Source: Azonexaceae bacterium
Lineage (GTDB): Bacteria > Pseudomonadota > Gammaproteobacteria > Burkholderiales > Rhodocyclaceae
DNA length: 64,000 bases
Reading direction: 5' to 3'
Assembly: GCA_013335535.1 (NCBI GenBank)
Contig: JAAXVL010000008.1
Coordinates: 62,001-126,000 of the forward strand
Of the stretch, positions 1 to 64,000 are shown in pieces; position 1 is the first letter of the stretch, and every line of letters begins with the position of its first letter. A program made the translations under genes and the position numbers. Under the pieces are notes generated by a model, which worked only from the letters and a program-made list of their open reading frames with translations, was not told the origin of the DNA and did not search any database.

Positions 1-285
1 GTCGAGTTCCCGATGTTCGAGAAGCTCAATATCAACAGCGAACCGCGGCACCCGCTCTATGCGCAACTGATCGCCGCGCAGCCGGAAGCAGTGTTCCCCG
101 CTGGCAGCGACTTTCGCGAGAAACTGGCCGCTTATGGCTGCTCGCCGAAACAGCCTGGCGATGTCTGGTGGAACTTCGAAAAATTCCTGATCGGCCGTGA
201 TGGCCGGGTTGTACAGCGATTTTCGCCGGACACCACGCCGGACGACCCGACGCTGGTCGCCGCCATCGAAGCCGCACTCGCCTGA
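1..285 (+). CDS. Glutathione peroxidase family protein, C-terminal part (5' end outside window)
   Basis: The reading frame is open from base 1 to a TGA at 283-285, giving the last 94 residues. The motif WNFEKFLIGRDG followed by VVQRFSPDTTPDDP is the typical C-terminal signature of thioredoxin-fold glutathione peroxidases (BtuE/GPx type), which reduce peroxides using thiols. The Trp and Asn of the WNF motif belong to the catalytic tetrad; the catalytic Cys/Sec and Gln would lie upstream of the window and cannot be seen. The next gene starts 32 bp downstream on the same strand, so co-transcription is possible. Confidence 0.85.
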   Translation, partial: VEFPMFEKLNINSEPRHPLYAQLIAAQPEAVFPAGSDFREKLAAYGCSPKQPGDVWWNFEKFLIGRDGRVVQRFSPDTTPDDPTLVAAIEAALA

Positions 286-317
286 ACCCCACCCCACAAC
301 CGATAACAAGAAGATCG

Positions 318-1343
318 ATGCCCCGCACCCGCAAACCTGATGTCTGCCAGCCGACCGGCTCGGCCGAACTCGCCATGCTCGACGTTTACATGCCGATGAT
401 GAAATCCTCGGCAATCATTTCAGCCGGACGGCTGGGCCTTTTCGAGGCGCTGGTCGATGGTCCGCTGACGGCAGAAGAACTCGCCACGAAGATCGATTCG
501 AGCCTGCGCGGCACGACGACACTGGTCGATTTCCTGGTCGCCATCGGCTATCTGGAAAAGGAGGACGATGCCTTTGCCAACACGGCAAGCACCCAGCGCT
601 GGTTCACCAGTGCCGGCCAGGTGGATTACACCCCCGGCCTGCTATGGACGCACGAAGCGTGGGCGATGATGGGCAGCCTGGCCGAAACCGTGCGCAAGGG
701 CGAACCTGAGCAGACGCTGTGGGAAGCGATGATCGAAAAGCCGCATCTCGGCCCGCTGTTCTCATCCTACATGGGCGCCTTCGCCGCCGACCTCGGGCCG
801 GACCTGATTGCGCATGTGCCGGTGGCACCGGACTATCGCCGCCTGCTCGACCTCGGCGGCTCGCATGGCCTGCATTCGATCCGCTTCTGCCAGCACTACC
901 CGCAACTCGACGCCGTCATCGTCGACATGCCCAGCGCCCTGACCGAAACCGGACCGGAGATCGAGAAAGCCGGGCTGGCCGGCCGCGTCAGCCTGAGCCC
1001 CGGCACCTTGCAGGAACACGACTGGGGCGGCGCCAACGACCTCGTTTTCTACCTGTCGGTCGCCCATAACCATTCTGCCGAGGAAAATCGCCTGGCTATT
1101 CGGCAGATTGGCGAGTCGATGAATCCGGGCGGCCTGCTGGTCATACACGAATACCTGGCCGAAACCTCGCTCGACGCCCTGAACGCCGCCTTCCGCCTCA
1201 CGCTGCTGCTGGAAACCGGGACCCAGACGCACCGCCATGAGGACTATTGCGCATGGCTGACGGCGGCAGGGTTTTCGGCTATCGAACGGATCGACCTCGA
1301 ACCGCGTGAAAAAGGTTCGCTGATCCTGGCTCGGCGCACATGA
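318..1343 (+). CDS. SAM-dependent O-methyltransferase (family 2, dimerisation domain plus methyltransferase domain)
   Basis: The product has 341 residues. An N-terminal winged-helix dimerisation region (about residues 20-100, with LGLFEALVDGPLTAEELA) is followed by a Rossmann methyltransferase domain with the SAM-binding motif LLDLGGSHG (about 175-183) and the acidic strand VIVDMP. This is the layout of plant-type and bacterial O-methyltransferases such as hydroxyneurosporene methyltransferase and the acetylserotonin methyltransferase-like group. The substrate cannot be told from sequence. The ATG at 318 has only a weak purine-rich site (AAGAAG) ahead of it; a second in-frame ATG lies at 375. 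A copy of the dispersed element lies just downstream. Confidence 0.8.
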   Translation: MPRTRKPDVCQPTGSAELAMLDVYMPMMKSSAIISAGRLGLFEALVDGPLTAEELATKIDSSLRGTTTLVDFLVAIGYLEKEDDAFANTASTQRWFTSAGQVDYTPGLLWTHEAWAMMGSLAETVRKGEPEQTLWEAMIEKPHLGPLFSSYMGAFAADLGPDLIAHVPVAPDYRRLLDLGGSHGLHSIRFCQHYPQLDAVIVDMPSALTETGPEIEKAGLAGRVSLSPGTLQEHDWGGANDLVFYLSVAHNHSAEENRLAIRQIGESMNPGGLLVIHEYLAETSLDALNAAFRLTLLLETGTQTHRHEDYCAWLTAAGFSAIERIDLEPREKGSLILARRT

Positions 1344-1382
1344 AGCGGTGGTTCCCGCTGGTACGGAAAAGACGGTAGCCAA

Positions 1383-1419
1383 TTTGATTTTTGGCCGTTT
1401 TTCCAGTTGACCGTGGCAA
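1383..1419 (+). repeat. Dispersed 39-bp element, copy 1 (intergenic)
   Basis: T-rich part TTTTTGGCCGTTTTTCC followed by AGTTGACCGTGGCAA, one mismatch in the core (A for the second G of CCGG). It lies between the methyltransferase gene and the terminator of the convergent PEP-CTERM gene. Confidence 0.85.
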
Positions 1420-1450
1420 CAGCTGCAGAGCGCACGACTCGCCTGCCCAA

Positions 1451-1485
1451 AACGAAAATGCCATTCAGCCTGCGCTGAATGGCAT
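1451..1485 (-). terminator. Rho-independent terminator of the PEP-CTERM gene
   Basis: An 11-bp perfect stem (ATGCCATTCAG / CTGAATGGCAT, loop of 6) is followed on the minus strand by TTTTCGTTTT. It lies 37 bp past the stop codon of the minus-strand PEP-CTERM gene. Confidence 0.8.
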
Positions 1486-1521
1486 CCGGGCCGAAGCCCT
1501 TTCATTGCGGATTTGGTCCAA

Positions 1522-2124
1522 TCAGGCGCGACGACGGCGAACCACAGCGGCCAGAATACCCAGACCGGCAAGCAGCATCGAGGCGCTACCCGGTTCCGGG
1601 ACGGCCGTTACCGTTATGTTGTCGAGCGAACCGCCGAAGCTGTCCGAGGTGCCAATGGCCGCAAATTTCAGGACGCCAAAACCGTTTGCATCAGCCTTCA
1701 AGTCATAGAAATGCTCACCCCAGTCGGAGCTATTGATTCCACTGAGCTTGATGGAGCCAACTGATTGGTTGTTCCAGTAAACTCGGATGCCATTGCTGTC
1801 TTCCGAAACACCGGCACGTGGCGCATAGAAGAAGGACAGTTCCAGCGACTGGAAGGGGTTGGTGTGGATAGTCTGGGAAATCCAGCTATTTCCGTAGGCA
1901 TCCAGTTCGGCGAAACGAACTCCTTCAGCGGCTGTGCCAGCGATCGCGTTCCGGATTTCAACGCCATTGGCACCCGTCGTCCAGCCATAACCGGCGCCAT
2001 AAAAGACATCCCAATGACCCGGAGTTACCGAGGTGTAATCCTCGAAGCTGCCATTGACGACGAGGTTGGCCTGAGCCAGGGCAGGAGCGCTCAGTAGTGC
2101 AGCGATAGCAAGCAGTTTTTTCAT
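1522..2124 (-). CDS. PEP-CTERM sorting domain protein
   Basis: The 200-residue product has a signal peptide (MKKLLAIAALLSAPALAQA) and ends in a PEP-CTERM module: VPEPGSASMLLAGLG, a hydrophobic stretch and the basic tail RRRRA. PEP-CTERM proteins are exported and processed by exosortase, usually in exopolysaccharide-producing Gram-negatives. The middle part (NLVVNGSFEDY near the N-terminus, then a beta-rich region ending SFGGSLDNITVTA) resembles the DUF642/carbohydrate-binding jelly-roll type found in many such proteins. I chose the ATG at 2124 because it starts the signal peptide and has AAGGA about 8 nt upstream. No exosortase gene is in the window. Confidence 0.9.
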   Translation of the reverse strand: MKKLLAIAALLSAPALAQANLVVNGSFEDYTSVTPGHWDVFYGAGYGWTTGANGVEIRNAIAGTAAEGVRFAELDAYGNSWISQTIHTNPFQSLELSFFYAPRAGVSEDSNGIRVYWNNQSVGSIKLSGINSSDWGEHFYDLKADANGFGVLKFAAIGTSDSFGGSLDNITVTAVPEPGSASMLLAGLGILAAVVRRRRA

Positions 2125-2280
2125 GAATGAATCCTTGGTTATCAGTTCGGTGCGACGCGCTATGGCGATCACATGGACGAACGATAGCCGGCCGAACGAA
2201 TATTGGCTGTGAAGTAATCCACGAAAACCCGCACGGCACAGGCCATGCCAAGCTTTTTGCAAATAAAGATGCTTAGACCA

Positions 2281-2319
2281 TTTTCATTTTGGGCCGTTTT
2301 TTCCGGTTGACCGTGGCAA
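2281..2319 (+). repeat. Dispersed element, copy 2 (intergenic)
   Basis: Near-consensus copy: CATTTTGGGCCGTTTTTT followed by CCGGTTGACCGTGGCAA. It starts about 157 bp upstream of the PEP-CTERM start codon and ends 8 bp before the stop codon of glutamate dehydrogenase. Confidence 0.9.
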
Positions 2320-2327
2320 TCAGCCGA

Positions 2328-3611
2328 TCACGGATACAACCCGCGCGTCGCCCGCGCTTCGAGCACCCGGCTGCAGCCGATCACGAAGGCGGCTGAACGG
2401 AGCGGCATCTTGCGGTCGGCGGCCATCTGCCAGATGGCGTTGAAGGCCTCGGCCATGATCCGGTCGAGGCGGCCGTAGATTTCATCTTCGGTCCAGAAAA
2501 AGCTCGAAAAATCCTGCACCCATTCGAAGTAGCTGACGGTGACACCGCCAGCATTGGCCAGCACGTCGGGCACGACGACAATGCCGCGCTCGGCGAGAAT
2601 GCTGTCTGCCTCCGGGGTCGTCGGGCCGTTGGCGCCCTCGACAACGATGCGGGCGACGATGCGCTCGGCGTTGTAGCGGTTGATCTGCGATTCGAGCGCG
2701 GCCGGCACGAGGAATTCGCAGGGCACGGCCCAGAAATCGTCGTTGCTGATCGTCGTGGTGCCCGGCGCGCCAAGCAGGGTCTTGTGCTCGCCCAGGTAGC
2801 GTTTGAGGGCGACCACGTCGAGCCCGGCCTCGTTGAAAACGGTGCCTCTGACGTCCTGAATGGCTACCACCTTGGCGCCGTGCTGCGCGAATATTCGCGC
2901 ACTGGCTTCGCCGACATTGCCGAATCCCTGGACGGCCACCCGCGCCCCGTCGACCGGCACATTGAGGCGCCGTCCCGCCTCGCGGGCGCTGACGAAAACG
3001 CCACGCCCGGTCGCATCCTGCCGGCCGAGCGAACCGCCGAGCGAGACCGGCTTGCCGGTGACGACACCGGTCACCGTGCGCCCTTCGCCCATCGAATAGG
3101 TGTCCATCATCCAGGCCATGATCTGGGCGTTGGTGTTCATGTCAGGGGCCGGGATGTCCTTGTCCGGGCCGATCATCGAGCTGATTTCGCTGGTGTAGCG
3201 ACGGGTCAGTCCTTCCAGCTCGGGCATTGAAAGCTGGCGCGGATCGACGCGAACGCCGCCCTTGGCGCCGCCGAACGGCACGTTGACGACGGCATTCTTG
3301 ATGGTCATCCAGCCGGCCAGCGCCATGACCTCGGACAGCGTCACGTCCTGATGAAAACGAATGCCGCCCTTGCCCGGGCCGCGCGAGGTGTTGTGATGCA
3401 CGCGGTAGCCTTCGAAATGCTCGACCACGCCGCTATCGAGGCGGATCGGCACATCGACGATGAGCGAGCGCTTCGGCCGGCGCAACGTTTCCACCCAGGG
3501 CCAGAGCGCCTTGTCGAGCAGCGGCGCGACCTGCTCAACCTGCTGCAGAAAGATGTGCCAGGGGCCAATGTTTTCTTTGGAAAGGTAGGAAGGCAGTTGG
3601 GGCGTGCTCAC
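2328..3611 (-). CDS. gdhA: Glutamate dehydrogenase (Glu/Leu/Phe/Val dehydrogenase family)
   Basis: The 427-residue enzyme interconverts glutamate with 2-oxoglutarate and ammonium. The substrate and catalytic region is present: [23 protein letters not shown] with the catalytic lysine, and [11 protein letters not shown] with the catalytic aspartate. The C-terminal Rossmann domain carries [14 protein letters not shown]. Length and motifs fit the roughly 420-residue hexameric class found in many betaproteobacteria; whether NAD or NADP is used cannot be decided with confidence. It is divergent from the aminotransferase gene, with 117 bp between the two start codons. Confidence 0.93.
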
Positions 3612-3728
3612 GGCGGTTCCTTTCGGGCTGGATTTCCGCCAGTGTCGCGCAACACCGGCCCTCTGACTAGCGCGCCATCACGGCTTGGCGGTATGCTCTG
3701 CAAAATAACGATCAACAGGAGAGACTCT

Positions 3729-4862
3729 GTGCCCGCACTGCTGCCCCAACCCGATCCAGACGGCCTGCTCGAATACTCGGTGGTGTACACCGACCGCGCC
3801 CTGAACCACATGTCGCAACGCTTCCAGGGCGTCATGAAGGACATCTCGCGCCTGATCAAGAAGGCCTACAACGCCAAGGCCGCCATCATCGTGCCGGGTA
3901 GCGGCACCTTCGGCATGGAAGCCGTCGCTCGCCAGTTCGCCACGCACCGCAAGGTGCTCGTCATCCGCAACGGCTGGTTCAGCTTCCGCTGGACGCAGAT
4001 TTTCGACATGGGCCGGATTCCGTCCGAAAGCATCGTCCTCAAGGCCCGGCAAGTTGGCAGCGGCGCGCAGGCGCCATTCGCGCCGCCACCGATCGAGGAA
4101 GTCGTCGCCGCCATTCGCCAGCATCGGCCGGAAGTTGTCTTCGCGCCACACGTCGAAACCTCGTCGGGCATGATCCTGCCGGACGACTATATTCGCGCCG
4201 TCGGCGAGGCCGTGCGGGCAGTCGATGGCTATTTCGTGCTCGACTGCATCGCCTCCGGCACGGTCTGGGTCGACATGGTGGCCAACAATGTCGACATCCT
4301 GATCAGTGCTCCGCAGAAGGGCTGGAGCGCCTCGCCGTGCTGCGCGATGGTCGCCCTGGGCGAACGCGCCCGCGCCCACATCGACGCGACGAGCAGCACG
4401 AGTTTCGCCTGCGACCTCAAGAAATGGCTGCAGATCATGGAAGCCTTCGAGAACGGCGGCCACGCCTATCATGCGACGATGCCGACCGATGCCCTGGCCG
4501 TCCTGCGCGACGTCATGCTCGAAACCGAGGCCTATGGCTTCGACAAGGTCTGCCAGGAACAGATCGAACTGGGCCGCCGCATTCGTGAATTGATGGTCGC
4601 CAACGGCTTTCCCAGCGTCGCGGCCGACGGTTTCCAGGCGCCTGGCGTGGTGGTCAGCTACACCACTGACCCGGACATCCACACCGGCAAGAAATTCATC
4701 GCCCAGGGCGTCCAGACCGCCGCCGGCGTGCCTCTGCAATGCGACGAACCGGCCGACTTCCGCACCTTCCGCATCGGCCTGTTTGGTCTGGAAAAGCTGC
4801 ACAATCCGGCGCAGACGGTTGAAAACTTCGCCACGGCCCTGGCCGCAGCAAACCGGGGCTAA
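3729..4862 (+). CDS. Class V aminotransferase (alanine-glyoxylate / serine-pyruvate type)
   Basis: The product has 377 residues with the fold-type I aminotransferase layout of the AGT/SPT group. PGSGTFGMEAVARQF binds the PLP phosphate, VLDCIASG carries the Asp that contacts the pyridine nitrogen, and SAPQKGWSASPCC carries the Schiff-base lysine. The start is a GTG at 3729 with a strong AGGAGA site 5 nt upstream. The frame is open further upstream, but that extension overlaps the divergent gdhA gene and is not credible. The substrate pair is inferred only at family level. Confidence 0.85.
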   Translation: MPALLPQPDPDGLLEYSVVYTDRALNHMSQRFQGVMKDISRLIKKAYNAKAAIIVPGSGTFGMEAVARQFATHRKVLVIRNGWFSFRWTQIFDMGRIPSESIVLKARQVGSGAQAPFAPPPIEEVVAAIRQHRPEVVFAPHVETSSGMILPDDYIRAVGEAVRAVDGYFVLDCIASGTVWVDMVANNVDILISAPQKGWSASPCCAMVALGERARAHIDATSSTSFACDLKKWLQIMEAFENGGHAYHATMPTDALAVLRDVMLETEAYGFDKVCQEQIELGRRIRELMVANGFPSVAADGFQAPGVVVSYTTDPDIHTGKKFIAQGVQTAAGVPLQCDEPADFRTFRIGLFGLEKLHNPAQTVENFATALAAANRG

Positions 4863-4878
4863 AACCCCGGCGGCGTCA

Positions 4879-5988
4879 TCAAAACCGGGTTATCTCGACG
4901 GCAACCGAGTTCGCCATGCGTTCGAGGTTGTCGATGACGCCAACGCTCCCCTGCTCCATGGCCTGAACGTGCTTGAGCATGGCCTGGATATCACCCGAGG
5001 CCTTGGCTTGCAGGGCCGCCTTGCCGTTATTGTGCACCACGATGTGCGGCGCCTCCATTTCCCGGTACCCGGGTAGCTGGCTGAACAGGTTGCGCCCTTC
5101 GCCTTCGTAGTACCACTTGCCGAGCCGGCATCCGGAGTGCGATGCAACCCCGTCGGCCTGCAGCGGCTCCAGGCCAAAGAGAGCCATGTAGATGCGGAAC
5201 TTGAAAACCAGGTGATCGACCTTGGCGACTTCGACAAAGCTGCTCAGGGCGCTGGCTGCAATGACCTGCTCCATCTGCTTCGACATGTCCATCAGCCGGC
5301 GCATGTCTTCGGTCGACTTGCCGCCGCGCTTGCTGAAATCATCGGCCGATGACGACAAGAGCTCCATGGCGTCCTTGGCCATCGTCGAGTTGTGACGAAT
5401 ATCGCTGACCAGTCCGCCGATATCCTTCGTGGCCTTTGAAGTACGCTCGGCCAGCTTGCGCACTTCGTCGGCGACCACGGCAAAACCGCGGCCGGACTCA
5501 CCGGCCCGGGCCGCCTCGATAGCTGCGTTGAGGGCGAGAAGATTGGTCTGATCGGCAATTTCATGAATCAGCTGGACAATCGAACCGATCTTGTCGGCTT
5601 GCTGGGCGAGCGACTCAACCTCATGCGCCGTCTTCGCCGAGTCTTTAGCCAACTGGTGCAGGTTGGACGCAATTTCCGTCGTCGCCTGACCGCTCAGCAG
5701 AGCCACTTCAGCGGCTTCGACCGCCTGCATTTTTTCGTCATGCAACACATTGGCCATCGTCCCCAGGCTGCTTTGCGAACCAGCCAAAGTCGCGCCAAAA
5801 CTCGACAGGCTGCGCAGGACGTCTTTCAGCATCTCGCATTCCAGGTCCTTTGCTGCCGCCAAATCCTGTTGGTCGACCAATGCCCGTTTAGCCGCTTCAA
5901 GCTCCTGCATCAGGCTCTGCTCGCGCTGTTGCAGGGCTTCGTGTGCCTGCTTCAAGGCAGGCAATTCGTTGCTTCCAAACCAGGCCAT
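4879..5988 (-). CDS. Soluble methyl-accepting chemotaxis-type protein with C-terminal CZB domain
   Basis: The 369-residue protein has no transmembrane segment. A coiled coil (about 10-70) is followed by the signalling hairpin with the conserved tip [20 protein letters not shown] and [15 protein letters not shown]. The C-terminus (about 255-350) looks like the chemoreceptor zinc-binding CZB domain: [28 protein letters not shown] and [10 protein letters not shown] supply the expected His/Cys ligands. CZB proteins sense zinc or hypochlorite and feed chemotaxis or diguanylate-cyclase pathways. The start at 5988 was chosen because [10 protein letters not shown] follows an AGGGA site; the longer frame has no support. 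Confidence 0.9.
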
Positions 5989-6286
5989 CGATTTCCCTCG
6001 GAGTTTTATGTGCAAAATTGGGGCGGCACAGCCACGCTGCGTCTCGCCACGATCAAAGCTTGTTGTCTGTTTCCGGCACACCCCCGCGTGCCAAACGGCG
6101 CCAGCCGGACGCCATCGCCGAACCATTGGCGGCATTTGCCGCAACGGAAACTGACAAATAGACCTTACAGTTTCAAGGGTATCATTTTATGCATTTTCAG
6201 CCCCAGGCACACGAACTATCGCCTCGGTTCCTGCCAGCACCGAAACCGCCAGAACGATGTCATATCAAGCAAAAACGGACGATCGC
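5989..6286. other. Intergenic gap of about 300 bp
   Basis: This stretch lies upstream of the soluble chemoreceptor and downstream of the DUF1684 gene, both on the minus strand. It probably holds the chemoreceptor promoter. I see no convincing small gene, hairpin terminator or copy of the dispersed element; the short open frames across it show no family signature. Confidence 0.5.
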
Positions 6287-7093
6287 TCAGATCGGCTTGA
6301 GCCACTTTCGCTCCCCGGCCGGCACGGCAAACGGCAGCCAGTTTTCGGGCGGCGGCAGCGGGCAGGTAGCGAAGGGGGTGAAGGCGCAGGGCGGGTTGTA
6401 GGCACAATTGAAATTCAGGCGAATTTTCCGGTTGACCGTGGAAGTCGCCGTTTCATCGGGAATCGGCGACGCCGTCTTCAAAAAACGACCGGCGCCGTAG
6501 GTTTCCTTGCCGCTCGTCCGGTCGCGGAAGACAAAGAAGACCTCCTTGTCGCTGACCGCCATCGGCAACAACGTCACCTTCTGCCCAGCCACTTCAAACA
6601 CGGCCTGATGGCTGACTTCGACACGCTTGAGATCGCCGCTGACATTCGGCACTTCCATGCTGATCGGCGGAGACAGCACCTGCCACTCGGCCTCGATCTG
6701 CCAGGCCGGATCGAAGCCAAAATAGTCCAGCCCGCCGAATGGTTGGCTCTGCGCCCAGTCGCGATCGCGCAAACGGGCTGCAATCCGGTTCTCACGGTCA
6801 ACCAGAAAAAAAGACCAATTTTCAAAGTCGACCACGCTCGGCTGGCCGGCGATATCGGTCTGCAACTCGCGCGCTTCGCCATCGACCGGCTGCCAGATCA
6901 CCTGTCCGTCCTGCCACAGCAAATCGCCGAGATGCGCCGGTCCGTCGGGCAAGAGAACAACCGAATCCTCGGCGCAACCGACGCTGTTGCGCCCCGGCTC
7001 GAGCCAGAACAGCCCGCGTATGCCCAGCCAGCTTTCCGGCCCGGCCAGTTCGGCGTGGCGGCGAGTTTTCCAGTCTTTCAGGTCATCCCACAT
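6287..7093 (-). CDS. DUF1684 family protein
   Basis: The 268-residue product carries the hallmark C-terminal motif of DUF1684, AYNPPCAFTPFATCPLPPPE followed by NWLPFAVPAGE, and YGAGRFL upstream. The biochemical role of the family is unknown. Two copies of the dispersed element lie inside the gene: one encodes STVNRKIRLNFN directly before the conserved AYNPPC motif (about residues 217-229), and a more degenerate one encodes FENWSFFLVDRE (about 90-101). Both are in frame and leave the family motifs intact. Confidence 0.85.
   Translation of the reverse strand: MWDDLKDWKTRRHAELAGPESWLGIRGLFWLEPGRNSVGCAEDSVVLLPDGPAHLGDLLWQDGQVIWQPVDGEARELQTDIAGQPSVVDFENWSFFLVDRENRIAARLRDRDWAQSQPFGGLDYFGFDPAWQIEAEWQVLSPPISMEVPNVSGDLKRVEVSHQAVFEVAGQKVTLLPMAVSDKEVFFVFRDRTSGKETYGAGRFLKTASPIPDETATSTVNRKIRLNFNCAYNPPCAFTPFATCPLPPPENWLPFAVPAGERKWLKPI
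6408..6443 (+). repeat. Dispersed element, copy 3 (inside DUF1684 gene)
   Basis: Perfect core CCGGTTGACCGTGG preceded by TTGAAATTCAGGCGAATTTT. It is read in frame from the opposite strand as STVNRKIRLNFN, just ahead of the family motif. Confidence 0.85.
6791..6825 (-). repeat. Dispersed element, degenerate copy 4 (inside DUF1684 gene)
   Basis: CACGGTCAACCAGAAAAAAAGACCAATTTTCAA in two parts: the core has one mismatch (AG for GG) and the A/T tracts keep the usual spacing. It sits in the same gene as copy 3 but in the opposite orientation. Confidence 0.6.
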
Positions 7094-7179
7094 TTTTCAG
7101 ATCCTTGTTGTCCAACACCAGGCCAATCCGTTATAAGGTTTGAGATCTTCCCTCCACACTTGCTGAAAGGAAATAGCGC

Positions 7180-7476
7180 ATGAAGAAATTCATTATGGCA
7201 GCGATGATTGCTGCTCCCATGCTGGCCAGTGCCGTCGATGTCAATGTCAATCTCGGCAATGTGCGGATCGATGCGCCGGGCGTCAGCGTCACCTTCGGCT
7301 CGCGCAATGACCGTGGCTATTACTGGGACGGCTACGACTGGCGCGAACCTGCCTACTGGAAGCAACACAATGGCCCGCGCGGCGAAAAGTACTACACCGG
7401 TCGCGGTAACAACGGTGTGCCCCATCAGGGCGGCGGCCACTGCCCGCCGGGACAGGCCAAGAAGGGGAACTGCTGA
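7180..7476 (+). CDS. Small secreted protein, DUF2502/YpeC-like
   Basis: The 98-residue protein starts with a signal peptide (MKKFIMAAMIAAPMLASA). The mature part has DRGYYWDGYDWREPAYWKQH, which resembles the DUF2502 (YpeC) family of small periplasmic proteins of unknown function, and a Gly/Pro-rich tail with two cysteines (HCPPGQAKKGNC). AAAGGAAAT lies about 8 nt before the ATG. It is divergent from the DUF1684 gene and has a clear terminator. Confidence 0.75.
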   Translation: MKKFIMAAMIAAPMLASAVDVNVNLGNVRIDAPGVSVTFGSRNDRGYYWDGYDWREPAYWKQHNGPRGEKYYTGRGNNGVPHQGGGHCPPGQAKKGNC

Positions 7477-7498
7477 GCGTTTCAGCAGCGCGCCAAAG

Positions 7499-7534
7499 AC
7501 AAAGGGCGAAGCCTTGCGGCTCCGCCCTTTTTCG
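7499..7534. terminator. Bidirectional terminator between the DUF2502-like gene and clpB
   Basis: The stem AAAGGGCG-A-AGCC pairs with GGCT-C-CGCCCTTT across a TTGC loop and is followed by T residues. It lies between two convergent genes and can serve both. Confidence 0.8.
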
Positions 7535-7549
7535 TTGGCTGCCCGGTTC

Positions 7550-10144
7550 TCAGCCCTTGGCAAAACGCATGATGCCGCCGGTGGCCGGATCGCAGCTGAC
7601 ACGGATGGTGTCCTTCGCGCCGAACTTGCCTTCCAGGATGGCCTTGGCCAGCGGATTCTCGATCTGCTGCTGGATGGCCCGCTTGAGCGGACGCGCCCCG
7701 AACACCGGATCGAAGCCGGCCTTGGCCAGTTCGGCCAGCGCCGTATCCTCGACGACGATACCCATCTCGAGCTGCGCCAGGCGTTTTTCGAGATAACCGA
7801 GCTGGATCTTCGCAATGCCGGCGATGTGCTTCTCGTCGAGCGCATGGAAGACCACGACCTCGTCGATCCGGTTGATGAACTCCGGCCGGAAGTAGTTCTT
7901 GACCTCCGCCATCACCGCCACCTTGATCACGCCATAATCGTCGCCTGACATCTGCTGGATCATCTGGCTGCCTAGGTTGGAGGTCATGACGATCACCGTA
8001 TTCTTGAAATCGACGGTGCGGCCCTGGCCATCGGTCATTCGGCCATCATCGAGTACCTGGAGCAGCACGTTGAAGACGTCCGGATGGGCCTTCTCGACTT
8101 CATCGAGCAGGATCACCGAGTACGGCTTGCGACGCACGGCCTCGGTCAGGTAGCCGCCTTCTTCGTAACCGACATAGCCCGGTGGCGCGCCGATCAGGCG
8201 GGCGACCGAATGCTTTTCCATGAACTCGCTCATGTCGATGCGGATCAGGTGATCCTCGGCATCAAACATGAACTCGGCCAGTGCTTTGCACAGCTCGGTC
8301 TTGCCGACGCCCGTCGGGCCGAGGAACAGGAAGGAACCATACGGCCGGTTCGGATCGGACAGCCCGGCGCGCGAACGCCGAATCGCATCGCCAACCAGGC
8401 GCACCGCTTCATCCTGGCCGACCACGCGCTTGTGCAGCCTGTCTTCCATATGCAGCAGCTTCTCGCGCTCGCCCTGCATCATCTTGCTGACCGGAATGCC
8501 GGTGGCGCGTGACACCACCTCGGCGATTTCCTCGGCGCCGACCTGGGTACGCAGCAGCTTGTTTTTCTTCTGCTCGCCCTCACCCGCCTTTTCGGCCGTC
8601 TTGAGCTGCGCTTCAAGCTGCGGCAGCTTGCCGTATTGCAGTTCGGCGACCTTGTCCAGCTTGCCTTCCCGCTGCAAGCGGGTGACCTCGGCCTTGAGCT
8701 TGTCGATTTCTTCCTTGATGTGCGCCGAGCCCTGAACCTGGGCCTTTTCGGCCTTCCAGACCTCTTCGAGATCGGAATACTCCTTGGCCAGCTTGGCGAT
8801 TTCTTCCTCGATCAGGCCGAAACGCTTCTTCGACGCTTCGTCCTTCTCACGCTTGACCGCCTCGCGCTCGATCTTGAGCTGGATGATGCGGCGGTCGAGC
8901 TTGTCCATGACTTCCGGCTTGGAGTCGATTTCCATCTTGATGCGTGCTGCGGCCTCATCGATCAGGTCGATTGCCTTGTCGGGCAGAAAACGGTCGGTGA
9001 TGTAACGGTGCGACAATTCGGCGGCAGCAACGATGGCCGGGTCGGTGATATCGACGCCATGGTGCAGTTCGTACTTCTCCTGCAAGCCGCGCAGGATGGC
9101 GATGGTGCTTTCAACCGAAGGCTCGTCGACCAGCACTTTCTGGAAGCGGCGCTCCAGTGCGGCATCCTTCTCGATGTACTTGCGGTATTCGTTGAGCGTC
9201 GTGGCGCCGATGCAGTGCAGTTCGCCACGGGCCAGCGCCGGCTTGAGCATGTTGCCGGCGTCGATGGCGCCTTCGGCCTTGCCGGCCCCGACCATGGTGT
9301 GCAACTCGTCGATGAACAGGATGATCTGCCCGGCTTCCTGCGAAACTTCCTTCAAGACGGCCTTCAGGCGTTCTTCGAACTCGCCGCGATACTTGGCGCC
9401 GGCGAGCAGGCCGGCCATGTCGAGGACGAGCACCTTCTTGCCCTTGAGCGTTTCCGGCACTTCGCCGTTGATGATGCGCTGAGCCAGGCCTTCAACGATG
9501 GCCGTCTTGCCAACGCCCGGCTCGCCGATCAGCACTGGATTGTTCTTGGTCCGACGCTGCAGAATCTGGATCGCGCGGCGAATCTCGTCATCGCGACCAA
9601 TCACCGGATCGAGCTTGCCCTGGGCGGCGCGCTCGGTCAGGTCGATGCAGTATTTCTTGAGCGATTCGCGCTGGCCTTCTGCCTCCTGCGAATCGACGCC
9701 CTGCCCGCCACGAACGGCCATGATCGCCGCTTCCAGCGCCTTGCGGCTGAGGCCATGCTGCTTGGCCAGGCGGCCGGTTTCGTTCTTGTCCTCGCACACC
9801 ACGAGCAGGAACATTTCGCTGGCGATGAACTGGTCGCCCCGCTTCTGCGCTTCCTTGTCGGTCAGGTTGAGCAGGTTGCCGAGATCGCGACCGATGGACA
9901 CATCGCCGCCATGACCCTCGACCTTGGGCAGCCGGGTCAGCGCCTGTTCCAGATCGCGGCGCAAGCCGGGCACATTGGCTCCGGCGCGGCCGAGCAATGA
10001 AGTCGTGCCGCCGTCATCCTGATTGAGCAGGGCAAGCAGCAAATGCTGCGGTTCGATGAACTGCTGGTCGCCACCGATGGCCAGACTTTGGGCATCGGAC
10101 AAGGCTTGCTGGAACTTGGTCGTGAGTTTGTCGAGGCGCATCAA
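7550..10144 (-). CDS. clpB: ATP-dependent disaggregase ClpB
   Basis: The 864-residue protein has the complete ClpB layout: N domain (about 1-145), first AAA+ module with Walker [14 protein letters not shown], the long coiled-coil middle domain (about 405-525, rich in Lys and Glu), and second AAA+ module with [14 protein letters not shown] and arginine fingers. ClpB works with DnaK to rescue aggregated proteins. A sigma-32-like promoter lies directly upstream, so heat-shock control is expected. The TGA-side neighbour is convergent and shares a terminator. Confidence 0.97.
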
Positions 10145-10179
10145 GATTCTCCCTGTACGGAATTTCTAATACCTCGAAG

Positions 10180-10205
10180 ATGAGGGGCGTTCCGGCAATT
10201 TCAAG
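10180..10205 (-). promoter_or_regulatory. Sigma-32 (heat-shock) promoter of clpB
   Basis: On the minus strand CTTGAAA is followed after 11 bases by CCCCTCAT, about 35 bp before the clpB start codon. This matches the RpoH consensus (CTTGAAA, 11-16 bp, CCCCAT-type -10) very closely. That clpB is an RpoH target is established in other proteobacteria. Confidence 0.85.
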
Positions 10206-10311
10206 CCATGCGCCGGTTGGTTTTCTTTGTCGACACACTTATAAATCCATTTCGCATATTCGAATTGTGATAGATTTAACACATCAGCCAAAAATACATG
10301 GAGGGGTCGAC

Positions 10312-11946
10312 ATGACCAACACGGGAATGACTCTGCGCAGCAAACTTCTCGCCATGACCGCCATAACAGTTGTTGCGCTCGCCGCACTCTTTACGGCGCT
10401 GCTCATCAACGGCAAGAGCCAGATGCTTGAAGACCGCCAGGACAAGGTACGCAACCTGGTCGAAGCGGCATACGGCATCCTGACCTTCTACGAGCAATCG
10501 AGCCGTGACGGAAAGATGTCCACCGACGACGCCAAGAAATACGCGGCCGCCGCCATCCGTACCCTGCGCTACGACAAGGTCGAGTATTTCTGGATCAACG
10601 ACCTGCAAGACACGATGGTCATGCATCCGATCAAGCCCGAACTGGAGGGCAAGAAGCTCGACCAGATCAAGGACAAGAACGGCAAGCTGCTGTTCGTCGA
10701 ATTCAACAACATGGTGAAGTCCAAAGGCGCGGGCTTCGTCGATTACCTCTGGCCGAAACCAGGCTCGGAGGAAGGCGTGCCGAAGATTTCATTCGTCATG
10801 GGCTTCGCGCCCTGGGGCTGGGTCATCGGCTCGGGCATCTATGTAGACGATGTCGATGCCAAGTTCCGCAGCGATGCCATCAAGCTTCTACTCTGGGGGC
10901 TGGGCATCGCGGGCTTCATCACCATCTCGCTGCTGGTGCTCTCCAACAATATCGTCAAGACCCTGGGCGGCGACCCGGCAATCGCTTCGGCCGTCACCAA
11001 GCGCATTGCCGCAGGCGACCTGACCACACCCGTCGACTGTCAGCCGGGAGATCAGGACAGCCTGCTCGGCAACATCCGCAGCATGCAGGAAACCCTGCGC
11101 TTCATGATCGCCAGCATCGTCGCCAATGCCGAGCAGGTGGCCAGTGCCGCCACCCAACTGCTCAGCGCATCCGAGCAGGTCGCCGTGCGGGCCAGCCAGC
11201 AGAGCGATGCTGCCTCGTCGATGGCCGCTTCGGTCGAGGAAATGGCGGTCAGCATCGACCAGGTCAAGGAAAACGCCAGCGAAGCGCACAACATTTCGCA
11301 AACGGCCGGCGAGATTTCCGAAGAGGGAGCCTCCGTCATTCACAACGCCGCTACGGAAATGCGCAAGATTTCCGACGCAGTCCAGTCGTCGTCGGAGATC
11401 ATCGCAGACCTCGGGCACCAGTCCGACCAGATCACCTCCATCGTCAATACCATCAAGGAAATCGCCGACCAGACCAATCTGCTGGCGCTCAATGCCGCCA
11501 TCGAGGCGGCGCGTGCCGGCGAACAGGGGCGCGGCTTTGCCGTGGTTGCCGACGAAGTGCGCAAACTGGCCGAACGCACCGGGAATTCGACCAAGGAAAT
11601 CGGCGAGATGGTCGCCAAGATCCAGAACGGTACGCGCAGTGCGGTCAGCAGCATGCAGGATGGCGTCCGTCAGGTTGCTAACGGCGTCGAACTGGCCAAT
11701 CAGGCCGGCGATTCGATCAACCGCATTCGCGATGGCGCAATACGCGTAACGGTCGTGGTCAATGGCATTTCCGACTCGATTTCGGAACAAAGCATGGCCA
11801 GCAACGAAATCGCCCAGAAGCTCGAAGTCATCGCCCAGATGTCAGAGGAAAGTGCCGCTGCCGTCCGCCAGACAGCCGATGCAGCCCGCCAGTTGCAGTC
11901 GCTCTCAAGCTCGCTTCGGCAGATGGTGGTTCAGTTCAAGACCTGA
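10312..11946 (+). CDS. Methyl-accepting chemotaxis protein with single Cache sensor domain
   Basis: The 544-residue membrane receptor has an N-terminal transmembrane helix (about 10-35), a periplasmic sCache_2-type domain (about 40-190, with [20 protein letters not shown] and [14 protein letters not shown]), a second transmembrane helix (about 195-215), HAMP, and a methyl-accepting domain with [20 protein letters not shown]. The Cache type commonly binds small organic acids or similar ligands, but the ligand here is unknown. The ATG at 10312 follows GAGGGG with about 5 nt spacing; the longer open frame upstream overlaps the clpB promoter and is unlikely. Confidence 0.93.
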
Positions 11947-12070
11947 GCGGTTGCAGTTCCAGGGGAAGCATTCAAGACCGACCCCATTCGACCGCCCGCC
12001 ACGCCCCAGCCAAACCGGGGCGCTTGGCGGCCAGCGGACGAATGGAAAGCGGTCGTGCGCAAGACCAATA

Positions 12071-12108
12071 TTTCGATTTTGGCCCGTTTTTCCGATTGAC
12101 CGTGGAAA
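12071..12108 (+). repeat. Dispersed element, copy 5 (intergenic)
   Basis: CGATTTTGGCCCGTTTTT followed by CCGATTGACCGTGGAAA, one core mismatch. It lies between two convergent genes (chemoreceptor and moaE), 12 bp beyond the moaE stop. Confidence 0.9.
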
Positions 12109-12120
12109 CCCTGTACTGAC

Positions 12121-12576
12121 TTATTGAGACTGCCAGCGCGCTGCTGCGCTGTCGTCCGTCTCGCGCGCATCGACCCAGCGCCCGCCATCCGGCGTCGCTT
12201 CGCGCTTCCAGAAAGGGGCGCGAGTCTTCAGGTAATCCATGATGAATTCGCAGGCGGCGAAGGCTTCGCCGCGATGGGCGCTGGTCACGGCGACGAGCAC
12301 GATCTGGTCGCAGGGTTTGAGCGGGCCGACGCGGTGGATGACCAGCGCGTCGTAAATTTCCCAGCGGCCCTTGGCTTCGGCGACGATGGCCTCGAGCGCC
12401 TTTTCGGTCATTCCCGGGTAATGCTCCAGCGTCATTTCGGCAACGCTGGCCCCGTCGTTCATGTCGCGCACCAAGCCGAGAAAGCTGGCCAAGGCGCCAA
12501 CCCGGGCGTCAGCCGCCCGCAGCGCCAGCAACTCGGCGCCAAGGTCGAAATCGGCTTCCTGCACCCGGACGGTCAT
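12121..12576 (-). CDS. moaE: Molybdopterin synthase catalytic subunit MoaE
   Basis: The 151-residue product makes molybdopterin by transferring sulfur from MoaD to precursor Z. The family motifs are visible: LEHYPGMTE, HRVGPLKPCDQIVLVAVTSA, and the catalytic region FIMDYLKTRAPFWKREA followed by GGRWVDA. Its start lies 2 bp after the prfC stop codon, which suggests translational coupling; moaD is not in the window. Confidence 0.95.
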   Translation of the reverse strand: MTVRVQEADFDLGAELLALRAADARVGALASFLGLVRDMNDGASVAEMTLEHYPGMTEKALEAIVAEAKGRWEIYDALVIHRVGPLKPCDQIVLVAVTSAHRGEAFAACEFIMDYLKTRAPFWKREATPDGGRWVDARETDDSAAARWQSQ

Positions 12577-12578
12577 GC

Positions 12579-14153
<1,575 letters not shown>

Positions 14154-14216
14154 GGCAGGGCTTGGAAATGCGGAAAGGCGGCAATTATACCTTTGCCGCC
14201 CGGCAAGCACCGGCGT

Positions 14217-14948
14217 TCAGGAAACGGGGAGCACCTGCCGGTACAGCGCCCGGCTGGCGTAGGCCATCCACGGCAGGGTCAGCGGCAGGAGCGGCAAGAG
14301 CAGAACGCTGCCGATTGTCACGGTCGACAGGAAAAAAGCCCAAAAAATGGCCGGCAGAAAATTGCCGAAAACGACGCGCACGCTGAGCACCACGGCCTCG
14401 ACCAGCCCGGCCCGGCGCTCGCAGAGCAAGGGCACGGAAAAAGCAGCAACGCAGTAGAGCAGGAAGGCGACGACCAGACCGGAAACCCCGGCCCAGCGGA
14501 CGAAAGACAGCACGCTGGCGTTGGCCGGCAGCAGCTTGTCGAGCCACACCGGCGTCGCGCCGACCATGTAAGCGTAGAGAATCGCCGCATCGGTAACAAA
14601 GATCATGAAGAGTAGTGCGCAGACCAGCGACAACGCCCAGAGCGCCCGCGAAGCCCGGGAAAAACCGCTGGCGATGCTGGACACGCCCACCGGCGCACCG
14701 GCTTCAAGCGCCCCGGCGATGCCGAAAAATCCGGCCAGCGCGACCGGCCCGACCAGCATGAAAGCCCCGGCCGCAGCGATGATGAAAGGCGTCCAGCCCT
14801 GGGCCAGCAGGCCACCCATGATCGCCAGACCACCCAGCGTAAAAATCAGCGCGTAGCCGATACTGATGCCGCGCGTCGCGTTGGCCACGCGCCAGCCGTC
14901 AGCCAGCGCACGTTGCACGCCGCCAATAGTCAGAGGGGAAAGATTCAT
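14217..14948 (-). CDS. Integral membrane protein, DUF2189 family
   Basis: The 243-residue hydrophobic protein has about six transmembrane segments (near residues 28-50, 55-75, 105-130, 150-180, 195-215, 215-235). The N-terminal ALADGWRVANATRGISIGYAL region is typical of DUF2189, a family of unknown function often found near respiratory genes. A degenerate copy of the dispersed element underlies residues about 199-211 (FWAFFLSTVTIG), inside a membrane segment. It ends 63 bp before the start of prfC. Confidence 0.75.
   Translation of the reverse strand: MNLSPLTIGGVQRALADGWRVANATRGISIGYALIFTLGGLAIMGGLLAQGWTPFIIAAAGAFMLVGPVALAGFFGIAGALEAGAPVGVSSIASGFSRASRALWALSLVCALLFMIFVTDAAILYAYMVGATPVWLDKLLPANASVLSFVRWAGVSGLVVAFLLYCVAAFSVPLLCERRAGLVEAVVLSVRVVFGNFLPAIFWAFFLSTVTIGSVLLLPLLPLTLPWMAYASRALYRQVLPVS
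14315..14350 (-). repeat. Dispersed element, degenerate copy (inside DUF2189 gene)
   Basis: TTGTCACGGTCGACAGG followed by AAAAAAGCCCAAAAAATGG. The core has three mismatches but the two A-rich tracts and their spacing are kept. It might be chance similarity improved by coding constraints. Confidence 0.5.
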
Positions 14949-15067
14949 CGCTTGTCCGGTCGAAAGACAGCCACCCCGGCGGGATGGCTGCGCTACGGAC
15001 CGAGACTACCGAAAAGCCACCGTGCCCTGCCCTAATGCAAATCAAATTTGCCGGGCCGGACGGTCGG

Positions 15068-15913
15068 TCAGACGACCACCAGCGTCTGCCGCCCGTACCA
15101 CTCCTCGCCGGCCGGCAGCGCGATCGGGCGGGTGGCCGCCGCCTCGACGCAGAGCATGTGGCGCCAGCCATTGGCCGGCATGTCCTTGAGTTCGGCACAG
15201 CGGTCGACAAACGGGTTCCATACGACGACATCCGGGAAGCCCTGGTTCTGCATGGCCAGGGTCTGTTTGCCGCTATGCAGGAGTTGCGGCCGTTTGGCAT
15301 TGAAATAGACGCGATCGACTTCACAATCGACCGTCAGTTGGGGGCGAGACTCAAAAGCACTGCGGTCGCCGTCGAGCGAATCGCAATACTCCAGCCCTTT
15401 CAACCCTTCCAGAACGGCCTCCTCAACCTGCGCGACACGCAGATAGGAGTGCAGCGCCCCGGTAAAGGAAATCGGCGTACCGCCGGTGTTGGTGACGCCC
15501 AGCTCGATGTCGATGCGGTCGGCCTCGATCATGAGTGTCAGTTCGGCATGGAAGGCGTGCGGCCAGAGCGCCAGCGTGGCCTCGTCGCTGGTGATTTCCA
15601 GGGTAACCAGCGCAAAATCGTCGCCCGTACGCTCGCTGCTGACCGACCATTCGCGGGTCCGCACGAAACCGTGCTTGGGCAGGTCGCCGCGTTCGGCAAA
15701 CTGTGGAAAACAGACGGGAACACCGCCACGAATGGCGACGCTGCCGTCGAAAACGGCCTTGTCGGACAGGAACAGGCGTTCCTTGCCATCGGGCGGCACC
15801 CACGACAGGACCTGCGCCCCCAGTTTGCTGATGATGGCAGTGGCGCCGCGCGGGCCGTTCAGGCGCAGGGCTTCGATGCCGTGGAAATCGATGGTTTCAA
15901 TGGAGGGTTTCAT
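15068..15913 (-). CDS. D-hexose-6-phosphate mutarotase (aldose 1-epimerase family, YeaD type)
   Basis: The 281-residue protein has the galactose-mutarotase beta-sandwich signature of the YeaD group: RGGVPVCFPQF, PKHGFVRTREWSV with the catalytic His, and VEVDRVYFNA-like strands late in the chain (VDCEVDRVYFN). It interconverts anomers of hexose 6-phosphates such as glucose 6-phosphate. Its start overlaps the 3' end of the DUF3301 gene by 17 bp, so the two are probably one transcript. Confidence 0.88.
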   Translation of the reverse strand: MKPSIETIDFHGIEALRLNGPRGATAIISKLGAQVLSWVPPDGKERLFLSDKAVFDGSVAIRGGVPVCFPQFAERGDLPKHGFVRTREWSVSSERTGDDFALVTLEITSDEATLALWPHAFHAELTLMIEADRIDIELGVTNTGGTPISFTGALHSYLRVAQVEEAVLEGLKGLEYCDSLDGDRSAFESRPQLTVDCEVDRVYFNAKRPQLLHSGKQTLAMQNQGFPDVVVWNPFVDRCAELKDMPANGWRHMLCVEAAATRPIALPAGEEWYGRQTLVVV

Positions 15914-16238
15914 GGGTATTCGGGATCACGTAGAGGTGGGGACGGACATGCAGGAACTCGACGTCGTGGCCAAGCAGCGTCACGCTGCCGGATCGCCGGT
16001 CGTTCCCGGTATCGCTGTATTCGAAGGAGTAAACGCGGCGCAGCCTGAGGCGCCCGGCGTCGTCGCGGGCCAGGCGCACCGAGGTACCAACAACGGTTTC
16101 ATCGAGAAACTGCAACCCGTCATCCTGACAGGCATTTCGGGCTGCATTGACGCCGATTTCACGCGTTTTCAGGCTATCCAGCCAGAACCAGACGCCCGCG
16201 ACAGTCAGGGCAAGAAACAACACTTCGCTCAAATTCAT
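15897..16238 (-). CDS. DUF3301 domain protein
   Basis: The 113-residue product has one N-terminal transmembrane helix (LSEVLFLALTVAGVWFWLDS), then ARNACQDDGLQFLDETVV, a signature of DUF3301. The function is unknown; the topology suggests a small inner-membrane-anchored protein with a soluble domain of about 85 residues. The start at 16238 (MNLSEV) gives the standard family length; the longer frame has no similarity. Confidence 0.8.
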   Translation of the reverse strand: MNLSEVLFLALTVAGVWFWLDSLKTREIGVNAARNACQDDGLQFLDETVVGTSVRLARDDAGRLRLRRVYSFEYSDTGNDRRSGSVTLLGHDVEFLHVRPHLYVIPNTHETLH

Positions 16239-16320
16239 GCCCCAAGTATACGTAAAGCGGAAATAACGCACAGAAATTCCGGCCAAATTACCGGATAATC
16301 CGCATGTCAATTTTTTCCCA

Positions 16321-17850
16321 GTGATCATGGAATCTCCGCTGCAACTGCTACGTGAGCTTTTTCCTTTCGGCCAAGCCAGTGCCGAACAGAAAAGTGCAGC
16401 CGCAGTTCGCGGCTTGCTCGATACCGTGACCGGCCTGTCGCCGCAGGAAACCATCGCCAAGCTGGCCGGCAGCGTTCTGCCCAGCATCAACGGCCAGCCC
16501 AACCTGCACATGCGCTTCAAGCTGCTGGAAGACGTCAGGCTGGAAGCCGAAGAAGCCCTGCCTGTTCTCGAAAAGCTCATCAGCCAGTCGGTATTGCCGC
16601 TGCCGCTCAAGGCAGCCACCTCGGCACTGCAGGCCGACAATCTGCTCAAGGGCCTGGCCATCGCTTACACAAGCATTGCCCGCAACATCAATAGCGGGCA
16701 TCACGATGGATTGAGTCATCTGCTGCATCGCAGCACGCAACGCGCGATGGCCATGATCGCCCGTCGTCAGTTGCTGGCTTACCGCGCCTACGCCGCGCCC
16801 TCGGCGAGTTCGTGGCTGGCCCTGCATGAGCTTTACCAGATGGTGCGCGGCCAGCGCTCCAAGCCACTCAACGGTGAAACCGCGCCGATCGAGCACGAAT
16901 ATCTCGGCGCCCTGCTTTTCGCCTATCTGGAGCCGACCAAGCTGCCGCGGGCCGAGTTCGACATCATCAACACCTGCACCCGCCAGCTGGCAGCCTACGC
17001 GCTGGTCGGCGAAGTCACCCCGGAAACCGCCAGCGGCAAGAGTGCCGACGCCTGCTTCCTGGTTCGCAGCGACGAAGGCAACCCGGGCTTCCCGATGATA
17101 CGCCTGCCCTCCGGCACCTCGATCTTCGGCAGCCTGCTCATCGACTGTACCCAAGTCATCACCGCCCTCGACCGAAACATCACGCGCCGCCCAGGCAAGG
17201 TCATCGACCCCGATCTCGATGCCTCCCCCGCCCTGTTGCAGACGCTACGCGTTGCCATCGGCGGCAAGAGCGCCCGTCGCTTCAGTCGCACCCGCTTCCG
17301 CCCGCGCGGCGATCTGGTCTCCGGGTTCAGCCCGGTGCTCAGCTTCCTCGATGGCAACACATTCTCGCGCCGGGCTGTCGATTCAGCCTCGCGCTACGAC
17401 GGCCGCGATTTCACGTCGAGCGAATGGGCCATGATCGACGAAAGCCCGGACGGCTTCCTCCTCCGTTTCATCAAGGGCGAGAAGCGCAATCTCGGTGCCG
17501 GCGACCTCGTTGCCCTGCAACCGCGCGAGTCGAGCAAGATTCACGTCTGCCTGGTGCGTCGTATTTCTTCGTCGCAGATCCGGCTTGAGGTTGGTTTGCA
17601 ACTCATGTCGCCACAGGTTAGTGTCGTCGACATCGTGGCCGAGGACACGCCCGATCAGCGGGCCGTCTTCCTGCACACCCTGCCGGCCTATGGCAAGTAT
17701 TCCGGGCTGATCACGGCGCCCGGCGCCTACCGGACGGGCCAGAAAATCATGGTCAAATTGCCGGGCCGCTCGCTGCACCGCCAAATCGGGACATGCATGG
17801 AAGCCAACGAAGGGCTAGAATTCTTCGCCCTCGACCGCCTCCCGGATTAA
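16321..17850 (+). CDS. Protein of unknown function, possible PilZ-like C-terminal domain
   Basis: The product has about 509 residues and I do not recognise a named family with certainty. The N-terminal 330 residues are alpha-helical and lack signal peptide or membrane segments. The C-terminal part (about 365-505) contains EWAMIDESPDGFLLRFIKGE and LGAGDLVALQP, then IRLEVGLQLMSPQ, a pattern seen in PilZ-like cyclic-di-GMP receptors of betaproteobacteria, but the canonical RxxxR and D/NxSxxG PilZ motifs are not clear. An ATG at 16327 is an alternative to the GTG at 16321. It lies 22 bp before rlmJ. Confidence 0.7.
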   Translation: MIMESPLQLLRELFPFGQASAEQKSAAAVRGLLDTVTGLSPQETIAKLAGSVLPSINGQPNLHMRFKLLEDVRLEAEEALPVLEKLISQSVLPLPLKAATSALQADNLLKGLAIAYTSIARNINSGHHDGLSHLLHRSTQRAMAMIARRQLLAYRAYAAPSASSWLALHELYQMVRGQRSKPLNGETAPIEHEYLGALLFAYLEPTKLPRAEFDIINTCTRQLAAYALVGEVTPETASGKSADACFLVRSDEGNPGFPMIRLPSGTSIFGSLLIDCTQVITALDRNITRRPGKVIDPDLDASPALLQTLRVAIGGKSARRFSRTRFRPRGDLVSGFSPVLSFLDGNTFSRRAVDSASRYDGRDFTSSEWAMIDESPDGFLLRFIKGEKRNLGAGDLVALQPRESSKIHVCLVRRISSSQIRLEVGLQLMSPQVSVVDIVAEDTPDQRAVFLHTLPAYGKYSGLITAPGAYRTGQKIMVKLPGRSLHRQIGTCMEANEGLEFFALDRLPD

Positions 17851-17872
17851 GGGCCTAACAGGCTCCCCCAAA

Positions 17873-18718
17873 ATGCTCAGCTACCGCCACGCCTTTCACG
17901 CCGGAAACCACGCCGACGTGCTGAAACACCTGATTCTGATCGAAATCGCGCAGTACATGGCTGAAAAGCCGGCGCCGTTCTGGATCATCGACACCCATGC
18001 CGGGGCCGGGCGCTACGCGCTGGAGTCCGCCCACGCCAGCAAACTCGGCGAATACCGCGATGGAGTCGGCCGTCTCTGGGAGGCCAAGGGGCTGCCCAAG
18101 GCGGCGCTCAATTACCTCGATTTCGTCAAGATGCTGAACCCGGACGGCCAGTTGCGCCATTACCCCGGTTCGCCGTGGCTGGCCCGTCAGCTGCTGCGCG
18201 ACAGCGACCGTCTGCGCCTCTACGAAATGCACAGCACCGACGGCAAGTTGCTGGCCGAATGCTTCAAGGGTGCCGGCCGCACGGTGGCGATCACCGAGGG
18301 TGACGGCTTTGCCGGCCTCAAGGCCATCCTGCCGCCACCACCGCGCCGGGCGCTGGTTCTCATCGACCCGTCCTACGAGACCAAGGGCGATTACACGGCC
18401 GTCGTCAAGACGCTGCAGGATTCGCTCAAGCGCTTTGCCACGGGCACCTACGCGCTGTGGTATCCGATGCTCTCGAAGCCGGAATCCCGCCAGTTGCCGG
18501 AAAAGCTCAAACGGCTGGGCGCCAGCAACTGGCTGCATGCGACGCTGGAAGTGAAGGCGCCGGCCAGGGATGGTTTTGGCATGCACGGCAGCGGCATGTT
18601 CGTCATCAATCCACCATGGACGCTGGAAAAGACGCTGCACGATACGCTGCCGACGCTGGCTTCGCTACTCGCCCAGGGCGAGGGTGCGAAGTACACGCTG
18701 GAGAGCGAGTCAACCTAG
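17873..18718 (+). CDS. rlmJ: 23S rRNA (adenine(2030)-N6)-methyltransferase RlmJ
   Basis: The 281-residue enzyme methylates A2030 of 23S rRNA. The N-terminus MLSYRHAFHAGNHADVLKH is the hallmark of RlmJ, followed by IDTHAGAGRY (SAM site) and the catalytic motif LIDPSYETKGDY, where Ser replaces the second Pro of the usual DPPY. The C-terminal FGMHGSGMFVINPPWTL is also conserved. It is followed by only 4 bp before the stop of the convergent MazG-like gene. A short direct repeat (GCGAGTCAACC) surrounds the stop codon. Confidence 0.95.
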   Translation: MLSYRHAFHAGNHADVLKHLILIEIAQYMAEKPAPFWIIDTHAGAGRYALESAHASKLGEYRDGVGRLWEAKGLPKAALNYLDFVKMLNPDGQLRHYPGSPWLARQLLRDSDRLRLYEMHSTDGKLLAECFKGAGRTVAITEGDGFAGLKAILPPPPRRALVLIDPSYETKGDYTAVVKTLQDSLKRFATGTYALWYPMLSKPESRQLPEKLKRLGASNWLHATLEVKAPARDGFGMHGSGMFVINPPWTLEKTLHDTLPTLASLLAQGEGAKYTLESEST

Positions 18719-18722
18719 CGAG

Positions 18723-19079
18723 TCAACCCAACTCGGTGTATTTGGCCCGCGAGCCGTAGGCTTTTTCCACGGGATATTTCTCGGCATTTTTAGCCAGTTT
18801 GTCGCGTGCGGCGGCAGCGAGGTCGATGCCGGCCTTGTCGGCGATGAGTAGCAGGTAGAGCAGAATGTCGGCGCATTCGTCACGCAGGGCTTCGGCCGCC
18901 TGCGCATCGGTCGGCAGCGCCTCGACTTCGGCGTCACTTTTCCATTGCGTCAGTTCGAGCAGCTCGGCCGCTTCGAGGTTGAGCGAGGTGATCAGGTTGC
19001 GCAGCGTGTGAAATTGCTGCCAGTTGCGTTCATCGCGAAACGCCAGCAATGCCACGGTCAACGCCGAAAAATCGCTCAT
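18723..19079 (-). CDS. MazG-like nucleotide pyrophosphohydrolase (dCTP pyrophosphatase type)
   Basis: The 118-residue all-alpha protein has the metal-binding motifs LNLEAAELLEL and ECADILLYLLLIADKAG of the MazG/iMazG superfamily, with the conserved DKLAKNAEKYPVEKAYG end typical of the RS21-C6/DCTPP1 group that hydrolyses dCTP and modified nucleotides (house-cleaning). It is divergent from the PAS-GGDEF gene. Confidence 0.88.
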   Translation of the reverse strand: MSDFSALTVALLAFRDERNWQQFHTLRNLITSLNLEAAELLELTQWKSDAEVEALPTDAQAAEALRDECADILLYLLLIADKAGIDLAAAARDKLAKNAEKYPVEKAYGSRAKYTELG

Positions 19080-19240
19080 TTTGAAATCCTCTCGATAGAG
19101 CCCGGATCATGCCAGCCCGGCAAGGAAACGGGAACCTTCGGCGGCACGGCGCTATCCAACTTTCTGAATTTTCTCGCGCTGTCCAGCGCGTGAAGCCGGA
19201 ATCCCCCCGGCAGGGCGGAGGTATTGCATGGTCGCGGCTG

Positions 19241-20485
19241 ATGCGGATCTTTGAAAGCATTTTCGAGGCGGTTCCCGATGGCTTGCTGGTGGTCGATGCA
19301 GCAGGGTTGATCCTGTACGCCAATGGCGCGGTGGAACGGCTGTTCGGCTACGCTCCCGGCGAACTGCGGGGTCAGCCGGTCGAGCGCCTGATGGCGGGGG
19401 AGATTGCCGCGGCGCATGCCGCTTATCGGGCGCAATACCAAGCGGCCCCCGTAACCAGAGCGATGGGGGTCAACAACGATCTGCTCGGCCGACGCCGGGA
19501 TGGCAGCCAGTTTCCGGTCGATATCATGCTCTCGCCGCTGGAGATCGCCGAAGGCCGGGGCACGCTTTGCGTCGTGCGCGATGCGACAGCCCGCAAGGAG
19601 GTCGAGGCCAAGCTGCATATCGCCAACACGGTGTTCCAGTCGACGCAGGAGGCCATCGTGGTGACCGATATCGATTGCCGCATCGTCGCCGTCAATCCGG
19701 CGTTCGAGACGGCGACCGAATACAGCGAACAGGAAGTGCTCGGCCGCCACATGCGCCTGCTGCGCTCGGGGCGGCACGACGTGTTTTTCTATCACCGGAT
19801 GTGGGACGCAATTCTGACGACCGGCGAATGGCAGGGGGCGATCTGGAATCGCCGCAAGAGCGGCGAGATTTATCACGAGTGGCTGTCGATCAGCACGGTC
19901 CGCGATCGCGACGGCAAGCCGGTCCAATATGTCGGGATCACCACCGACATGGGGCGCATGAACCACGTCGAGACGGCCGTCGAGCGGCTCGCCCACTACG
20001 ATGCGCTGACCGGGCTACCCAACCGCCTGCTGCTCAATTCACGCATCCAGAAAACCTGGGAGCGCGCCCACCGCGACGGCAAGCCGTTCGCCGTCATGTT
20101 CCTCGACCTCGATGGTTTCAAGACGGTCAATGACACGCTCGGCCACCCGGTCGGCGACGAATTGCTCAAGGTTGTCGCTACCCGCCTGCGTGAGAACATG
20201 CGCGAGACGGACACCATCGCACGGCTAGGCGGCGACGAATTCCTGATCGTTCTCGAGGATGTGGGGCGCGACGATATCGTCGCCGTGGCCGAGCAACTCA
20301 TCGAACGGATCAGTGCCCCTATCGACCTCGGGCTGGCCGAGCCGGTCTGCGTCGGCCTGAGCCTGGGCTGGAGCCATTATCCGGAACATGCTGACAACGT
20401 GCCGGCGCTGATTCGCCAAGCCGACGAGGCGCTCTATCAGGTCAAGCGTTCGGGCCGCGGGGCCTGGCGAGAGTATTGCGCTTAG
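19241..20485 (+). CDS. Diguanylate cyclase with two PAS domains
   Basis: The 414-residue protein has PAS (about 1-120), PAS-PAC (about 122-240) and GGDEF (about 245-414). The cyclase signature RLGGDEF is intact near residue 329 and the RETD sequence five residues upstream fits the inhibitory I-site (RxxD), so it should make cyclic di-GMP with feedback control. No membrane segment is visible, so it is probably cytoplasmic. The start is uncertain: the ATG at 19241 begins the first PAS cleanly but lacks a ribosome-binding site, whereas a GGAGG sits before an out-of-frame ATG at 19228; an in-frame ATG also exists at 19109. Confidence 0.85.
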   Translation: MRIFESIFEAVPDGLLVVDAAGLILYANGAVERLFGYAPGELRGQPVERLMAGEIAAAHAAYRAQYQAAPVTRAMGVNNDLLGRRRDGSQFPVDIMLSPLEIAEGRGTLCVVRDATARKEVEAKLHIANTVFQSTQEAIVVTDIDCRIVAVNPAFETATEYSEQEVLGRHMRLLRSGRHDVFFYHRMWDAILTTGEWQGAIWNRRKSGEIYHEWLSISTVRDRDGKPVQYVGITTDMGRMNHVETAVERLAHYDALTGLPNRLLLNSRIQKTWERAHRDGKPFAVMFLDLDGFKTVNDTLGHPVGDELLKVVATRLRENMRETDTIARLGGDEFLIVLEDVGRDDIVAVAEQLIERISAPIDLGLAEPVCVGLSLGWSHYPEHADNVPALIRQADEALYQVKRSGRGAWREYCA

Positions 20486-20535
20486 TTCGCCGACGCCGGA
20501 CAGGTAAAATTGGCGAATCTCGCGGTCCACCTGGC

Positions 20536-20574
20536 TTGCCACGGTCAACCGGAAAAAATGCCCAAAATTGAAAT
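20536..20574 (-). repeat. Dispersed element, copy 6 (intergenic, near-consensus)
   Basis: TTGCCACGGTCAACCGG, AAAAAATGCCC and AAAATTGAAAT in order, with a perfect core. It ends 16 bp before the carbonic-anhydrase-like start codon, next to the ribosome-binding site. Confidence 0.92.
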
Positions 20575-20590
20575 ATTGCAAGGAGCCCTC

Positions 20591-21112
20591 ATGCCCCTCT
20601 TCAGCCTCGGCGAAAAACAGCCCCAGGTCGGTGACAACGCCTGGATTGCGCCCAACGCCACGGTTATCGGCGATGTCCGCCTCGGCGCCAACAGCTCGAT
20701 CTGGTGGAACGCCACGCTGCGCGGCGACAACGATCCGATCCACATCGGCGACAACACGAATATTCAGGACGGCTCGGTGCTCCATACCGACGAAGGCGTG
20801 CCGATGCACATCGGCAATAACGTCACCGTCGGCCATCTCGTCATGCTGCATGGCTGCACGGTCGGCGACGGCAGCCTGATCGGCATTGGCTCGGTCATCC
20901 TCAACCGGGCGGTGATCGGCAAGGGCTGCATCGTCGGCGCCAATACGCTGATCCCCGAAGGCAAGGTCTTCCCCGACCGCGTGCTCATCGTCGGCTCGCC
21001 GGGCAAGGTGGTGCGCGAACTGAGCGATCAGGATGTCGCCAACCTGCAGAAATCGGCCGAACACTACGTCGCCAACGCGAATCGTTATCGCGACACGCTC
21101 AAGCCGCTGTAA
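20591..21112 (+). CDS. Gamma-class carbonic anhydrase family protein (left-handed beta helix)
   Basis: The 173-residue protein is a hexapeptide-repeat trimer of the gamma-carbonic anhydrase/YrdA group. Three metal-ligand histidines are visible in [20 protein letters not shown], and acidic and Arg/Asp residues in [11 protein letters not shown]. The ATG at 20591 ([12 protein letters not shown]) follows AAGGAG with 6 nt spacing; the longer open frame runs back through the dispersed element and is not expected to be translated. Whether it has carbonic anhydrase activity is unknown for this subgroup. Confidence 0.92.
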
Positions 21113-21124
21113 GCCGGCCAGCCG

Positions 21125-21790
21125 ATGCGCTTCCTGCTCATTCTGCCCCTGCTGCTGATCGCCGGCCTGTGCCGGGCCGACCCGTGCGACGAGTTGCCCA
21201 AACCATCGGTCACCATCAAGCGCATCGACGAGCGCATCAGCTACAACACGGAGTACAGCTACCGCTCGCTGACCAACATCGGCACCTCGGTGGCCCGCCC
21301 CGGCAGGCAGGTGCTCGGCCTGACCCGCGGCAATGCGACGGTCGGTTTTGCCTCGAACACGCCGTCGATCACCGACCCGAGCGGGCGCTGGGAATGCGCC
21401 AGCCCGCAGATCACGCTGAGCTTCGGCTTCAGCCCGATGACCGTCTACGTCGCCCGCGAATTCCCCGAAGGCAGCTGTGCCTACAAGGAAATCCACGAAC
21501 ACGAAATGCGGCACGTCGAAACCTACCAGAAGCACATCGCCAGCATCGAAAAGGAACTGACCGAGTCCCTGAATGCCCGCTTTGCCACCGGCGCCGTCTG
21601 GCGCGGCCCGGTCGGCCAGACCGCCAGCCGGTTGCGGCAGGAGCTCGACGCGCGCTGGGCACCCTACGTCCAGCGACAGATCAAGCGCGTCGACGAAGCC
21701 CAGGCCAGCATCGACACGGCCGAAGAATACGAGCGCGTCGCCAATGCCTGCGACGGCGAGATCCGCAAAGTGCTACGCGGTAAATCATGA
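21125..21790 (+). CDS. Secreted putative zinc metalloprotease-like protein (HEMRH motif)
   Basis: The 221-residue product has a signal peptide (MRFLLILPLLLIAGLCRA) and a HEXXH sequence, HEMRH, inside CAYKEIHEHEMRHVETYQKH, followed by a helical C-terminal half. This resembles the DUF922-like secreted metallopeptidase group. Activity is not shown. It starts 12 bp after the gamma-carbonic-anhydrase gene and its TGA overlaps the next start codon (ATGA), so it belongs to a three-gene operon. Confidence 0.7.
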   Translation: MRFLLILPLLLIAGLCRADPCDELPKPSVTIKRIDERISYNTEYSYRSLTNIGTSVARPGRQVLGLTRGNATVGFASNTPSITDPSGRWECASPQITLSFGFSPMTVYVAREFPEGSCAYKEIHEHEMRHVETYQKHIASIEKELTESLNARFATGAVWRGPVGQTASRLRQELDARWAPYVQRQIKRVDEAQASIDTAEEYERVANACDGEIRKVLRGKS

Positions 21791-22440
21791 GCGACTTTGC
21801 CACGCAGATTCAGGATGCACTGCAACCCCTGGCCGACGCCACGAGAGCCAAGGCGATGGCGGCCTACATGAAAGGGAAATTCCATTTTCTCGGCATCCAG
21901 ACCCCGGCCCGACGTCAGGCCGCGCTGCCCGTCATCCGCGCCTTCACGGGAAACCCGGTCGACGCTGCCGTGGAATTATGGGCCTTGCCGGCGCGCGAAT
22001 ATCAGTACGTTGCCGTCGACCTGCTACGTCGACAAAACAGGCGACTGACGGCGGCCGATCTGCCTGCGCTGGAGGCACTGGTCCAGACCAAATCCTGGTG
22101 GGACAGCGTAGACGGTCTGGCTCCGACGATAGGCGCCATCGTCGCCCGTGAGCCGCAACTGGTCAGCCGTATGGATGCCCTGATCGGTGCCCCCGACTTC
22201 TGGCTGCGGCGCGTCGCCCTGCTCCACCAGCTGGACTGGAAAGAAAACACCGATACGGCACGGCTCTTCGATTTCTGCCTGCGCTGTGCCGGTGAACGGG
22301 AATTTTTCATCCGAAAGGCCATCGGCTGGGCGCTGCGCCAATACGCCCGCACCGACCCGGCGGCGGTACGCCGTTTTCTCGACGAAAACCGCGAAAAAAT
22401 CTCGGGACTATCCTTCCGGGAAGCGGCGAAACACCTGTAG
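21787..22440 (+). CDS. DNA alkylation repair protein (AlkD-like HEAT-repeat glycosylase)
   Basis: The 217-residue alpha-helical protein has the AlkC/AlkD HEAT-like repeat pattern: YMKGKFHFLGIQTPARR, ELWALPAREYQYVAVDLL, LVQTKSWWDSVDGLAP and FIRKAIGWALRQYARTDP. AlkD enzymes remove N3- and N7-alkylated purines without base flipping. The start codon overlaps the preceding stop. A strong bidirectional terminator follows. Confidence 0.88.
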   Translation: MSDFATQIQDALQPLADATRAKAMAAYMKGKFHFLGIQTPARRQAALPVIRAFTGNPVDAAVELWALPAREYQYVAVDLLRRQNRRLTAADLPALEALVQTKSWWDSVDGLAPTIGAIVAREPQLVSRMDALIGAPDFWLRRVALLHQLDWKENTDTARLFDFCLRCAGEREFFIRKAIGWALRQYARTDPAAVRRFLDENREKISGLSFREAAKHL

Positions 22441-22450
22441 CCCGGACGAA

Positions 22451-22481
22451 AAAAAGCCACTATCCGTGGATAGTGGCTTTT
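22451..22481. terminator. Bidirectional terminator between the AlkD-like gene and fliW
   Basis: A 14-bp perfect stem (AAAAGCCACTATCC / GGATAGTGGCTTTT) with a GT loop, A-rich on the left and T-rich on the right, lies between two convergent genes. Confidence 0.9.
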
Positions 22482-22499
22482 GCCTGACTTGGAAACGCG

Positions 22500-22943
22500 T
22501 TAAACCGCGCTTACCAGATTGGACAGCGTGATGTTCGGGCTCATCTTTTCCATGATCTTCTGCAAACCGACCCGCGCCCTGGTATTGATCAGCAGCGGCG
22601 CGCGCAGGTTGGGCATGATCGCCGCCTTGCCACCTTCGTCCTGCTTGAACAGCACCTGCATGACCAACACATCCTCGGGAGCAGGCGACTGCAGCAGGGC
22701 GTTTTCGGCGTCGGTCAATGCCAACTCATAGTTGAAGCCCAATGTCGTCGGGTCAACAATCTGGAAAGCCAGCGTCGGATCATCGAGCGATTGCAGGGTA
22801 AAGCTGGTCGGTTGCTCCTTGCCCTCCTCGTGCGCCAGCATGAAGCGCTTGCTGCCTTCAAAGCCAACCAGGCCACTCGGGAAATTGATGACTTTTTCCG
22901 GGCTTATCTCGACTGCACCAAACAAATAGGTTTCAATTTTCAT
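22500..22943 (-). CDS. fliW: Flagellar assembly factor FliW
   Basis: The 147-residue protein has FliW signatures: [39 protein letters not shown] and the C-terminal [19 protein letters not shown]. FliW binds flagellin and, in many bacteria, antagonises the RNA regulator CsrA, coupling flagellin level to its translation. csrA and flagellin genes are not in the window. It is divergent from tex, with 128 bp between starts. Confidence 0.95.
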
Positions 22944-23071
22944 TTTTATTTTCCTCTCAATCTGAATGCCAATTACATATCCTACACCAAGTGCCTATCC
23001 GTGGTGATGGTTGTATTTTCCACCACTATTGCGCATAGTGCACCCCCCAATTTTGCTGCACTGCCGCACCC

Positions 23072-25393
23072 ATGCTGCCACCCATCGAACACCGCATTGC
23101 CGCCGAACTCGGCGTCCGCCCGGCCCAGGTCAACGCCGCCATCGCCCTGCTTGACGAAGGCGCCACCGTGCCCTTCATCTCGCGCTACCGCAAGGAAGCG
23201 ACCGATGGTCTGGACGACACCCAGCTGCGTAACCTCGAAGAGCGCCTGACCTACCTGCGCGACCTCGAAGATCGCCGGGCGGCGATCCTCGCCAGCATCG
23301 ACGAACAAGGCAAACTGACGCCGGAACTCAAAGCAGAGATCAGCGATGCCGAAACCAAGCAGCGCCTCGAAGACCTTTATCTGCCGTACAAGCAGAAGCG
23401 CCGCACCAAGGCGCAGATCGCCCGCGGAGCCGGCATTGAGCCGCTGGCCCTGGCCCTGCTTGAGAACCCTGAGCTGACGCCGGACGACGAGGCCGAGAAA
23501 TACCTCAACGCCGAGGCCGGCTTTGCCGACGCCAAGGCCGTGCTCGACGGCGCCCGGCAGATTCTCATGGAGCGCTTCGCCGAGGATGCCAGCCTGCTGC
23601 AAAGCCTGCGCGAGTACCTCAACGAACACGGCCACGTCCGCTCGACCGTCGTCGAAGGCAAGGAAACCGAAGGCGCCAAGTTCCGCGACTGGTTCGACTT
23701 CGCCGAGCCGATCGCCACCATGCCCTCGCATCGTGCCCTGGCGCTCCTGCGCGGCCGCAACGAAGGCATGCTGTCGGTGACGCTGGTCCTCGATTCGGAG
23801 CTCAACGAAGAGGCCGTCAAGCCGGGCAGCCAGAACCCCTGCGAGCAGCGCATCGCCGCCCGTTTCGGCATCCGGCCGCAGGGCCGCCCGGCCGACAAGT
23901 GGCTGAGCGACACCGTGCGCTGGACCTGGAAGATCAAGGTCTTCACCCACCTCGAACTCGAACTCATGAACGAGCTGCGCGAACGCGCCGAGGAAGAAGC
24001 CATTCGCGTCTTCGGCCGTAACCTCAAGGACCTGCTGCTCGCCGCCCCGGCCGGCCAGCACGTCACGATGGGCATCGACCCGGGCATCCGCACTGGCTGC
24101 AAAATCGCCATCGTCGACGCCACCGGCAAGATGCTTGACCACGCCACCATCTACCCGCACGAGCCGCGCTGCGACTGGGACGGCTCAATGTCGACCATCG
24201 CCCGCCTGGCCTCGAAGCACCAGGTCAGCCTGGTCGCCATCGGCAACGGCACGGCCAGCCGCGAAACCGACAAGCTCGTGCAGGATGTCATGAAGCGTTA
24301 CCCGGAAGCGCGACTGCAGAAGATCGTCGTCTCCGAAGCCGGCGCTTCGGTCTATTCGGCCTCGGAATTCGCCGCCAAGGAATTCCCCGACCTCGACGTC
24401 TCGATCCGCGGCGCCGTCTCCATCGCCCGCCGCCTGCAGGACCCGCTGGCCGAGCTGGTCAAGATCGAGCCGAAGTCCATCGGCGTCGGCCAGTACCAGC
24501 ACGATGTCTCGCAGACCAAGCTGGCGAAGAATCTCGACGCCGTCGTCGAGGATTGCGTCAATGCCGTCGGCGTCGATCTCAACACCGCCTCGGTGCCTTT
24601 GCTGACGCGCATTTCCGGCCTCAACGCCGGCCTGGCCGCCAACATCGTGAGCTACCGCGATGCCCACGGCGCCTTCCGCTCGCGCGACGAACTCAAGAAG
24701 GTGCCGCGCCTCGGCGACAAGACCTTCGAACAGGCCGCCGGCTTCCTGCGCGTGCCGAACGGCGACAATCCGCTCGACGCCTCGTCGGTGCACCCGGAAG
24801 CCTACCCGGTCGTCGAGAAAATCATTGTCGACCTCGGCAAGTCGATCAAGGACATCCTCGGCGACAGCCGCGCGCTCAAGGGCCTGAATCCGTCGAGATA
24901 CACCGACGAGCGTTTCGGCCTGCCGACCGTGCAGGACATTTTCAAGGAACTGGAGAAACCCGGCCGCGACCCGCGCCCCGAGTTCAAGACGGCGACCTTT
25001 GCCGACGGTGTCGAAAAGGTTTCCGACCTGCGTCCGGGCATGATTTTGGAGGGAGTCGTCACCAATGTCGCCGCCTTCGGCGCTTTTGTCGACATTGGCG
25101 TGCATCAGGATGGCCTCGTGCACGTCTCGGCGCTCTCCAACACCTTCGTCAAGGACCCGCACAGCATCGTCAAGGCCGGCCAGGTGGTGAAGGTCAAGGT
25201 GCTCGAAGTCGACCTGCAACGCCAGCGCATCGCGCTGACCATGCGCATGAGCGACGAGCCAAGCCAGGCCAAGCGCCACGACAACGCCACTGCCGGACGC
25301 GGCAATGCACCGGTTCGTCCGCAACAACGCAGCAGCGGCCCGGCGCCGGCCAACAACGCGATGGCGTCGGCGTTTGCCAAGCTGCGCAAGTAG
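23072..25393 (+). CDS. tex: Tex family RNA-binding transcription accessory protein
   Basis: The 773-residue protein has the full Tex layout: N-terminal helical Tex domain ([20 protein letters not shown]), YqgF/RNase H-like domain ([17 protein letters not shown]), helix-hairpin-helix ([20 protein letters not shown]) and S1 domain ([20 protein letters not shown]). Tex is a conserved nucleic-acid-binding protein tied to transcription and toxin expression in some pathogens. The last 40 residues are a low-complexity Gln/Pro/Ala tail. A near-consensus copy of the dispersed element lies downstream. Confidence 0.97.
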
Positions 25394-25440
25394 TTCCTCC
25401 GGTCACCGTGGGTGATCGCCACGGCAATAACGGCGAATCT

Positions 25441-25475
25441 CACGGTCAACCGGAAAAAATGGCCAAAATTGAAAT
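25441..25475 (-). repeat. Dispersed element, copy 7 (intergenic, near-consensus)
   Basis: CACGGTCAACCGGAAAAAAT followed by GGCCAAAATTGAAAT. It is the cleanest copy across the A/T tracts; it lies 47 bp after the tex stop and 133 bp before the next start codon. Confidence 0.92.
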
Positions 25476-25607
25476 GCGGCGGCGGGCTTGGCCAGGGCGA
25501 AGCTCGCTGACCGTTGCATTTGCTTACAACCTGCAACAGCATCATGACAGCCGGATGGCACTTTAAGACGTAGACTGACGTCATCAAATCGCCATTCATC
25601 CGCCATC

Positions 25608-26945
25608 ATGAAACGCCACCTGCTTTACCTCGCCCTCATCCCCCTCGGTCTCTGGGGCATCTTCGCCCTGCCCGACGTGCTCGCCACCAACCCGGAAGGC
25701 CCCTGGGCCTGGCGCAAGCCGCTGATCATCCTCTCCGGACTGCTCGCCCTGTGGTGGGTCAGCGCCGGAATGCTGCTCGCCGCCCGCCCGCGCTGGCTGG
25801 AGGCGCGTTCTGGTGGGCTCGACAAGCTCTACCGCCTGCACAAGAACATCGGCATCGGCGCCGGCATCCTGGTCCTTACCCACTACCTGCTCGAATGGCT
25901 GCCCAAGACCCTCTCCAAAGCCGGCCTGATCACCGGCCCGAATCGCCCGCGCGGACCGCACGGCGAACCCGAGATGTGGATCGACCTAGCCAAAGATGTC
26001 GGAGAATGGGCCGGCTACATCCTGCTCGGACTGGTCGTCATCGCCCTCGTCAAACGCATTCCCTACCGCTATTTCCGCTGGGTGCACAAGGCGTTTGGCG
26101 CCGTTTTCCTGGCTGGCGCTTTCCACGGCCTGATCCTCATGCCAAGCACCTTCTGGCAAAGCCCGCTCGGCTGGCTGACCGCCGCGCTTGCCGCTGCCGG
26201 CGTCGTCCCCGCCGTGCTCTCGCTGTCGAATCGTATCGGCCGCAACCGCCAACATCACGCCCAGATCGTTTCAATCGGCCAGCACAACGGCAAGTTGCTT
26301 GAAATCGTCTGCCGCCCGGAAAAGAACTGGCCCGGCCACAAGGCCGGACAATTCCTCTTCGCCAACTTCGGCTCGCGCGGCGAAGGTGCCCACCCGTTCA
26401 CCATCGCCTCGGCCTGGAACGCGCAGGAAGGCACGCTGACCCTGGCCATCAAGGCACTCGGCGATTTCACGGCCCAGCTCCCGGCCTTGATCGAGGCTGG
26501 CCAGACGATCACCCTCGAAGGCCCCTACGGCGCATTTGATTTTTCGCCCAAAACTCCGGTTGACCGTGGCAACACAGCGCACCAAGTCTGGGTCGCCGGC
26601 GGCATCGGCATCACGCCCTTCCTCGCCCGCCTTGAGCAACTTGCGGCCGCCACTACGCCGACGAACTCCACGGCCGATCTTTTCTACTGCACGCCAAACG
26701 CCGCAGCGGGCGATTTCCCCGAACATCTCGAAGCCCTGTGCCAAGCCGCCGGCGTGCGCCTGCACCGACGCCAGACCGACAACACCGGCCCGCTCTCGGC
26801 GCAGGAAGTCGCCGCCACACTCCAGCCCGACAGCACCGTCTGGTTCTGCGGCCCAGCCGCCTGGGGCAAGGCGCTGGACGAAGCACTGCACCGCAGCGGC
26901 CTGTCCCGCATCGCCTTTCACCAGGAGGCCTTCGAGTTCCGCTAA
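25608..26945 (+). CDS. Ferric-reductase-like transmembrane flavoprotein
   Basis: The 445-residue protein has about six N-terminal transmembrane helices with paired His residues (LHKNIGIGAGILVLTHYLLEW and RWVHKAFGAVFLAGAFHGL) expected to hold two hemes, then an FAD domain (GAHPFTIAS) and an NAD domain (VWVAGGIGITPFLARL, FCGPAAWG). The layout is that of the predicted ferric reductase/NADPH oxidase superfamily. Between GPYGAFDF and HQVWVAGGIGI, where relatives have a short linker, a copy of the dispersed element encodes SPKTPVDRGNTA (about residues 309-322). Confidence 0.85.
   Translation: MKRHLLYLALIPLGLWGIFALPDVLATNPEGPWAWRKPLIILSGLLALWWVSAGMLLAARPRWLEARSGGLDKLYRLHKNIGIGAGILVLTHYLLEWLPKTLSKAGLITGPNRPRGPHGEPEMWIDLAKDVGEWAGYILLGLVVIALVKRIPYRYFRWVHKAFGAVFLAGAFHGLILMPSTFWQSPLGWLTAALAAAGVVPAVLSLSNRIGRNRQHHAQIVSIGQHNGKLLEIVCRPEKNWPGHKAGQFLFANFGSRGEGAHPFTIASAWNAQEGTLTLAIKALGDFTAQLPALIEAGQTITLEGPYGAFDFSPKTPVDRGNTAHQVWVAGGIGITPFLARLEQLAAATTPTNSTADLFYCTPNAAAGDFPEHLEALCQAAGVRLHRRQTDNTGPLSAQEVAATLQPDSTVWFCGPAAWGKALDEALHRSGLSRIAFHQEAFEFR
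26534..26572 (+). repeat. Dispersed element, copy 8 (inside the ferric-reductase-like gene)
   Basis: Perfect core CCGGTTGACCGTGGCAA preceded by TTTTTCGCCCAAAACT. It is translated in frame as SPKTPVDRGN at a surface-loop position between the FAD and NAD domains. Confidence 0.9.
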
Positions 26946-26995
26946 GCCCCGCCTCGACTGATATGATTCGTCCTCCCCAACGAACATATGCAGTC

Positions 26996-27340
26996 ATGAT
27001 CAAGGCATTTGGCATCAAAAACTGCGACACCATGAAGAAGGCCATGAACTGGCTGACCGAAAACGGTGTCGCCTACGAATTCATCGATTACAAGAAGGCC
27101 GGCGTCGCCGAGGCGCACTTGCCGGACTGGGCGGCCCGAGCCGGCTGGGAAAAGCTGCTCAACACGCGCGGCCTGATGTGGAAAAAACTCAGCGACGAGG
27201 AACGTTCCAGCGTCGACGAGGCCAAAGCCCTGCGACTGATGGCGCAGTACCCGAGCCTCATCAAACGCCCGGTGCTCGACACTGGCAGCCAACTTATCGT
27301 CGGCTTTGCGCCGGACAACTATGCGGAAAAATTGAAGTGA
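26996..27340 (+). CDS. ArsC/Spx-like thioredoxin-fold protein (YffB type)
   Basis: The 114-residue protein belongs to the ArsC family YffB branch: IKNCDTMKKAMNWL with a single N-terminal cysteine, WEKLLNTRGLMWKKL and YPSLIKRPVLD. The thiol-reductant arsenate pathway is unlikely; YffB relatives bind glutathione, and the role is undefined. The ATG at 26996 matches the standard family start. Its TGA overlaps the GTG start of hslO. Confidence 0.88.
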   Translation: MIKAFGIKNCDTMKKAMNWLTENGVAYEFIDYKKAGVAEAHLPDWAARAGWEKLLNTRGLMWKKLSDEERSSVDEAKALRLMAQYPSLIKRPVLDTGSQLIVGFAPDNYAEKLK

Positions 27341-28215
27341 GCAGCACCATCCAGCGTTTCATTTTCGAAGGCCTCGACATTCGTGGTGCCGTCGTTCATC
27401 TCGGCGCAGCTTGGCAACAGATGCAGGCCGGCCGCGACTATCAGCCGACCGTCGCCCAGCTGCTCGGCGAAACGGCCGCCGTCACGGCCCTGATTGCCGG
27501 CCAGCTCAAGCAACCCGGCCGCCTGACCTTGCAATTGCGCGGCAATGGCCCGATCCAGCTCCTGGTCATGGATTGCAACGAACAACTGCAAATGCGCGGC
27601 ATGGCGCGCAGTAACCCGGTCGTTCTGGCCGCGCCGGTGCCCGAACTACTCGGCGCCCATCAGGGCGGCCAGCTCATGATGAGCCTCGACATGCCCGACG
27701 CCCGCCAGCCCTACCAAAGCTTCGTGCCGATGGTCGGCGACAGCATTGCGACGATCTTCGAGCATTACCTCGAACAGTCCGAACAGCAACCATCGCGCCT
27801 GTTTACGGCGTGCAGCCCGGATGCCGCAGCCTGCCTGTTTCTGCAAAAGATGCCGGCCGCCGACCATCACGACCAGGATGGCTGGCAGCGCATCACCCAG
27901 CTGGCCGCCACGGTCAAGCCAGCCGAGCTGCTTGAACTCGACACCGAAAGCCTGCTCGGCCGCCTCTTCCACGAGGACATGAGCGAACACGGCATCCGCC
28001 TCTACGACCCGCGCCCGGTGGCCTACCACTGCCCCGAGGACCGCAACAAGGTCGCCGACATGATCCGCAGCCTGGGCCATGCCGATGCCGAGGCCATCCT
28101 CGCCGAACACGGCGAAATCGTCATCCGCGACGACATCTGCAACCGCGACTACCGCTTCAGCCCCGACGAGGTGGCAGCCCTGTTCGCCGTCAGCGAAGGC
28201 AAGGCACTGCATTGA
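27337..28215 (+). CDS. hslO: Hsp33 chaperone, with two of the four zinc cysteines missing
   Basis: The 292-residue protein is homologous to Hsp33, a redox-regulated holdase ([47 protein letters not shown]). In canonical Hsp33 the C-terminal zinc site uses CxC and CxxC. Here the corresponding segments are YHCPEDR and DDICNRDY, so only one cysteine of each pair remains. The zinc switch may therefore be lost or changed. The GTG start at 27337 overlaps the previous stop (GTGA); the downstream histidine-kinase start overlaps this stop, so all three genes are coupled. Confidence 0.9.
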
Positions 28216-29585
28216 CCTTGCCAACCGATACCTTCGTCCTCGGCCGACGGGTCGAACTGCTCTATCGAAACGTCCTGCTCGGGCAGGGCGTTTCACTGAT
28301 CAATGCCTCGGCGCTGACCTGGGTTGCCTCGTCGCTGCTCAACAATCCGGCGATTTACAGCTGGTGGCTGGCTGCCGTCGTTATTGCCGGCCTGCGCATC
28401 AGTCAGGCCATCACCTTCCGGCGAACGGCATCGGACCAACGTTCGGCCAACGCCCTCTGGTGGCGCCAGCGTGCGCTGCTCAGCGCGTGCGGAGCCGGCG
28501 TCGTCTGGGCCGGTGGCGCCCTGCTTCTCATGTCGCAAGGCAACACCTACCTGCAACTGTTCGCCGGGTTCGTCATGTCCGGCATGATCGCCGGCGCCGT
28601 ACCCATCCTTGCGGCCGACCGACTTGTTTTTCGCTGCTACGCCTGGCCAATCTCACTCGCGGTGGCCTTCGGCACCCTTGGCAGCGACCCGTTGCACATT
28701 GCATTCACCGCCATGTCCTTGCTCTTCCTGCTGGCTGTGACACGCAGTGCCGATTTCTTTCACGGCGCCCTGCAGGAAACCTTCCGGCTCGAACATGAAA
28801 AGGATGGCCTGCTGACCGAACTGGCGCACGCCAGAGACGTAGCCGAACGCTCGAACCGCGCCAAGACCGAGTTCCTGGCCAATATCAGCCACGAACTGCG
28901 CACGCCGATGAACGGCATTATCGGCATGGGTGACTTGCTGGCGCTTGAATCACTGACGCCGGAACAACAGGAATTGCTGCACCACCAGCGTGAATCGGCT
29001 GACCACCTGATGCTGCTGATCAACCACCTGATCAAGCTGTCGGCCCTCGAAGCCGGTCATGTCCGAATCAAGCACGCCCCGTTTGCCGTTAGCGGCATGC
29101 TCGAAGGCCTTCTATCCGGCCAACAGAAGGCAGCGGCGGCCAAAAACATCATCTTGTCGCTGCACACCGATCCTGCCTTACCTGAAATCCTGATCGGCGA
29201 CCCCGACCGTCTGCGCCAGATATTCGATCATCTGGTCGGCAACGCCATCAAATTCACCGACCAAGGCAGCGTCGACATTGCAACTCAGCTGCTCGAGTCC
29301 AACGGCAAGATGGCCAAAATCGAGTTTTCAGTCGTCGATACCGGCCCCGGCATGACGCCGGCAGAGCTCGAGATGATCAGCGGCCTGCTCGTTCAGGGTG
29401 ACGGTTCGACCATTAGGAAGCACGGCGGCATCGGCGTCGGCCTGCCCATTGCCCGCAAGCTGGTTGAATTGATGGGTGGGGAACTGATTGTCGAGAGCCT
29501 CGTTGGCAAGGGCTGCACCTTCCGGTTTGCCCTGCCCTTCGCCCTGCCCGAATCAATCGCAGGGAACAACCTGCCGGAAACCTGA
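28212..29585 (+). CDS. Membrane-bound sensor histidine kinase
   Basis: The 457-residue kinase has about six N-terminal transmembrane segments (about 25-180) with no large periplasmic domain, a coiled coil, then HisKA ([20 protein letters not shown], phosphorylated His) and HATPase_c ([12 protein letters not shown]-box, [27 protein letters not shown]). No receiver domain is fused and no response-regulator gene is adjacent. The start is TTG at 28212, overlapping the hslO stop; a TTG at 28218 is equally possible. GATGGCCAAAATCGAG near 29310 resembles half of the dispersed element. Confidence 0.88.
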
Positions 29586-29608
29586 TCGCCCCGGCACGAC
29601 GGCGTGCC

Positions 29609-31006
29609 TCAGAGCACCTTGCCGGGATTCATCAGGCCGCGCGGATCGAGCGCCTGCTTGAGCGTGCGCATCAGCGCCATCTCGACCGGGCTCTTGTAAC
29701 GCAGGATTTCCTCGCGCTTCAGCTGGCCGATGCCATGCTCGGCCGAAATCGAGCCATTCAGCGCATGCACCGCGTCATGAACGATGCGATGAACCTCGGG
29801 CTCACTGGCCAGGAAGGTGGCGTTGTCGTGCGCGTCGGCCTTGGACAGGTTGTAATGCAGGTTGCCGTCACCAACGTGACCAAAGGCAACGATCCGAATC
29901 CCCGGAAAGGCCGCGGCCAGCGCCGCATCGGCCGTGGCCAGAAACTCCGGAATGCAGGAAACCGGCACCGAAACATCGTGCTTGATGCTGATGCCCTCGA
30001 TCTTCTGCGCTTCGGAAATATGCTCGCGCAGCGCCCACAGCTTTTGCGCCTGCGGGCCGGACTGGGCGATAACGCCATCGACCACCTCGCCGGACTCCAG
30101 CCGGCTGTGCAGCCAGTGCGCCACAGCCGCCGGCTTGCTATCGGAAAATTCGGCCAGCACGTACCACGGGCTGCCTGCCGTCGGCCGCGTCGACTCTGGG
30201 ATGTGTGTAAGGACCAAGCCGAGCGAGGTGTTCGAAATCAGCTCGAAAGCCGTCAGCTGGGCGTCGAAGGCCGCTTTAGCCGCATTGAGCAGATCAACCG
30301 CAGCGGCTGGCGAATCGACATTCAGCCAGCAGGTGGTCCGCGTTTTCGGCAGAGGGAATAGCTTGAGCACGGCGCCGGTGATGATGCCCAGCGTGCCTTC
30401 GGCACCGATGAATAGCTGCTTGAGATCGTAACCGGTGTTGTCCTTGCGCAAACCGCGCCGGCCATCCCAGATGTCGCCGTTGGGCAGAACCACTTCCAGG
30501 CCGAGCGTCAGCTCACGCGTGTTGCCGTAGCGCAAAACCTGCACGCCGCCAGCATTGGTGGAGAGATTGCCGCCGATCTGGCACGTCCCTTCCGATGCCA
30601 GAGCCAACGGAAACAGCCGGTCGACAGCACTTGCGGCCTCCTGAACGGCAGCCAGCGTGCAGCCGGCTTCTACGGAAATCGTGCTGTTTTTCCGGTCGAC
30701 CGTGCAAATGCGGTTCAGACGGCTCAGGCTGATGATTACCGCGCCGCCCGACGCATCGGGCGTCGCCGCGCCGCACAGGCTCGTGTTGCCGCCCTGCGGG
30801 ACAATGGCCACGCCGGCTTCGACGCAGATCTTGACGACCGCAGCCACCTCGGCAGTGCTGCCCGGCCGGACAACGCATTGCGCCGCGCCGCGATAACGGC
30901 CGCGCCAGTCGGTGACGAAGGGCGCGATGTCGGCCGGGTCGGTCAGCACCTGCACTGTGCCGACAACCTCGACCAGACGATCAGGCAGGCTGGGCGTAGA
31001 GGTCAT
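29609..31006 (-). CDS. FAD-linked oxidase (glycolate oxidase GlcD / D-lactate dehydrogenase type)
   Basis: The 465-residue flavoprotein has an N-terminal PCMH/FAD_binding_4 domain ([63 protein letters not shown]) and a C-terminal FAD-oxidase domain ([27 protein letters not shown]). It oxidises a 2-hydroxy acid; substrate uncertain. [11 protein letters not shown] at 31006 is the natural start, overlapping the last 26 bp of rimO. Residues 99-110 ([12 protein letters not shown]) are encoded by a copy of the dispersed element. Confidence 0.85.
30676..30707 (+). repeat. Dispersed element, copy 9 (inside the FAD-linked oxidase gene)
   Basis: TTTTTCCGGTCGACCGTGCAA: the core has two mismatches (C for T, C for G). 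The upstream A/T tract is less clear. It encodes a stretch that fits the family consensus, so it may be an adapted or eroded copy. Confidence 0.55.
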
Positions 31007-32303
31007 GGTGGTCGGCGTCGATGACCTTGACCTGCATGAAATCGCCCGGCTGGGCATCGAAGTGACCATCGATGTACACCACGCCATCGATTTCCGGCGC
31101 ATCAGCCTTGGAACGGGCAATCGTGCCCTCTTCATCGACGGCGTCGACGAGAACCTGAATGACCGTATCGATCTTGGCTTCGAGCTTGGCGGCGGAAATA
31201 TCTTCCTGCACCTGCATGAGCCAGCGCCGACGGTCCTCGCGCACATCTTCCGGCGGCAGGCCTTCGAGTTCGTTGGCCTTGGCGCCTTCGACCGGCGAGT
31301 AGGCAAAGGCGCCGACGCGATCAAGCTTGGCATCTTCGAGAAACTGGATCAGCTGATCGAAATCCTCGTCCGTCTCGCCCGGGAAGCCGGTGATGAAGGT
31401 CGAACGAATAACGATTTCCGGGCAGATGTCGCGCCACTTGGCGATGCGTTCGAGCGTATTTTCGGCCGAGGCCGGACGCTTCATCGCCTTCAGGATAGTC
31501 GGGCTGGCGTGCTGGAAGGGCACATCGAGGTAAGGCAGTATCTTGCCTTCGGCCATGAGCGGGATGACGTCATCGACCGACGGATACGGGTAAACGTAAT
31601 GCAGGCGGACCCAGATGCCGAAGCTGGCCAGCGCCTCGCACAACTCCTTGAGGCGCGACTTGACCGGCTTGCCGCCCCAGAAGGCGGTGCGGTACTTGAG
31701 ATCGACGCCGTAGGCGCTGGTGTCCTGCGAGATGACGAGAATTTCTTTCACGCCGGCCCGGGCCAGGTTTTCGGCTTCGGCCAGCACATCGCCAACCGGG
31801 CGCGAGACGAGCGGGCCGCGCAGCGAAGGGATGATGCAGAAGGTGCAGCTATGGTTGCAGCCTTCGGAAATCTTCAGGTAGGCGAAATGATCCGGTGTCA
31901 GGCGCACGCCTTGCGGCGGCACGAGGTCGGAGTACGGATCATGCGGCTTGGGCAGGTGCGTGTGGACGTAGCCCATGACTTCGTCAGCCGCGTGCGGGCC
32001 GGTGACAGCGAGCACGGCCGGGTGCGTCGATTGCACGATATCGCCCTTGGCGCCCAGGCAGCCGGTGACGATGACCTTGCCGTTCTCGTTCAGCGCCTCG
32101 CCGATGGCGTCGAGCGATTCCTCGACGGCGGCATCAATGAAGCCGCAGGTATTGACGATAACGAGGTCGGAATTGTCGTAGCTAGGCGAAATCTCGTAGC
32201 CTTCGGCGCGCAGCTTGGTCAGGATGCGCTCGGCGTCGGAAGACGCCTTGGGGCAACCCAGAGACACGAAGCCGACGGTCGGCACTTTTTGCTGAATAGT
32301 CAT
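30981..32303 (-). CDS. rimO: Ribosomal protein S12 methylthiotransferase RimO
   Basis: The 440-residue radical-SAM enzyme adds a methylthio group to Asp of ribosomal protein S12. It has the N-terminal MTTase domain with three cluster cysteines ([27 protein letters not shown]), the radical-SAM motif [11 protein letters not shown] and a C-terminal TRAM domain ([16 protein letters not shown]). Its 3' end overlaps the next gene in the operon by 26 bp. Confidence 0.96.
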
Positions 32304-32359
32304 GCGATGGAAACCTTATCCGGACGGGCCGGCAAACAAAGGGCGTATTTTACAGACTC

Positions 32360-33799
32360 TCAGGACGGCAAACGGGCTAGTGCCTGTTTCAGCGCCTCAA
32401 AACATTTCGGATCAATGGCCGTTCCGACGTTCTCGGCCATGATCTCGAGCGTCTTCGGGATCGGCACTGCACCGCGATAGGGGCGCTCGGCCGTGATCGC
32501 ATCGAAGATGTCGGCCGTCGTGATGATCCGCGTTTCAATGCAGATATCCTCGGCCATCAGGCCGCGCGGGTAGCCCTTGCCGTCCAGCCGCTCATGATGC
32601 GCAGCCGAAACGCGGGCGAGCTCGGAAAACGCATCGATCCGCGACAGAATGGCTTCGGTGTAGGCGGCATGAGCCTGCACAGCTGCCCACTCGTCGGCGT
32701 CGAGCTTCCCTGGCTTGTCGAGCACACTGTTGCTAACGCCGAGCTTGCCAACATCGTGCAGCAGAGCGCCGCGCTTGAGCCAGCGGCGGCGCTCGGGCGA
32801 CAGGCCCAGCGTCTCGGCGATCATGTCGGTGTAGAGCGCGACACGCACGCTGTGGCCGCTCGTGTAGGGACTTTTCGAGTCAACGACCTGACCGAAGGCG
32901 GCGGCAATGTCGTCGAGATAATCGTCGTCGAGTTCAACAACATGCGAAGCCGGTTCGAGCGTCAGGACAGCTGCGTCGACGGCGCTGGAACCCAGCATCG
33001 CCCACCAGGCGTCATCCTCGGCAATGGCCTCGAAAGCGCCGACCAGTTGCGGATCGAACCAGCGTCCGCTCCGGCCCCGGACTTCATCGAGCGCAGCAGA
33101 CGGCCCGCCCGCCGTGTGAAAGACATCGACCACCTGAGCCAGCAGCGCAATCCGCGAAAATAGCGGAATCGCCTCACCGGCCAGCCGTTCCGGCCGGCCC
33201 TGGCCGTTGAAATGCTCGTCCAGACTGTAGATGCCCTGCGCCACGCTCTCCGGAAAACGGAGCAGGCGGGCAATTTCGGCGCCGCGCTGGCAGCGCGTGG
33301 CAATCAGCTCCTGAGCGATCTCGTTACCGTCCCGCATGATCGTCAGCACGCTGCGGAAACGTTCAGCCAGCCCGGCTTTCAGTCCGGTGTGCTTGAGCAC
33401 GAAATTGAGAACGCTGGGCAGGCTGTCGCCGACGGTCTTGAAATCGTGCTTGAAATTAAGGTCGTCGGCCAGGTACAGCTCGCAGATTCGGGCCGCGTTG
33501 CTGCTGCAGCCGAGATCCTTGAGCAGTAGCGTGTAGTAGAGCCCCCACAGCGCATCCTCATCCATGCCGATGGCACGACCGACGTGCATGCCGATCCAGC
33601 AGCAGCGCACGCAATGCCCGGCCGGCTGGCCTTCGGTGATGTCGAGCGCGTGCGACAGGGCCGAAATCAGCTCGGCCAGCTTCATGCCATACGGCGCGCT
33701 TTCGCTGGCCGAGCCAGGAAAAAGGCGGGTCATCGGCATGGCGAACTCCGTCGCGGCAAGCTGCCGGTCGTCGGCCTCGTTCGTTGCTGTGTCATGCAC
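32360..33799 (-). CDS. HD-GYP domain protein (probable cyclic-di-GMP phosphodiesterase)
   Basis: The 479-residue protein has two HD-like halves. The C-terminal half (about 290-470) has a full HD-GYP set: SGHSVRVALYTDMIAE, LLHDVGKLGVSNSVLDKPGKL in two parts, AAHHERLDGKGYPRGL and the DIFDAITAERPYR helix. The N-terminal half keeps HCVRCCWIG and LLLKDLGCS but not the HD pair, so it is probably structural. It should hydrolyse cyclic di-GMP. No signal or receiver domain is visible. It lies upstream of the tRNA pair on the opposite strand. Confidence 0.85.
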   Translation of the reverse strand: MHDTATNEADDRQLAATEFAMPMTRLFPGSASESAPYGMKLAELISALSHALDITEGQPAGHCVRCCWIGMHVGRAIGMDEDALWGLYYTLLLKDLGCSSNAARICELYLADDLNFKHDFKTVGDSLPSVLNFVLKHTGLKAGLAERFRSVLTIMRDGNEIAQELIATRCQRGAEIARLLRFPESVAQGIYSLDEHFNGQGRPERLAGEAIPLFSRIALLAQVVDVFHTAGGPSAALDEVRGRSGRWFDPQLVGAFEAIAEDDAWWAMLGSSAVDAAVLTLEPASHVVELDDDYLDDIAAAFGQVVDSKSPYTSGHSVRVALYTDMIAETLGLSPERRRWLKRGALLHDVGKLGVSNSVLDKPGKLDADEWAAVQAHAAYTEAILSRIDAFSELARVSAAHHERLDGKGYPRGLMAEDICIETRIITTADIFDAITAERPYRGAVPIPKTLEIMAENVGTAIDPKCFEALKQALARLPS

Positions 33800-33870
33800 T
33801 CACTCCCTGACCGGGCTGCCCGGCGGATAAAACATGATTCTAGCGAGAAGCCAGAACATCCAAAATATTC

Positions 33871-33898
33871 GAGACAAGTCCGAGATATTCGTTATAAT
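33871..33898 (+). promoter_or_regulatory. Sigma-70-type promoter of the tRNA-Val/tRNA-Thr unit
   Basis: A perfect -10 hexamer TATAAT (33893-33898) is 16 bp after GAGACA (33871-33876, four of six matches to TTGACA). The GCGCCCCC discriminator follows, and the first tRNA begins 12 bp downstream of the -10. Confidence 0.7.
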
Positions 33899-33909
33899 TC
33901 GCGCCCCCA

Positions 33910-33985
33910 GCGTTCTTAGCTCAGTTGGTAGAGCGTCTGCCTTACACGCAGAATGTCGGCGGTTCGAGCCCGTCAGGACGCACCA
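33910..33985 (+). tRNA. tRNA-Val (anticodon TAC)
   Basis: A 76-base cloverleaf: acceptor GCGTTCT pairs with AGGACGC (one G-U), D-arm GCTC/GAGC, anticodon stem TCTGC/GCAGA with loop CTTACAC (anticodon TAC), T-loop TTCGAGC, and an encoded ACCA end. Confidence 0.95.
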
Positions 33986-33989
33986 GGTT

Positions 33990-34064
<75 letters not shown>

Positions 34065-34092
34065 CCCCGCCAGCATTCGCCACTCGGCGACT

Positions 34093-34293
34093 TTACTGCT
34101 TTGTGGCGGGCGAGCCAAATTGCTTGAGCGCCGAGAGAAACTCGCTGAAGTTTGCCTCGCGAACTGTGATGTTGCTCAAGGTATCGCGCAGATTGAATAC
34201 CGACATGTCGATCTCGCCAGCGCGAGCATTCCCGTTGCCGGCCGCTTTGTTGCCGGATTGCGTTGGGACTGCCTTGGTGCTGGAGAGGGACAT
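34093..34293 (-). CDS. Possible small hypothetical protein
   Basis: The frame encodes 66 residues, starting MSLSSTKAVPTQSGNKAAGN, polar and probably soluble, with no signal peptide, membrane segment or recognised domain. AGGAA lies about 12 nt before the ATG, which is a long spacing. It is reported because the region otherwise lacks genes; it may be spurious. Confidence 0.35.
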   Translation of the reverse strand: MSLSSTKAVPTQSGNKAAGNGNARAGEIDMSVFNLRDTLSNITVREANFSEFLSALKQFGSPATKQ

Positions 34294-34457
34294 TTTTTCT
34301 GATTTCCTGAGTCGATGGATTCATTTTCCCCAGTCTGCTCCGCAGCGTCTGTGAACAAATTCACAGAGGGTTGTCGGCCACGATAATTTATTGCCCTGTC
34401 GCCAAAAACAACTTTCAAATCATGGACTTTTGTCAACGTGGGCAATACCACCATTCG

Positions 34458-34496
34458 ATTTCAAATTTGGGCAATTTTTCCGGTTGACCGTGGAAA
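34458..34496 (+). repeat. Dispersed element, copy 10 (intergenic)
   Basis: ATTTCAAATTTGGGCAATTT followed by TTCCGGTTGACCGTGGAAA; perfect core. It lies about 230 bp upstream of the TonB receptor gene. Confidence 0.9.
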
Positions 34497-34726
34497 CATG
34501 AAGTTGCCACCGCGTCGGCAATTTTCGACCGTAAGCGGCAACCGCACAGAGCAGAATTGGCATAAATATACGCAAAATGCGAAATAATTAACAAACGATT
34601 GATATGGCAGATTGCTTATAATTATGTAAGCATTCAATAAATTCAAAAGATGGGGAATCGCGGGGGGCGACTCCAAGATGAACAATCTCCCGCACTTGTT
34701 TCGCCGTCTGCAAACAAGGAAGCAAA

Positions 34727-36853
34727 ATGAAGCGTGCGACTCTGTGGATTGTCATCCTGGCCGCCTTCAGTCCAACCAGTGGTGCTGCCGAAAACGTGCT
34801 CGACGAGCTCAGCCTCGAAGAACTGGTCAAGACCGAGATCACTTCCGTCTCCCGTAGAAGCCAGAGCATGACGGACATCCCGGCGGCGGCATTCGTCATC
34901 ACCGCCGAGGACATCCGCCGCTCCGGTGCCCAGGCCCTCCCCGACGTTCTGCGCATGGCCCCTGGCATCGAGGTCGCCCAGATCGACAATGGCCGTTACG
35001 CCGTCTCGGCGCGCGGCTTCAATGGCCGCTTCGCCAACAAGCTGCAGGTGCTGGTCGATGGTCGCAGCATCTACCATCCAATCTTCTCAGGCGTGACCTG
35101 GGAACTCGACCCCATCCCGCTTGAAGACATCGAGCGCATCGAAATCATTCGCGGTGCTGGCGCCGTGATGTGGGGAGCCAACGCCGTCAATGGTGTCATC
35201 AACATCATCAGCAAGCACACACATCACCAGGACGGCTCTGCCGTCAGCGTTTCGGCCGGCAACAAGGGTACCGCCAACGTCTATGCCCGCATCGGCCAGC
35301 AAGCCAGCGATGCAACCAGCTGGAAGCTCTCCGCACAGGGGCGACATATCGAGCCATCCAAACTGTATGGCAGCGACGCCGATAGCGTTGATCGCCTCGA
35401 AAATGCCGTCGTCGACTTTCGTCTTGACCACGACCTGGCGAGCGGCCGCGACCTGAGCATCTGGGGCAACGCCTCACGCTCAACAACCCGCGAGCTCTGG
35501 GATCTTTCCTTCCCGGGCCTCGGCATCAGCCTCTTTCCCGTCTCCCCGACGCAAAAACTCCATAGCGAAAGCCTGGTCGGGCGCTACCGCTGGTTGAGCG
35601 ATCACGGCATCGAATCGTCGATTCAGGCTTCGGCCACCACCTCGGGCATCGACATCACGAATTTCATCCGTGAAGAACGCACCACCTACGACCTCGACTA
35701 CCAGGGACGCTACGCCTTTGGCCGCCACGATATTCTGTGGGGCTTGAGCCACCGTCGATCGAGCGACGAAGTCAGCTCCGGCGAGCCATACATCTCCTTC
35801 CGCAACCCATCCTACATCCAGCGTAATACCGGTCTTTTTGTCCACGATGACTGGACACTGATTCCCGACAACCTCAAGCTCGGTGTCGGCATCCGAGGCG
35901 ACAAAACAAGCGCCAACGGTACCAACCTGTCGACCAACGCCACGCTGCTGTGGACGCCGACGCGAGCCGACTCGGCGTGGCTCAAGTTCGCTCAGGCCCC
36001 ACGGACATCGTCGCGCGCCGAACGAGACGTCTCGATTCTGACCGGAGGATCTGCTGTCGTCTTTCCCGGCCTGGGCACACTCCCGATGGTCTCCTACGTT
36101 AATGGCGGCGGGCAGGTGGGGCCGGAAAAAGCCAGAGGGCTCGAAGTCGGTTTCCGCAAGCAGTTTTCCAGCACCTTCAGTGCCGACATCAATGCCTACC
36201 GCTACCGCTACACCCATCTGCGCAGCGGCAGCCAGACCGGTATGACTACCTGTAGCGCAGTGTTGTCCGGATTCTCCGGCATTCCCTACGACCCGACCAC
36301 CTGCGCGACTTTCGGCATTCCGGACGGTACGCCGCTGCTCTTCAACTTCAGCGCCACCGACAACTCCGGTGCCGGTTGGAGCGACGGCGTCGAATTGTCG
36401 GCCGACTGGCTTGTCACCGCCAACTGGCGACTGCAGCTCTCCTACACCTGGAGCAAACTGCGCCTGGATGCCAGCAGCAATCCGGGCGTCGACGCCGGTG
36501 GCGAAATCACCGAGCGCGCAGCGCCGCGTCATTACGGCTCGTTGCGCTCGCAATGGAACATCACGCGCAGCCAGCAATTCGACCTGTGGATTCGCGGCGC
36601 CGCCGGCCTTGATCGCTTCAACCTGATCGACCCCGTGCCCAACGCAACCGGCACGCCCACCTACACCCGCGTACCGGGTTACATAACGCTCGATCTGCGC
36701 TACGCCTACCGCATCAACAAGGATCTGGAATTTGCGCTGATCGGGCGCAACCTGCTTCACAGCAAACGTCTGGAATATGTCTCCGACTTCATTCCTTCTG
36801 CCGCAACGGCCATCACGCCAACCTGGCTGATCAGTACCCGCTGGAGTTTCTGA
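34727..36853 (+). CDS. TonB-dependent outer-membrane receptor
   Basis: The 708-residue protein has a signal peptide, a plug domain (about 40-160: DIPAAAFVITAEDIRRSGAQ, LPDVLRMAPGIEVAQID, IERIEIIRGAGAVMWGANAV) and a beta-barrel ending in the canonical aromatic residue (WLISTRWSF). The early LEELVKTEITSVSRR segment is typical of receptors paired with YfiR-family proteins. The substrate is unknown. AAGGA precedes the ATG by about 6 nt. The yfiR-like gene follows by 8 bp, so they form an operon. Confidence 0.92.
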   Translation: MKRATLWIVILAAFSPTSGAAENVLDELSLEELVKTEITSVSRRSQSMTDIPAAAFVITAEDIRRSGAQALPDVLRMAPGIEVAQIDNGRYAVSARGFNGRFANKLQVLVDGRSIYHPIFSGVTWELDPIPLEDIERIEIIRGAGAVMWGANAVNGVINIISKHTHHQDGSAVSVSAGNKGTANVYARIGQQASDATSWKLSAQGRHIEPSKLYGSDADSVDRLENAVVDFRLDHDLASGRDLSIWGNASRSTTRELWDLSFPGLGISLFPVSPTQKLHSESLVGRYRWLSDHGIESSIQASATTSGIDITNFIREERTTYDLDYQGRYAFGRHDILWGLSHRRSSDEVSSGEPYISFRNPSYIQRNTGLFVHDDWTLIPDNLKLGVGIRGDKTSANGTNLSTNATLLWTPTRADSAWLKFAQAPRTSSRAERDVSILTGGSAVVFPGLGTLPMVSYVNGGGQVGPEKARGLEVGFRKQFSSTFSADINAYRYRYTHLRSGSQTGMTTCSAVLSGFSGIPYDPTTCATFGIPDGTPLLFNFSATDNSGAGWSDGVELSADWLVTANWRLQLSYTWSKLRLDASSNPGVDAGGEITERAAPRHYGSLRSQWNITRSQQFDLWIRGAAGLDRFNLIDPVPNATGTPTYTRVPGYITLDLRYAYRINKDLEFALIGRNLLHSKRLEYVSDFIPSAATAITPTWLISTRWSF

Positions 36854-36861
36854 GCTCTATC

Positions 36862-37407
36862 ATGAAAACCGGGGCCATCGCCCGTCTAGCCCGCTCGCTG
36901 GCCGCTCTGGCAGCAAGCCTCACGCTCGCCATCACGCCGGCTTTCGGCGAGGTGACGACGGAGTCCGAGCTCAAGGCGGCCTACCTGATTAACTTCCTGA
37001 AATATGTGGAATGGCCGGGCACACGCACGACAGTCAATCTCTGCCTGTTTGGCCGCGATAGCGTCGGCCCCTATCTGGCTGCCTACGAAGGCCGGCAGAT
37101 CGGCGGCCGCGAATTGCGCATCCGCAAGGTCAGCACCCCGGAACAACTGGCCGAGTGCCAGGAACTGTTCATTCCTGAAACCGAAGAAGCGCGTTTTGCC
37201 GCTGTCCTGCGCTGGGCCGATGGCAAGGCCATCCTGACCGTCAGCGATGCCGAATCCTTCACCCGCGACGGCGGCGCCATCGCGCTCATCCGCGCCGAAG
37301 GCCGCCTGCAATTCGACGTGAATGCGGAGGCCCTGGCTCGAGCCGGCCTGCGCGGCAGCCCGCAAATGCTTCGTCTGGCTCGCCAGATCATCGGCGCCAC
37401 ACACTGA
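36862..37407 (+). CDS. YfiR family periplasmic protein (DUF4154)
   Basis: The 181-residue product has a signal peptide and the YfiR signature: ELKAAYLINFLKYVEWPG, CLFGRDSVGPYL, CQELFIPETEE, FTRDGGAIALI and LRGSPQMLRLARQI. In Pseudomonas YfiR restrains the diguanylate cyclase YfiN, but in many betaproteobacteria it is encoded beside a TonB receptor and a sensor protein. Here the TonB partner is adjacent but no cyclase follows. Confidence 0.9.
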   Translation: MKTGAIARLARSLAALAASLTLAITPAFGEVTTESELKAAYLINFLKYVEWPGTRTTVNLCLFGRDSVGPYLAAYEGRQIGGRELRIRKVSTPEQLAECQELFIPETEEARFAAVLRWADGKAILTVSDAESFTRDGGAIALIRAEGRLQFDVNAEALARAGLRGSPQMLRLARQIIGATH

Positions 37408-37426
37408 AAAATCGGCGCTGCGCCGA
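37406..37426 (-). terminator. Terminator for the DUF541/GlsB operon
   Basis: Stem TCGGCG/CGCCGA with a three-base loop followed on the minus strand by TTTTTC; it lies 70 bp downstream of the DUF541 stop and directly after the convergent yfiR-like stop. The stem is short. Confidence 0.5.
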
Positions 37427-37496
37427 CCACATGCGACGCTGATCTGTCGCGCTTCCCCTCTCCGGCGCACCCCGTAACCGGGTATGCGTCAGACAA

Positions 37497-38171
37497 TCAG
37501 TCGTTCAATTCAATCTGGCCACTGACATTGGTCGTCACCAGACTTTCACCGGCCTCCAGTGGCGCCGGGGCCGCTTCTGCCGCCATCATCACGCCACGGG
37601 CAGCGCGCATTATCGGCATGGGCATGCTGCCGCCCTGCTGGACATTAAGCTGCTTGATTTTCCAGCCTTTGCCGAGCTGATCGGCGATCACCGCAGCGCG
37701 ACTCTGGAAGGCGAGGATGGCTTCACGGGTGGCTTCGTCTTCGACCTTGCGCCGGGTTTCGGGTGAGGGCAGCAGGCTGACTTCGCCGACGGCCAGACGC
37801 ATTTGCTGCAACTTGCCGAGCAACTCCGAAACACCGCCCTGGTCCTTCGACTCAAGGACCAGTTCGCTGCGCATGCGCCAGCCGTCGATCTTTTGCGACT
37901 GACCGTACACCGGGTAGGTCGATTGCTGACCGCTCTTGACTGAAATGCCGGCCTTGCTGCGAATCAATTTGAGAGCCTCGGCAACGTCTGCGTTCACGCG
38001 CTGGGCCAGTTCGGCTGGATTCTTGCCGCTGGCTTCGCTGAACACGCTGGCGCGCACCATGTCGTTCGTCGCCGGGCGGCTGGCCTGAGCCGACAGATCA
38101 ACCAGTGCGCCAGCCTGGGCGGTCGCCGCGGCAAGACAGCCGGCGATCAGCGAAATAAGGGTCTTGCTCAT
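37497..38171 (-). CDS. SIMPL/DUF541 domain periplasmic protein
   Basis: The 224-residue protein has a signal peptide (MSKTLISLIAGCLAAATAQA) and the SIMPL (DUF541) pattern: VRASVFSEASGKNPAELAQRVN, QSQKIDGWRMRSELVLES, ATREAILAFQSRAAVIADQLG. Relatives are periplasmic or outer-membrane-associated proteins tied to oxidative or envelope stress in some bacteria; no enzymatic role is known. The start codon overlaps the stop of the GlsB-like gene by 4 bp (ATGA), showing translational coupling. Confidence 0.88.
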   Translation of the reverse strand: MSKTLISLIAGCLAAATAQAGALVDLSAQASRPATNDMVRASVFSEASGKNPAELAQRVNADVAEALKLIRSKAGISVKSGQQSTYPVYGQSQKIDGWRMRSELVLESKDQGGVSELLGKLQQMRLAVGEVSLLPSPETRRKVEDEATREAILAFQSRAAVIADQLGKGWKIKQLNVQQGGSMPMPIMRAARGVMMAAEAAPAPLEAGESLVTTNVSGQIELND

Positions 38172-38422
38172 TGCGGACTCCTGTCGCGCAGGCGGCCGTA
38201 TATCACCAGCAGGACGATGGCAACGACGATGGATGCAACGAATCCGGCGCCCTCGCCGGCCTGGGACCAGCCCAGCGCCTGGCCGACCATGCCGGCCACG
38301 AACGAGCCGCCAATGCCAAGCAGGATGGTGGCAATGAAGCCCATGTTGTCCTTGCCGGGGTGCAGGAGTTTGGCGATGACGCCGACAGCGAGGCCGACCA
38401 GAATGGTCCACACGATTCCCAT
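38168..38422 (-). CDS. GlsB/YeaQ/YmgE family small membrane protein
   Basis: The 84-residue protein has three glycine-rich transmembrane helices (VWTILVGLAVGVIAKLL, IATILLGIGGSFVAGMVGQ, VASIVVAIVLLVIYGRL), the pattern of the transglycosylase-associated YeaQ/YmgE family, which is linked to stress responses. It is the first gene of the pair with DUF541. Confidence 0.9.
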   Translation of the reverse strand: MGIVWTILVGLAVGVIAKLLHPGKDNMGFIATILLGIGGSFVAGMVGQALGWSQAGEGAGFVASIVVAIVLLVIYGRLRDRSPQ

Positions 38423-38557
38423 TGTTCAAACCCCTTTCACGTGACTATCGATGCCAGGCGAAAGCGTCGCCTGTCGTGCCAATATAACGCGCAGCCCGAA
38501 TGACGGTTGGCGCGACTCGGTAAAGAATTGTGTCCGACCAGGCTCCATGTCGTAAAG

Positions 38558-39445
38558 CTATTGGACGGCCAGGCGTTCGGCCAGCGTATCCATGAGCACT
38601 CGAACGCGGTGCGGTACGTGGCGATTGCTGGGCAGGATGGCGTAAATGCCAAGTTCGGGAATCGGAAAATCAGTCAGAATTTCCGCTACCCGGCCGCTGG
38701 CCAGGAAAGTATCGGCAATGAAATCGGGCTGGCAACTGATGCCCAGCCCCTGCGCCGTCGCCTCCGTCAGGACGTCGCCGTTGTTGGCGTTGAGGCGGCT
38801 GCGGACATGGAAGCTCTCAAGTTGCCCATCAACCATGAATTGCCAGAGCTGGCTGCTGCCGGCGTTGGTGTAGCCGAGGCAGACGTGGTTTGCCAAATCG
38901 GCCGGTTTTTCCGGTTGACCGTGGCGAGCGAGGTATTCCGGGGCGGCGACGACGAGCATGCGGCTAGAACCGATCTTGCGAGCCACGTCGCCGGATTCGA
39001 GCCGCCGGGTGATGCGGATCGACAGGTCGATGCCTTCCTCGATGAGGTTCACGCGCCGGTCACTGTAATCCATGTCGAGCGAGACGTCCGGGTAGCGTTG
39101 CGAGAAATCAAGCAGGATGGGCGCCAGCCGTTTCATGCCGTAACTGAGCGGCAGGCTGATGCGGATATTACCGCGCGGCGTCAGGCGCTCTTCGGCAACG
39201 CCCGTTTCAGCCGCCTCGACGAGATTGAGGATGACCCGGCACTTTTCCAGATAGGCTGTGCCGCCCGAGGTCAGCGCCAGCCGGCGCGTGCTGCGCGCCA
39301 TGAGCTTGACGCCGAGGTGCGCTTCCAGAGCGGCGATCTGCCGCGTCACGACCGAGCGGGCGACGCCCAACTGCTGGGCGACGGCGGCAAAGCTGCCGAG
39401 TTCGGCCACCCGCACGAAGAGATGCATCGCATCGAGCCTGTCCAT
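38558..39445 (-). CDS. LysR-family transcriptional regulator
   Basis: The 295-residue protein has the LysR helix-turn-helix (MDRLDAMHLFVRVAELGSF, GVARSVVTRQIAALEAHLGV) and a periplasmic-binding-like sensor domain. It is divergent from the dioxygenase-cytochrome operon, which it probably controls; the 95-bp gap contains TTGCAATTCCAGCAATAG, where T-N11-A-type dyads could serve as operator. Residues about 173-185 (ARHGQPEKPADLA) are encoded by a copy of the dispersed element but still fit the family consensus. Confidence 0.92.
   Translation of the reverse strand: MDRLDAMHLFVRVAELGSFAAVAQQLGVARSVVTRQIAALEAHLGVKLMARSTRRLALTSGGTAYLEKCRVILNLVEAAETGVAEERLTPRGNIRISLPLSYGMKRLAPILLDFSQRYPDVSLDMDYSDRRVNLIEEGIDLSIRITRRLESGDVARKIGSSRMLVVAAPEYLARHGQPEKPADLANHVCLGYTNAGSSQLWQFMVDGQLESFHVRSRLNANNGDVLTEATAQGLGISCQPDFIADTFLASGRVAEILTDFPIPELGIYAILPSNRHVPHRVRVLMDTLAERLAVQ
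38889..38927 (+). repeat. Dispersed element, copy 11 (inside the LysR gene)
   Basis: TTGCCAAATCGGCCGGTTTT followed by TCCGGTTGACCGTGGCGA; perfect core. On the coding strand it reads as HGQPEKPADLA, at a position where LysR proteins normally have RHGxPxxPxDL. Confidence 0.9.
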
Positions 39446-39540
39446 TGTTGCAATTCCAGCAATAGTAATTTGCACATTGTCGGCTATTTCGTTCCGAATA
39501 AGGCGCATAAAGTGCGTCCATCGACAGAGGAGTTGCAGCA

Positions 39541-40344
39541 ATGACACAGATTCAACCCGCCCTTTTTGTACCGCACGGTGCGCCGACCTTCGCGCTGCGC
39601 CCGGGTGCGGCCGGCGCCGCGCTGAGTGCCCTGGCCGGATCGCTGCCACTGCCGCGCGCCATCGTCATCGTCAGCGCCCACTGGGATACGGCCGTGCCGA
39701 CCGTCGGTTTCGCCGAACGGCCGGAAACGATCTACGACTTCTGGGGCTTCCCGGAGGAACTCTACGCCATCCGCTATCCGGCCACCGGCTGCCCGGAAGC
39801 TTCCGAGGAAGTCGTCGCCGCCATCAAGGCTGCCGGCCTGCCGGTCGCCACCGATAGCGGGCGCGGCCTAGATCATGGCGCCTGGATTCCGCTGCGCCTG
39901 ATGTTCCCCGATGCCGAAGTGCCGGTCATTCCGCTCTCCATCCAGAGCCGCGGCGGGCCGCAAAAGGCTTACGAACTGGGCCGGGCACTGGCGCCGCTGA
40001 CGGAAAAAGGCTTTCTCGTCATCGCCTCGGGCAATCTCACGCACAACCTGCGCGACTATCAGATGGCAGCCCGCAGCGGCGGGCAGACGCCAGGATATGT
40101 GCGCCAGTTCACCAACTGGCTGGCCGACAATCTCCATGCCCGTAACATCGATGTCTTGCTCGATTACCGCCAGCAAGCACCGGGCGGCGCGCAAGCTCAC
40201 CCGAGCGATGAACATTTGCTACCGCTGTATGTCGCACTCGGTGCCGGCGGTGAAAACGCCGAGGCCAGCCGCTTCCATGCCGGTATCGACGACTACGTCA
40301 TCGCCATGGATGCTTATTCATTCTTACCCAAAAAAGGAGGTTGA
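39541..40344 (+). CDS. Extradiol ring-opening dioxygenase family protein (DODA/YgiD type)
   Basis: The 267-residue protein has the class III extradiol (LigB-like) pattern with metal ligands: PALFVPHGAP, VIVSAHWDTAVP, GLDHGAWIPLRLMFPDAEVPV in two parts, and SGNLTHNLRD. E. coli YgiD and plant DODA open catechol-type rings (4,5-DOPA). The in-vivo substrate is unknown. Its stop codon lies inside a copy of the dispersed element, which also provides the start of the next gene. Confidence 0.9.
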   Translation: MTQIQPALFVPHGAPTFALRPGAAGAALSALAGSLPLPRAIVIVSAHWDTAVPTVGFAERPETIYDFWGFPEELYAIRYPATGCPEASEEVVAAIKAAGLPVATDSGRGLDHGAWIPLRLMFPDAEVPVIPLSIQSRGGPQKAYELGRALAPLTEKGFLVIASGNLTHNLRDYQMAARSGGQTPGYVRQFTNWLADNLHARNIDVLLDYRQQAPGGAQAHPSDEHLLPLYVALGAGGENAEASRFHAGIDDYVIAMDAYSFLPKKGG

Positions 40345-40354
40345 CCGTGGCAAG
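40326..40354 (+). repeat. Dispersed element, copy 12 (gene junction)
   Basis: ACCCAAAAAAGGAGG followed by TTGACCGTGGCAAG. The usual CC of CCGG is replaced so that the tract contains a ribosome-binding site. It spans the stop codon of the dioxygenase and the start codon of the cytochrome gene. Confidence 0.75.
40334..40349 (+). promoter_or_regulatory. Ribosome-binding site and GTG start of the cytochrome b561 gene
   Basis: AAGGAGG (40334-40340) is 6 nt before the GTG at 40347. The GTG is part of the element core (GGTTGACCGTGG). This decides the start: the earlier in-frame TTG at 40341 touches the Shine-Dalgarno site and cannot be used. Confidence 0.85.
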
Positions 40355-40892
40355 CCACCATTACACCAGCACGGCCAAAGCCCTGCACTGGCTCATGGCC
40401 GCCCTGCTCTTCGGCCTGCTGGCGCTCGGTTTTTACATGCACGACCTGCCGCTGTCGCCGGAAAAGTTGCAACTCTACTCGTGGCACAAGTGGGCCGGCG
40501 TCAGCGCCTTCCTGCTCGTACTGTTCCGGCTGCTCTGGCGCGTCACGCACCGCCCGCCTGCGCTACCCGAGACGATGCCGAAGCTCGTGCAATTTGCCGC
40601 CCACGCTGGCCATTTTGGGCTCTACGTCCTGATGATCGCCATTCCGCTGTCCGGCTGGCTGATGAGTTCGGCCAAGGGCTTCCAGACAGTCTGGTTCGGC
40701 GTCCTGCCCATCCCTGACCTGCTCGACAAAAACAAGGAAGTCGGCGATCTGCTGCAGACGGTGCACATGAGCCTCAACCTGCTTTTCATCGCCGTGCTGG
40801 CCGGCCACATTGGCGCCGCCCTCAAACATCACTTCGTCGACAAGGACGACATCCTGATTCGCATGGCCCCCCGCCACTCCAAGGAGAAATGA
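40347..40892 (+). CDS. Cytochrome b561 family di-heme membrane protein
   Basis: The 181-residue protein has four transmembrane helices with the heme-ligand histidines of bacterial cytochrome b561 (CybB): AKALHWLMAALLFG, YSWHKWAGVSAFLLVL, TVHMSLNLLFIAVLAGHIGA. It passes electrons from the quinol pool, possibly superoxide to quinone as in E. coli CybB. YceI-like proteins follow immediately, a conserved neighbour pair. The GTG start is supplied by the dispersed element. Confidence 0.9.
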   Translation: MASHHYTSTAKALHWLMAALLFGLLALGFYMHDLPLSPEKLQLYSWHKWAGVSAFLLVLFRLLWRVTHRPPALPETMPKLVQFAAHAGHFGLYVLMIAIPLSGWLMSSAKGFQTVWFGVLPIPDLLDKNKEVGDLLQTVHMSLNLLFIAVLAGHIGAALKHHFVDKDDILIRMAPRHSKEK

Positions 40893-40894
40893 AC

Positions 40895-41449
40895 ATGAAA
40901 CGCCTCGCCTTAGCACTTGCCTTCGCCACCCTCATACCGGCCGCCCATGCCGTCGAATACACCCAGATCCAGCCCGACAAGAGCGCCATCAACTTCGTCT
41001 ACAAGCAGATGGGCGTCGCGGTCGACGGGAAATTCAAGAAATTTTCGAGCACTCTGAATTTCGACCCGGCCAAGCCGGCCGCCGCCAAGGCGAGCTTCGA
41101 CGTCGAACTGGCCAGCGTCGACACCGGAGCCCCGGAAGGCGACCAGGAAGTAGCCGGCAAGCCGTGGTTCAACACCAAGGTCTTCCCCTCCGCCAAATTT
41201 GTTTCCGGTACCGTCAAACCGCTCGGCGGCAACAAGTACGAAGTCGCCGGCCAGCTCAGCATCAAGGGCAAGACCCAGGACGTCGTTGTCCCAGCCACCT
41301 TCACGGCGCAAGGTAACACCGGCATCTTCGACGGCAGCTTCACCATCCGCCGCGCCGACTTTTCCATCGGCGAAGGCAGCTGGGCCAAGTTCGACATCGT
41401 CGCCAACGACGTCCAGATCAAGTTCCGCATTACCGCTTCAACGAAATAA
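40895..41449 (+). CDS. YceI family periplasmic lipid-binding protein (first copy)
   Basis: The 184-residue protein has a signal peptide (MKRLALALAFATLIPAAHA) and the lipocalin-like YceI pattern: INFVYKQMGVAVDGKFKKFS, WFNTKVFPSAKFVSGTV, LSIKGKTQDVVVPATF. YceI proteins bind polyisoprenoids such as ubiquinone precursors. The ATG at 40895 is chosen over the overlapping ATG at 40889 because AAGGAG is 8 nt upstream. Confidence 0.92.
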   Translation: MKRLALALAFATLIPAAHAVEYTQIQPDKSAINFVYKQMGVAVDGKFKKFSSTLNFDPAKPAAAKASFDVELASVDTGAPEGDQEVAGKPWFNTKVFPSAKFVSGTVKPLGGNKYEVAGQLSIKGKTQDVVVPATFTAQGNTGIFDGSFTIRRADFSIGEGSWAKFDIVANDVQIKFRITASTK

Positions 41450-41476
41450 ACCCCAACCCACAACAGGAGAATCACC

Positions 41477-42046
41477 ATGAAAAAACAACTCGCCATCCTC
41501 GCCCTCGCCATCGCAGCCGCCACCCCGGCTCTCGCCGCACCGGAAACCTTCACGCTGGACGGCACGCACAGCTTCCCACGCTTCTCGTACAGCCACTTCG
41601 GCTACTCGGTCCAGATGAGCCGCTTCGACAAGACCACCGGCACCATCGTCCTCGACAAGGCCGCCAAGACCGCCAAGATCGACCTCGTGATCGACACCAA
41701 GTCGGTCAGCACCGGTTCCGAAACCTTCAACGAGCACATCCAGGGCGAAGATTTCCTCGACACCGCCAAGTACCCGACCGCCACCTTCAAGTCGACCAAA
41801 GTTGTGTTTGAAGGCGACAAACCGGCCTCCATCGAAGGCAACCTGACCCTCAAGGGCGTGACCAAGCCGGTCGTCCTGAAGGTAACCGGCTACCAGGCCA
41901 TGCCGCATCCGATGGTCAAGAAGGACGCCATCGGCGGCACCGCCACGACCACCGTCAAGCGTACCGATTTCAACATGGGCAAGTACGCACCTTACGTTGG
42001 CGACGATGTCACCATCGACATCGCGATCGAAGCGATCAAGCAGTAA
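41477..42046 (+). CDS. YceI family periplasmic lipid-binding protein (second copy)
   Basis: The 189-residue protein has a signal peptide (MKKQLAILALAIAAATPALA) and the typical YceI core: LDGTHSFPRFSYSHFGYSVQ, FNEHIQGEDFLDTAKYPTAT, NLTLKGVTKPVVLKV, MVKKDAIGGTATTTVKRTDF. It differs clearly from the copy 27 bp upstream, so the two are old paralogs with a shared role in quinone or lipid handling beside cytochrome b561. Confidence 0.93.
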   Translation: MKKQLAILALAIAAATPALAAPETFTLDGTHSFPRFSYSHFGYSVQMSRFDKTTGTIVLDKAAKTAKIDLVIDTKSVSTGSETFNEHIQGEDFLDTAKYPTATFKSTKVVFEGDKPASIEGNLTLKGVTKPVVLKVTGYQAMPHPMVKKDAIGGTATTTVKRTDFNMGKYAPYVGDDVTIDIAIEAIKQ

Positions 42047-42063
42047 TCGCTTCAGCCGAACGT

Positions 42064-42096
42064 AAAAATGCCGCCTCGATCAAGGCGGCATTTTTG
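42064..42096 (+). terminator. Terminator of the dioxygenase-cytochrome-YceI operon
   Basis: The stem AAAAATGCCGCCT/AGGCGGCATTTTT with a 6-base loop ends in a T tract, 17 bp after the second yceI stop. Symmetry allows bidirectional action toward the convergent HD-GYP gene. Confidence 0.9.
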
Positions 42097-42139
42097 CATT
42101 CATGCACGACACTTTTGCCGCCACGTCAGCCCTTTCAAA

Positions 42140-44215
42140 TCACGAAGCTTTGGCCGAAGGCGACGACCACTGTATCCACTCCGGCCGATTCTCGGCGACA
42201 TGGAACAGAGCAGCGACAACGTGGCGATCATATTTGGAGCCACTCTCGCTCAACAGTTTGTCGAGTGTCTGCTCCAGCGGAACTCCAGACCGATAGGCCC
42301 GCGCACTGACCATGGCCACGAAGGCATTGGCCACCGCCAGAATCCGGCTTTCAATCAAAAGATCTGCTTCCTTCAGGCCCGCCGGGTACCCGCTTCCATC
42401 CAGGTGCTCGCTCTTCTGGGCGATGACATCGATGACCGGTCCTTCAAACTCGATTGCCTTCAGCACTGCGACAGAGTGCTGAACGTGCGATTGCATGATC
42501 TTCTGTTCGTCGGGAGTCAGCATTTCCGGCTTGGTCAGCAAATCGCGCGGCAGCATTATCTTGCCGACATTGGCCAGTTTGGCCGCCATGTCGAGCGTCT
42601 CCGCAGCCGCATCAGCGAGCCCCAGTTCGCGTGCAATAGCTCCGGCGACCAGCGCCGTACGCATCGAGTGCTCTGTACTGTAAGGATCATGCGAATCAAC
42701 AATGGAGGTCAGGACACCGACTAGCTGGTTCATCAAGGCCTGACGTTTTTTCTGCGCATCCTGTTCAAGCGTCATGTCGCGCGCGATGCAAAGGACCAAC
42801 CCCGGACCCTCATTCGTCGGAATAGGTACGGCTGAAAAATAGGCATGGCGTGCAATACCGCCAATTTCCAGATCCAGCATTCGCGAAACAGGCTGAGAGG
42901 TCCTCAGACTTTCTAGGACGAGCGCATCTATCTGATGAGACACCGAGGGACCGACGATACTGGAAAGTGTTTTTCCTCGAAGTACCTGCTCGGACTCGTT
43001 AACCAGGGAAGCAAACGCCTTGTTGCAGAACTTCAGGCGCTCCTGTTCGACAGTAAAGACAAGGTCTGGAGTTCCATCCATGACACTCATCAACAATGCA
43101 GACTGATCCGCGAGTTCGCGAGACTTGCTGCGTAGCACTTCGGACGCTGATCGTTCCTTGACGCTAGCGCCATGCCACCAGGCCGCAACCAAACCAGCCG
43201 CTATTACCAAAACGGCAAAAGTCAGAGAAATCAGGAGGAAACGCTGATGATCCCGCGATTCCTTGAGAGCCTCCACGGCATCTATCTTCTGGACCAATAG
43301 CCAGGGAGTCTGGCGAAAACTTCTGCTAACTGCCAGCACCTCTCTTCCAGCGTAGTCCAGATTCCTGAAAAACCCTCCGGGCTTGCTCAACGCCTCGACC
43401 TCAACCTGATTCGCGGCGGCAAGTGACACCTGTTTACGCAGCGGCGCTGTTCCATCCGCGAGCGGAGAAATAAAGGCTAATGAATCCCCCTCCTGCCTCA
43501 CGAGCAACGTCTCATCAGCACTAGTCAGCGTTCCCTTCTTTAACAGCAAGGGAAACAGTTCGTCGCGAGCCCGCTTTACAGCCGCGACTACAGCGATCGG
43601 CTTCTGCCCGGCATCGTTTGACTGAACAGAAAAAACAGGGAGAACAAAACCCAGCACCACTTCTCCGCCATGATTTTCATACAAATCCTGTAGCGCCGGC
43701 TTCCCTGACTCAATGGCACGAAGCAGTGTTGCCTTCAAGACCTCATCAGCATGAAAGCCCGAAGTCCCGACAATCGTTTTACCGGAAGCATCAACAATAA
43801 TGATTCCCGAATCGGACGCAGAAGCAATGTTGGCCTGAACCTTTGTTTTTTGGGCCGTCAGGGAAAAGCCATTTTTTTCGGCTGTTGTTTCAAGCAGGTT
43901 GCGCAAATAACCAAATTGAGCCGCCTGAGAGTCGATATTTTCCGCATCTGGGGCTGCAACCAATTGCGAGAGGTAAAAACGCAATGATGCGTTATCAGCC
44001 AACTCCCTGACCACCCCATATTGGACATCAATCCACTGATTCAGGCTTTGAGATCGGCTCTCTGCAACCACACCCAACAGGGTTTCCCACGACCGCAGGT
44101 CACGCTCCCTCTCGCTGGCCGCATAGTTGATGATTGCCCAAACACCTGCAATCAGGAGCACCCCTAGCGCGAGAATCGCCGGAGCCCATTGTTTACGCCA
44201 CATTCGTGTTTTCAT
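42140..44215 (-). CDS. Membrane sensor protein with periplasmic domain, PAS and degenerate HD-GYP domain
   Basis: The protein (about 691 residues) has two transmembrane helices (about 10-30 and 325-350) around a large dCache-like periplasmic domain, then a PAS domain (about 385-500) and an HD-GYP region (about 515-670). The catalytic HD pair is replaced by AN (MAAKLANVGKIMLPRDLLTK) and the HH motif by EH (SEHLDGSGYPAGL), so phosphodiesterase activity is doubtful and it may act as a cyclic-di-GMP-responsive sensor. An alternative ATG lies at 44242; both have AGGA upstream. Confidence 0.82.
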   Translation of the reverse strand: MKTRMWRKQWAPAILALGVLLIAGVWAIINYAASERERDLRSWETLLGVVAESRSQSLNQWIDVQYGVVRELADNASLRFYLSQLVAAPDAENIDSQAAQFGYLRNLLETTAEKNGFSLTAQKTKVQANIASASDSGIIIVDASGKTIVGTSGFHADEVLKATLLRAIESGKPALQDLYENHGGEVVLGFVLPVFSVQSNDAGQKPIAVVAAVKRARDELFPLLLKKGTLTSADETLLVRQEGDSLAFISPLADGTAPLRKQVSLAAANQVEVEALSKPGGFFRNLDYAGREVLAVSRSFRQTPWLLVQKIDAVEALKESRDHQRFLLISLTFAVLVIAAGLVAAWWHGASVKERSASEVLRSKSRELADQSALLMSVMDGTPDLVFTVEQERLKFCNKAFASLVNESEQVLRGKTLSSIVGPSVSHQIDALVLESLRTSQPVSRMLDLEIGGIARHAYFSAVPIPTNEGPGLVLCIARDMTLEQDAQKKRQALMNQLVGVLTSIVDSHDPYSTEHSMRTALVAGAIARELGLADAAAETLDMAAKLANVGKIMLPRDLLTKPEMLTPDEQKIMQSHVQHSVAVLKAIEFEGPVIDVIAQKSEHLDGSGYPAGLKEADLLIESRILAVANAFVAMVSARAYRSGVPLEQTLDKLLSESGSKYDRHVVAALFHVAENRPEWIQWSSPSAKAS

Positions 44216-44387
44216 GATCTTGCAGTCCTGGCGACAGGACATTCGTATCTGTCCTGTGAGTTAGCCGAAACAATCTTTGACGCGGGTATCCACGAACCCT
44301 GCACAAAATTCGTGTCACAAATGCGCTTACCTGAATAAATCATATGTCCCGCCTAGTGCTTTGACAATTTACGATGACCGCAACACG

Positions 44388-45032
44388 TCACGGCAAATGC
44401 ATCCACCAATTCCGCTCATTCAATGAAAAAACGGGAACGTAATGGGCAATCTTCTGATGCGAAACAACTTCCCGGACCTGATTATCCAAAATAAAAATAT
44501 CATCTCGCATATAGACCGCCAACACTGCGTGGGGAATTCTGAGATTCGCATCCTGAACCACCACAATTCTCAGAGACTCTGCAGGAACGCCTAACTGCCT
44601 TAGGGAAAAATACTTAATGATGGCGAAATCTTCACAATCGCCGCCTAAAGTGAGGAATTCACGCGGAATCGCCCAATAGTCCGAACGACCGTAATTGTCC
44701 TGATCCAGCACATAGCGAAAGCGATTGGAAAACTCATTAACCACCGTGACCTGTTCGCGTGGAGAATGTCCACGCATGGTGCTGATCATCTCCAACCACT
44801 CGGGCACCTTGCATAGATTTATGGGACAGTTCTCCGCGTTCGGGCGGTCATCCGCATGACGACGCATAACCGAAACCCACTGAGGAAAGATCGAAAATCC
44901 CTCCTTGCGCTCCTCTCTGTAACTGAAGAGTTTGTAATCAAGCGAATGACTCTGTGCCGCTGAAATAGCCGAAAAGCAGGTTCCGACCAAACACACAAAT
45001 AATTGAAGCCATGTAAAAGCAGTATGTTGCAC
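44388..45032 (-). CDS. Transglutaminase-like cysteine protease, LapG/BTLCP family
   Basis: The 214-residue periplasmic protein has a signal peptide and the catalytic triad of LapG proteases: Cys in LTLGGDCEDFAIIKYFSL, His in LRIPHAVLAVYM and Asp in DIFILDNQV. LapG cleaves RTX-type surface adhesins unless held by the cyclic-di-GMP receptor LapD. No LapD or large adhesin gene is in the window. The gene is visibly lower in GC than its neighbours, matching the adjacent secretion locus. Confidence 0.88.
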   Translation of the reverse strand: MQHTAFTWLQLFVCLVGTCFSAISAAQSHSLDYKLFSYREERKEGFSIFPQWVSVMRRHADDRPNAENCPINLCKVPEWLEMISTMRGHSPREQVTVVNEFSNRFRYVLDQDNYGRSDYWAIPREFLTLGGDCEDFAIIKYFSLRQLGVPAESLRIVVVQDANLRIPHAVLAVYMRDDIFILDNQVREVVSHQKIAHYVPVFSLNERNWWMHLP

Positions 45033-45266
45033 GTATCAATCTCGGCCCTTGAAAGGCAAAAATACTTTTTGCACTGGAATGTTCCGAACTATCGCATACG
45101 CAAGTTTACTGTCGAATAACTTTACAGTTGTAAAAAACCTACACACGGAACCACTACAGGCCTGCAGGAAAGCAATCTCATGACATGAGCGACGAGTACC
45201 GCTTACACTTACAAAAATTAACGCTTTGTTACTGAATTACCATAACCACATATAGAGGTACGATAC
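45033..45266. other. Divergent A/T-rich intergenic region
   Basis: This 234-bp gap separates the LapG-like gene from the DUF560 gene and probably carries both promoters. AGAGG lies about 8 nt before the DUF560 start. No palindromic operator stood out to me. Confidence 0.45.
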
Positions 45267-46556
45267 ATGAATGCTCGCAAAGCAGAAACCATTGGAAACT
45301 TGAAAAAGGCCTGCCTGTCTGTCGTTCTGGCTTTTTCCGGGTTATCGGCCGCTACGGCTCAGGAAGCCGTCGATACGGAGAAATTATTCAAGGAAGGCAT
45401 CTTCCTGCGCGAACAAGGCCAGGTCTTCAGCGCCATCGAAGCGCTCGAAACAGTATTGAGCAACAATCCCTCACTCAATCGTGCCCGCCTGGAACTTGCC
45501 GTTGCTTATTTCCGCGCACTCAATCTCGACCAAGCCAACGCGCAGGCACAAAAAGTTCTTGACGACCCCAAGACGCCGGAAAACGTTCGTCTGGCTGTGT
45601 TGGCCTTCCAGGCCCAGATCAAGCGCGACCAGGCAGCTCTGACCGCCAAGCCACACACCTTCGAGCCGTCGATCTCGCTCGGTTTCCTGTACGACACCAA
45701 TGTTAACGTCGGCCCAAGTGGCGCTACCTTACCCGGCGGATTGGTTCTCACCCCGGGGTCGACCCCACAGCATGATTGGGCAGCAGTTGCCCAGGCTGGC
45801 ATAACCCACACTTACAACTCGCCGCTAGTCGTCCGCTTTGGCGAAACCGCATCACGCCTCATCTGGCAAACCAGTGCCGGCCTATATCACAAAAACTATT
45901 CCGAAAAGACCGACTTCAACCTGACGGCATTATCTCTGTCGACTGGTCCGGGCTGGGTTGCTCCGAACAAATGGCGCACCAAGCTCAATTTCCAGGCTGA
46001 TGCACTGTATCTTGGTGGAGACTATCTCGGCCTCTACACCTCCGTCTCGCCGACCTTCACTCTGCAACTCAATAATGGCGAGTTGACCTGGGACGCGCTG
46101 GTGCTGAACAAAAATTTCAACCGGGCAATCGACGCCGGACGTGACAGCAACTACTACTCAACAGGCTTGTCCTACGGCCACCTGTTCCTACAAGGAAAAC
46201 TGGCAGTCCAGGGTGGCGCTCACGTCTTCATGGAAGAAGCATCAGCCAACCGTTTCAGCAACGATGGCTGGGAAGCCTTCATTGGTACCAACATCGTCGC
46301 CTGGCAAAATGGCTCTGTATTCGGGCGCTACAGCTACAAGGAAACGAAGTTCGACGGCGCGGAACCCGTCTTCAATCTGGCACGCAATGAAACTGAGCAT
46401 CGCCTCGAAGTCGGCTTTGGCCACAACTTCAAGGAAGGTCTGATGAAAGACTGGCGCCTGTCCGGTAGCTGGCAATTCACTGACAACAACTCCAACGTCA
46501 GCATCTACACCTACGAGCGCGAAGTTGTTGGCGTCAATCTGGGGCGTTCGTTCTAA
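45267..46556 (+). CDS. DUF560 outer-membrane protein (Slam / type XI secretion translocator)
   Basis: The 429-residue protein has a signal peptide, an N-terminal TPR region (about 35-125: LFKEGIFLREQGQVFSAIEA, NRARLELAVAYFRALNLDQA) and a C-terminal beta-barrel (about 135-429) starting FEPSISLGFLYDTNVNVGPS and ending GVNLGRSF. That TPR-plus-barrel layout is the surface lipoprotein assembly modifier family, which moves surface lipoproteins and soluble hemophores across the outer membrane. The two genes downstream carry barrel-type C-termini expected of its cargo. It has its own terminator. Confidence 0.78.
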   Translation: MNARKAETIGNLKKACLSVVLAFSGLSAATAQEAVDTEKLFKEGIFLREQGQVFSAIEALETVLSNNPSLNRARLELAVAYFRALNLDQANAQAQKVLDDPKTPENVRLAVLAFQAQIKRDQAALTAKPHTFEPSISLGFLYDTNVNVGPSGATLPGGLVLTPGSTPQHDWAAVAQAGITHTYNSPLVVRFGETASRLIWQTSAGLYHKNYSEKTDFNLTALSLSTGPGWVAPNKWRTKLNFQADALYLGGDYLGLYTSVSPTFTLQLNNGELTWDALVLNKNFNRAIDAGRDSNYYSTGLSYGHLFLQGKLAVQGGAHVFMEEASANRFSNDGWEAFIGTNIVAWQNGSVFGRYSYKETKFDGAEPVFNLARNETEHRLEVGFGHNFKEGLMKDWRLSGSWQFTDNNSNVSIYTYEREVVGVNLGRSF

Positions 46557-46582
46557 AGCGACGCAACCAAAGCTTCCAAATC

Positions 46583-46611
46583 AAAGGGCGCCAGCAAGGC
46601 GCCCTTTTTTT
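46583..46611 (+). terminator. Terminator after the DUF560 gene
   Basis: AAAGGGCGCC/GGCGCCCTTT with an AGCAA loop and a run of seven T residues. It shares the GGCGCC stem with the terminators of both cargo genes. Confidence 0.93.
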
Positions 46612-46833
46612 GTCCGTCACTTTATTTTGCATACGACAGAAAACGACCACTAATACGTCGAATTTCTTTACACCACATCTCAATAAAAAACACAACCAGC
46701 TGATTCATTTGAATTTAATTTCTTGGCTCGATATATGCGTTGTAAAAAAGTGTAAAAGCCTTTCTTGCTTTCATAGCACCTGACACTACAGTGAAAACAA
46801 GACCATCGTTTTAGTCAGACAGTGAGGGATATC

Positions 46834-48111
46834 ATGAAAACAAAGCGTACAGTTATCGCAGCGTGTATCGCCACCCTCTTCATCAGCGGTACTGTGTTTG
46901 CAAAAGACACGTGGGAATACCATGAAAGCGGATGGAATAACGTCCATTCCTACGGCAAGGTAGCGATTGCACAAGACTCCGTCAGCCAATGGGGGCCGTG
47001 GGAGGATTTCGTTGAACCTGCAGCAGGAGCGCCATCAATCGGTATGCCCGGCGCGGGAGGCGGCGATCCATATCGGAACAATCCAAATACTGTAGTGGTA
47101 AATGAAGGTTGTGCGGCAGGGGCATGGTGTGGTTACGCCATATTCAAGAATTCATCGAACAATGGCGAATACGCCATGGGTCGCTCGTACTCATACTTCA
47201 AGCCATCCGAACCGTGGAATGCGAGCCTATTCACACTAATACCTATTCCCGACGACCCAAGCATCACCGCGGGAAGTGGGCGAGGTGAAGGCACGGTCTT
47301 CTGGCGCCTAAACCCACTTGGCAGTACCACTCCGACTTTCAGCGACTCGGTCACCAGTATCCCTGCGGATTTCGGTGGCGGCTACGGATGGTATCGGGAT
47401 GATGGCCTCCATCATTTTCATGCAGAAACGGGTAACGAAACAGAATCTGGATGGGAATACAGTTCGGCAAGCGGTTTTTCTCATAGCTGGTTTTCTGGCG
47501 AAGCGACAAACGTAGTGGGATATGGCTGGTTTGCGCTGGCAGTCAAGGCTGCCGATAAGGAAGTCGCTGTAGGCACCTTTGATCGTCAGGTAACGACATA
47601 CACCAGTGGTGACTACGCAGAAAACTATCGGTCTTGGGATGAAACCACAGCCAGAACGAATGGTTATTATGTTGCCGGGATCGCCACACCACAGGCTTAC
47701 TTGGCCGACCAACAGGCCAGAGATATCAGGGCCTACTACGCAGGCGGTAGTTTCGATGGATACAGCCAAGGGAAAGTCTTGATCCAGGTTCAATTCGCCC
47801 CGGGAACTTGGCAAGGACAGTGGACGGGCGCGATGAACTTCAAGGCGGATGGCAACATCAGCGGTGCAAACATTAGCTCAAACAATGTTTCAGCCCTGTA
47901 TTCAGGAAGCAGTTCTTCCTATTCTGGCTCCGTTCAAGGAACGTTCTATGGACAGCAAGCGGGATCAATCGGCGGGGTCTCAACTGTGACCAAGACCTAT
48001 ACTCCGCCAGTTGAAACACGTATAGCTCAAATGCCATCAACCCAAACGCAAACAGCAGTTTTCCTAGTCAACAAGGTTTATAGCACTGGATCCTCTGTTA
48101 AACCTGAATGA
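46834..48111 (+). CDS. Secreted protein with C-terminal TbpB-like barrel, probable type XI secretion cargo (copy 1)
   Basis: The 425-residue protein has a signal peptide ending VFAK with no lipobox cysteine, so it should be released as a soluble protein. An N-terminal region of unknown fold (SVSQWGPWEDFVEPAAGAP, CGYAIFKNS) is followed by an eight-strand-barrel-like domain (about 305-425): VLIQVQFAPGTWQGQWTG, NISGANISSN, GSVQGTFYGQQAGSIGG and TAVFLVNKVY. The FYGxxAxxIGG pattern is typical of TbpB/hemophilin cargo barrels. AGGG precedes the ATG by 6 nt. The ligand is unknown; heme or metal is a guess by analogy. Confidence 0.75.
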   Translation: MKTKRTVIAACIATLFISGTVFAKDTWEYHESGWNNVHSYGKVAIAQDSVSQWGPWEDFVEPAAGAPSIGMPGAGGGDPYRNNPNTVVVNEGCAAGAWCGYAIFKNSSNNGEYAMGRSYSYFKPSEPWNASLFTLIPIPDDPSITAGSGRGEGTVFWRLNPLGSTTPTFSDSVTSIPADFGGGYGWYRDDGLHHFHAETGNETESGWEYSSASGFSHSWFSGEATNVVGYGWFALAVKAADKEVAVGTFDRQVTTYTSGDYAENYRSWDETTARTNGYYVAGIATPQAYLADQQARDIRAYYAGGSFDGYSQGKVLIQVQFAPGTWQGQWTGAMNFKADGNISGANISSNNVSALYSGSSSSYSGSVQGTFYGQQAGSIGGVSTVTKTYTPPVETRIAQMPSTQTQTAVFLVNKVYSTGSSVKPE

Positions 48112-48135
48112 AATTTCGGCTAGTTTGCTGACATC

Positions 48136-48162
48136 AAAAGGCGCCAAAAGGCGCCTTTTTTT
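48136..48162 (+). terminator. Terminator after cargo gene 1
   Basis: AAAAGGCGCC/GGCGCCTTTT with an AAAA loop and eight T residues. Confidence 0.93.
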
Positions 48163-48311
48163 TCTACAAGCTAGGCCCGACAATTCAATTGCCAGAAAAG
48201 AGAAATACCTCACGGAAGGTGGATAACTTAAGGCGACACATCGTGAAAGTCTATCTAGACTAAGCCTATGTAAAGATTAGCAAATCAACATAAGCACCGA
48301 GAGGATAGATC

Positions 48312-49679
48312 ATGAAAAACAATCGCACAGTTATCGCAACATGTATCGTTGCCCTTTTTGCCAGTAGTCCTGTATTCGCCAAGGAATTGCGGCAATTTCA
48401 TGAGGATGATTGGAGCAAGGTTGCGTCTTATGGCAAGGTATTGATCTCGCAGGACTCGGCCGATAGCTGGGGGGCATGGACCGACTTTGTCGAACCAGCC
48501 GCAGGCGCCCCGAATGTAAATCCTGCGCAACTCCTGGGAGCAGGAAGCGGAGATAGCTATCGCAATCTTCCGATAGTCCTGCCAGTTGAGTCGGGCATTT
48601 GCGGGGCTGGTGACTGGTGTGGATATTCGATCTTTAGCGAATCAAAGTCAGGGGAAATAACTCCTGCGCTGTATCGATCAGGTGGAAGTCCAAAACAGCA
48701 ATATTCAGGTGGACTGTTTGCCCTGACTCTGACAGCCGCCGATGGCTCACCAGGTGAAGGCAACGTTTCTTGGCGCCTAGCTTCACTAGAGACTGGTTCC
48801 GAACTGATGAACTCCGGTGGGGAGAAATGGGCATATTTTGGTGGCGGCGATGTCAGTCCGGAAGTTTGGGATTCACGGACAGTATTGAAGTGGGTGAATG
48901 GTCGGTTGCGCTTTGTCACTGAAAGCTATCTCAAATACAGTGCTGGCCAGCAGTGGAACAACTCCGACAATGGAATTGCGCATTTCGCAGCCTATGACAA
49001 ATCTGAAGGAAGTTACGGCTTTATCAATGGCTTCTCCAACAACCGGAAAGCCAATGAGGGCACCAACGCAATTGACCCCACTTTCTTCATTCTGTTGTCC
49101 AACACCCCATTCACAGACACCCTCAAGGCGAAGGACGACCAAGTAGCCGTCGGCGAGTACTCCCGCACAGTTTGGGCCTACACCAGCGGCCAAAACAATG
49201 AAAAGTCTATCTATGAAGGGGAAACTTCATCGACGACCACGCATGGTTTCTATGTTGCCGGCGTTACCTCACCCCAAGCCTACCTAGATGCACAGAAGGC
49301 CGGCGATGTGGTTGCCAAGTACTCCGGCGGCAGTTTTGACGGGAATCGTCAAGGACATGTAGCCATTACCGTCAATTTCAAACCGGGAACATGGAGCGGT
49401 GTCTGGTATGGCGGCCTCGATAAGAACGCAATGAACTTCTCGGCTAAGGGTGATGTTGTTGGCGCGAATATTGTTGCGAACGCGATTAGTCCTACTGCTT
49501 ACGTCAATTCAAGCAATGTCTCTTATTCCGGAAATGTCCAGGGCTCCTTCTACGGACAAGAAGCGGGTTCGATTGGCGGCTTAACGAACGTGAGCAAGTC
49601 GGTAAATAACCAAGTAACCCAGACTCAAAACGCCGTTTTCCTGGTTAACAAGGTTTCCACTTCTGGTGGCATGAAGTAG
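48312..49679 (+). CDS. Secreted protein with C-terminal TbpB-like barrel, probable type XI secretion cargo (copy 2)
   Basis: The 455-residue paralog of the preceding gene shares the signal peptide pattern (RTVIATCIVALFAS), SWGAWTDFVEPAAGAP, DWCGYSIF, the barrel segments VAITVNFKPGTWSGVWYGG and GSFYGQEAGSIGG, and the end QNAVFLVNKVSTSGG. The middle region has diverged strongly, as expected of surface-exposed or ligand-binding loops. GAGGA precedes the ATG by 7 nt. Separate terminators after each gene suggest separate transcripts. Confidence 0.75.
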   Translation: MKNNRTVIATCIVALFASSPVFAKELRQFHEDDWSKVASYGKVLISQDSADSWGAWTDFVEPAAGAPNVNPAQLLGAGSGDSYRNLPIVLPVESGICGAGDWCGYSIFSESKSGEITPALYRSGGSPKQQYSGGLFALTLTAADGSPGEGNVSWRLASLETGSELMNSGGEKWAYFGGGDVSPEVWDSRTVLKWVNGRLRFVTESYLKYSAGQQWNNSDNGIAHFAAYDKSEGSYGFINGFSNNRKANEGTNAIDPTFFILLSNTPFTDTLKAKDDQVAVGEYSRTVWAYTSGQNNEKSIYEGETSSTTTHGFYVAGVTSPQAYLDAQKAGDVVAKYSGGSFDGNRQGHVAITVNFKPGTWSGVWYGGLDKNAMNFSAKGDVVGANIVANAISPTAYVNSSNVSYSGNVQGSFYGQEAGSIGGLTNVSKSVNNQVTQTQNAVFLVNKVSTSGGMK

Positions 49680-49708
49680 GTCGTACGCGAGATATCGCTA
49701 GTCCGAAA

Positions 49709-49735
49709 GAAAGGCGCCGCAAGGCGCCTTTCTTG
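49709..49735 (+). terminator. Terminator after cargo gene 2
   Basis: GAAAGGCGCC/GGCGCCTTTC with a GCAA loop followed by TTGTTG. A weaker T tract than the two upstream copies; it may also act on the convergent acyl-CoA dehydrogenase operon. Confidence 0.8.
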
Positions 49736-49794
49736 TTGATTATTGAATGGACATTGGAGCTCAAGCTCTTACGCCCCATCAACGCCCTTCCGTA

Positions 49795-51588
49795 TCAGAA
49801 TACTTCATCACCTATCGCTGCCAAGGCTGCATCACCGGCTCTGACGGTTTCACCGTAGGCCGTAGCCTGCGGCAACATCTGGTCAGCATAAAAGCGGGCC
49901 GTCGCGATCTTGGCACGGTAGAAAGCCTGGTCGCCCTCACCTTTGTCCAGATAACCAGCAGCAGCCAGTGCAGCCTTGCCCATGAACCAGCCACCGCAGA
50001 CGGTGACCGCCAGGTGCAGGTAGGGTACGGCGGCCGTCAACACACCGGAGAGGCCGGTCTTGGCGTTGGCGGCCAGCCATTCGCTTGCGTCCGTCCACGC
50101 CTTGAGCGCGACGCCGAGGCGCTGGCCGATGGCCTGCAATTCCGGCTTGCCGGAAGCTCCCAATGCCTTGGCGGTGGCGTAGACCTCGCCGAAGACGACC
50201 TTGGCCGTCGCGCCCTGGTCGCGCATGAGTTTGCGGAACAGGAGATCGTTGGCCTGGATGCCGGTCGTCCCTTCGTAGATCGTGGTGATGCGCGAATCGC
50301 GCCAGTGCTGGGCGGCGCCGGTTTCCTCGATGAAGCCCATGCCGCCGTAGATCTGGATGCCGAGCGAGGTGACGTCGATGCCCATTTCGGTGCCGCCGCC
50401 CTTGACGATGGGGATCATGAACTCGGCGAGAAATAGCGATTTTTGCCGATTTTCCGGGTTGACCGTGGCATGCGCCCGGTCGAGCAGGCCGGAGGCGTAA
50501 TAAGCCATGGCCCGGCACGCTTCGACGCGGCACTTCATGAGCATCAGCATGCGGCGGATGTCAGGGTGTTTGTCGAGCGTCACGAGGGCTTCGCCAGTCA
50601 CGGCATCGCGCCCCTGCTTGCGTTCGCGGGCATAGCCGAGTGCCTGCTGGTAGGCCCGCTCGCCGAGGGCAATACCTTGGAGGCCGACGCCGAGGCGGGC
50701 CTCGTTCATCATGATGAACATGTACTCGAGGCCGCGATTGGCTTGGCCGAGCAGGTAGCCGACGGCACCGCCATTGTCACCGTAGGCCATGACGCAGGTC
50801 GGGCTGGCGTGGATGCCGAGCTTGTGTTCGATGGAAACGCAGTAAGCGTCGTTGCGGGCGCCGAGCGAGCCGTCGGCGTTCACCAGGAACTTCGGGACGA
50901 GGAACATCGAGATGCCCTTCACCCCGGCCGGTGCATCGGGCAGTCGGGCAAGGACGAGGTGGACGATGTTGTCCGTCATGTCGTGGTCGCCGTAGGTGAT
51001 GAAAATCTTCTGGCCGAAGACGCGGTACGTGCCATCGGCCTGCGGCTCGGCGCGCGAGCGGATTAGCGCCAGATCGGAGCCGGCTTGCGGCTCGGTCAGA
51101 TTCATCGTGCCGGTCCATTCGCCGGTGATCATCTTTTCGAGGTAGATGGCTTTGAGTTCGTCGCTGGCACAGGTGATGAGTGCCTCGACCGCGCCCGTAG
51201 TGAGCAAGGGGCCGAGCGAAAACGACAGATTAGCCGAGCAGACCATTTCCTTGACGGCGACGCCCAGCGTATCGGGCAGGCCCTGGCCGCCGAAATCGGC
51301 CGGCGATGAAACGCCGTTCCAGCCGGCTTCGCAGAAGGCTTTGTAGGCTTCCTTCCAGCCAGGTGGGGTGGTGACGCCATTGGGGGTCAGCTTGCAACCT
51401 TCCTTGTCGCCAACGCGATTGAGGGGGGCGAGGACTTCACCGGTGAATTTGGCGGCCTCGTCCAGAATCGCATCGGCGAGGTCTGGCGTGGCATCGGCAT
51501 ATTCCGGAAACTGCGCCAGCTCCTTGAAGCCGGCCAGTTCGTCCATGACGAAACGCATGTCTTTTACGGGCGCACGGTAGTCGCTCAT
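49795..51588 (-). CDS. Acyl-CoA dehydrogenase with C-terminal extension
   Basis: The 597-residue FAD enzyme catalyses the first step of beta-oxidation. It has the acyl-CoA dehydrogenase domains (GWNGVSSPADFGGQG, TMNLTEPQAGSDLALIRSRA, GVKGISMFLVPKF) and the catalytic Glu in RITTIYEGTTGIQANDLLFR, plus the C-terminal domain typical of the 590-600 residue subfamily. It is the last gene of the fadN operon. Residues about 372-385 (ATVNPENRQKSLFL) are encoded by a copy of the dispersed element. Confidence 0.92.
   Translation of the reverse strand: MSDYRAPVKDMRFVMDELAGFKELAQFPEYADATPDLADAILDEAAKFTGEVLAPLNRVGDKEGCKLTPNGVTTPPGWKEAYKAFCEAGWNGVSSPADFGGQGLPDTLGVAVKEMVCSANLSFSLGPLLTTGAVEALITCASDELKAIYLEKMITGEWTGTMNLTEPQAGSDLALIRSRAEPQADGTYRVFGQKIFITYGDHDMTDNIVHLVLARLPDAPAGVKGISMFLVPKFLVNADGSLGARNDAYCVSIEHKLGIHASPTCVMAYGDNGGAVGYLLGQANRGLEYMFIMMNEARLGVGLQGIALGERAYQQALGYARERKQGRDAVTGEALVTLDKHPDIRRMLMLMKCRVEACRAMAYYASGLLDRAHATVNPENRQKSLFLAEFMIPIVKGGGTEMGIDVTSLGIQIYGGMGFIEETGAAQHWRDSRITTIYEGTTGIQANDLLFRKLMRDQGATAKVVFGEVYATAKALGASGKPELQAIGQRLGVALKAWTDASEWLAANAKTGLSGVLTAAVPYLHLAVTVCGGWFMGKAALAAAGYLDKGEGDQAFYRAKIATARFYADQMLPQATAYGETVRAGDAALAAIGDEVF
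50432..50471 (+). repeat. Dispersed element, copy 13 (inside acyl-CoA dehydrogenase gene)
   Basis: AGCGATTTTTGCCGATTTT followed by CCGGGTTGACCGTGGCAT: one extra G in the core. It is read in frame as ATVNPENRQKSL in the helical C-terminal half. Confidence 0.85.
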
Positions 51589-51612
51589 TTTGTTTGTCTC
51601 CTCTTTATTTTT

Positions 51613-52560
51613 TCAGAATGGGCTGCTGCACAGCGCCGTCTTCGCGGCGCGGTATTCCTGCTTCAGGCGGACAATCAACTCGGCGGTAGGCAGCACATCG
51701 GAGATGGTGCCGACGCCCTGCCCGGCACCCCAGATGTCCTTCCAGGCCTTGGCCGCGGTGGAACCGCCAAAACTCATCGCCGTCTTGTCCTTGACCGGCA
51801 GATTGGCCGGATCGAGGCCGGCGGCGATGATGCTCTTGCTCAGGTAGTTGCCATGCACACCGGTGAAGTACGGGGTATAGACGACATCCTTGGCGGCCGA
51901 ATCAACGATGGCCTGTTTGTAGGCTTCGACGGCGTGCGCTTCGTCGGTGGCGATGAAGCGCGTGCCGATGTAGGCGAAATCAGCGCCCATGGCCTGCGCG
52001 GAAAGAATGGCACCGCCGTTGGTAATCGATCCGGAAAGCGCGATCGGACCATCGTAGAACTTGCGGATTTCGCCGACCAGCGCAAACGGACTCAAGGTAC
52101 CGGCATGGCCGCCAGCCCCAGCGCAAACCAGGATCAGGCCATCGACGCCGGCTTCCAGTGCTTTTTCCGCGTGACGCACGCTGATCACGTCGTGAAAAAC
52201 CTTGCCGCCGTAAGCATGCACGGGTGGCACGATCTGCGTCGGCGCCGACAGGCTGGTGATGATGAGCGGTACCTCGTGCTTCACGCACAGCGCCATGTCA
52301 TGCTCGAGGCGCTCGTTGGAGGGATGGATGATCTGATTGACGGCAAAGGGCGCGGCATTGGGATCGGCGGCTAGCTCCGCCTTGATGCGGGTCAGCCATT
52401 CGTCGAGCACTTCCATCGGCCGGGCATTGAGGGCCGGGAAGGAGCCGATCAGGCCGCCCTTGCACTGGGCGATGACGAGATCGGGGTTGGAGACGATGAA
52501 CATTGGCGCGCAGATGACAGGCAGCGCCAGGTTCCGGTTCAGTGATACGGGAATCGGCAT
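51613..52560 (-). CDS. Nitronate monooxygenase / 2-nitropropane dioxygenase family flavoprotein
   Basis: The 315-residue TIM-barrel FMN protein has PVICAPMFIVSNPDLVIAQC, SLSAPTQIVPPVHAYGGKV, CAGAGGHAGTLSPFALV with the catalytic His, SGSITNGGAILSAQAMGADF and YIGTRFIAT. Relatives oxidise nitronates or act as enoyl reductase-like flavoproteins. Its start codon overlaps the fadD stop by one base, so it is coupled into the fatty-acid operon, where its role is not obvious. Confidence 0.9.
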   Translation of the reverse strand: MPIPVSLNRNLALPVICAPMFIVSNPDLVIAQCKGGLIGSFPALNARPMEVLDEWLTRIKAELAADPNAAPFAVNQIIHPSNERLEHDMALCVKHEVPLIITSLSAPTQIVPPVHAYGGKVFHDVISVRHAEKALEAGVDGLILVCAGAGGHAGTLSPFALVGEIRKFYDGPIALSGSITNGGAILSAQAMGADFAYIGTRFIATDEAHAVEAYKQAIVDSAAKDVVYTPYFTGVHGNYLSKSIIAAGLDPANLPVKDKTAMSFGGSTAAKAWKDIWGAGQGVGTISDVLPTAELIVRLKQEYRAAKTALCSSPF

Positions 52561-54218
52561 TACGCCCCCTCTTTCAGTGCGCGGCGCAGGATCTTGCCGA
52601 CGTTGGTGCGTGGCAGGTCGTCGCGGAATTCAACGTGTTTCGGAATCTTGTAGCCAGTGAGCAGACCGCGGCAGTGGTCTATCAGCATGCGCTCGGTGAC
52701 GTTCGGGTCCTTGCGGACGACGAAGATCTTCACCGCTTCACCCGAGTTCTCGTCGACCACGCCGATAGCCGCCACATCGCGCACACCGGGATGCATGGCG
52801 ACAACTTCCTCGACTTCGTTCGGATACACATTGAAGCCGGAGACCAGAATCATGTCCTTTTTACGGTCGACCAGGAAAACAAAGCCCTTTTTGTCGACGT
52901 AACCCATGTCACCGGTGCGCAGGAAACGGTCGGGATAAAATACAAAATCCGTTTCCTCTTGCCGCTGCCAGTAGCCCTTCATGACCTGTGGGCCGCGAAT
53001 GCAGATTTCGCCGATCTGGCCTTGCGGCACCTCGTTGCCATAATCGTCGCGGATCGAGACTTCGGTCGACGAAATCGGCAGGCCGATGGAGCCGTTGAAA
53101 TCGCCCATATCGAGCGGGTTTATGGTCGCCGCCGGGGAGGTTTCGGTCAGGCCGTAAGCCTGCAGCAAGGGCGTGCCGACGACCTGCTTCCACTTTTCAG
53201 CGACCGGTCCCTGGACTGCCATGCCGCCACCCAGCGTGACGCGCATGGTCGAAAAGTCGAGCTTGGCAAAATCCTCGTTGTGGAGCAGCGCGTTGAACAA
53301 GGTATTGACCCCGGTCACCACGGTCACCGGGTACTTGCCCCATTCCTTCACAAAGCCTGGAATGTCGCGCGGATTGGCGATGAGCAGGTTGCGCGCGCCG
53401 ATCATCAGGAAGGTCAGGCAGTTCGCCGTCAGCGCGAAGATGTGATAGAGCGGCAGCGCGGTGATGATGAATTCCTCGCCCTCGCGCACCACCGGCTTGA
53501 TCCAGCTGTAGGCCTGGGTGACGTTGGAGGCGATGTTGGCGTGGGTCAGCATGGCCCCCTTGGAAACGCCCGTCGTACCGCCCGTGTATTGCAGGAAGGC
53601 AATGTCGTCCTGGGTCAGTGGCACGGGCTGCCAACCATGGCTGCGCCCCGTTGCCAGCGCGCTGTTGAAGCCGATGGAACCGGGCAACTTCCAGGCTGGT
53701 ACCAGCTTCTTGACGTGGCGCACGACAAAATTGACGATGATGCCCTTGAGCCCGAGCATTTCGCCCATCGGCGTGACGATGACGTGCTTGAGCGCCGTGT
53801 GGGCGATGACCTGCTCCAGCGTGTGCGCGAAATTCTCGACGATGACGATAGCCGTCGCCCCGGAGTCCTTGAGCTGGTGTTCCAGTTCGCGCGGCGTGTA
53901 GAGCGGGTTGCAATTGACCACGACACAACCGGCGCGCAAGGTGCCGAACAGCGCCACGGGGTATTGCAGCAGGTTGGGCATCATCAGCGCGACGCGGTCA
54001 CCCTTTTTCAGCCCCTTGGCCTGCAGCCAGCCGGCGAAGGCCTTGCTCTCCGCATCGAGCTGACCGTAGGTCATCGTCTTGTCCATACTGATGTAGGCGA
54101 CCTTGTCGGCATAGCGCAGGCAGGCCGTTTCGAACAGCGCGACAAGCGACGGAATGTGGTCGATGTCGATATTGGCCGGCACGCCATTCGGATAACTTTG
54201 TAGCCAGATTTTTTCCAT
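52560..54218 (-). CDS. fadD: Long-chain fatty-acid--CoA ligase
   Basis: The 552-residue AMP-forming enzyme activates fatty acids with CoA. The adenylation motif [25 protein letters not shown] motif ([15 protein letters not shown]), [12 protein letters not shown] and [20 protein letters not shown] are all intact. The ATG at 54218 follows GGAGGAG; the longer frame has no similarity. It is the central gene of the operon running from fadN to the acyl-CoA dehydrogenase. Confidence 0.96.
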
Positions 54219-54243
54219 GATTGTCTCCTCCTCCGTTGCCAAC

Positions 54244-54819
54244 CTAGCTTCCGAGCAGCGCCTTCTTGAGCGAGGCGTCCACCGGCTTGTCACCGAGCCA
54301 GACCTTGAGCAGCGCTTTCGCGAAACCCGCACCAGCCACCTTGCCACGCATCTCCCCGTTCAGGCTGACTGCGACGCCTTCTGCGGAGAAGTCAATGCCG
54401 ATGGTATCGCCTTCGCGGGCCTTGCCGATACCTTTCATGATGCCGCCCAGCTGGTCGGCCTGGGTTTTGAGCTCAGCCAGTTCGGCCGGGCTGTGGTTGT
54501 TCCTGAGCCCCTCGTCGAGCGCCGAACTCAGCGTGTCGGCGTCAAGATCACGCATCATGCGCATGACCATGCGACGTGGTTGCGGGCTGTCGTAGATGGC
54601 CGTCGACGTCGTCGATTTTTGTCCAACGTACAGCGCGCCGACGTACACCTTGATGAACAGCTTGCTGCGCAAACCGGCGCCATTGAGCACCAGTTCGCTG
54701 CTGCCCACCTTGATGCTGTCTGCCACCTTGACCCCGGCCACTTCGGCGGCATGCAGCCCCGGAACGGCCAGCAAGGTGGCAATGAACGCCGCCCGCCTGA
54801 CACTTGTCGATGTAATCAT
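54244..54819 (-). CDS. Chalcone isomerase-like periplasmic protein
   Basis: The 191-residue protein has a signal peptide ([20 protein letters not shown] then GLHA) and the chalcone-isomerase-like fold pattern: [50 protein letters not shown] and [17 protein letters not shown]. In bacteria this family is not known to act on flavonoids; a fatty-acid-binding role, as in plant FAP proteins, would fit its place in a fatty-acid operon (inference). It overlaps the preceding thioesterase gene by 4 bp. Confidence 0.85.
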
Positions 54820-55328
54820 TTGTCTCCTCCACCGCTCTTTTGTCGGTAGTAATGTTTGTCGGCAATGTAAACCGTGCGTTCCACGACGGTATGCACAGTG
54901 CCGTGCTTGTCTTTCAATTCGACCTGATACGTCCGCTCAAGCTCCGGACTCTTGGCCAATTCGGCGCGAATCTCTGCCACTTCCTCGTCACTCAGTACAA
55001 AATCGGCATGCAAGGTCGAAAACCCGGGCTTGCGGTAACGAATGCTCGCTGCCTTGTCCCAGACGATATAGCCGTCGCCGAGCGCTGCCATGAGCATCAT
55101 CGGATGCGCCCCGTCGGTGATCGCGAAGAGCGAACCGCCGTAGAGCGAACCGACGATGTTCTTGGTCTTCCAGTTCAGCGGCAGGGAAACCCGGATGTGG
55201 CGCAAATCCTTCGCCACATGCGTCACCCGCCCGCCGGTGCCACGAAAGGCCGGATGAAAATTGAAGCCCAGACGTACCATGCGCGCCCGCCAGGTTGGAG
55301 AAAGTTTGGCCAGCCAGGCGGGTTTCAT
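54816..55328 (-). CDS. Hotdog-fold thioesterase-like protein (DUF4442)
   Basis: The 170-residue protein has the DUF4442 hotdog pattern: RVTHVAKDLRHIRVSLPLNW, NIVGSLYGGSLFAITDGAHP, ASIRYRKPGFSTLHADF. It probably hydrolyses an acyl-CoA or shields an acyl group. The ATG at 55328 lies 2 bp from a copy of the dispersed element and no Shine-Dalgarno site is visible; the frame stays open through the element (HGHPEKSAKIE), so an upstream start or leaderless coupling to the thiolase gene is possible. Confidence 0.82.
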   Translation of the reverse strand: MKPAWLAKLSPTWRARMVRLGFNFHPAFRGTGGRVTHVAKDLRHIRVSLPLNWKTKNIVGSLYGGSLFAITDGAHPMMLMAALGDGYIVWDKAASIRYRKPGFSTLHADFVLSDEEVAEIRAELAKSPELERTYQVELKDKHGTVHTVVERTVYIADKHYYRQKSGGGDK

Positions 55329-55330
55329 GA

Positions 55331-55369
55331 TTTCAATTTTGGCCGATTTTTCCGGATGACCGTGGGAAT
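55331..55369 (+). repeat. Dispersed element, copy 14 (intergenic, at a start codon)
   Basis: ATTTCAATTTTGGCCGATTT followed by TTCCGGATGACCGTGGGAAT; one core mismatch (A for T). It fills most of the 53 bp between the thiolase stop and the thioesterase start. Confidence 0.92.
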
Positions 55370-55381
55370 GACCGTTTCGCC

Positions 55382-56581
55382 TTAAAGACGCTCGATCACA
55401 CCTGCGGCGCCCATGCCGGTGCCGATGCACATGGTCACCATGCCGTACTTGCCGCCCGTCCGGCGCAGGCCATGCACGGCCGTGGCGATGCGAATGGCAC
55501 CGGTGGCGCCAAGCGGATGGCCGAGCGCGATGGCGCCGCCGAGCGGATTGACCTTGGCCGGATCGATGCCGAGTTCCTGCATGACGGCGATCGACTGCGC
55601 GGCGAAGGCTTCGTTGAGCTCGATCCAGTCCAGCTGATCCTGCGTGATGCCGACCTGCGCCAGCACCTTGGGAATCGCCGCGACCGGCCCGATGCCCATG
55701 ATCTCCGGCGCCACACCGCCGACGGCGTAGCCGGCAAAGCGGGCAAGCGGCGTCAGGTTGTGTTCCTTGAGCACCTTTTCCGACACCAGCATCACCGCCC
55801 CGGCGCCGTCGGACATCTGCGACGAATTGCCGGCCGTGACCGAGCCGCGGGCATGGAACACCGGCTTGAGCTTGCCGAGCTTTTCCAGCGAGGCATCGGC
55901 ACGCGGGCCTTCGTCGGTATCGACCGTGCGCTCGCGCAGCTTGATCTCGCCCGTCGCCAGGTCGGGCAGGCTTTCGCGGATCGTGTAAGGCGTCGTCTCG
56001 GCCATGAAGTGACCGGCGGCGATGGCCGCGCAGGCCTTCTGGTTGGAGGCCAGCGCAAAGGCATCCTGCGCCTCGCGGCTGACCTTCCACTGGTTCGCCA
56101 CCTTTTCAGCGGTCAGGCCCATGCCATAGGCGATGCCGAGGTTTTCCTCCTTGGCGAAGATGGCCGGATTCATCGACATCTTGTTGCCCATGATCTGCGG
56201 CATCACCGACATCGACTCGGTGCCGGCGGCGATCATCACGTCGGCCAGGCCGAGGCGGATCTGGTTGGCGGCATCGGCCACCGCCTGCACCCCGGAGGAG
56301 CAGAAGCGGTTGATGGTGAGACCCGGCACGGTGATCGGCAGACCGGCCAACAGCAGGCCGATGCGGGCGACGTTCATGCCCTGCTCGGCTTCCGGCATGG
56401 CGCAGCCGACGATGACGTCGCCGATGCGCGCGGGGTCAACACCCGGCACCTGCGCGACGACGGCCTTGATCACCGCGGCCAGCATGTCGTCCGGCCGCAC
56501 GTTCTTGAACATCCCGTTGCGCTTGGCCACCGGCAATCGGGTGGCGGCAACGATGTAGGCTTCCTGAATCTGTTTGCTCAT
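55382..56581 (-). CDS. fadA: Acetyl-CoA acyltransferase (thiolase), fadA type
   Basis: The 399-residue thiolase cleaves 3-ketoacyl-CoA. Catalytic residues are visible: Cys in INRFCSSGVQAVADAAN, His in IALGHPLGATGAIR and the second Cys in TMCIGTGMGAAGVIE. It follows the HAD-ECH multienzyme gene by 22 bp and completes the beta-oxidation cycle with it. Confidence 0.95.
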   Translation of the reverse strand: MSKQIQEAYIVAATRLPVAKRNGMFKNVRPDDMLAAVIKAVVAQVPGVDPARIGDVIVGCAMPEAEQGMNVARIGLLLAGLPITVPGLTINRFCSSGVQAVADAANQIRLGLADVMIAAGTESMSVMPQIMGNKMSMNPAIFAKEENLGIAYGMGLTAEKVANQWKVSREAQDAFALASNQKACAAIAAGHFMAETTPYTIRESLPDLATGEIKLRERTVDTDEGPRADASLEKLGKLKPVFHARGSVTAGNSSQMSDGAGAVMLVSEKVLKEHNLTPLARFAGYAVGGVAPEIMGIGPVAAIPKVLAQVGITQDQLDWIELNEAFAAQSIAVMQELGIDPAKVNPLGGAIALGHPLGATGAIRIATAVHGLRRTGGKYGMVTMCIGTGMGAAGVIERL

Positions 56582-56603
56582 TTTTCTATGTCTCCTGGCC
56601 CGA

Positions 56604-59009
56604 TTAGTTGCGAAGCGGTTTTCCCGTATCCAGCATGTGCTTGATCCGGGCCTGGGTTTCGGGGGTTTTCAGCAGTTCGACGAACAGCCGGCGCTCGACG
56701 GTGATCAGCCATTCCTCATCGACCAGGCTGCCCGTCTCGACCTCGCCGCCGCACAGGGCGATGGCGGCGTACTTGGCCACCTTGTAATCGTGGGCGGAAA
56801 TCATGCCGCCTTCTTTCATGTTCACCAGCATCATTTCGAAGGTCGCGATGCCGTTCTTGCCGGCGACCGGGATGGCGCGGGCCTTCGGCGGCGTGGCGTA
56901 GCCGGCCTCAGCCATGGCGCGCGCTTCGCGAATGGCCACGAAGAGCAGCTCATTGGCGTTGAACAGGATGGTGTCGGAGGGTTTGGCAAAACCATAATCG
57001 ACCGCTTCGACCGCGCTCTTGGCGACCTTGGCCATGGCAATCGTCATGAAGGCGTTTTGCAGGTAGTTGAAGACCTCGCCCGGCACGTTCGACTGGGCGG
57101 CCCAGTCAGCAGCGCGCACGGCAAATTCCTTGCAACCGCCGCCGGCCGGGATCAGGCCGACGCCGGCTTCAACGAGGCCAACATAGCTTTCCAGCGCCAT
57201 GACGCGCTTGCCGGCGTGCATGACGAACTCGCAGCCACCGCCCAGCGCCATGCCCTGCACCGCGGCAACGGTCGGCACCTGCGCGTATTTGAGCGTTTGC
57301 GAGGCGCGCTGAAATTTCTCGACGGTCTTTTCGAGCAAATCGAACTGCCCGGCGGCGATGGCTTCCGTCACCTGCGCCAGATTGGCGCCGACGGCGAACG
57401 GTGCTTCATGCCAGAGGACCACGCCGTCGAGCGTCGATTCGGCCTGGCGCACGGCGGCGATCACGCCGTCGAGCACTTCGTCACCGATGGTGTGCATCTT
57501 GGACTTGATCGACAGGATGCCGATTCCGGCGTCGACCGCCGGCAGTTTCCACAGGCGCACGCCATCGTTTTCGTATAGCGTTTCACCGGATTTTTCGGGC
57601 GTCGCGGCGATCTCGCCGAGGACTCGCTCGGGGAACAGCTGGCGCTGATAAACCGGCAGCGTCGAGCGCGGCACGTAAGCATTCTTGCTGGCCGAGTACG
57701 AACCCTGCGCCGTATGCACGCCGGTGCGCCCGGCTTCCAGAACCCAGGCCGGGAGCGGCGTGGCGCTCATGGTTTTGCCGGCAGCGATATCGGCAGCAAT
57801 GGCTTTGGCGATATCGCTCCAACCGGCCGCTTGCCAGGTCTCGAACGGCCCCTGCGCCCAGCCGAAGCCCCAACGCATGGCCAGATCGAGGTCGCGGGCG
57901 TTGTCGGCCACGTTTTCCAGCTGCACTGCGGCGTAGTGAAAGATGTCGCGGAAAATGGCCCACAGGAATTCGGCTTGCGGGTGCGCCGAAGCGCGCAAAG
58001 CGGCGAATTTCTCGGCCGGGTTCTTCATCTTGAGGATGGCAGCGACTTCCTCGGCCACTTCGCCCTCGGACTTGCGGTAATCCTGCGCCTTCAGATCGAT
58101 CACCTGGATTTCCTTGCCCTGCTTGCGGAATATGCCACAGCGGGTCTTCTGGCCCAGCGCGCCCTGCGCGATCAACGCCTGCAGCCAGGCCGGGCTGGTG
58201 AAATAGGCGTGCCACGGATCGTTGGGCAACGTGTCCTGCATGGTCTTGACGACGTGGGCCAGCGTGTCGAGGCCGACGACATCGGCCGTGCGGTAGGTGG
58301 CGCTCTTCGGGCGGCCGATCTTCGGACCGGTCAGCGCGTCAACTTCGTCAAAACCGAGGCCGAAGGCCTGGGTGTGGTGCATGACGGCCAGAATCGACAT
58401 GACGCCGATGCGGTTGGCGACGAAGTTCGGGGTATCGAGGGCACGGATAACGCCCTTGCCGAGGCGCGAGGTCAGCCAGGTTTCCAGCGTATCGAGCGTG
58501 CTGCCGTCGGTACTCTGCGTGCCGATGATCTCAACCAGATGCATGTAGCGCGGCGGGTTGAAGAAGTGGATGCCGCAGAAGCGCGGCCGGACGGCTTCTG
58601 GCAAGCCCTGCGCCAACGCATTCATCGACAGGCCAGAAGTGTTGGAGGCGATGATGGCATTCGGCGCCAGGTGCGGCGCGATCTTCGCGTAGAGGTCGTT
58701 CTTCCAGTCCATGCGCTCGGCGATGGCCTCGATGACGAGGTCGCATTCGGCGAGCAGCGACAGGTGTTCATCGTAGTTCGCAGCGTCGATGAACTTCAGC
58801 TTGCCCTTGCTGGCCAGCGGCGCCGGATCCAGCTTCTTCAGCCCGTCGAGGGCCTTCTTCACGATACCGTTCTTGTCGCCTTCCTTGGCCGGCAGGTCGA
58901 ACAGCACGACCGGCACGTTGGCGTTGGCCAGGTGCGCCGCAATCTGCGCCCCCATCACGCCAGCGCCGAGAACGGCCGCTTTCTTCACGATCAGCTTGTT
59001 CAATTGCAT
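56604..59009 (-). CDS. 3-hydroxyacyl-CoA dehydrogenase / enoyl-CoA hydratase fusion (HAD-ECH order, FadN type)
   Basis: The 801-residue bifunctional enzyme has an N-terminal NAD-binding dehydrogenase (LGAGVMGAQIAAHLANANVP, GIHFFNPPRYMHLVEIIGTQ), a middle domain, and a C-terminal crotonase domain (VAAVQGMALGGGCEFVMHAG). This order is opposite to FadB/FadJ and matches FadN/YusL. The annotated ATG at 59009 touches its AAGGAG site; a TTG at 59003 sits at the ideal 6-nt spacing and may be the true start. It is the first gene of a seven-gene operon and has a PsrA-like palindrome upstream. Confidence 0.94.
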   Translation of the reverse strand: MQLNKLIVKKAAVLGAGVMGAQIAAHLANANVPVVLFDLPAKEGDKNGIVKKALDGLKKLDPAPLASKGKLKFIDAANYDEHLSLLAECDLVIEAIAERMDWKNDLYAKIAPHLAPNAIIASNTSGLSMNALAQGLPEAVRPRFCGIHFFNPPRYMHLVEIIGTQSTDGSTLDTLETWLTSRLGKGVIRALDTPNFVANRIGVMSILAVMHHTQAFGLGFDEVDALTGPKIGRPKSATYRTADVVGLDTLAHVVKTMQDTLPNDPWHAYFTSPAWLQALIAQGALGQKTRCGIFRKQGKEIQVIDLKAQDYRKSEGEVAEEVAAILKMKNPAEKFAALRASAHPQAEFLWAIFRDIFHYAAVQLENVADNARDLDLAMRWGFGWAQGPFETWQAAGWSDIAKAIAADIAAGKTMSATPLPAWVLEAGRTGVHTAQGSYSASKNAYVPRSTLPVYQRQLFPERVLGEIAATPEKSGETLYENDGVRLWKLPAVDAGIGILSIKSKMHTIGDEVLDGVIAAVRQAESTLDGVVLWHEAPFAVGANLAQVTEAIAAGQFDLLEKTVEKFQRASQTLKYAQVPTVAAVQGMALGGGCEFVMHAGKRVMALESYVGLVEAGVGLIPAGGGCKEFAVRAADWAAQSNVPGEVFNYLQNAFMTIAMAKVAKSAVEAVDYGFAKPSDTILFNANELLFVAIREARAMAEAGYATPPKARAIPVAGKNGIATFEMMLVNMKEGGMISAHDYKVAKYAAIALCGGEVETGSLVDEEWLITVERRLFVELLKTPETQARIKHMLDTGKPLRN

Positions 59010-59048
59010 CTCCTTTTTAGTCTTTTATTTTCCGCTTCGTTAATATAA

Positions 59049-59061
59049 AACGAACGTTTGA
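59049..59061 (-). promoter_or_regulatory. PsrA-like operator upstream of the fadN operon
   Basis: AAACGAACGTTTG fits the published PsrA site (C/G-AAAC, 2-4 bases, GTTT-G/C) except for the first base. It lies 40 bp before the fadN-type start. The same word occurs upstream of fadL. Confidence 0.65.
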
Positions 59062-59077
59062 ATTATAGAGCGACAAC

Positions 59078-59116
59078 TTCCACGGTCAACCGGTTTTTTG
59101 GCCCAAATTCGAAAAA
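59078..59116 (-). repeat. Dispersed element, copy 15 (intergenic)
   Basis: CTTCCACGGTCAACCGG, TTTTTTGGCCC and AAATTCGAAA in order. The first A tract is inverted to T here, but the core is perfect and the spacing is kept. Confidence 0.85.
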
Positions 59117-59140
59117 AATCCCCGGGCTGGCCGGGGATGG
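59112..59140 (-). terminator. Terminator of fadL
   Basis: Stem TCCCCGG/CCGGGGA with a five-base loop, followed on the minus strand by seven T residues. It lies 24 bp after the fadL stop and abuts copy 15 of the element. Confidence 0.85.
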
Positions 59141-59162
59141 AAAACACTATGAATCAGAGCAC

Positions 59163-60410
59163 TTAGAAGGCCATGGAAAGCTGGGCGCCAAGAATGATGG
59201 CCTTGTCGTCGTAGGTGCCCTTAACGATGCCGCGGGAAGGAGCGTTTGCACTCTGGTCGTTATTGATTTCCGCATCCTTGATCAGCAGATAGGTCGCACC
59301 CACATCAATAGTCGTGTTCTTGGCCGGTTTCCATTGCGTACCAATGCTGAACCAAATCCGGTCGTTATCAGGTAGCGACACAAGGCGCGTGCTTGCCCCC
59401 TTGACCGGCGTCTGGTCATAGGCGAGACCGAGTTTCAGTTTCCATGCGTCGTTCAGTTGATAGTTGGCACCAGCGGCAACGCGCCACGTATCACGAAATT
59501 CGGTATCAAGCGTCTGGAGGGGCACACCGGAGGCGCGGAGGACGTCGATCTTCGGAATCGAACTCCAGCCAGTCCAGGAGATATCACCGAGCAGTTCCCA
59601 TTGATCACCCAGCTTCTGCGTGGCGCTGAGAATAAAGGTATCGGGCAACTTAACGCTCGCCTTTACATCGCCCGATGCCGCACTCAACGGCGCAGTGAAG
59701 GCAACGTTGCCCGTCGTTTCATATTTGACGGTCGAACGATAGGAAACACCAATTTTGGTGGCCGGACTAAGTGTAAACAACGCGCCCGCATTCCAGCCCC
59801 AAGCGGAGTCATTGAGTTTCAGAGTCGCAGTCGCACCTGAATAAGGCGCTCCGGTACCAACCACCCGCACATATTCCGCATCAATCGTCTGGTAGCTCAC
59901 GCCACCGCCGATCGACAGCCAGTCATTGGCACGCCAGGCAACAGAAGGGTTTACATTGATCGTCTTGATCTGGAACTTCAGCGACTGCGCCGCGCCAGTC
60001 CAGGGATTGGCGTAGTCCGTCATCAGGCCAAACGGCGCACCAATACCGAGGCCGATGGAGATGTCCTTGGCTACCCGCCAGGAAAGATAGGCATTCGGAA
60101 TGTAGCCATCGGTACCACCGTCGGCGTTACCGACCAATGTGGTACCGGTAGAAGAACCATTGTTATTGAACTTGTAACTGGCGCTGACCAGCGACACGCC
60201 CGTGGATACTTCGACATCCTTCAACTGCGTCATGCCAGCCGGGTTGTAGAAGATTGTGCTGGCGTTTTCGGCTACAGCCGCCGAACCGGCGTAGGCATTA
60301 CCCAGTCCGCTGGCATTCTGCTCCAGCAACTGAAACCCAGCTGCCGCCGCGCTGCCGGAAAAAGCGATGGCGATGAGCGCCGGGATGAGGCGTAGATTGG
60401 TTTTACTCAT
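59163..60410 (-). CDS. fadL: FadL family outer-membrane long-chain fatty-acid transporter
   Basis: The 415-residue protein has a signal peptide and the FadL/OmpP1 signature: AGFQLLEQNASGLGNAYAGS, TIFYNPAGMTQL, a long beta-barrel and a C-terminal aromatic residue (LGAQLSMAF). It brings fatty acids or hydrocarbons through the outer membrane and feeds FadD. The ATG at 60410 has AGGAG 8 nt upstream; the longer frame has no similarity. Two PsrA-like palindromes lie upstream. Confidence 0.93.
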   Translation of the reverse strand: MSKTNLRLIPALIAIAFSGSAAAAGFQLLEQNASGLGNAYAGSAAVAENASTIFYNPAGMTQLKDVEVSTGVSLVSASYKFNNNGSSTGTTLVGNADGGTDGYIPNAYLSWRVAKDISIGLGIGAPFGLMTDYANPWTGAAQSLKFQIKTINVNPSVAWRANDWLSIGGGVSYQTIDAEYVRVVGTGAPYSGATATLKLNDSAWGWNAGALFTLSPATKIGVSYRSTVKYETTGNVAFTAPLSAASGDVKASVKLPDTFILSATQKLGDQWELLGDISWTGWSSIPKIDVLRASGVPLQTLDTEFRDTWRVAAGANYQLNDAWKLKLGLAYDQTPVKGASTRLVSLPDNDRIWFSIGTQWKPAKNTTIDVGATYLLIKDAEINNDQSANAPSRGIVKGTYDDKAIILGAQLSMAF

Positions 60411-60489
60411 TGATTCGTCTCCTGTTTTATATATATTGGGAGGGGTTCTCCCTGTGCTTCTGCTGCGATTAAATCTCAAACATCGAGAT

Positions 60490-60529
60490 CAAACGCCGTT
60501 TGAATTGCAACTTTTCAAACGAACGTTGG
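60490..60529 (-). promoter_or_regulatory. Two PsrA-like palindromes upstream of fadL
   Basis: CAAACGCCGTTTG (60490-60502) is a perfect palindrome and an exact match to the PsrA consensus with a 3-base spacer. CAAACGAACGTTGG (60516-60529) is an imperfect second site. They lie 80-120 bp before the fadL start. Confidence 0.7.
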
Positions 60530-60541
60530 AAATAAACAACA

Positions 60542-62446
60542 CTATTTTTGTGCATCGTTCAAATAGTTCAGTGGCCCACCGGTAAAGGGGGCGAATCCGG
60601 TCCCGAATATCACACCGGCATCGGCCAGTTCCCGGTCGGCGACAACGCTGTCGGCGACAAGCCTTGAGGCACGCTCGATCAGCGGTGTGACCAGCCGTTC
60701 AGCGAGACCGGCCGGCACACCACCGGCGGCGGCCTTGGCGGGCTTGCCCGACGACCAGTCGTAAAAGCCCTGCCCGCTCTTCTTGCCGAGCTGATTTTTC
60801 TCGACCCGTTCGATCAGGCAACGCGGCGCATCGGCGCCACCGGCCAGTTGCTTGCCGGCCGCCATGGCGATGTCGAGACCGACGGTGTCGATCAGTTCGA
60901 TCGGCCCCATCGGCATGCCGAAGGCGAGCATGGCTTCGTCGACGGTTTCCGGGGAAACACCCTCGTCGACCGCGCGCATGGCAGCCAGCATGTAGGGCGC
61001 CAGCACGGCATTGACCAGAAATCCCGGCGCGCTTTTGACCGGCAGCGGCAGCTTGTCGATCTGTTTGACGAAGGCGCAGGCGGCCTGCACGGCGGCCGGA
61101 TCAGCCCGATCGGCCTCGACGACTTCGACCAGCGGCATCATCGCAACCGGGTTGAAGAAGTGGATGCCGACCAGGCGCTGCGGTTGTTGCAGCACCGTGC
61201 GCAGATCTTCGAGCTTGAGGCTGGAGGTGTTGGTGGCGAGTACGGCGCCCGGTTTCATTCGCGGTTCGAGCGACTTGAACAGCGCGTGCTTGGCCTCGAC
61301 GTTTTCGAAGATGGCTTCGATGACCACGTCGGCGTGCGCCACACCGTCGCCGTTCGGATCGGGTATCAGGCGGTCGAAGGCATCGCGAACCTTGAGCGGC
61401 TCGCGCAGGCGTTTGCTGAACAGGGCATGGGCGCGCTTGAGGGCCGGCGCGATCCGCTCCAACGTTTGGTCCTGCAGGGTCACCGTCATGCCGCGCAGGG
61501 CGCACCAGGCGGCGATGTCGCCCCCCATCACACCGGCACCGACGACATGAACACGTTTGGCCTTGAAGTCGGATGCCTTGCCGAAGCCCTTGAGCCGCTC
61601 CTGCAGGTGATAGACGCGAACCAGATTGCGTGCCGTCGGCGAGGTGATGATGCGGTCGATGACTTCCGGCGCGGCCAGCGCGTTACCGTCGTGCTTTTCC
61701 CACAAATCAATGATGGCGTAGGGCGCCGGGTAGTGTTCCGGCCGCGCCTTTTGGGCTACCTGTTTGCGGGCGCCGTTGGCGACAACCGATTTGAGCGGGC
61801 CATTGAGCAGGCGTTGCATGAAGGGCAGCAGCCGGCGCGGCTGACCGGAGAGCAACAGTTGGCGGGCGGCCATCTCCATGACACGCGGCGGCACGCAATC
61901 GTCGGCCAGGCCCATCTTTTTGGCGCGCTTGGCGTCGATGGTCTTGCCGGTCAGCATCATGTCGAGCGCGGCGGCCGGACCGACGCGCTTGGGTAGCCGC
62001 AGCATGCCACCCCAGCCGGGGAAGATGCCGAGCATGACTTCGGGCAGACCCATCTTGGTGCCGGATTCGTCGACGGCCAGCAGATAGCGGCAAGCCAGCG
62101 CCAGTTCCAGACCGCCACCCAGGCAATGGCCACGGACCAGCGCCAGCGTCGGGTAAGGCACGGCGGCCAGCCGGTTGAACAGGTTCCAGCCACGCGTCAC
62201 CAGCGCCCTGCTCTTGTCTGCAGAATCGAGTTGCGAGAACTCCTCGATGTCGGCGCCGGCGATGAAGCCGGCTTCCTTGCCGGAACGGACAATGAGGCCC
62301 TTGGGCGGCTGTTTGTCGAGCTGGTCGAGGATCTCGCCGAACTCGGCCATGACTTCAGCGGACAAGGAGTTAGCGGATTCGCCGACCTTGTCGATGACAG
62401 CGACGACGATGCCCGTTTCTTCCTTGATCAGTTGCCAGTGTTTCAT
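60542..62446 (-). CDS. fadJ: Enoyl-CoA hydratase / 3-hydroxyacyl-CoA dehydrogenase fusion (FadB/FadJ order)
   Basis: The 634-residue protein has an N-terminal crotonase domain (AGFIAGADIEEF, GHCLGGGLELALACRYLLAV, GIFPGWGGMLRLPKRVGPA) and C-terminal dehydrogenase (VVGAGVMGGDIAAWCALRG, VGIHFFNPVAMMPLVEVVEA). It is about 80-90 residues shorter than E. coli FadB/FadJ, mainly at the C-terminus. The upstream neighbours are the second thiolase and fadE, making a separate oxidation operon. Confidence 0.92.
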   Translation of the reverse strand: MKHWQLIKEETGIVVAVIDKVGESANSLSAEVMAEFGEILDQLDKQPPKGLIVRSGKEAGFIAGADIEEFSQLDSADKSRALVTRGWNLFNRLAAVPYPTLALVRGHCLGGGLELALACRYLLAVDESGTKMGLPEVMLGIFPGWGGMLRLPKRVGPAAALDMMLTGKTIDAKRAKKMGLADDCVPPRVMEMAARQLLLSGQPRRLLPFMQRLLNGPLKSVVANGARKQVAQKARPEHYPAPYAIIDLWEKHDGNALAAPEVIDRIITSPTARNLVRVYHLQERLKGFGKASDFKAKRVHVVGAGVMGGDIAAWCALRGMTVTLQDQTLERIAPALKRAHALFSKRLREPLKVRDAFDRLIPDPNGDGVAHADVVIEAIFENVEAKHALFKSLEPRMKPGAVLATNTSSLKLEDLRTVLQQPQRLVGIHFFNPVAMMPLVEVVEADRADPAAVQAACAFVKQIDKLPLPVKSAPGFLVNAVLAPYMLAAMRAVDEGVSPETVDEAMLAFGMPMGPIELIDTVGLDIAMAAGKQLAGGADAPRCLIERVEKNQLGKKSGQGFYDWSSGKPAKAAAGGVPAGLAERLVTPLIERASRLVADSVVADRELADAGVIFGTGFAPFTGGPLNYLNDAQK

Positions 62447-62463
62447 GCGCCGATCCCCCGCGT

Positions 62464-62502
62464 CTCCACGGTCAACCGGAAAAAACGCCCAAAATTAAAA
62501 TC
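62464..62502 (-). repeat. Dispersed element, copy 16 (intergenic)
   Basis: CTCCACGGTCAACCGG, AAAAAACGCCC and AAAATTAAAAT in order; perfect core. It fills most of the 61 bp between the thiolase stop and the fadJ start. Confidence 0.92.
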
Positions 62503-62507
62503 GGTGT

Positions 62508-63791
62508 TCATAGCGCCTCCACCAGCATCGCCCCGCCCAGACCACCACCGATGCAAATCGTGGCGATCCCGCGTTTCGCGTTGTTCCGGCGCAAGACGTT
62601 GAGCAGATGCAGCACGATGCGCGCCCCAGAAGCGCCGACCGGGTGGCCGATGGCGATGGCGCCGCCATCCACGTTGAGTTTCTCGTCGTCAATGGAGCCG
62701 AGGGCTCCGGGCAGATCGAGCTGCTCGCGGCAGTACTCCTCCGATTTCCACGCGGCCTGACAGCCGAGCACCTGCGCGGCGAAGGCTTCGTTTAGCTCCC
62801 AGTAATCGACGTCGTTGAGTCCCAGGCCATGGCGCTGCAGGATCGGCGTCGTGGCATGCACCGGGCCGAGGCCCATCTGCGCCGGGTCGAGGCCGGCCCA
62901 TTCGCTGTCGACGATCTTGCCGATGGGCTTGAGGCCCCATTTCTGCACGGCTTCTTCCGAAGCCAGAATCACCCAGGCAGCGCCGTCAGTGATCTGCGAG
63001 CTGTTGGCGGCCGTGATGTTGCCGTATTTCTTGTCGAAGAAAGGCTTGAGCTTGGCCATGCCGGCCATGCTGGCATCGGCCCGCACGCCGTCGTCTTCGG
63101 CGTAAACCTTGCCCTGCCCATCAACCACCGGAACGATCTCGCCGTAATAGCCGGCGGCCCGCGCCGACATCGCTTTCAAATGACTTTTGACGGCGAACTC
63201 GTCCATCTGCTGGCGGTTGATGCCGAATTTCCAGGCCAGGTTTTCAGCCGTCTGGCCCATGAGCAGGCCGACGACGGGATCGGTCAGGCCTTTCATGAGG
63301 CCGATGACCGGCTTGAGCAATTCCGCTGCGGGCAATTTCAAAAAATGGCCGATTTTCTGGTTGACCGTGCGCAGGCTCATCATGCCGGCGAACCAGCGCA
63401 CCATCGCATCGGAATAGAGCAACGGCGCCCGTGACAGCGCATCGACGCCGCCGGCCAGCACCAGTTCAGAACGCCCGCACTGGATGTTGGCGATGGCCGA
63501 ATCGATGGCCTGCATGCCGGAAGCGCAGTTGCGCATGACCGTCCACCCCGGCACCTTCTTGCCGCAGCCGAGGCGCAGGGCGACCATGCGGCCGATGTTG
63601 GTTTCATCCGGCGAGGGCGCGGCGCAGCCGAGGATGACCTCGTCGAGATCGCTCGGCGCGAAGGGCTGGCGCAGCAGCAAAGCCCGCCCGGCCTGAGTGG
63701 CGAGGTCGGAGGCAGCGAAGACGCCCGGCCCTTTCTGGGCTTTCAAAAATGGCGAGCGGGCGCCGTCCACCACGTAAATCGTCTTGCTCAT
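62508..63791 (-). CDS. fadI: Acetyl-CoA C-acetyltransferase (thiolase, FadI-like)
   Basis: The 427-residue thiolase has the catalytic Cys in VMRNCASGMQAIDSAIAN, His in IAIGHPVGASGARIVLHLL and Cys in ATICIGGGLGGAMLVEAL. It is longer than the FadA-type paralog at 55.4 kb and belongs with fadE and fadJ. Residues about 140-153 (SLRTVNQKIGHFLKLP) are encoded by a copy of the dispersed element. The start at 63791 lies 2 bp after the fadE stop. Confidence 0.92.
   Translation of the reverse strand: MSKTIYVVDGARSPFLKAQKGPGVFAASDLATQAGRALLLRQPFAPSDLDEVILGCAAPSPDETNIGRMVALRLGCGKKVPGWTVMRNCASGMQAIDSAIANIQCGRSELVLAGGVDALSRAPLLYSDAMVRWFAGMMSLRTVNQKIGHFLKLPAAELLKPVIGLMKGLTDPVVGLLMGQTAENLAWKFGINRQQMDEFAVKSHLKAMSARAAGYYGEIVPVVDGQGKVYAEDDGVRADASMAGMAKLKPFFDKKYGNITAANSSQITDGAAWVILASEEAVQKWGLKPIGKIVDSEWAGLDPAQMGLGPVHATTPILQRHGLGLNDVDYWELNEAFAAQVLGCQAAWKSEEYCREQLDLPGALGSIDDEKLNVDGGAIAIGHPVGASGARIVLHLLNVLRRNNAKRGIATICIGGGLGGAMLVEAL
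63333..63370 (+). repeat. Dispersed element, copy 17 (inside fadI)
   Basis: CAATTTCAAAAAATGGCCG followed by ATTTTCTGGTTGACCGTGC; two mismatches at the core edges. It is read in frame as RTVNQKIGHFLK in a loop region of the thiolase. Confidence 0.8.
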
Positions 63792-63793
63792 GC

Positions 63794-64000
63794 TCACGCC
63801 GCCATCCGGCATTCGGCCGGCTTGTTCGCCGTCGCCACGCCGTAATCGAAGGGGAAATCATCGACATGCACGACGATGTCGCGCAGGTGGTTGCGCTGCT
63901 TCATGAGCTCGTACTCGGCCGCCGAAATGACCCCGGCCTCGAAGGCGGCGACCGCGATGTCGCGCACGTTGGCCAGCGGGTTGTTGTCGAAACGACCGGC
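63794..64000 (-). CDS. fadE: Acyl-CoA dehydrogenase FadE, C-terminal end (5' part outside window)
   Basis: The visible 68 codons end in an acidic VHVDDFPFDYG segment and are followed directly by fadI with a 2-bp gap. The sequence before it (AAFEAGVISAAEYELMKQRN) fits the C-terminal DUF1974-type extension of the long FadE proteins, whose last residues are also VDDF-like. The catalytic part is beyond the window edge, so the call rests on this tail and the operon context. Confidence 0.72.
   Translation of the reverse strand, partial: AGRFDNNPLANVRDIAVAAFEAGVISAAEYELMKQRNHLRDIVVHVDDFPFDYGVATANKPAECRMAA

What the first reader, a model, noticed from the sequence alone, without database searches (positions are those of the whole stretch)
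1383..63370. A dispersed 36-39 bp element with an uptake-signal-like architecture, 18 copies in 64 kb
Eighteen copies share the core CCGGTTGACCGTGG, preceded by a T tract and, one helical turn further, AATTTTGG. Seen directly: nine copies are intergenic although genes fill most of the window; both orientations occur; the core holds only a 4-bp inverted repeat (CGGT-TG-ACCG), so it cannot form a REP- or RPE-style hairpin. Known: the Haemophilus uptake signal is a short rigid core followed by two A/T tracts at helical spacing, spread through core genes. Inference: this is a DNA-uptake signal for natural transformation. Alternatives are a nucleoid or segregation site, or a non-autonomous mobile repeat. 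I do not know of a description in betaproteobacteria.
Basis: partly seen in the sequence, partly recalled or inferred. Interest (0 to 1): 0.88.

Follow-up and report, generated by a model that had tools for sequence, protein, structure and literature searches.

The report
Candidate DNA-uptake tag, Azonexus-Dechloromonas bacteria
A short DNA tag is repeated hundreds of times in this bacterium and, in different 'dialects', in some of its closest relatives; it looks and evolves like the tags that two other families of bacteria use to recognise and take up DNA of their own kind, but uptake itself has not been tested here.

Summary
The exact core CCGGTTGACCGTGG occurs 375 times (188/187 by strand) in the window's 4.25-Mb genome against about 0.1 expected. 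The full motif is about 39 bp: the core preceded by three A/T tracts, two of them about one helical turn apart.

It does not behave like an inserted repeat: where relatives align, copies mostly differ by substitutions, also inside a coding sequence. Spacing is random, without strand polarity. It is absent from a 34-kb acquired island where 8 copies are expected.

Among genomes searched it is enriched only in one genus of Rhodocyclaceae (Azonexus/Dechloromonas group). There it is patchy and has dialects (...GACCGTGG...GACCGCAGCA) that differ in place at orthologous sites. Neisserial DUS and Pasteurellaceae USS behave this way; the sequence is unrelated to both.

Best reading: a third, independently evolved uptake signal (about 0.7). 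No uptake was measured and no receptor found. ComP-type pilins occur with or without the element, and the window genome's own comEC is interrupted by an integrated element.

The parts
1381..1419 (+). element copy, 1-mismatch core at 1403; intergenic between O-methyltransferase and PEP-CTERM genes
2281..2319 (+). element copy, exact core at 2303; intergenic between PEP-CTERM and Glu/Leu dehydrogenase-family genes
6406..6444 (+). element copy, exact core at 6428; inside DUF1684 gene 6287-7093(-)
6789..6827 (-). element copy, 2-mismatch core at 6792; inside DUF1684 gene 6287-7093(-)
12070..12108 (+). element copy, 1-mismatch core at 12092; intergenic between ORFs 10180-11946(+) and 12121-12576(-) by the ORF list
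14315..14353 (-). element copy, 3-mismatch core at 14318; inside DUF2189 gene 14217-14948(-); identical in G447
19049..19087 (-). element copy, 3-mismatch core at 19052; across the start of MazG-like gene 18723-19079(-)
20536..20574 (-). element copy, exact core at 20539; start of hexapeptide-transferase ORF 20510-21112(+), true start codon uncertain
25437..25475 (-). element copy, 1-mismatch core at 25440; intergenic after Tex gene 23072-25393(+)
26534..26572 (+). element copy, exact core at 26556; inside ferric-reductase-like gene 25608-26945(+)
30670..30708 (+). element copy, 2-mismatch core at 30692; inside FAD-linked oxidase gene 29609-31333(-)
34458..34496 (+). element copy, exact core at 34480; probably intergenic downstream of two tRNA genes (crude gene caller put a short ORF here)
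38889..38927 (+). element copy, exact core at 38911; inside LysR-type regulator gene 38558-39649(-); conserved in G447
40315..40353 (+). weak copy, 2-mismatch core at 40337, over the ribosome-binding site and start of a cytochrome b561 gene; its conservation may be for translation
50433..50471 (+). element copy, 1-mismatch core at 50455; inside acyl-CoA dehydrogenase gene 49795-51588(-); CA form in G439, absent from the other 12 aligned sequences
55330..55368 (+). element copy, 1-mismatch core at 55352; between DUF4442 and thiolase genes
59077..59115 (-). element copy, exact core at 59080; intergenic; TG form in G447, G450, G409, CA form in G439, G427, G443
62463..62501 (-). element copy, exact core at 62466; intergenic between fatty-acid oxidation genes; CA form in G439
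63335..63373 (+). element copy, 2-mismatch core at 63357; inside thiolase gene 62508-63812(-)

Best explanation
The element is a genomic DNA-uptake signal of an Azonexus/Dechloromonas-group bacterium. During natural transformation a surface protein on the type IV pilus or its tip (not identified here) would bind the core GTTGACCGTGG; the A/T tracts, stiff and bent, would help binding and the kinking of DNA into the secretin. Fragments with the tag are taken up preferentially and recombine into the chromosome, so by biased uptake the tag accumulates by point mutation wherever it is tolerated. When receptor specificity shifts, copies follow, giving dialects; when transformation is lost, they decay. 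Shown: the motif, its excess, its mostly substitution-driven origin, dialects, patchiness. Inferred: binding, uptake, drive.
For: 375 exact copies vs 0.11 expected. Logo with A/T tracts on one side of the core. Copies differ mostly by substitution: of 82 comparisons over 36 copies, 52 have no gap in the element, 12 have balanced gaps, 13 a net change of 1-7 bases, 5 more; a coding copy in acyl-CoA dehydrogenase is present in 2 of 14 aligned sequences. TG-to-CA difference in place at 6 of 11 G439 orthologues of G000 copies. Patchy counts of two dialects over 60 congeners; 146 other-genus genomes of the family have 0-5 matches, controls 0-4. The seven most TG-rich genomes in the tree form one clade, sister to element-poor G218. 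Random spacing, KS p 0.78, first 100 copies of C1; strand vs GC skew 53:62, p 0.46. 0 copies in the 33.7-kb island vs 8.4 expected, Poisson 2e-4. ComEC over cut-off in 53 of 60, ComEA in 9 of 10, DprA in 10 of 10, minor-pilin operon in the own genome.
Against: No uptake data. No receptor: PF16732 (ComP_DUS) pilins occur in 29 of 30 congeners tested, with or without the element, and differ among TG-dialect species. The window genome's own comEC is split by an integrated element, so this strain is probably not transformable now. Broken comEC is not significantly commoner in element-poor genomes: Fisher p 0.14 (59 genomes), 0.72 (the 44 at least 90% complete). G439 gave no ComEA hit over the cut-off. 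Dialects other than the two searched may exist in 'poor' genomes. Copy density, 0.25 per kb, is below that of USS and DUS as I recall it. A site-specific DNA-binding protein with another job could give several of the same patterns.
Confidence: 0.7

Rival explanations
1. A chromosome-organising or segregation site (of the kind of KOPS, MatS, Noc, SlmA or a nucleoid-protein site; recalled) bound by a dedicated DNA-binding protein.
For: Hundreds of A-tract-bearing sites across the genome; 46 of 115 intergenic against 9% non-coding (crude gene calls); dialects could follow any binding protein.
Against: No polarity with GC skew (53:62); spacing over the first 1 Mb of C1 compatible with random; copies in all ten G439 stretches sampled. 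33 of 60 congeners fall below both cut-offs used (>=40 TG at <=1 mismatch, >=20 exact CA), the sister G218 among them with 21 TG matches against 5 control, which is hard to reconcile with a core chromosome function unless they use dialects not searched.
Confidence: 0.15
2. A non-autonomous mobile repeat (MITE or REP-like) that spread by insertion.
For: Constant length with sharp edges; intergenic enrichment; two inverted pairs in 464 kb; at 55352 G218 lacks all 39 columns, and at L092:12114 G439 has 27 extra bases inside the element.
Against: 77 of 82 orthologue comparisons show no net length change above 7 bases, including relatives without the element. No terminal inverted repeats in the logo. 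Copies inside conserved genes in restricted frames. Two-base dialect changes in place.
Confidence: 0.05
3. A regulatory, terminator or recombination (Chi-like) sequence, or a restriction-modification target.
For: Intergenic enrichment; a pair at convergent gene ends (L095).
Against: 69 of 115 copies are called inside genes; no polarity; far longer than Chi or usual restriction sites (recalled); single copies have no hairpin.
Confidence: 0.1

Closest known systems
Pasteurellaceae uptake signal sequence (Hin-USS AAGTGCGGT, Apl-USS ACAAGCGGT)
   Same: Many copies genome-wide, a core with A/T tracts, two dialects, inverted pairs at terminators (passages of PMC7811141, PMC12616744, PMC5217627). That the tracts lie on one side of the core is recalled.
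   Different: Unrelated sequence: inner core GCGG absent from the consensus; Hin-USS 0 and Apl-USS 2 occurrences in 464 kb. Three tracts, a longer core, another class of bacteria; uptake not shown.
Neisseriaceae DNA uptake sequence (DUS)
   Same: Dialects between related species, strong genome-wide excess, some family members without it (passages of PMC3630211); host also a betaproteobacterium by older taxonomy (recalled).
   Different: No CTG core; DUS10 occurs 4 times in 464 kb; DUS is 10-12 bp without A/T tracts (recalled); link to ComP not shown here.
MITE / REP / RPE repeats
   Same: Short, dispersed, partly intergenic, both orientations.
   Different: Mostly no indel signature, no terminal repeats, no hairpin in single copies, many copies in coding sequence.

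Membership tests
Uptake signal sequences (the general kind) | Very strong genome-wide over-representation of one short motif, both strands | tested here: met
   375 exact vs 0.11 expected, 188/187 by strand
Uptake signal sequences (the general kind) | Copies arise by substitution and are tolerated in core genes | tested here: met
   77 of 82 comparisons with net length change of at most 7 bases; coding copies
Uptake signal sequences (the general kind) | Clade-specific dialects sharing an inner core | tested here: met
   TG and CA forms over 60 congeners, in-place differences at 6 of 11 sites
Uptake signal sequences (the general kind) | Competence and type IV pilus genes present | tested here: inconclusive
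   ComEC, ComEA, DprA and minor pilins found in most genomes searched, but own comEC split and G439 without ComEA over cut-off
Uptake signal sequences (the general kind) | Preferential uptake of DNA that carries the motif | not testable with these tools
   needs an uptake assay
Neisseriaceae DUS | constant CTG core in a DUS 10-12-mer | tested here: not met
   no CTG in the consensus of either strand; DUS10 4 times in 464 kb
Neisseriaceae DUS | ComP minor pilin as receptor | tested here: inconclusive
   PF16732 hit 44.2 bits, cut-off 27.3, but the family is in 29 of 30 congeners regardless of the element
Pasteurellaceae USS | inner core GCGG | tested here: not met
   absent from the consensus; Hin-USS 0, Apl-USS 2 in 464 kb
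Pasteurellaceae USS | A/T tracts at helical spacing beside the core | tested here: met
   two tracts about 10 bp apart plus a third 6-7 bp further
MITE / REP repeats | insertion as a unit, with terminal or hairpin repeats | tested here: not met
   five of 82 comparisons have larger indels
Replichore-polar sites (KOPS, Chi) | orientation follows replication | tested here: not met
   53:62 against GC skew, p 0.46

The most novel reading that the evidence does not exclude
A third, independently evolved DNA-uptake-signal system, in a genus of Rhodocyclaceae, resembling USS in its A/T tracts and turning over through at least two, probably three, dialects within one genus. In the same genus integrated elements have entered comEC at two separate codons, a possible counter-move by elements that transformation would erase.
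Probability: 0.6. Interest if true: 0.88.

Novelty: new variant of a known kind. Interest (0 to 1): 0.82.

Why it matters
[quoted passage not shown] A third instance in an unrelated, environmental group (habitat recalled) would show that the trait evolves repeatedly. Dialects that differ between species about 14% apart over the compared region (G000-G439), one of which carries both forms, would let receptor-motif co-evolution be studied in progress. The claim can be tested with a simple uptake competition.

Tried and rejected
Receptor by family: PF16732 pilins were sought in 30 genomes and found in 29, so they do not explain presence, absence or dialect (G433 had none). At E<=1e-15 the G000 pilin matches 27 of 60 congeners; the only close relative is in G447 (86% identity), while TG-rich G448, G450, G451, G409 and G400 have no match at that cut-off and G439 has 42%. 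The pilin loci show mixed alleles and no dialect pattern. The 19 PDB matches listed pilins, none named ComP.

comEC integrity against element abundance: not significant. 'Rich' was set as >=40 TG matches at <=1 mismatch or >=20 exact CA matches; G418 was dropped for lack of a comEC hit. The list of broken genes was made by hand, and some breaks may be assembly gaps.

De novo EM on 100-220 kb of G427 and G435 drifted to codon periodicity and was discarded. k-mer counts in 100 kb each of G218 and G443 gave no comparable motif; G435 gave a weak GGTCGACCG excess. GGTCGACC is a palindrome, so strand counts of GGTCGACCG are partly doubled; the 14-mers searched later are not palindromic. Extending the orthologue comparison to the rest of the window gave a spanning match for 2 of 14 copies in that script, both in G447. 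Rows named 'named_L...' come from loci fetched for an exact TG core, so they are biased towards TG and were left out of the dialect count. The phage and plasmid collections held no match over at least 80% of the 44-base query.
Full report
OBSERVATION. The window holds 27 matches to CCGGTTGACCGTGG at up to 3 mismatches; shuffles average 8.75 and none of 100 reaches 27. Eight are exact. Aligned with their flanks, most share an A/T-rich upstream block. In the 464 kb it copies above 12 bits and none in one order-3 Markov simulation of the same size; the matrix was trained on the same sequence. Extrapolated, the genome would hold about 1,000. Genome-wide the exact core occurs 188 times forward and 187 reverse, reversed-pattern control 0. 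The order-3 Markov expectation is 0.11; at <=1 mismatch 637 were observed and 4.4 expected.

ANATOMY. From 79 copies (<=1 mismatch) the conserved block runs from -22 to +16 of the core start; the consensus from 65 copies is aTTT.aATTTTggcc.tTTTTTCcgGTTGACCGTGGcAa. There are T-rich tracts at -22..-19, -16..-12 and -6..-1; the last two are about 10 bp apart, the first 6-7 bp from its neighbour. Two inverted pairs of the core with a 4-bp gap lie between genes in the sampled 464 kb, and three such close pairs are among the first 100 exact copies of C1. Hairpins are thus occasional and not the unit.

PLACEMENT. By a crude gene caller 46 of 115 copies are intergenic, where 9% of bases are non-coding (p 3e-19). 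ORFs and Pfam hits support eight or nine of 18 in the window. Of the 69 copies called in genes, 0 and 1 fall in one of the three frames on either strand. Spacing along C1 is compatible with random (KS p 0.78, first 100 positions), strands 44:56 there. There is no bias with GC skew: 53:62, p 0.46. TG or CA copies occur in all ten stretches sampled from the single-contig genome G439, which cover 0-2.8 Mb of 3.46 Mb.

TAXONOMIC RANGE. In the order, 27 of 399 genomes hold the exact core and none outside the genus has more than 2. In the family, 150 genomes searched with GGTYGACCGYRGCA gave G000 235, G111 122, G307 65 and G218 7, and 0-5 (controls 0-4) in the 146 of other genera. The order and family sets were drawn from larger groups.

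DIALECTS AND PATCHINESS. In 60 congeners at <=1 mismatch the TG core counts are G000 637, G447 485, G448 482, G451 462, G450 435, G409 308, G439 259, G400 167, then G408 85, G336 54, G402 44, and 1-33 in the other 49; controls 0-12. The CA form GGTYGACCGCAGCA has G411 142, G427 116, G429 112, G400 109, G446 108, G111 98, G439 97, G437 86, G433 81, G453 76, G336 70, G405 69, G418 68, G417 53, G407 39, G421 39, G420 38, G454 25, G412 23, G451 22, G447 21, 9-19 in five more, and 0-7 in 34 of 60; controls 0-2. G439 keeps the A/T tracts in the CA form; G427 keeps mainly the middle one. G307 shows mostly GGTCGACCGTGGCA among its listed places. Only these forms were counted, so a genome called poor may use another. 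A FastTree tree of 13 genomes from 11,161 columns, with copies masked, puts G000, G409, G439, G451, G450, G448 and G447 in one clade (support 1.000) with element-poor G218 as sister (0.997); G408, G336, CA-type G427, G435 and G443 lie outside. It rests on one 12.7-kb region, and G400 and G402 are not in it.

HOW COPIES ARISE. Copy 50455 lies in an acyl-CoA dehydrogenase gene. Fourteen sequences align there, with one 3-base gap due to a single row; G000 has the TG form, G439 the CA form, the other 12 neither, and G000 and G439 differ from the rest in residues there. BLAST places balanced gaps in this stretch for most of them. Over all 115 copies, 36 had an orthologous match spanning the element, giving 82 comparisons: 52 without any gap inside the element, 12 with balanced gaps, 13 with a net change of 1-7 bases, 5 larger. 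The five are 27 extra bases in G439 at L092:12114, three rows at 55352 (G218 lacks all 39 columns, G447's second locus and G435 lack 15) and a distant paralogue at 50455. At the intergenic copies 55352 and 62466 relatives differ in intergenic length, so an indel origin is possible there. For G439, leaving out loci fetched for an exact TG core, 11 G000 copies have a spanning orthologue: 6 show CA where G000 has TG, 1 shows CA in both, 3 show TG in both, 1 is interrupted. Two adjacent bases differing together at several fixed positions, while the rest is kept, is what a shifted recognition specificity predicts.

COMPETENCE GENES. ComEC (TIGR00361) is found in 59 of 60 congeners and over the cut-off in 53. 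DprA is over the cut-off in 10 of 10 and ComEA in 9 of 10, not in G439. The own genome has 14 type IV pilin-like matches, 12 over the cut-off, and a minor-pilin cluster with PilE-like, FimT/GspH and PilW proteins and a 1,312-codon ORF in the position of PilY1, beside an ispH-like gene (the last two names are recalled from sequence and position). The PilE-like protein scores 44.2 bits to PF16732 ComP_DUS (cut-off 27.3), but this family is in 29 of 30 congeners of all classes, so it says nothing about specificity.

comEC ISLAND. In the own genome comEC is cut after codon 295 of the called ORF by 33.7 kb of 51.5% GC DNA that begins with a large serine recombinase. G440 has a 70% identical recombinase at the same place; G402, G452 and G432 are cut near codon 278 instead. 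Other congeners have fragmentary comEC, some of it perhaps assembly breaks. The island holds 0 element copies where 8.4 are expected (Poisson 2e-4), while an exact copy sits in the comEC N-part before it. Mobile elements are known to disrupt competence genes (PMC11472951, passages; PMC12955456, start of abstract in a listing). This fits a lineage in which transformation matters, but the window's strain is then probably not transformable today, and broken comEC is not significantly linked to low copy number.

LITERATURE. PMC12616744 (passages) calls Neisseriaceae and Pasteurellaceae the only families known with specific motif recognition. PMC7811141 (passages) describes the USS core, A/T tracts and the idea of kinking at them. 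PMC3630211 (passages) describes eight DUS dialects, their constant CTG and family members without DUS. I found no report of such an element in this group: searches returned 0 papers; one search returned 2, of which passages show an unrelated use of the terms; (core 10-mer) listed 20 of 24 papers, unrelated by title and abstract start; two searches listed 20 of 58 and 20 of 26, mainly DUS/USS papers; PMC5217627 does not name Dechloromonas or Rhodocyclales. Only openly licensed PMC papers are held.

VERDICT. The uptake-signal interpretation is the best of those considered, at about 0.7, and unproven. It works like a USS and evolves like a DUS, but by sequence it belongs to neither.

Noticed in passing
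L195-L196 (G000:C33:109612-143330): A 33.7-kb, 51.5% GC integrated element with a large serine recombinase splits comEC of the window's own genome; a 70% identical recombinase sits at the same comEC codon in G440.
   Followed up: partly
L201-L206 (G402, G452, G432): comEC is interrupted at a second place, about 17 codons upstream of the first, in three other congeners, so comEC was entered at least twice independently in this genus.
   Followed up: partly
L197:4355-11447 and loci L235-L264: The minor-pilin locus is hypervariable between congeners (different PilE-type alleles, two gene arrangements) without a visible link to dialect.
   Followed up: partly
G439 (L157-L164, L127): A genome inside the TG clade carries both dialects (259 TG at <=1 mismatch, 97 exact CA), possibly a dialect switch in progress; it is also the one of ten without a ComEA hit over the cut-off.
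   Followed up: partly
G307: A likely third dialect, GGTCGACCGTGGCA, whose inner part GGTCGACC is a perfect palindrome.
   Followed up: no
L094:9191-9222 and L095:16807-16838: Back-to-back inverted pairs of the core (4-bp gap) between genes, one at convergent gene ends; terminator function not tested.
   Followed up: no
window 33910-34061: Two adjacent tRNA genes by Rfam.
   Followed up: no
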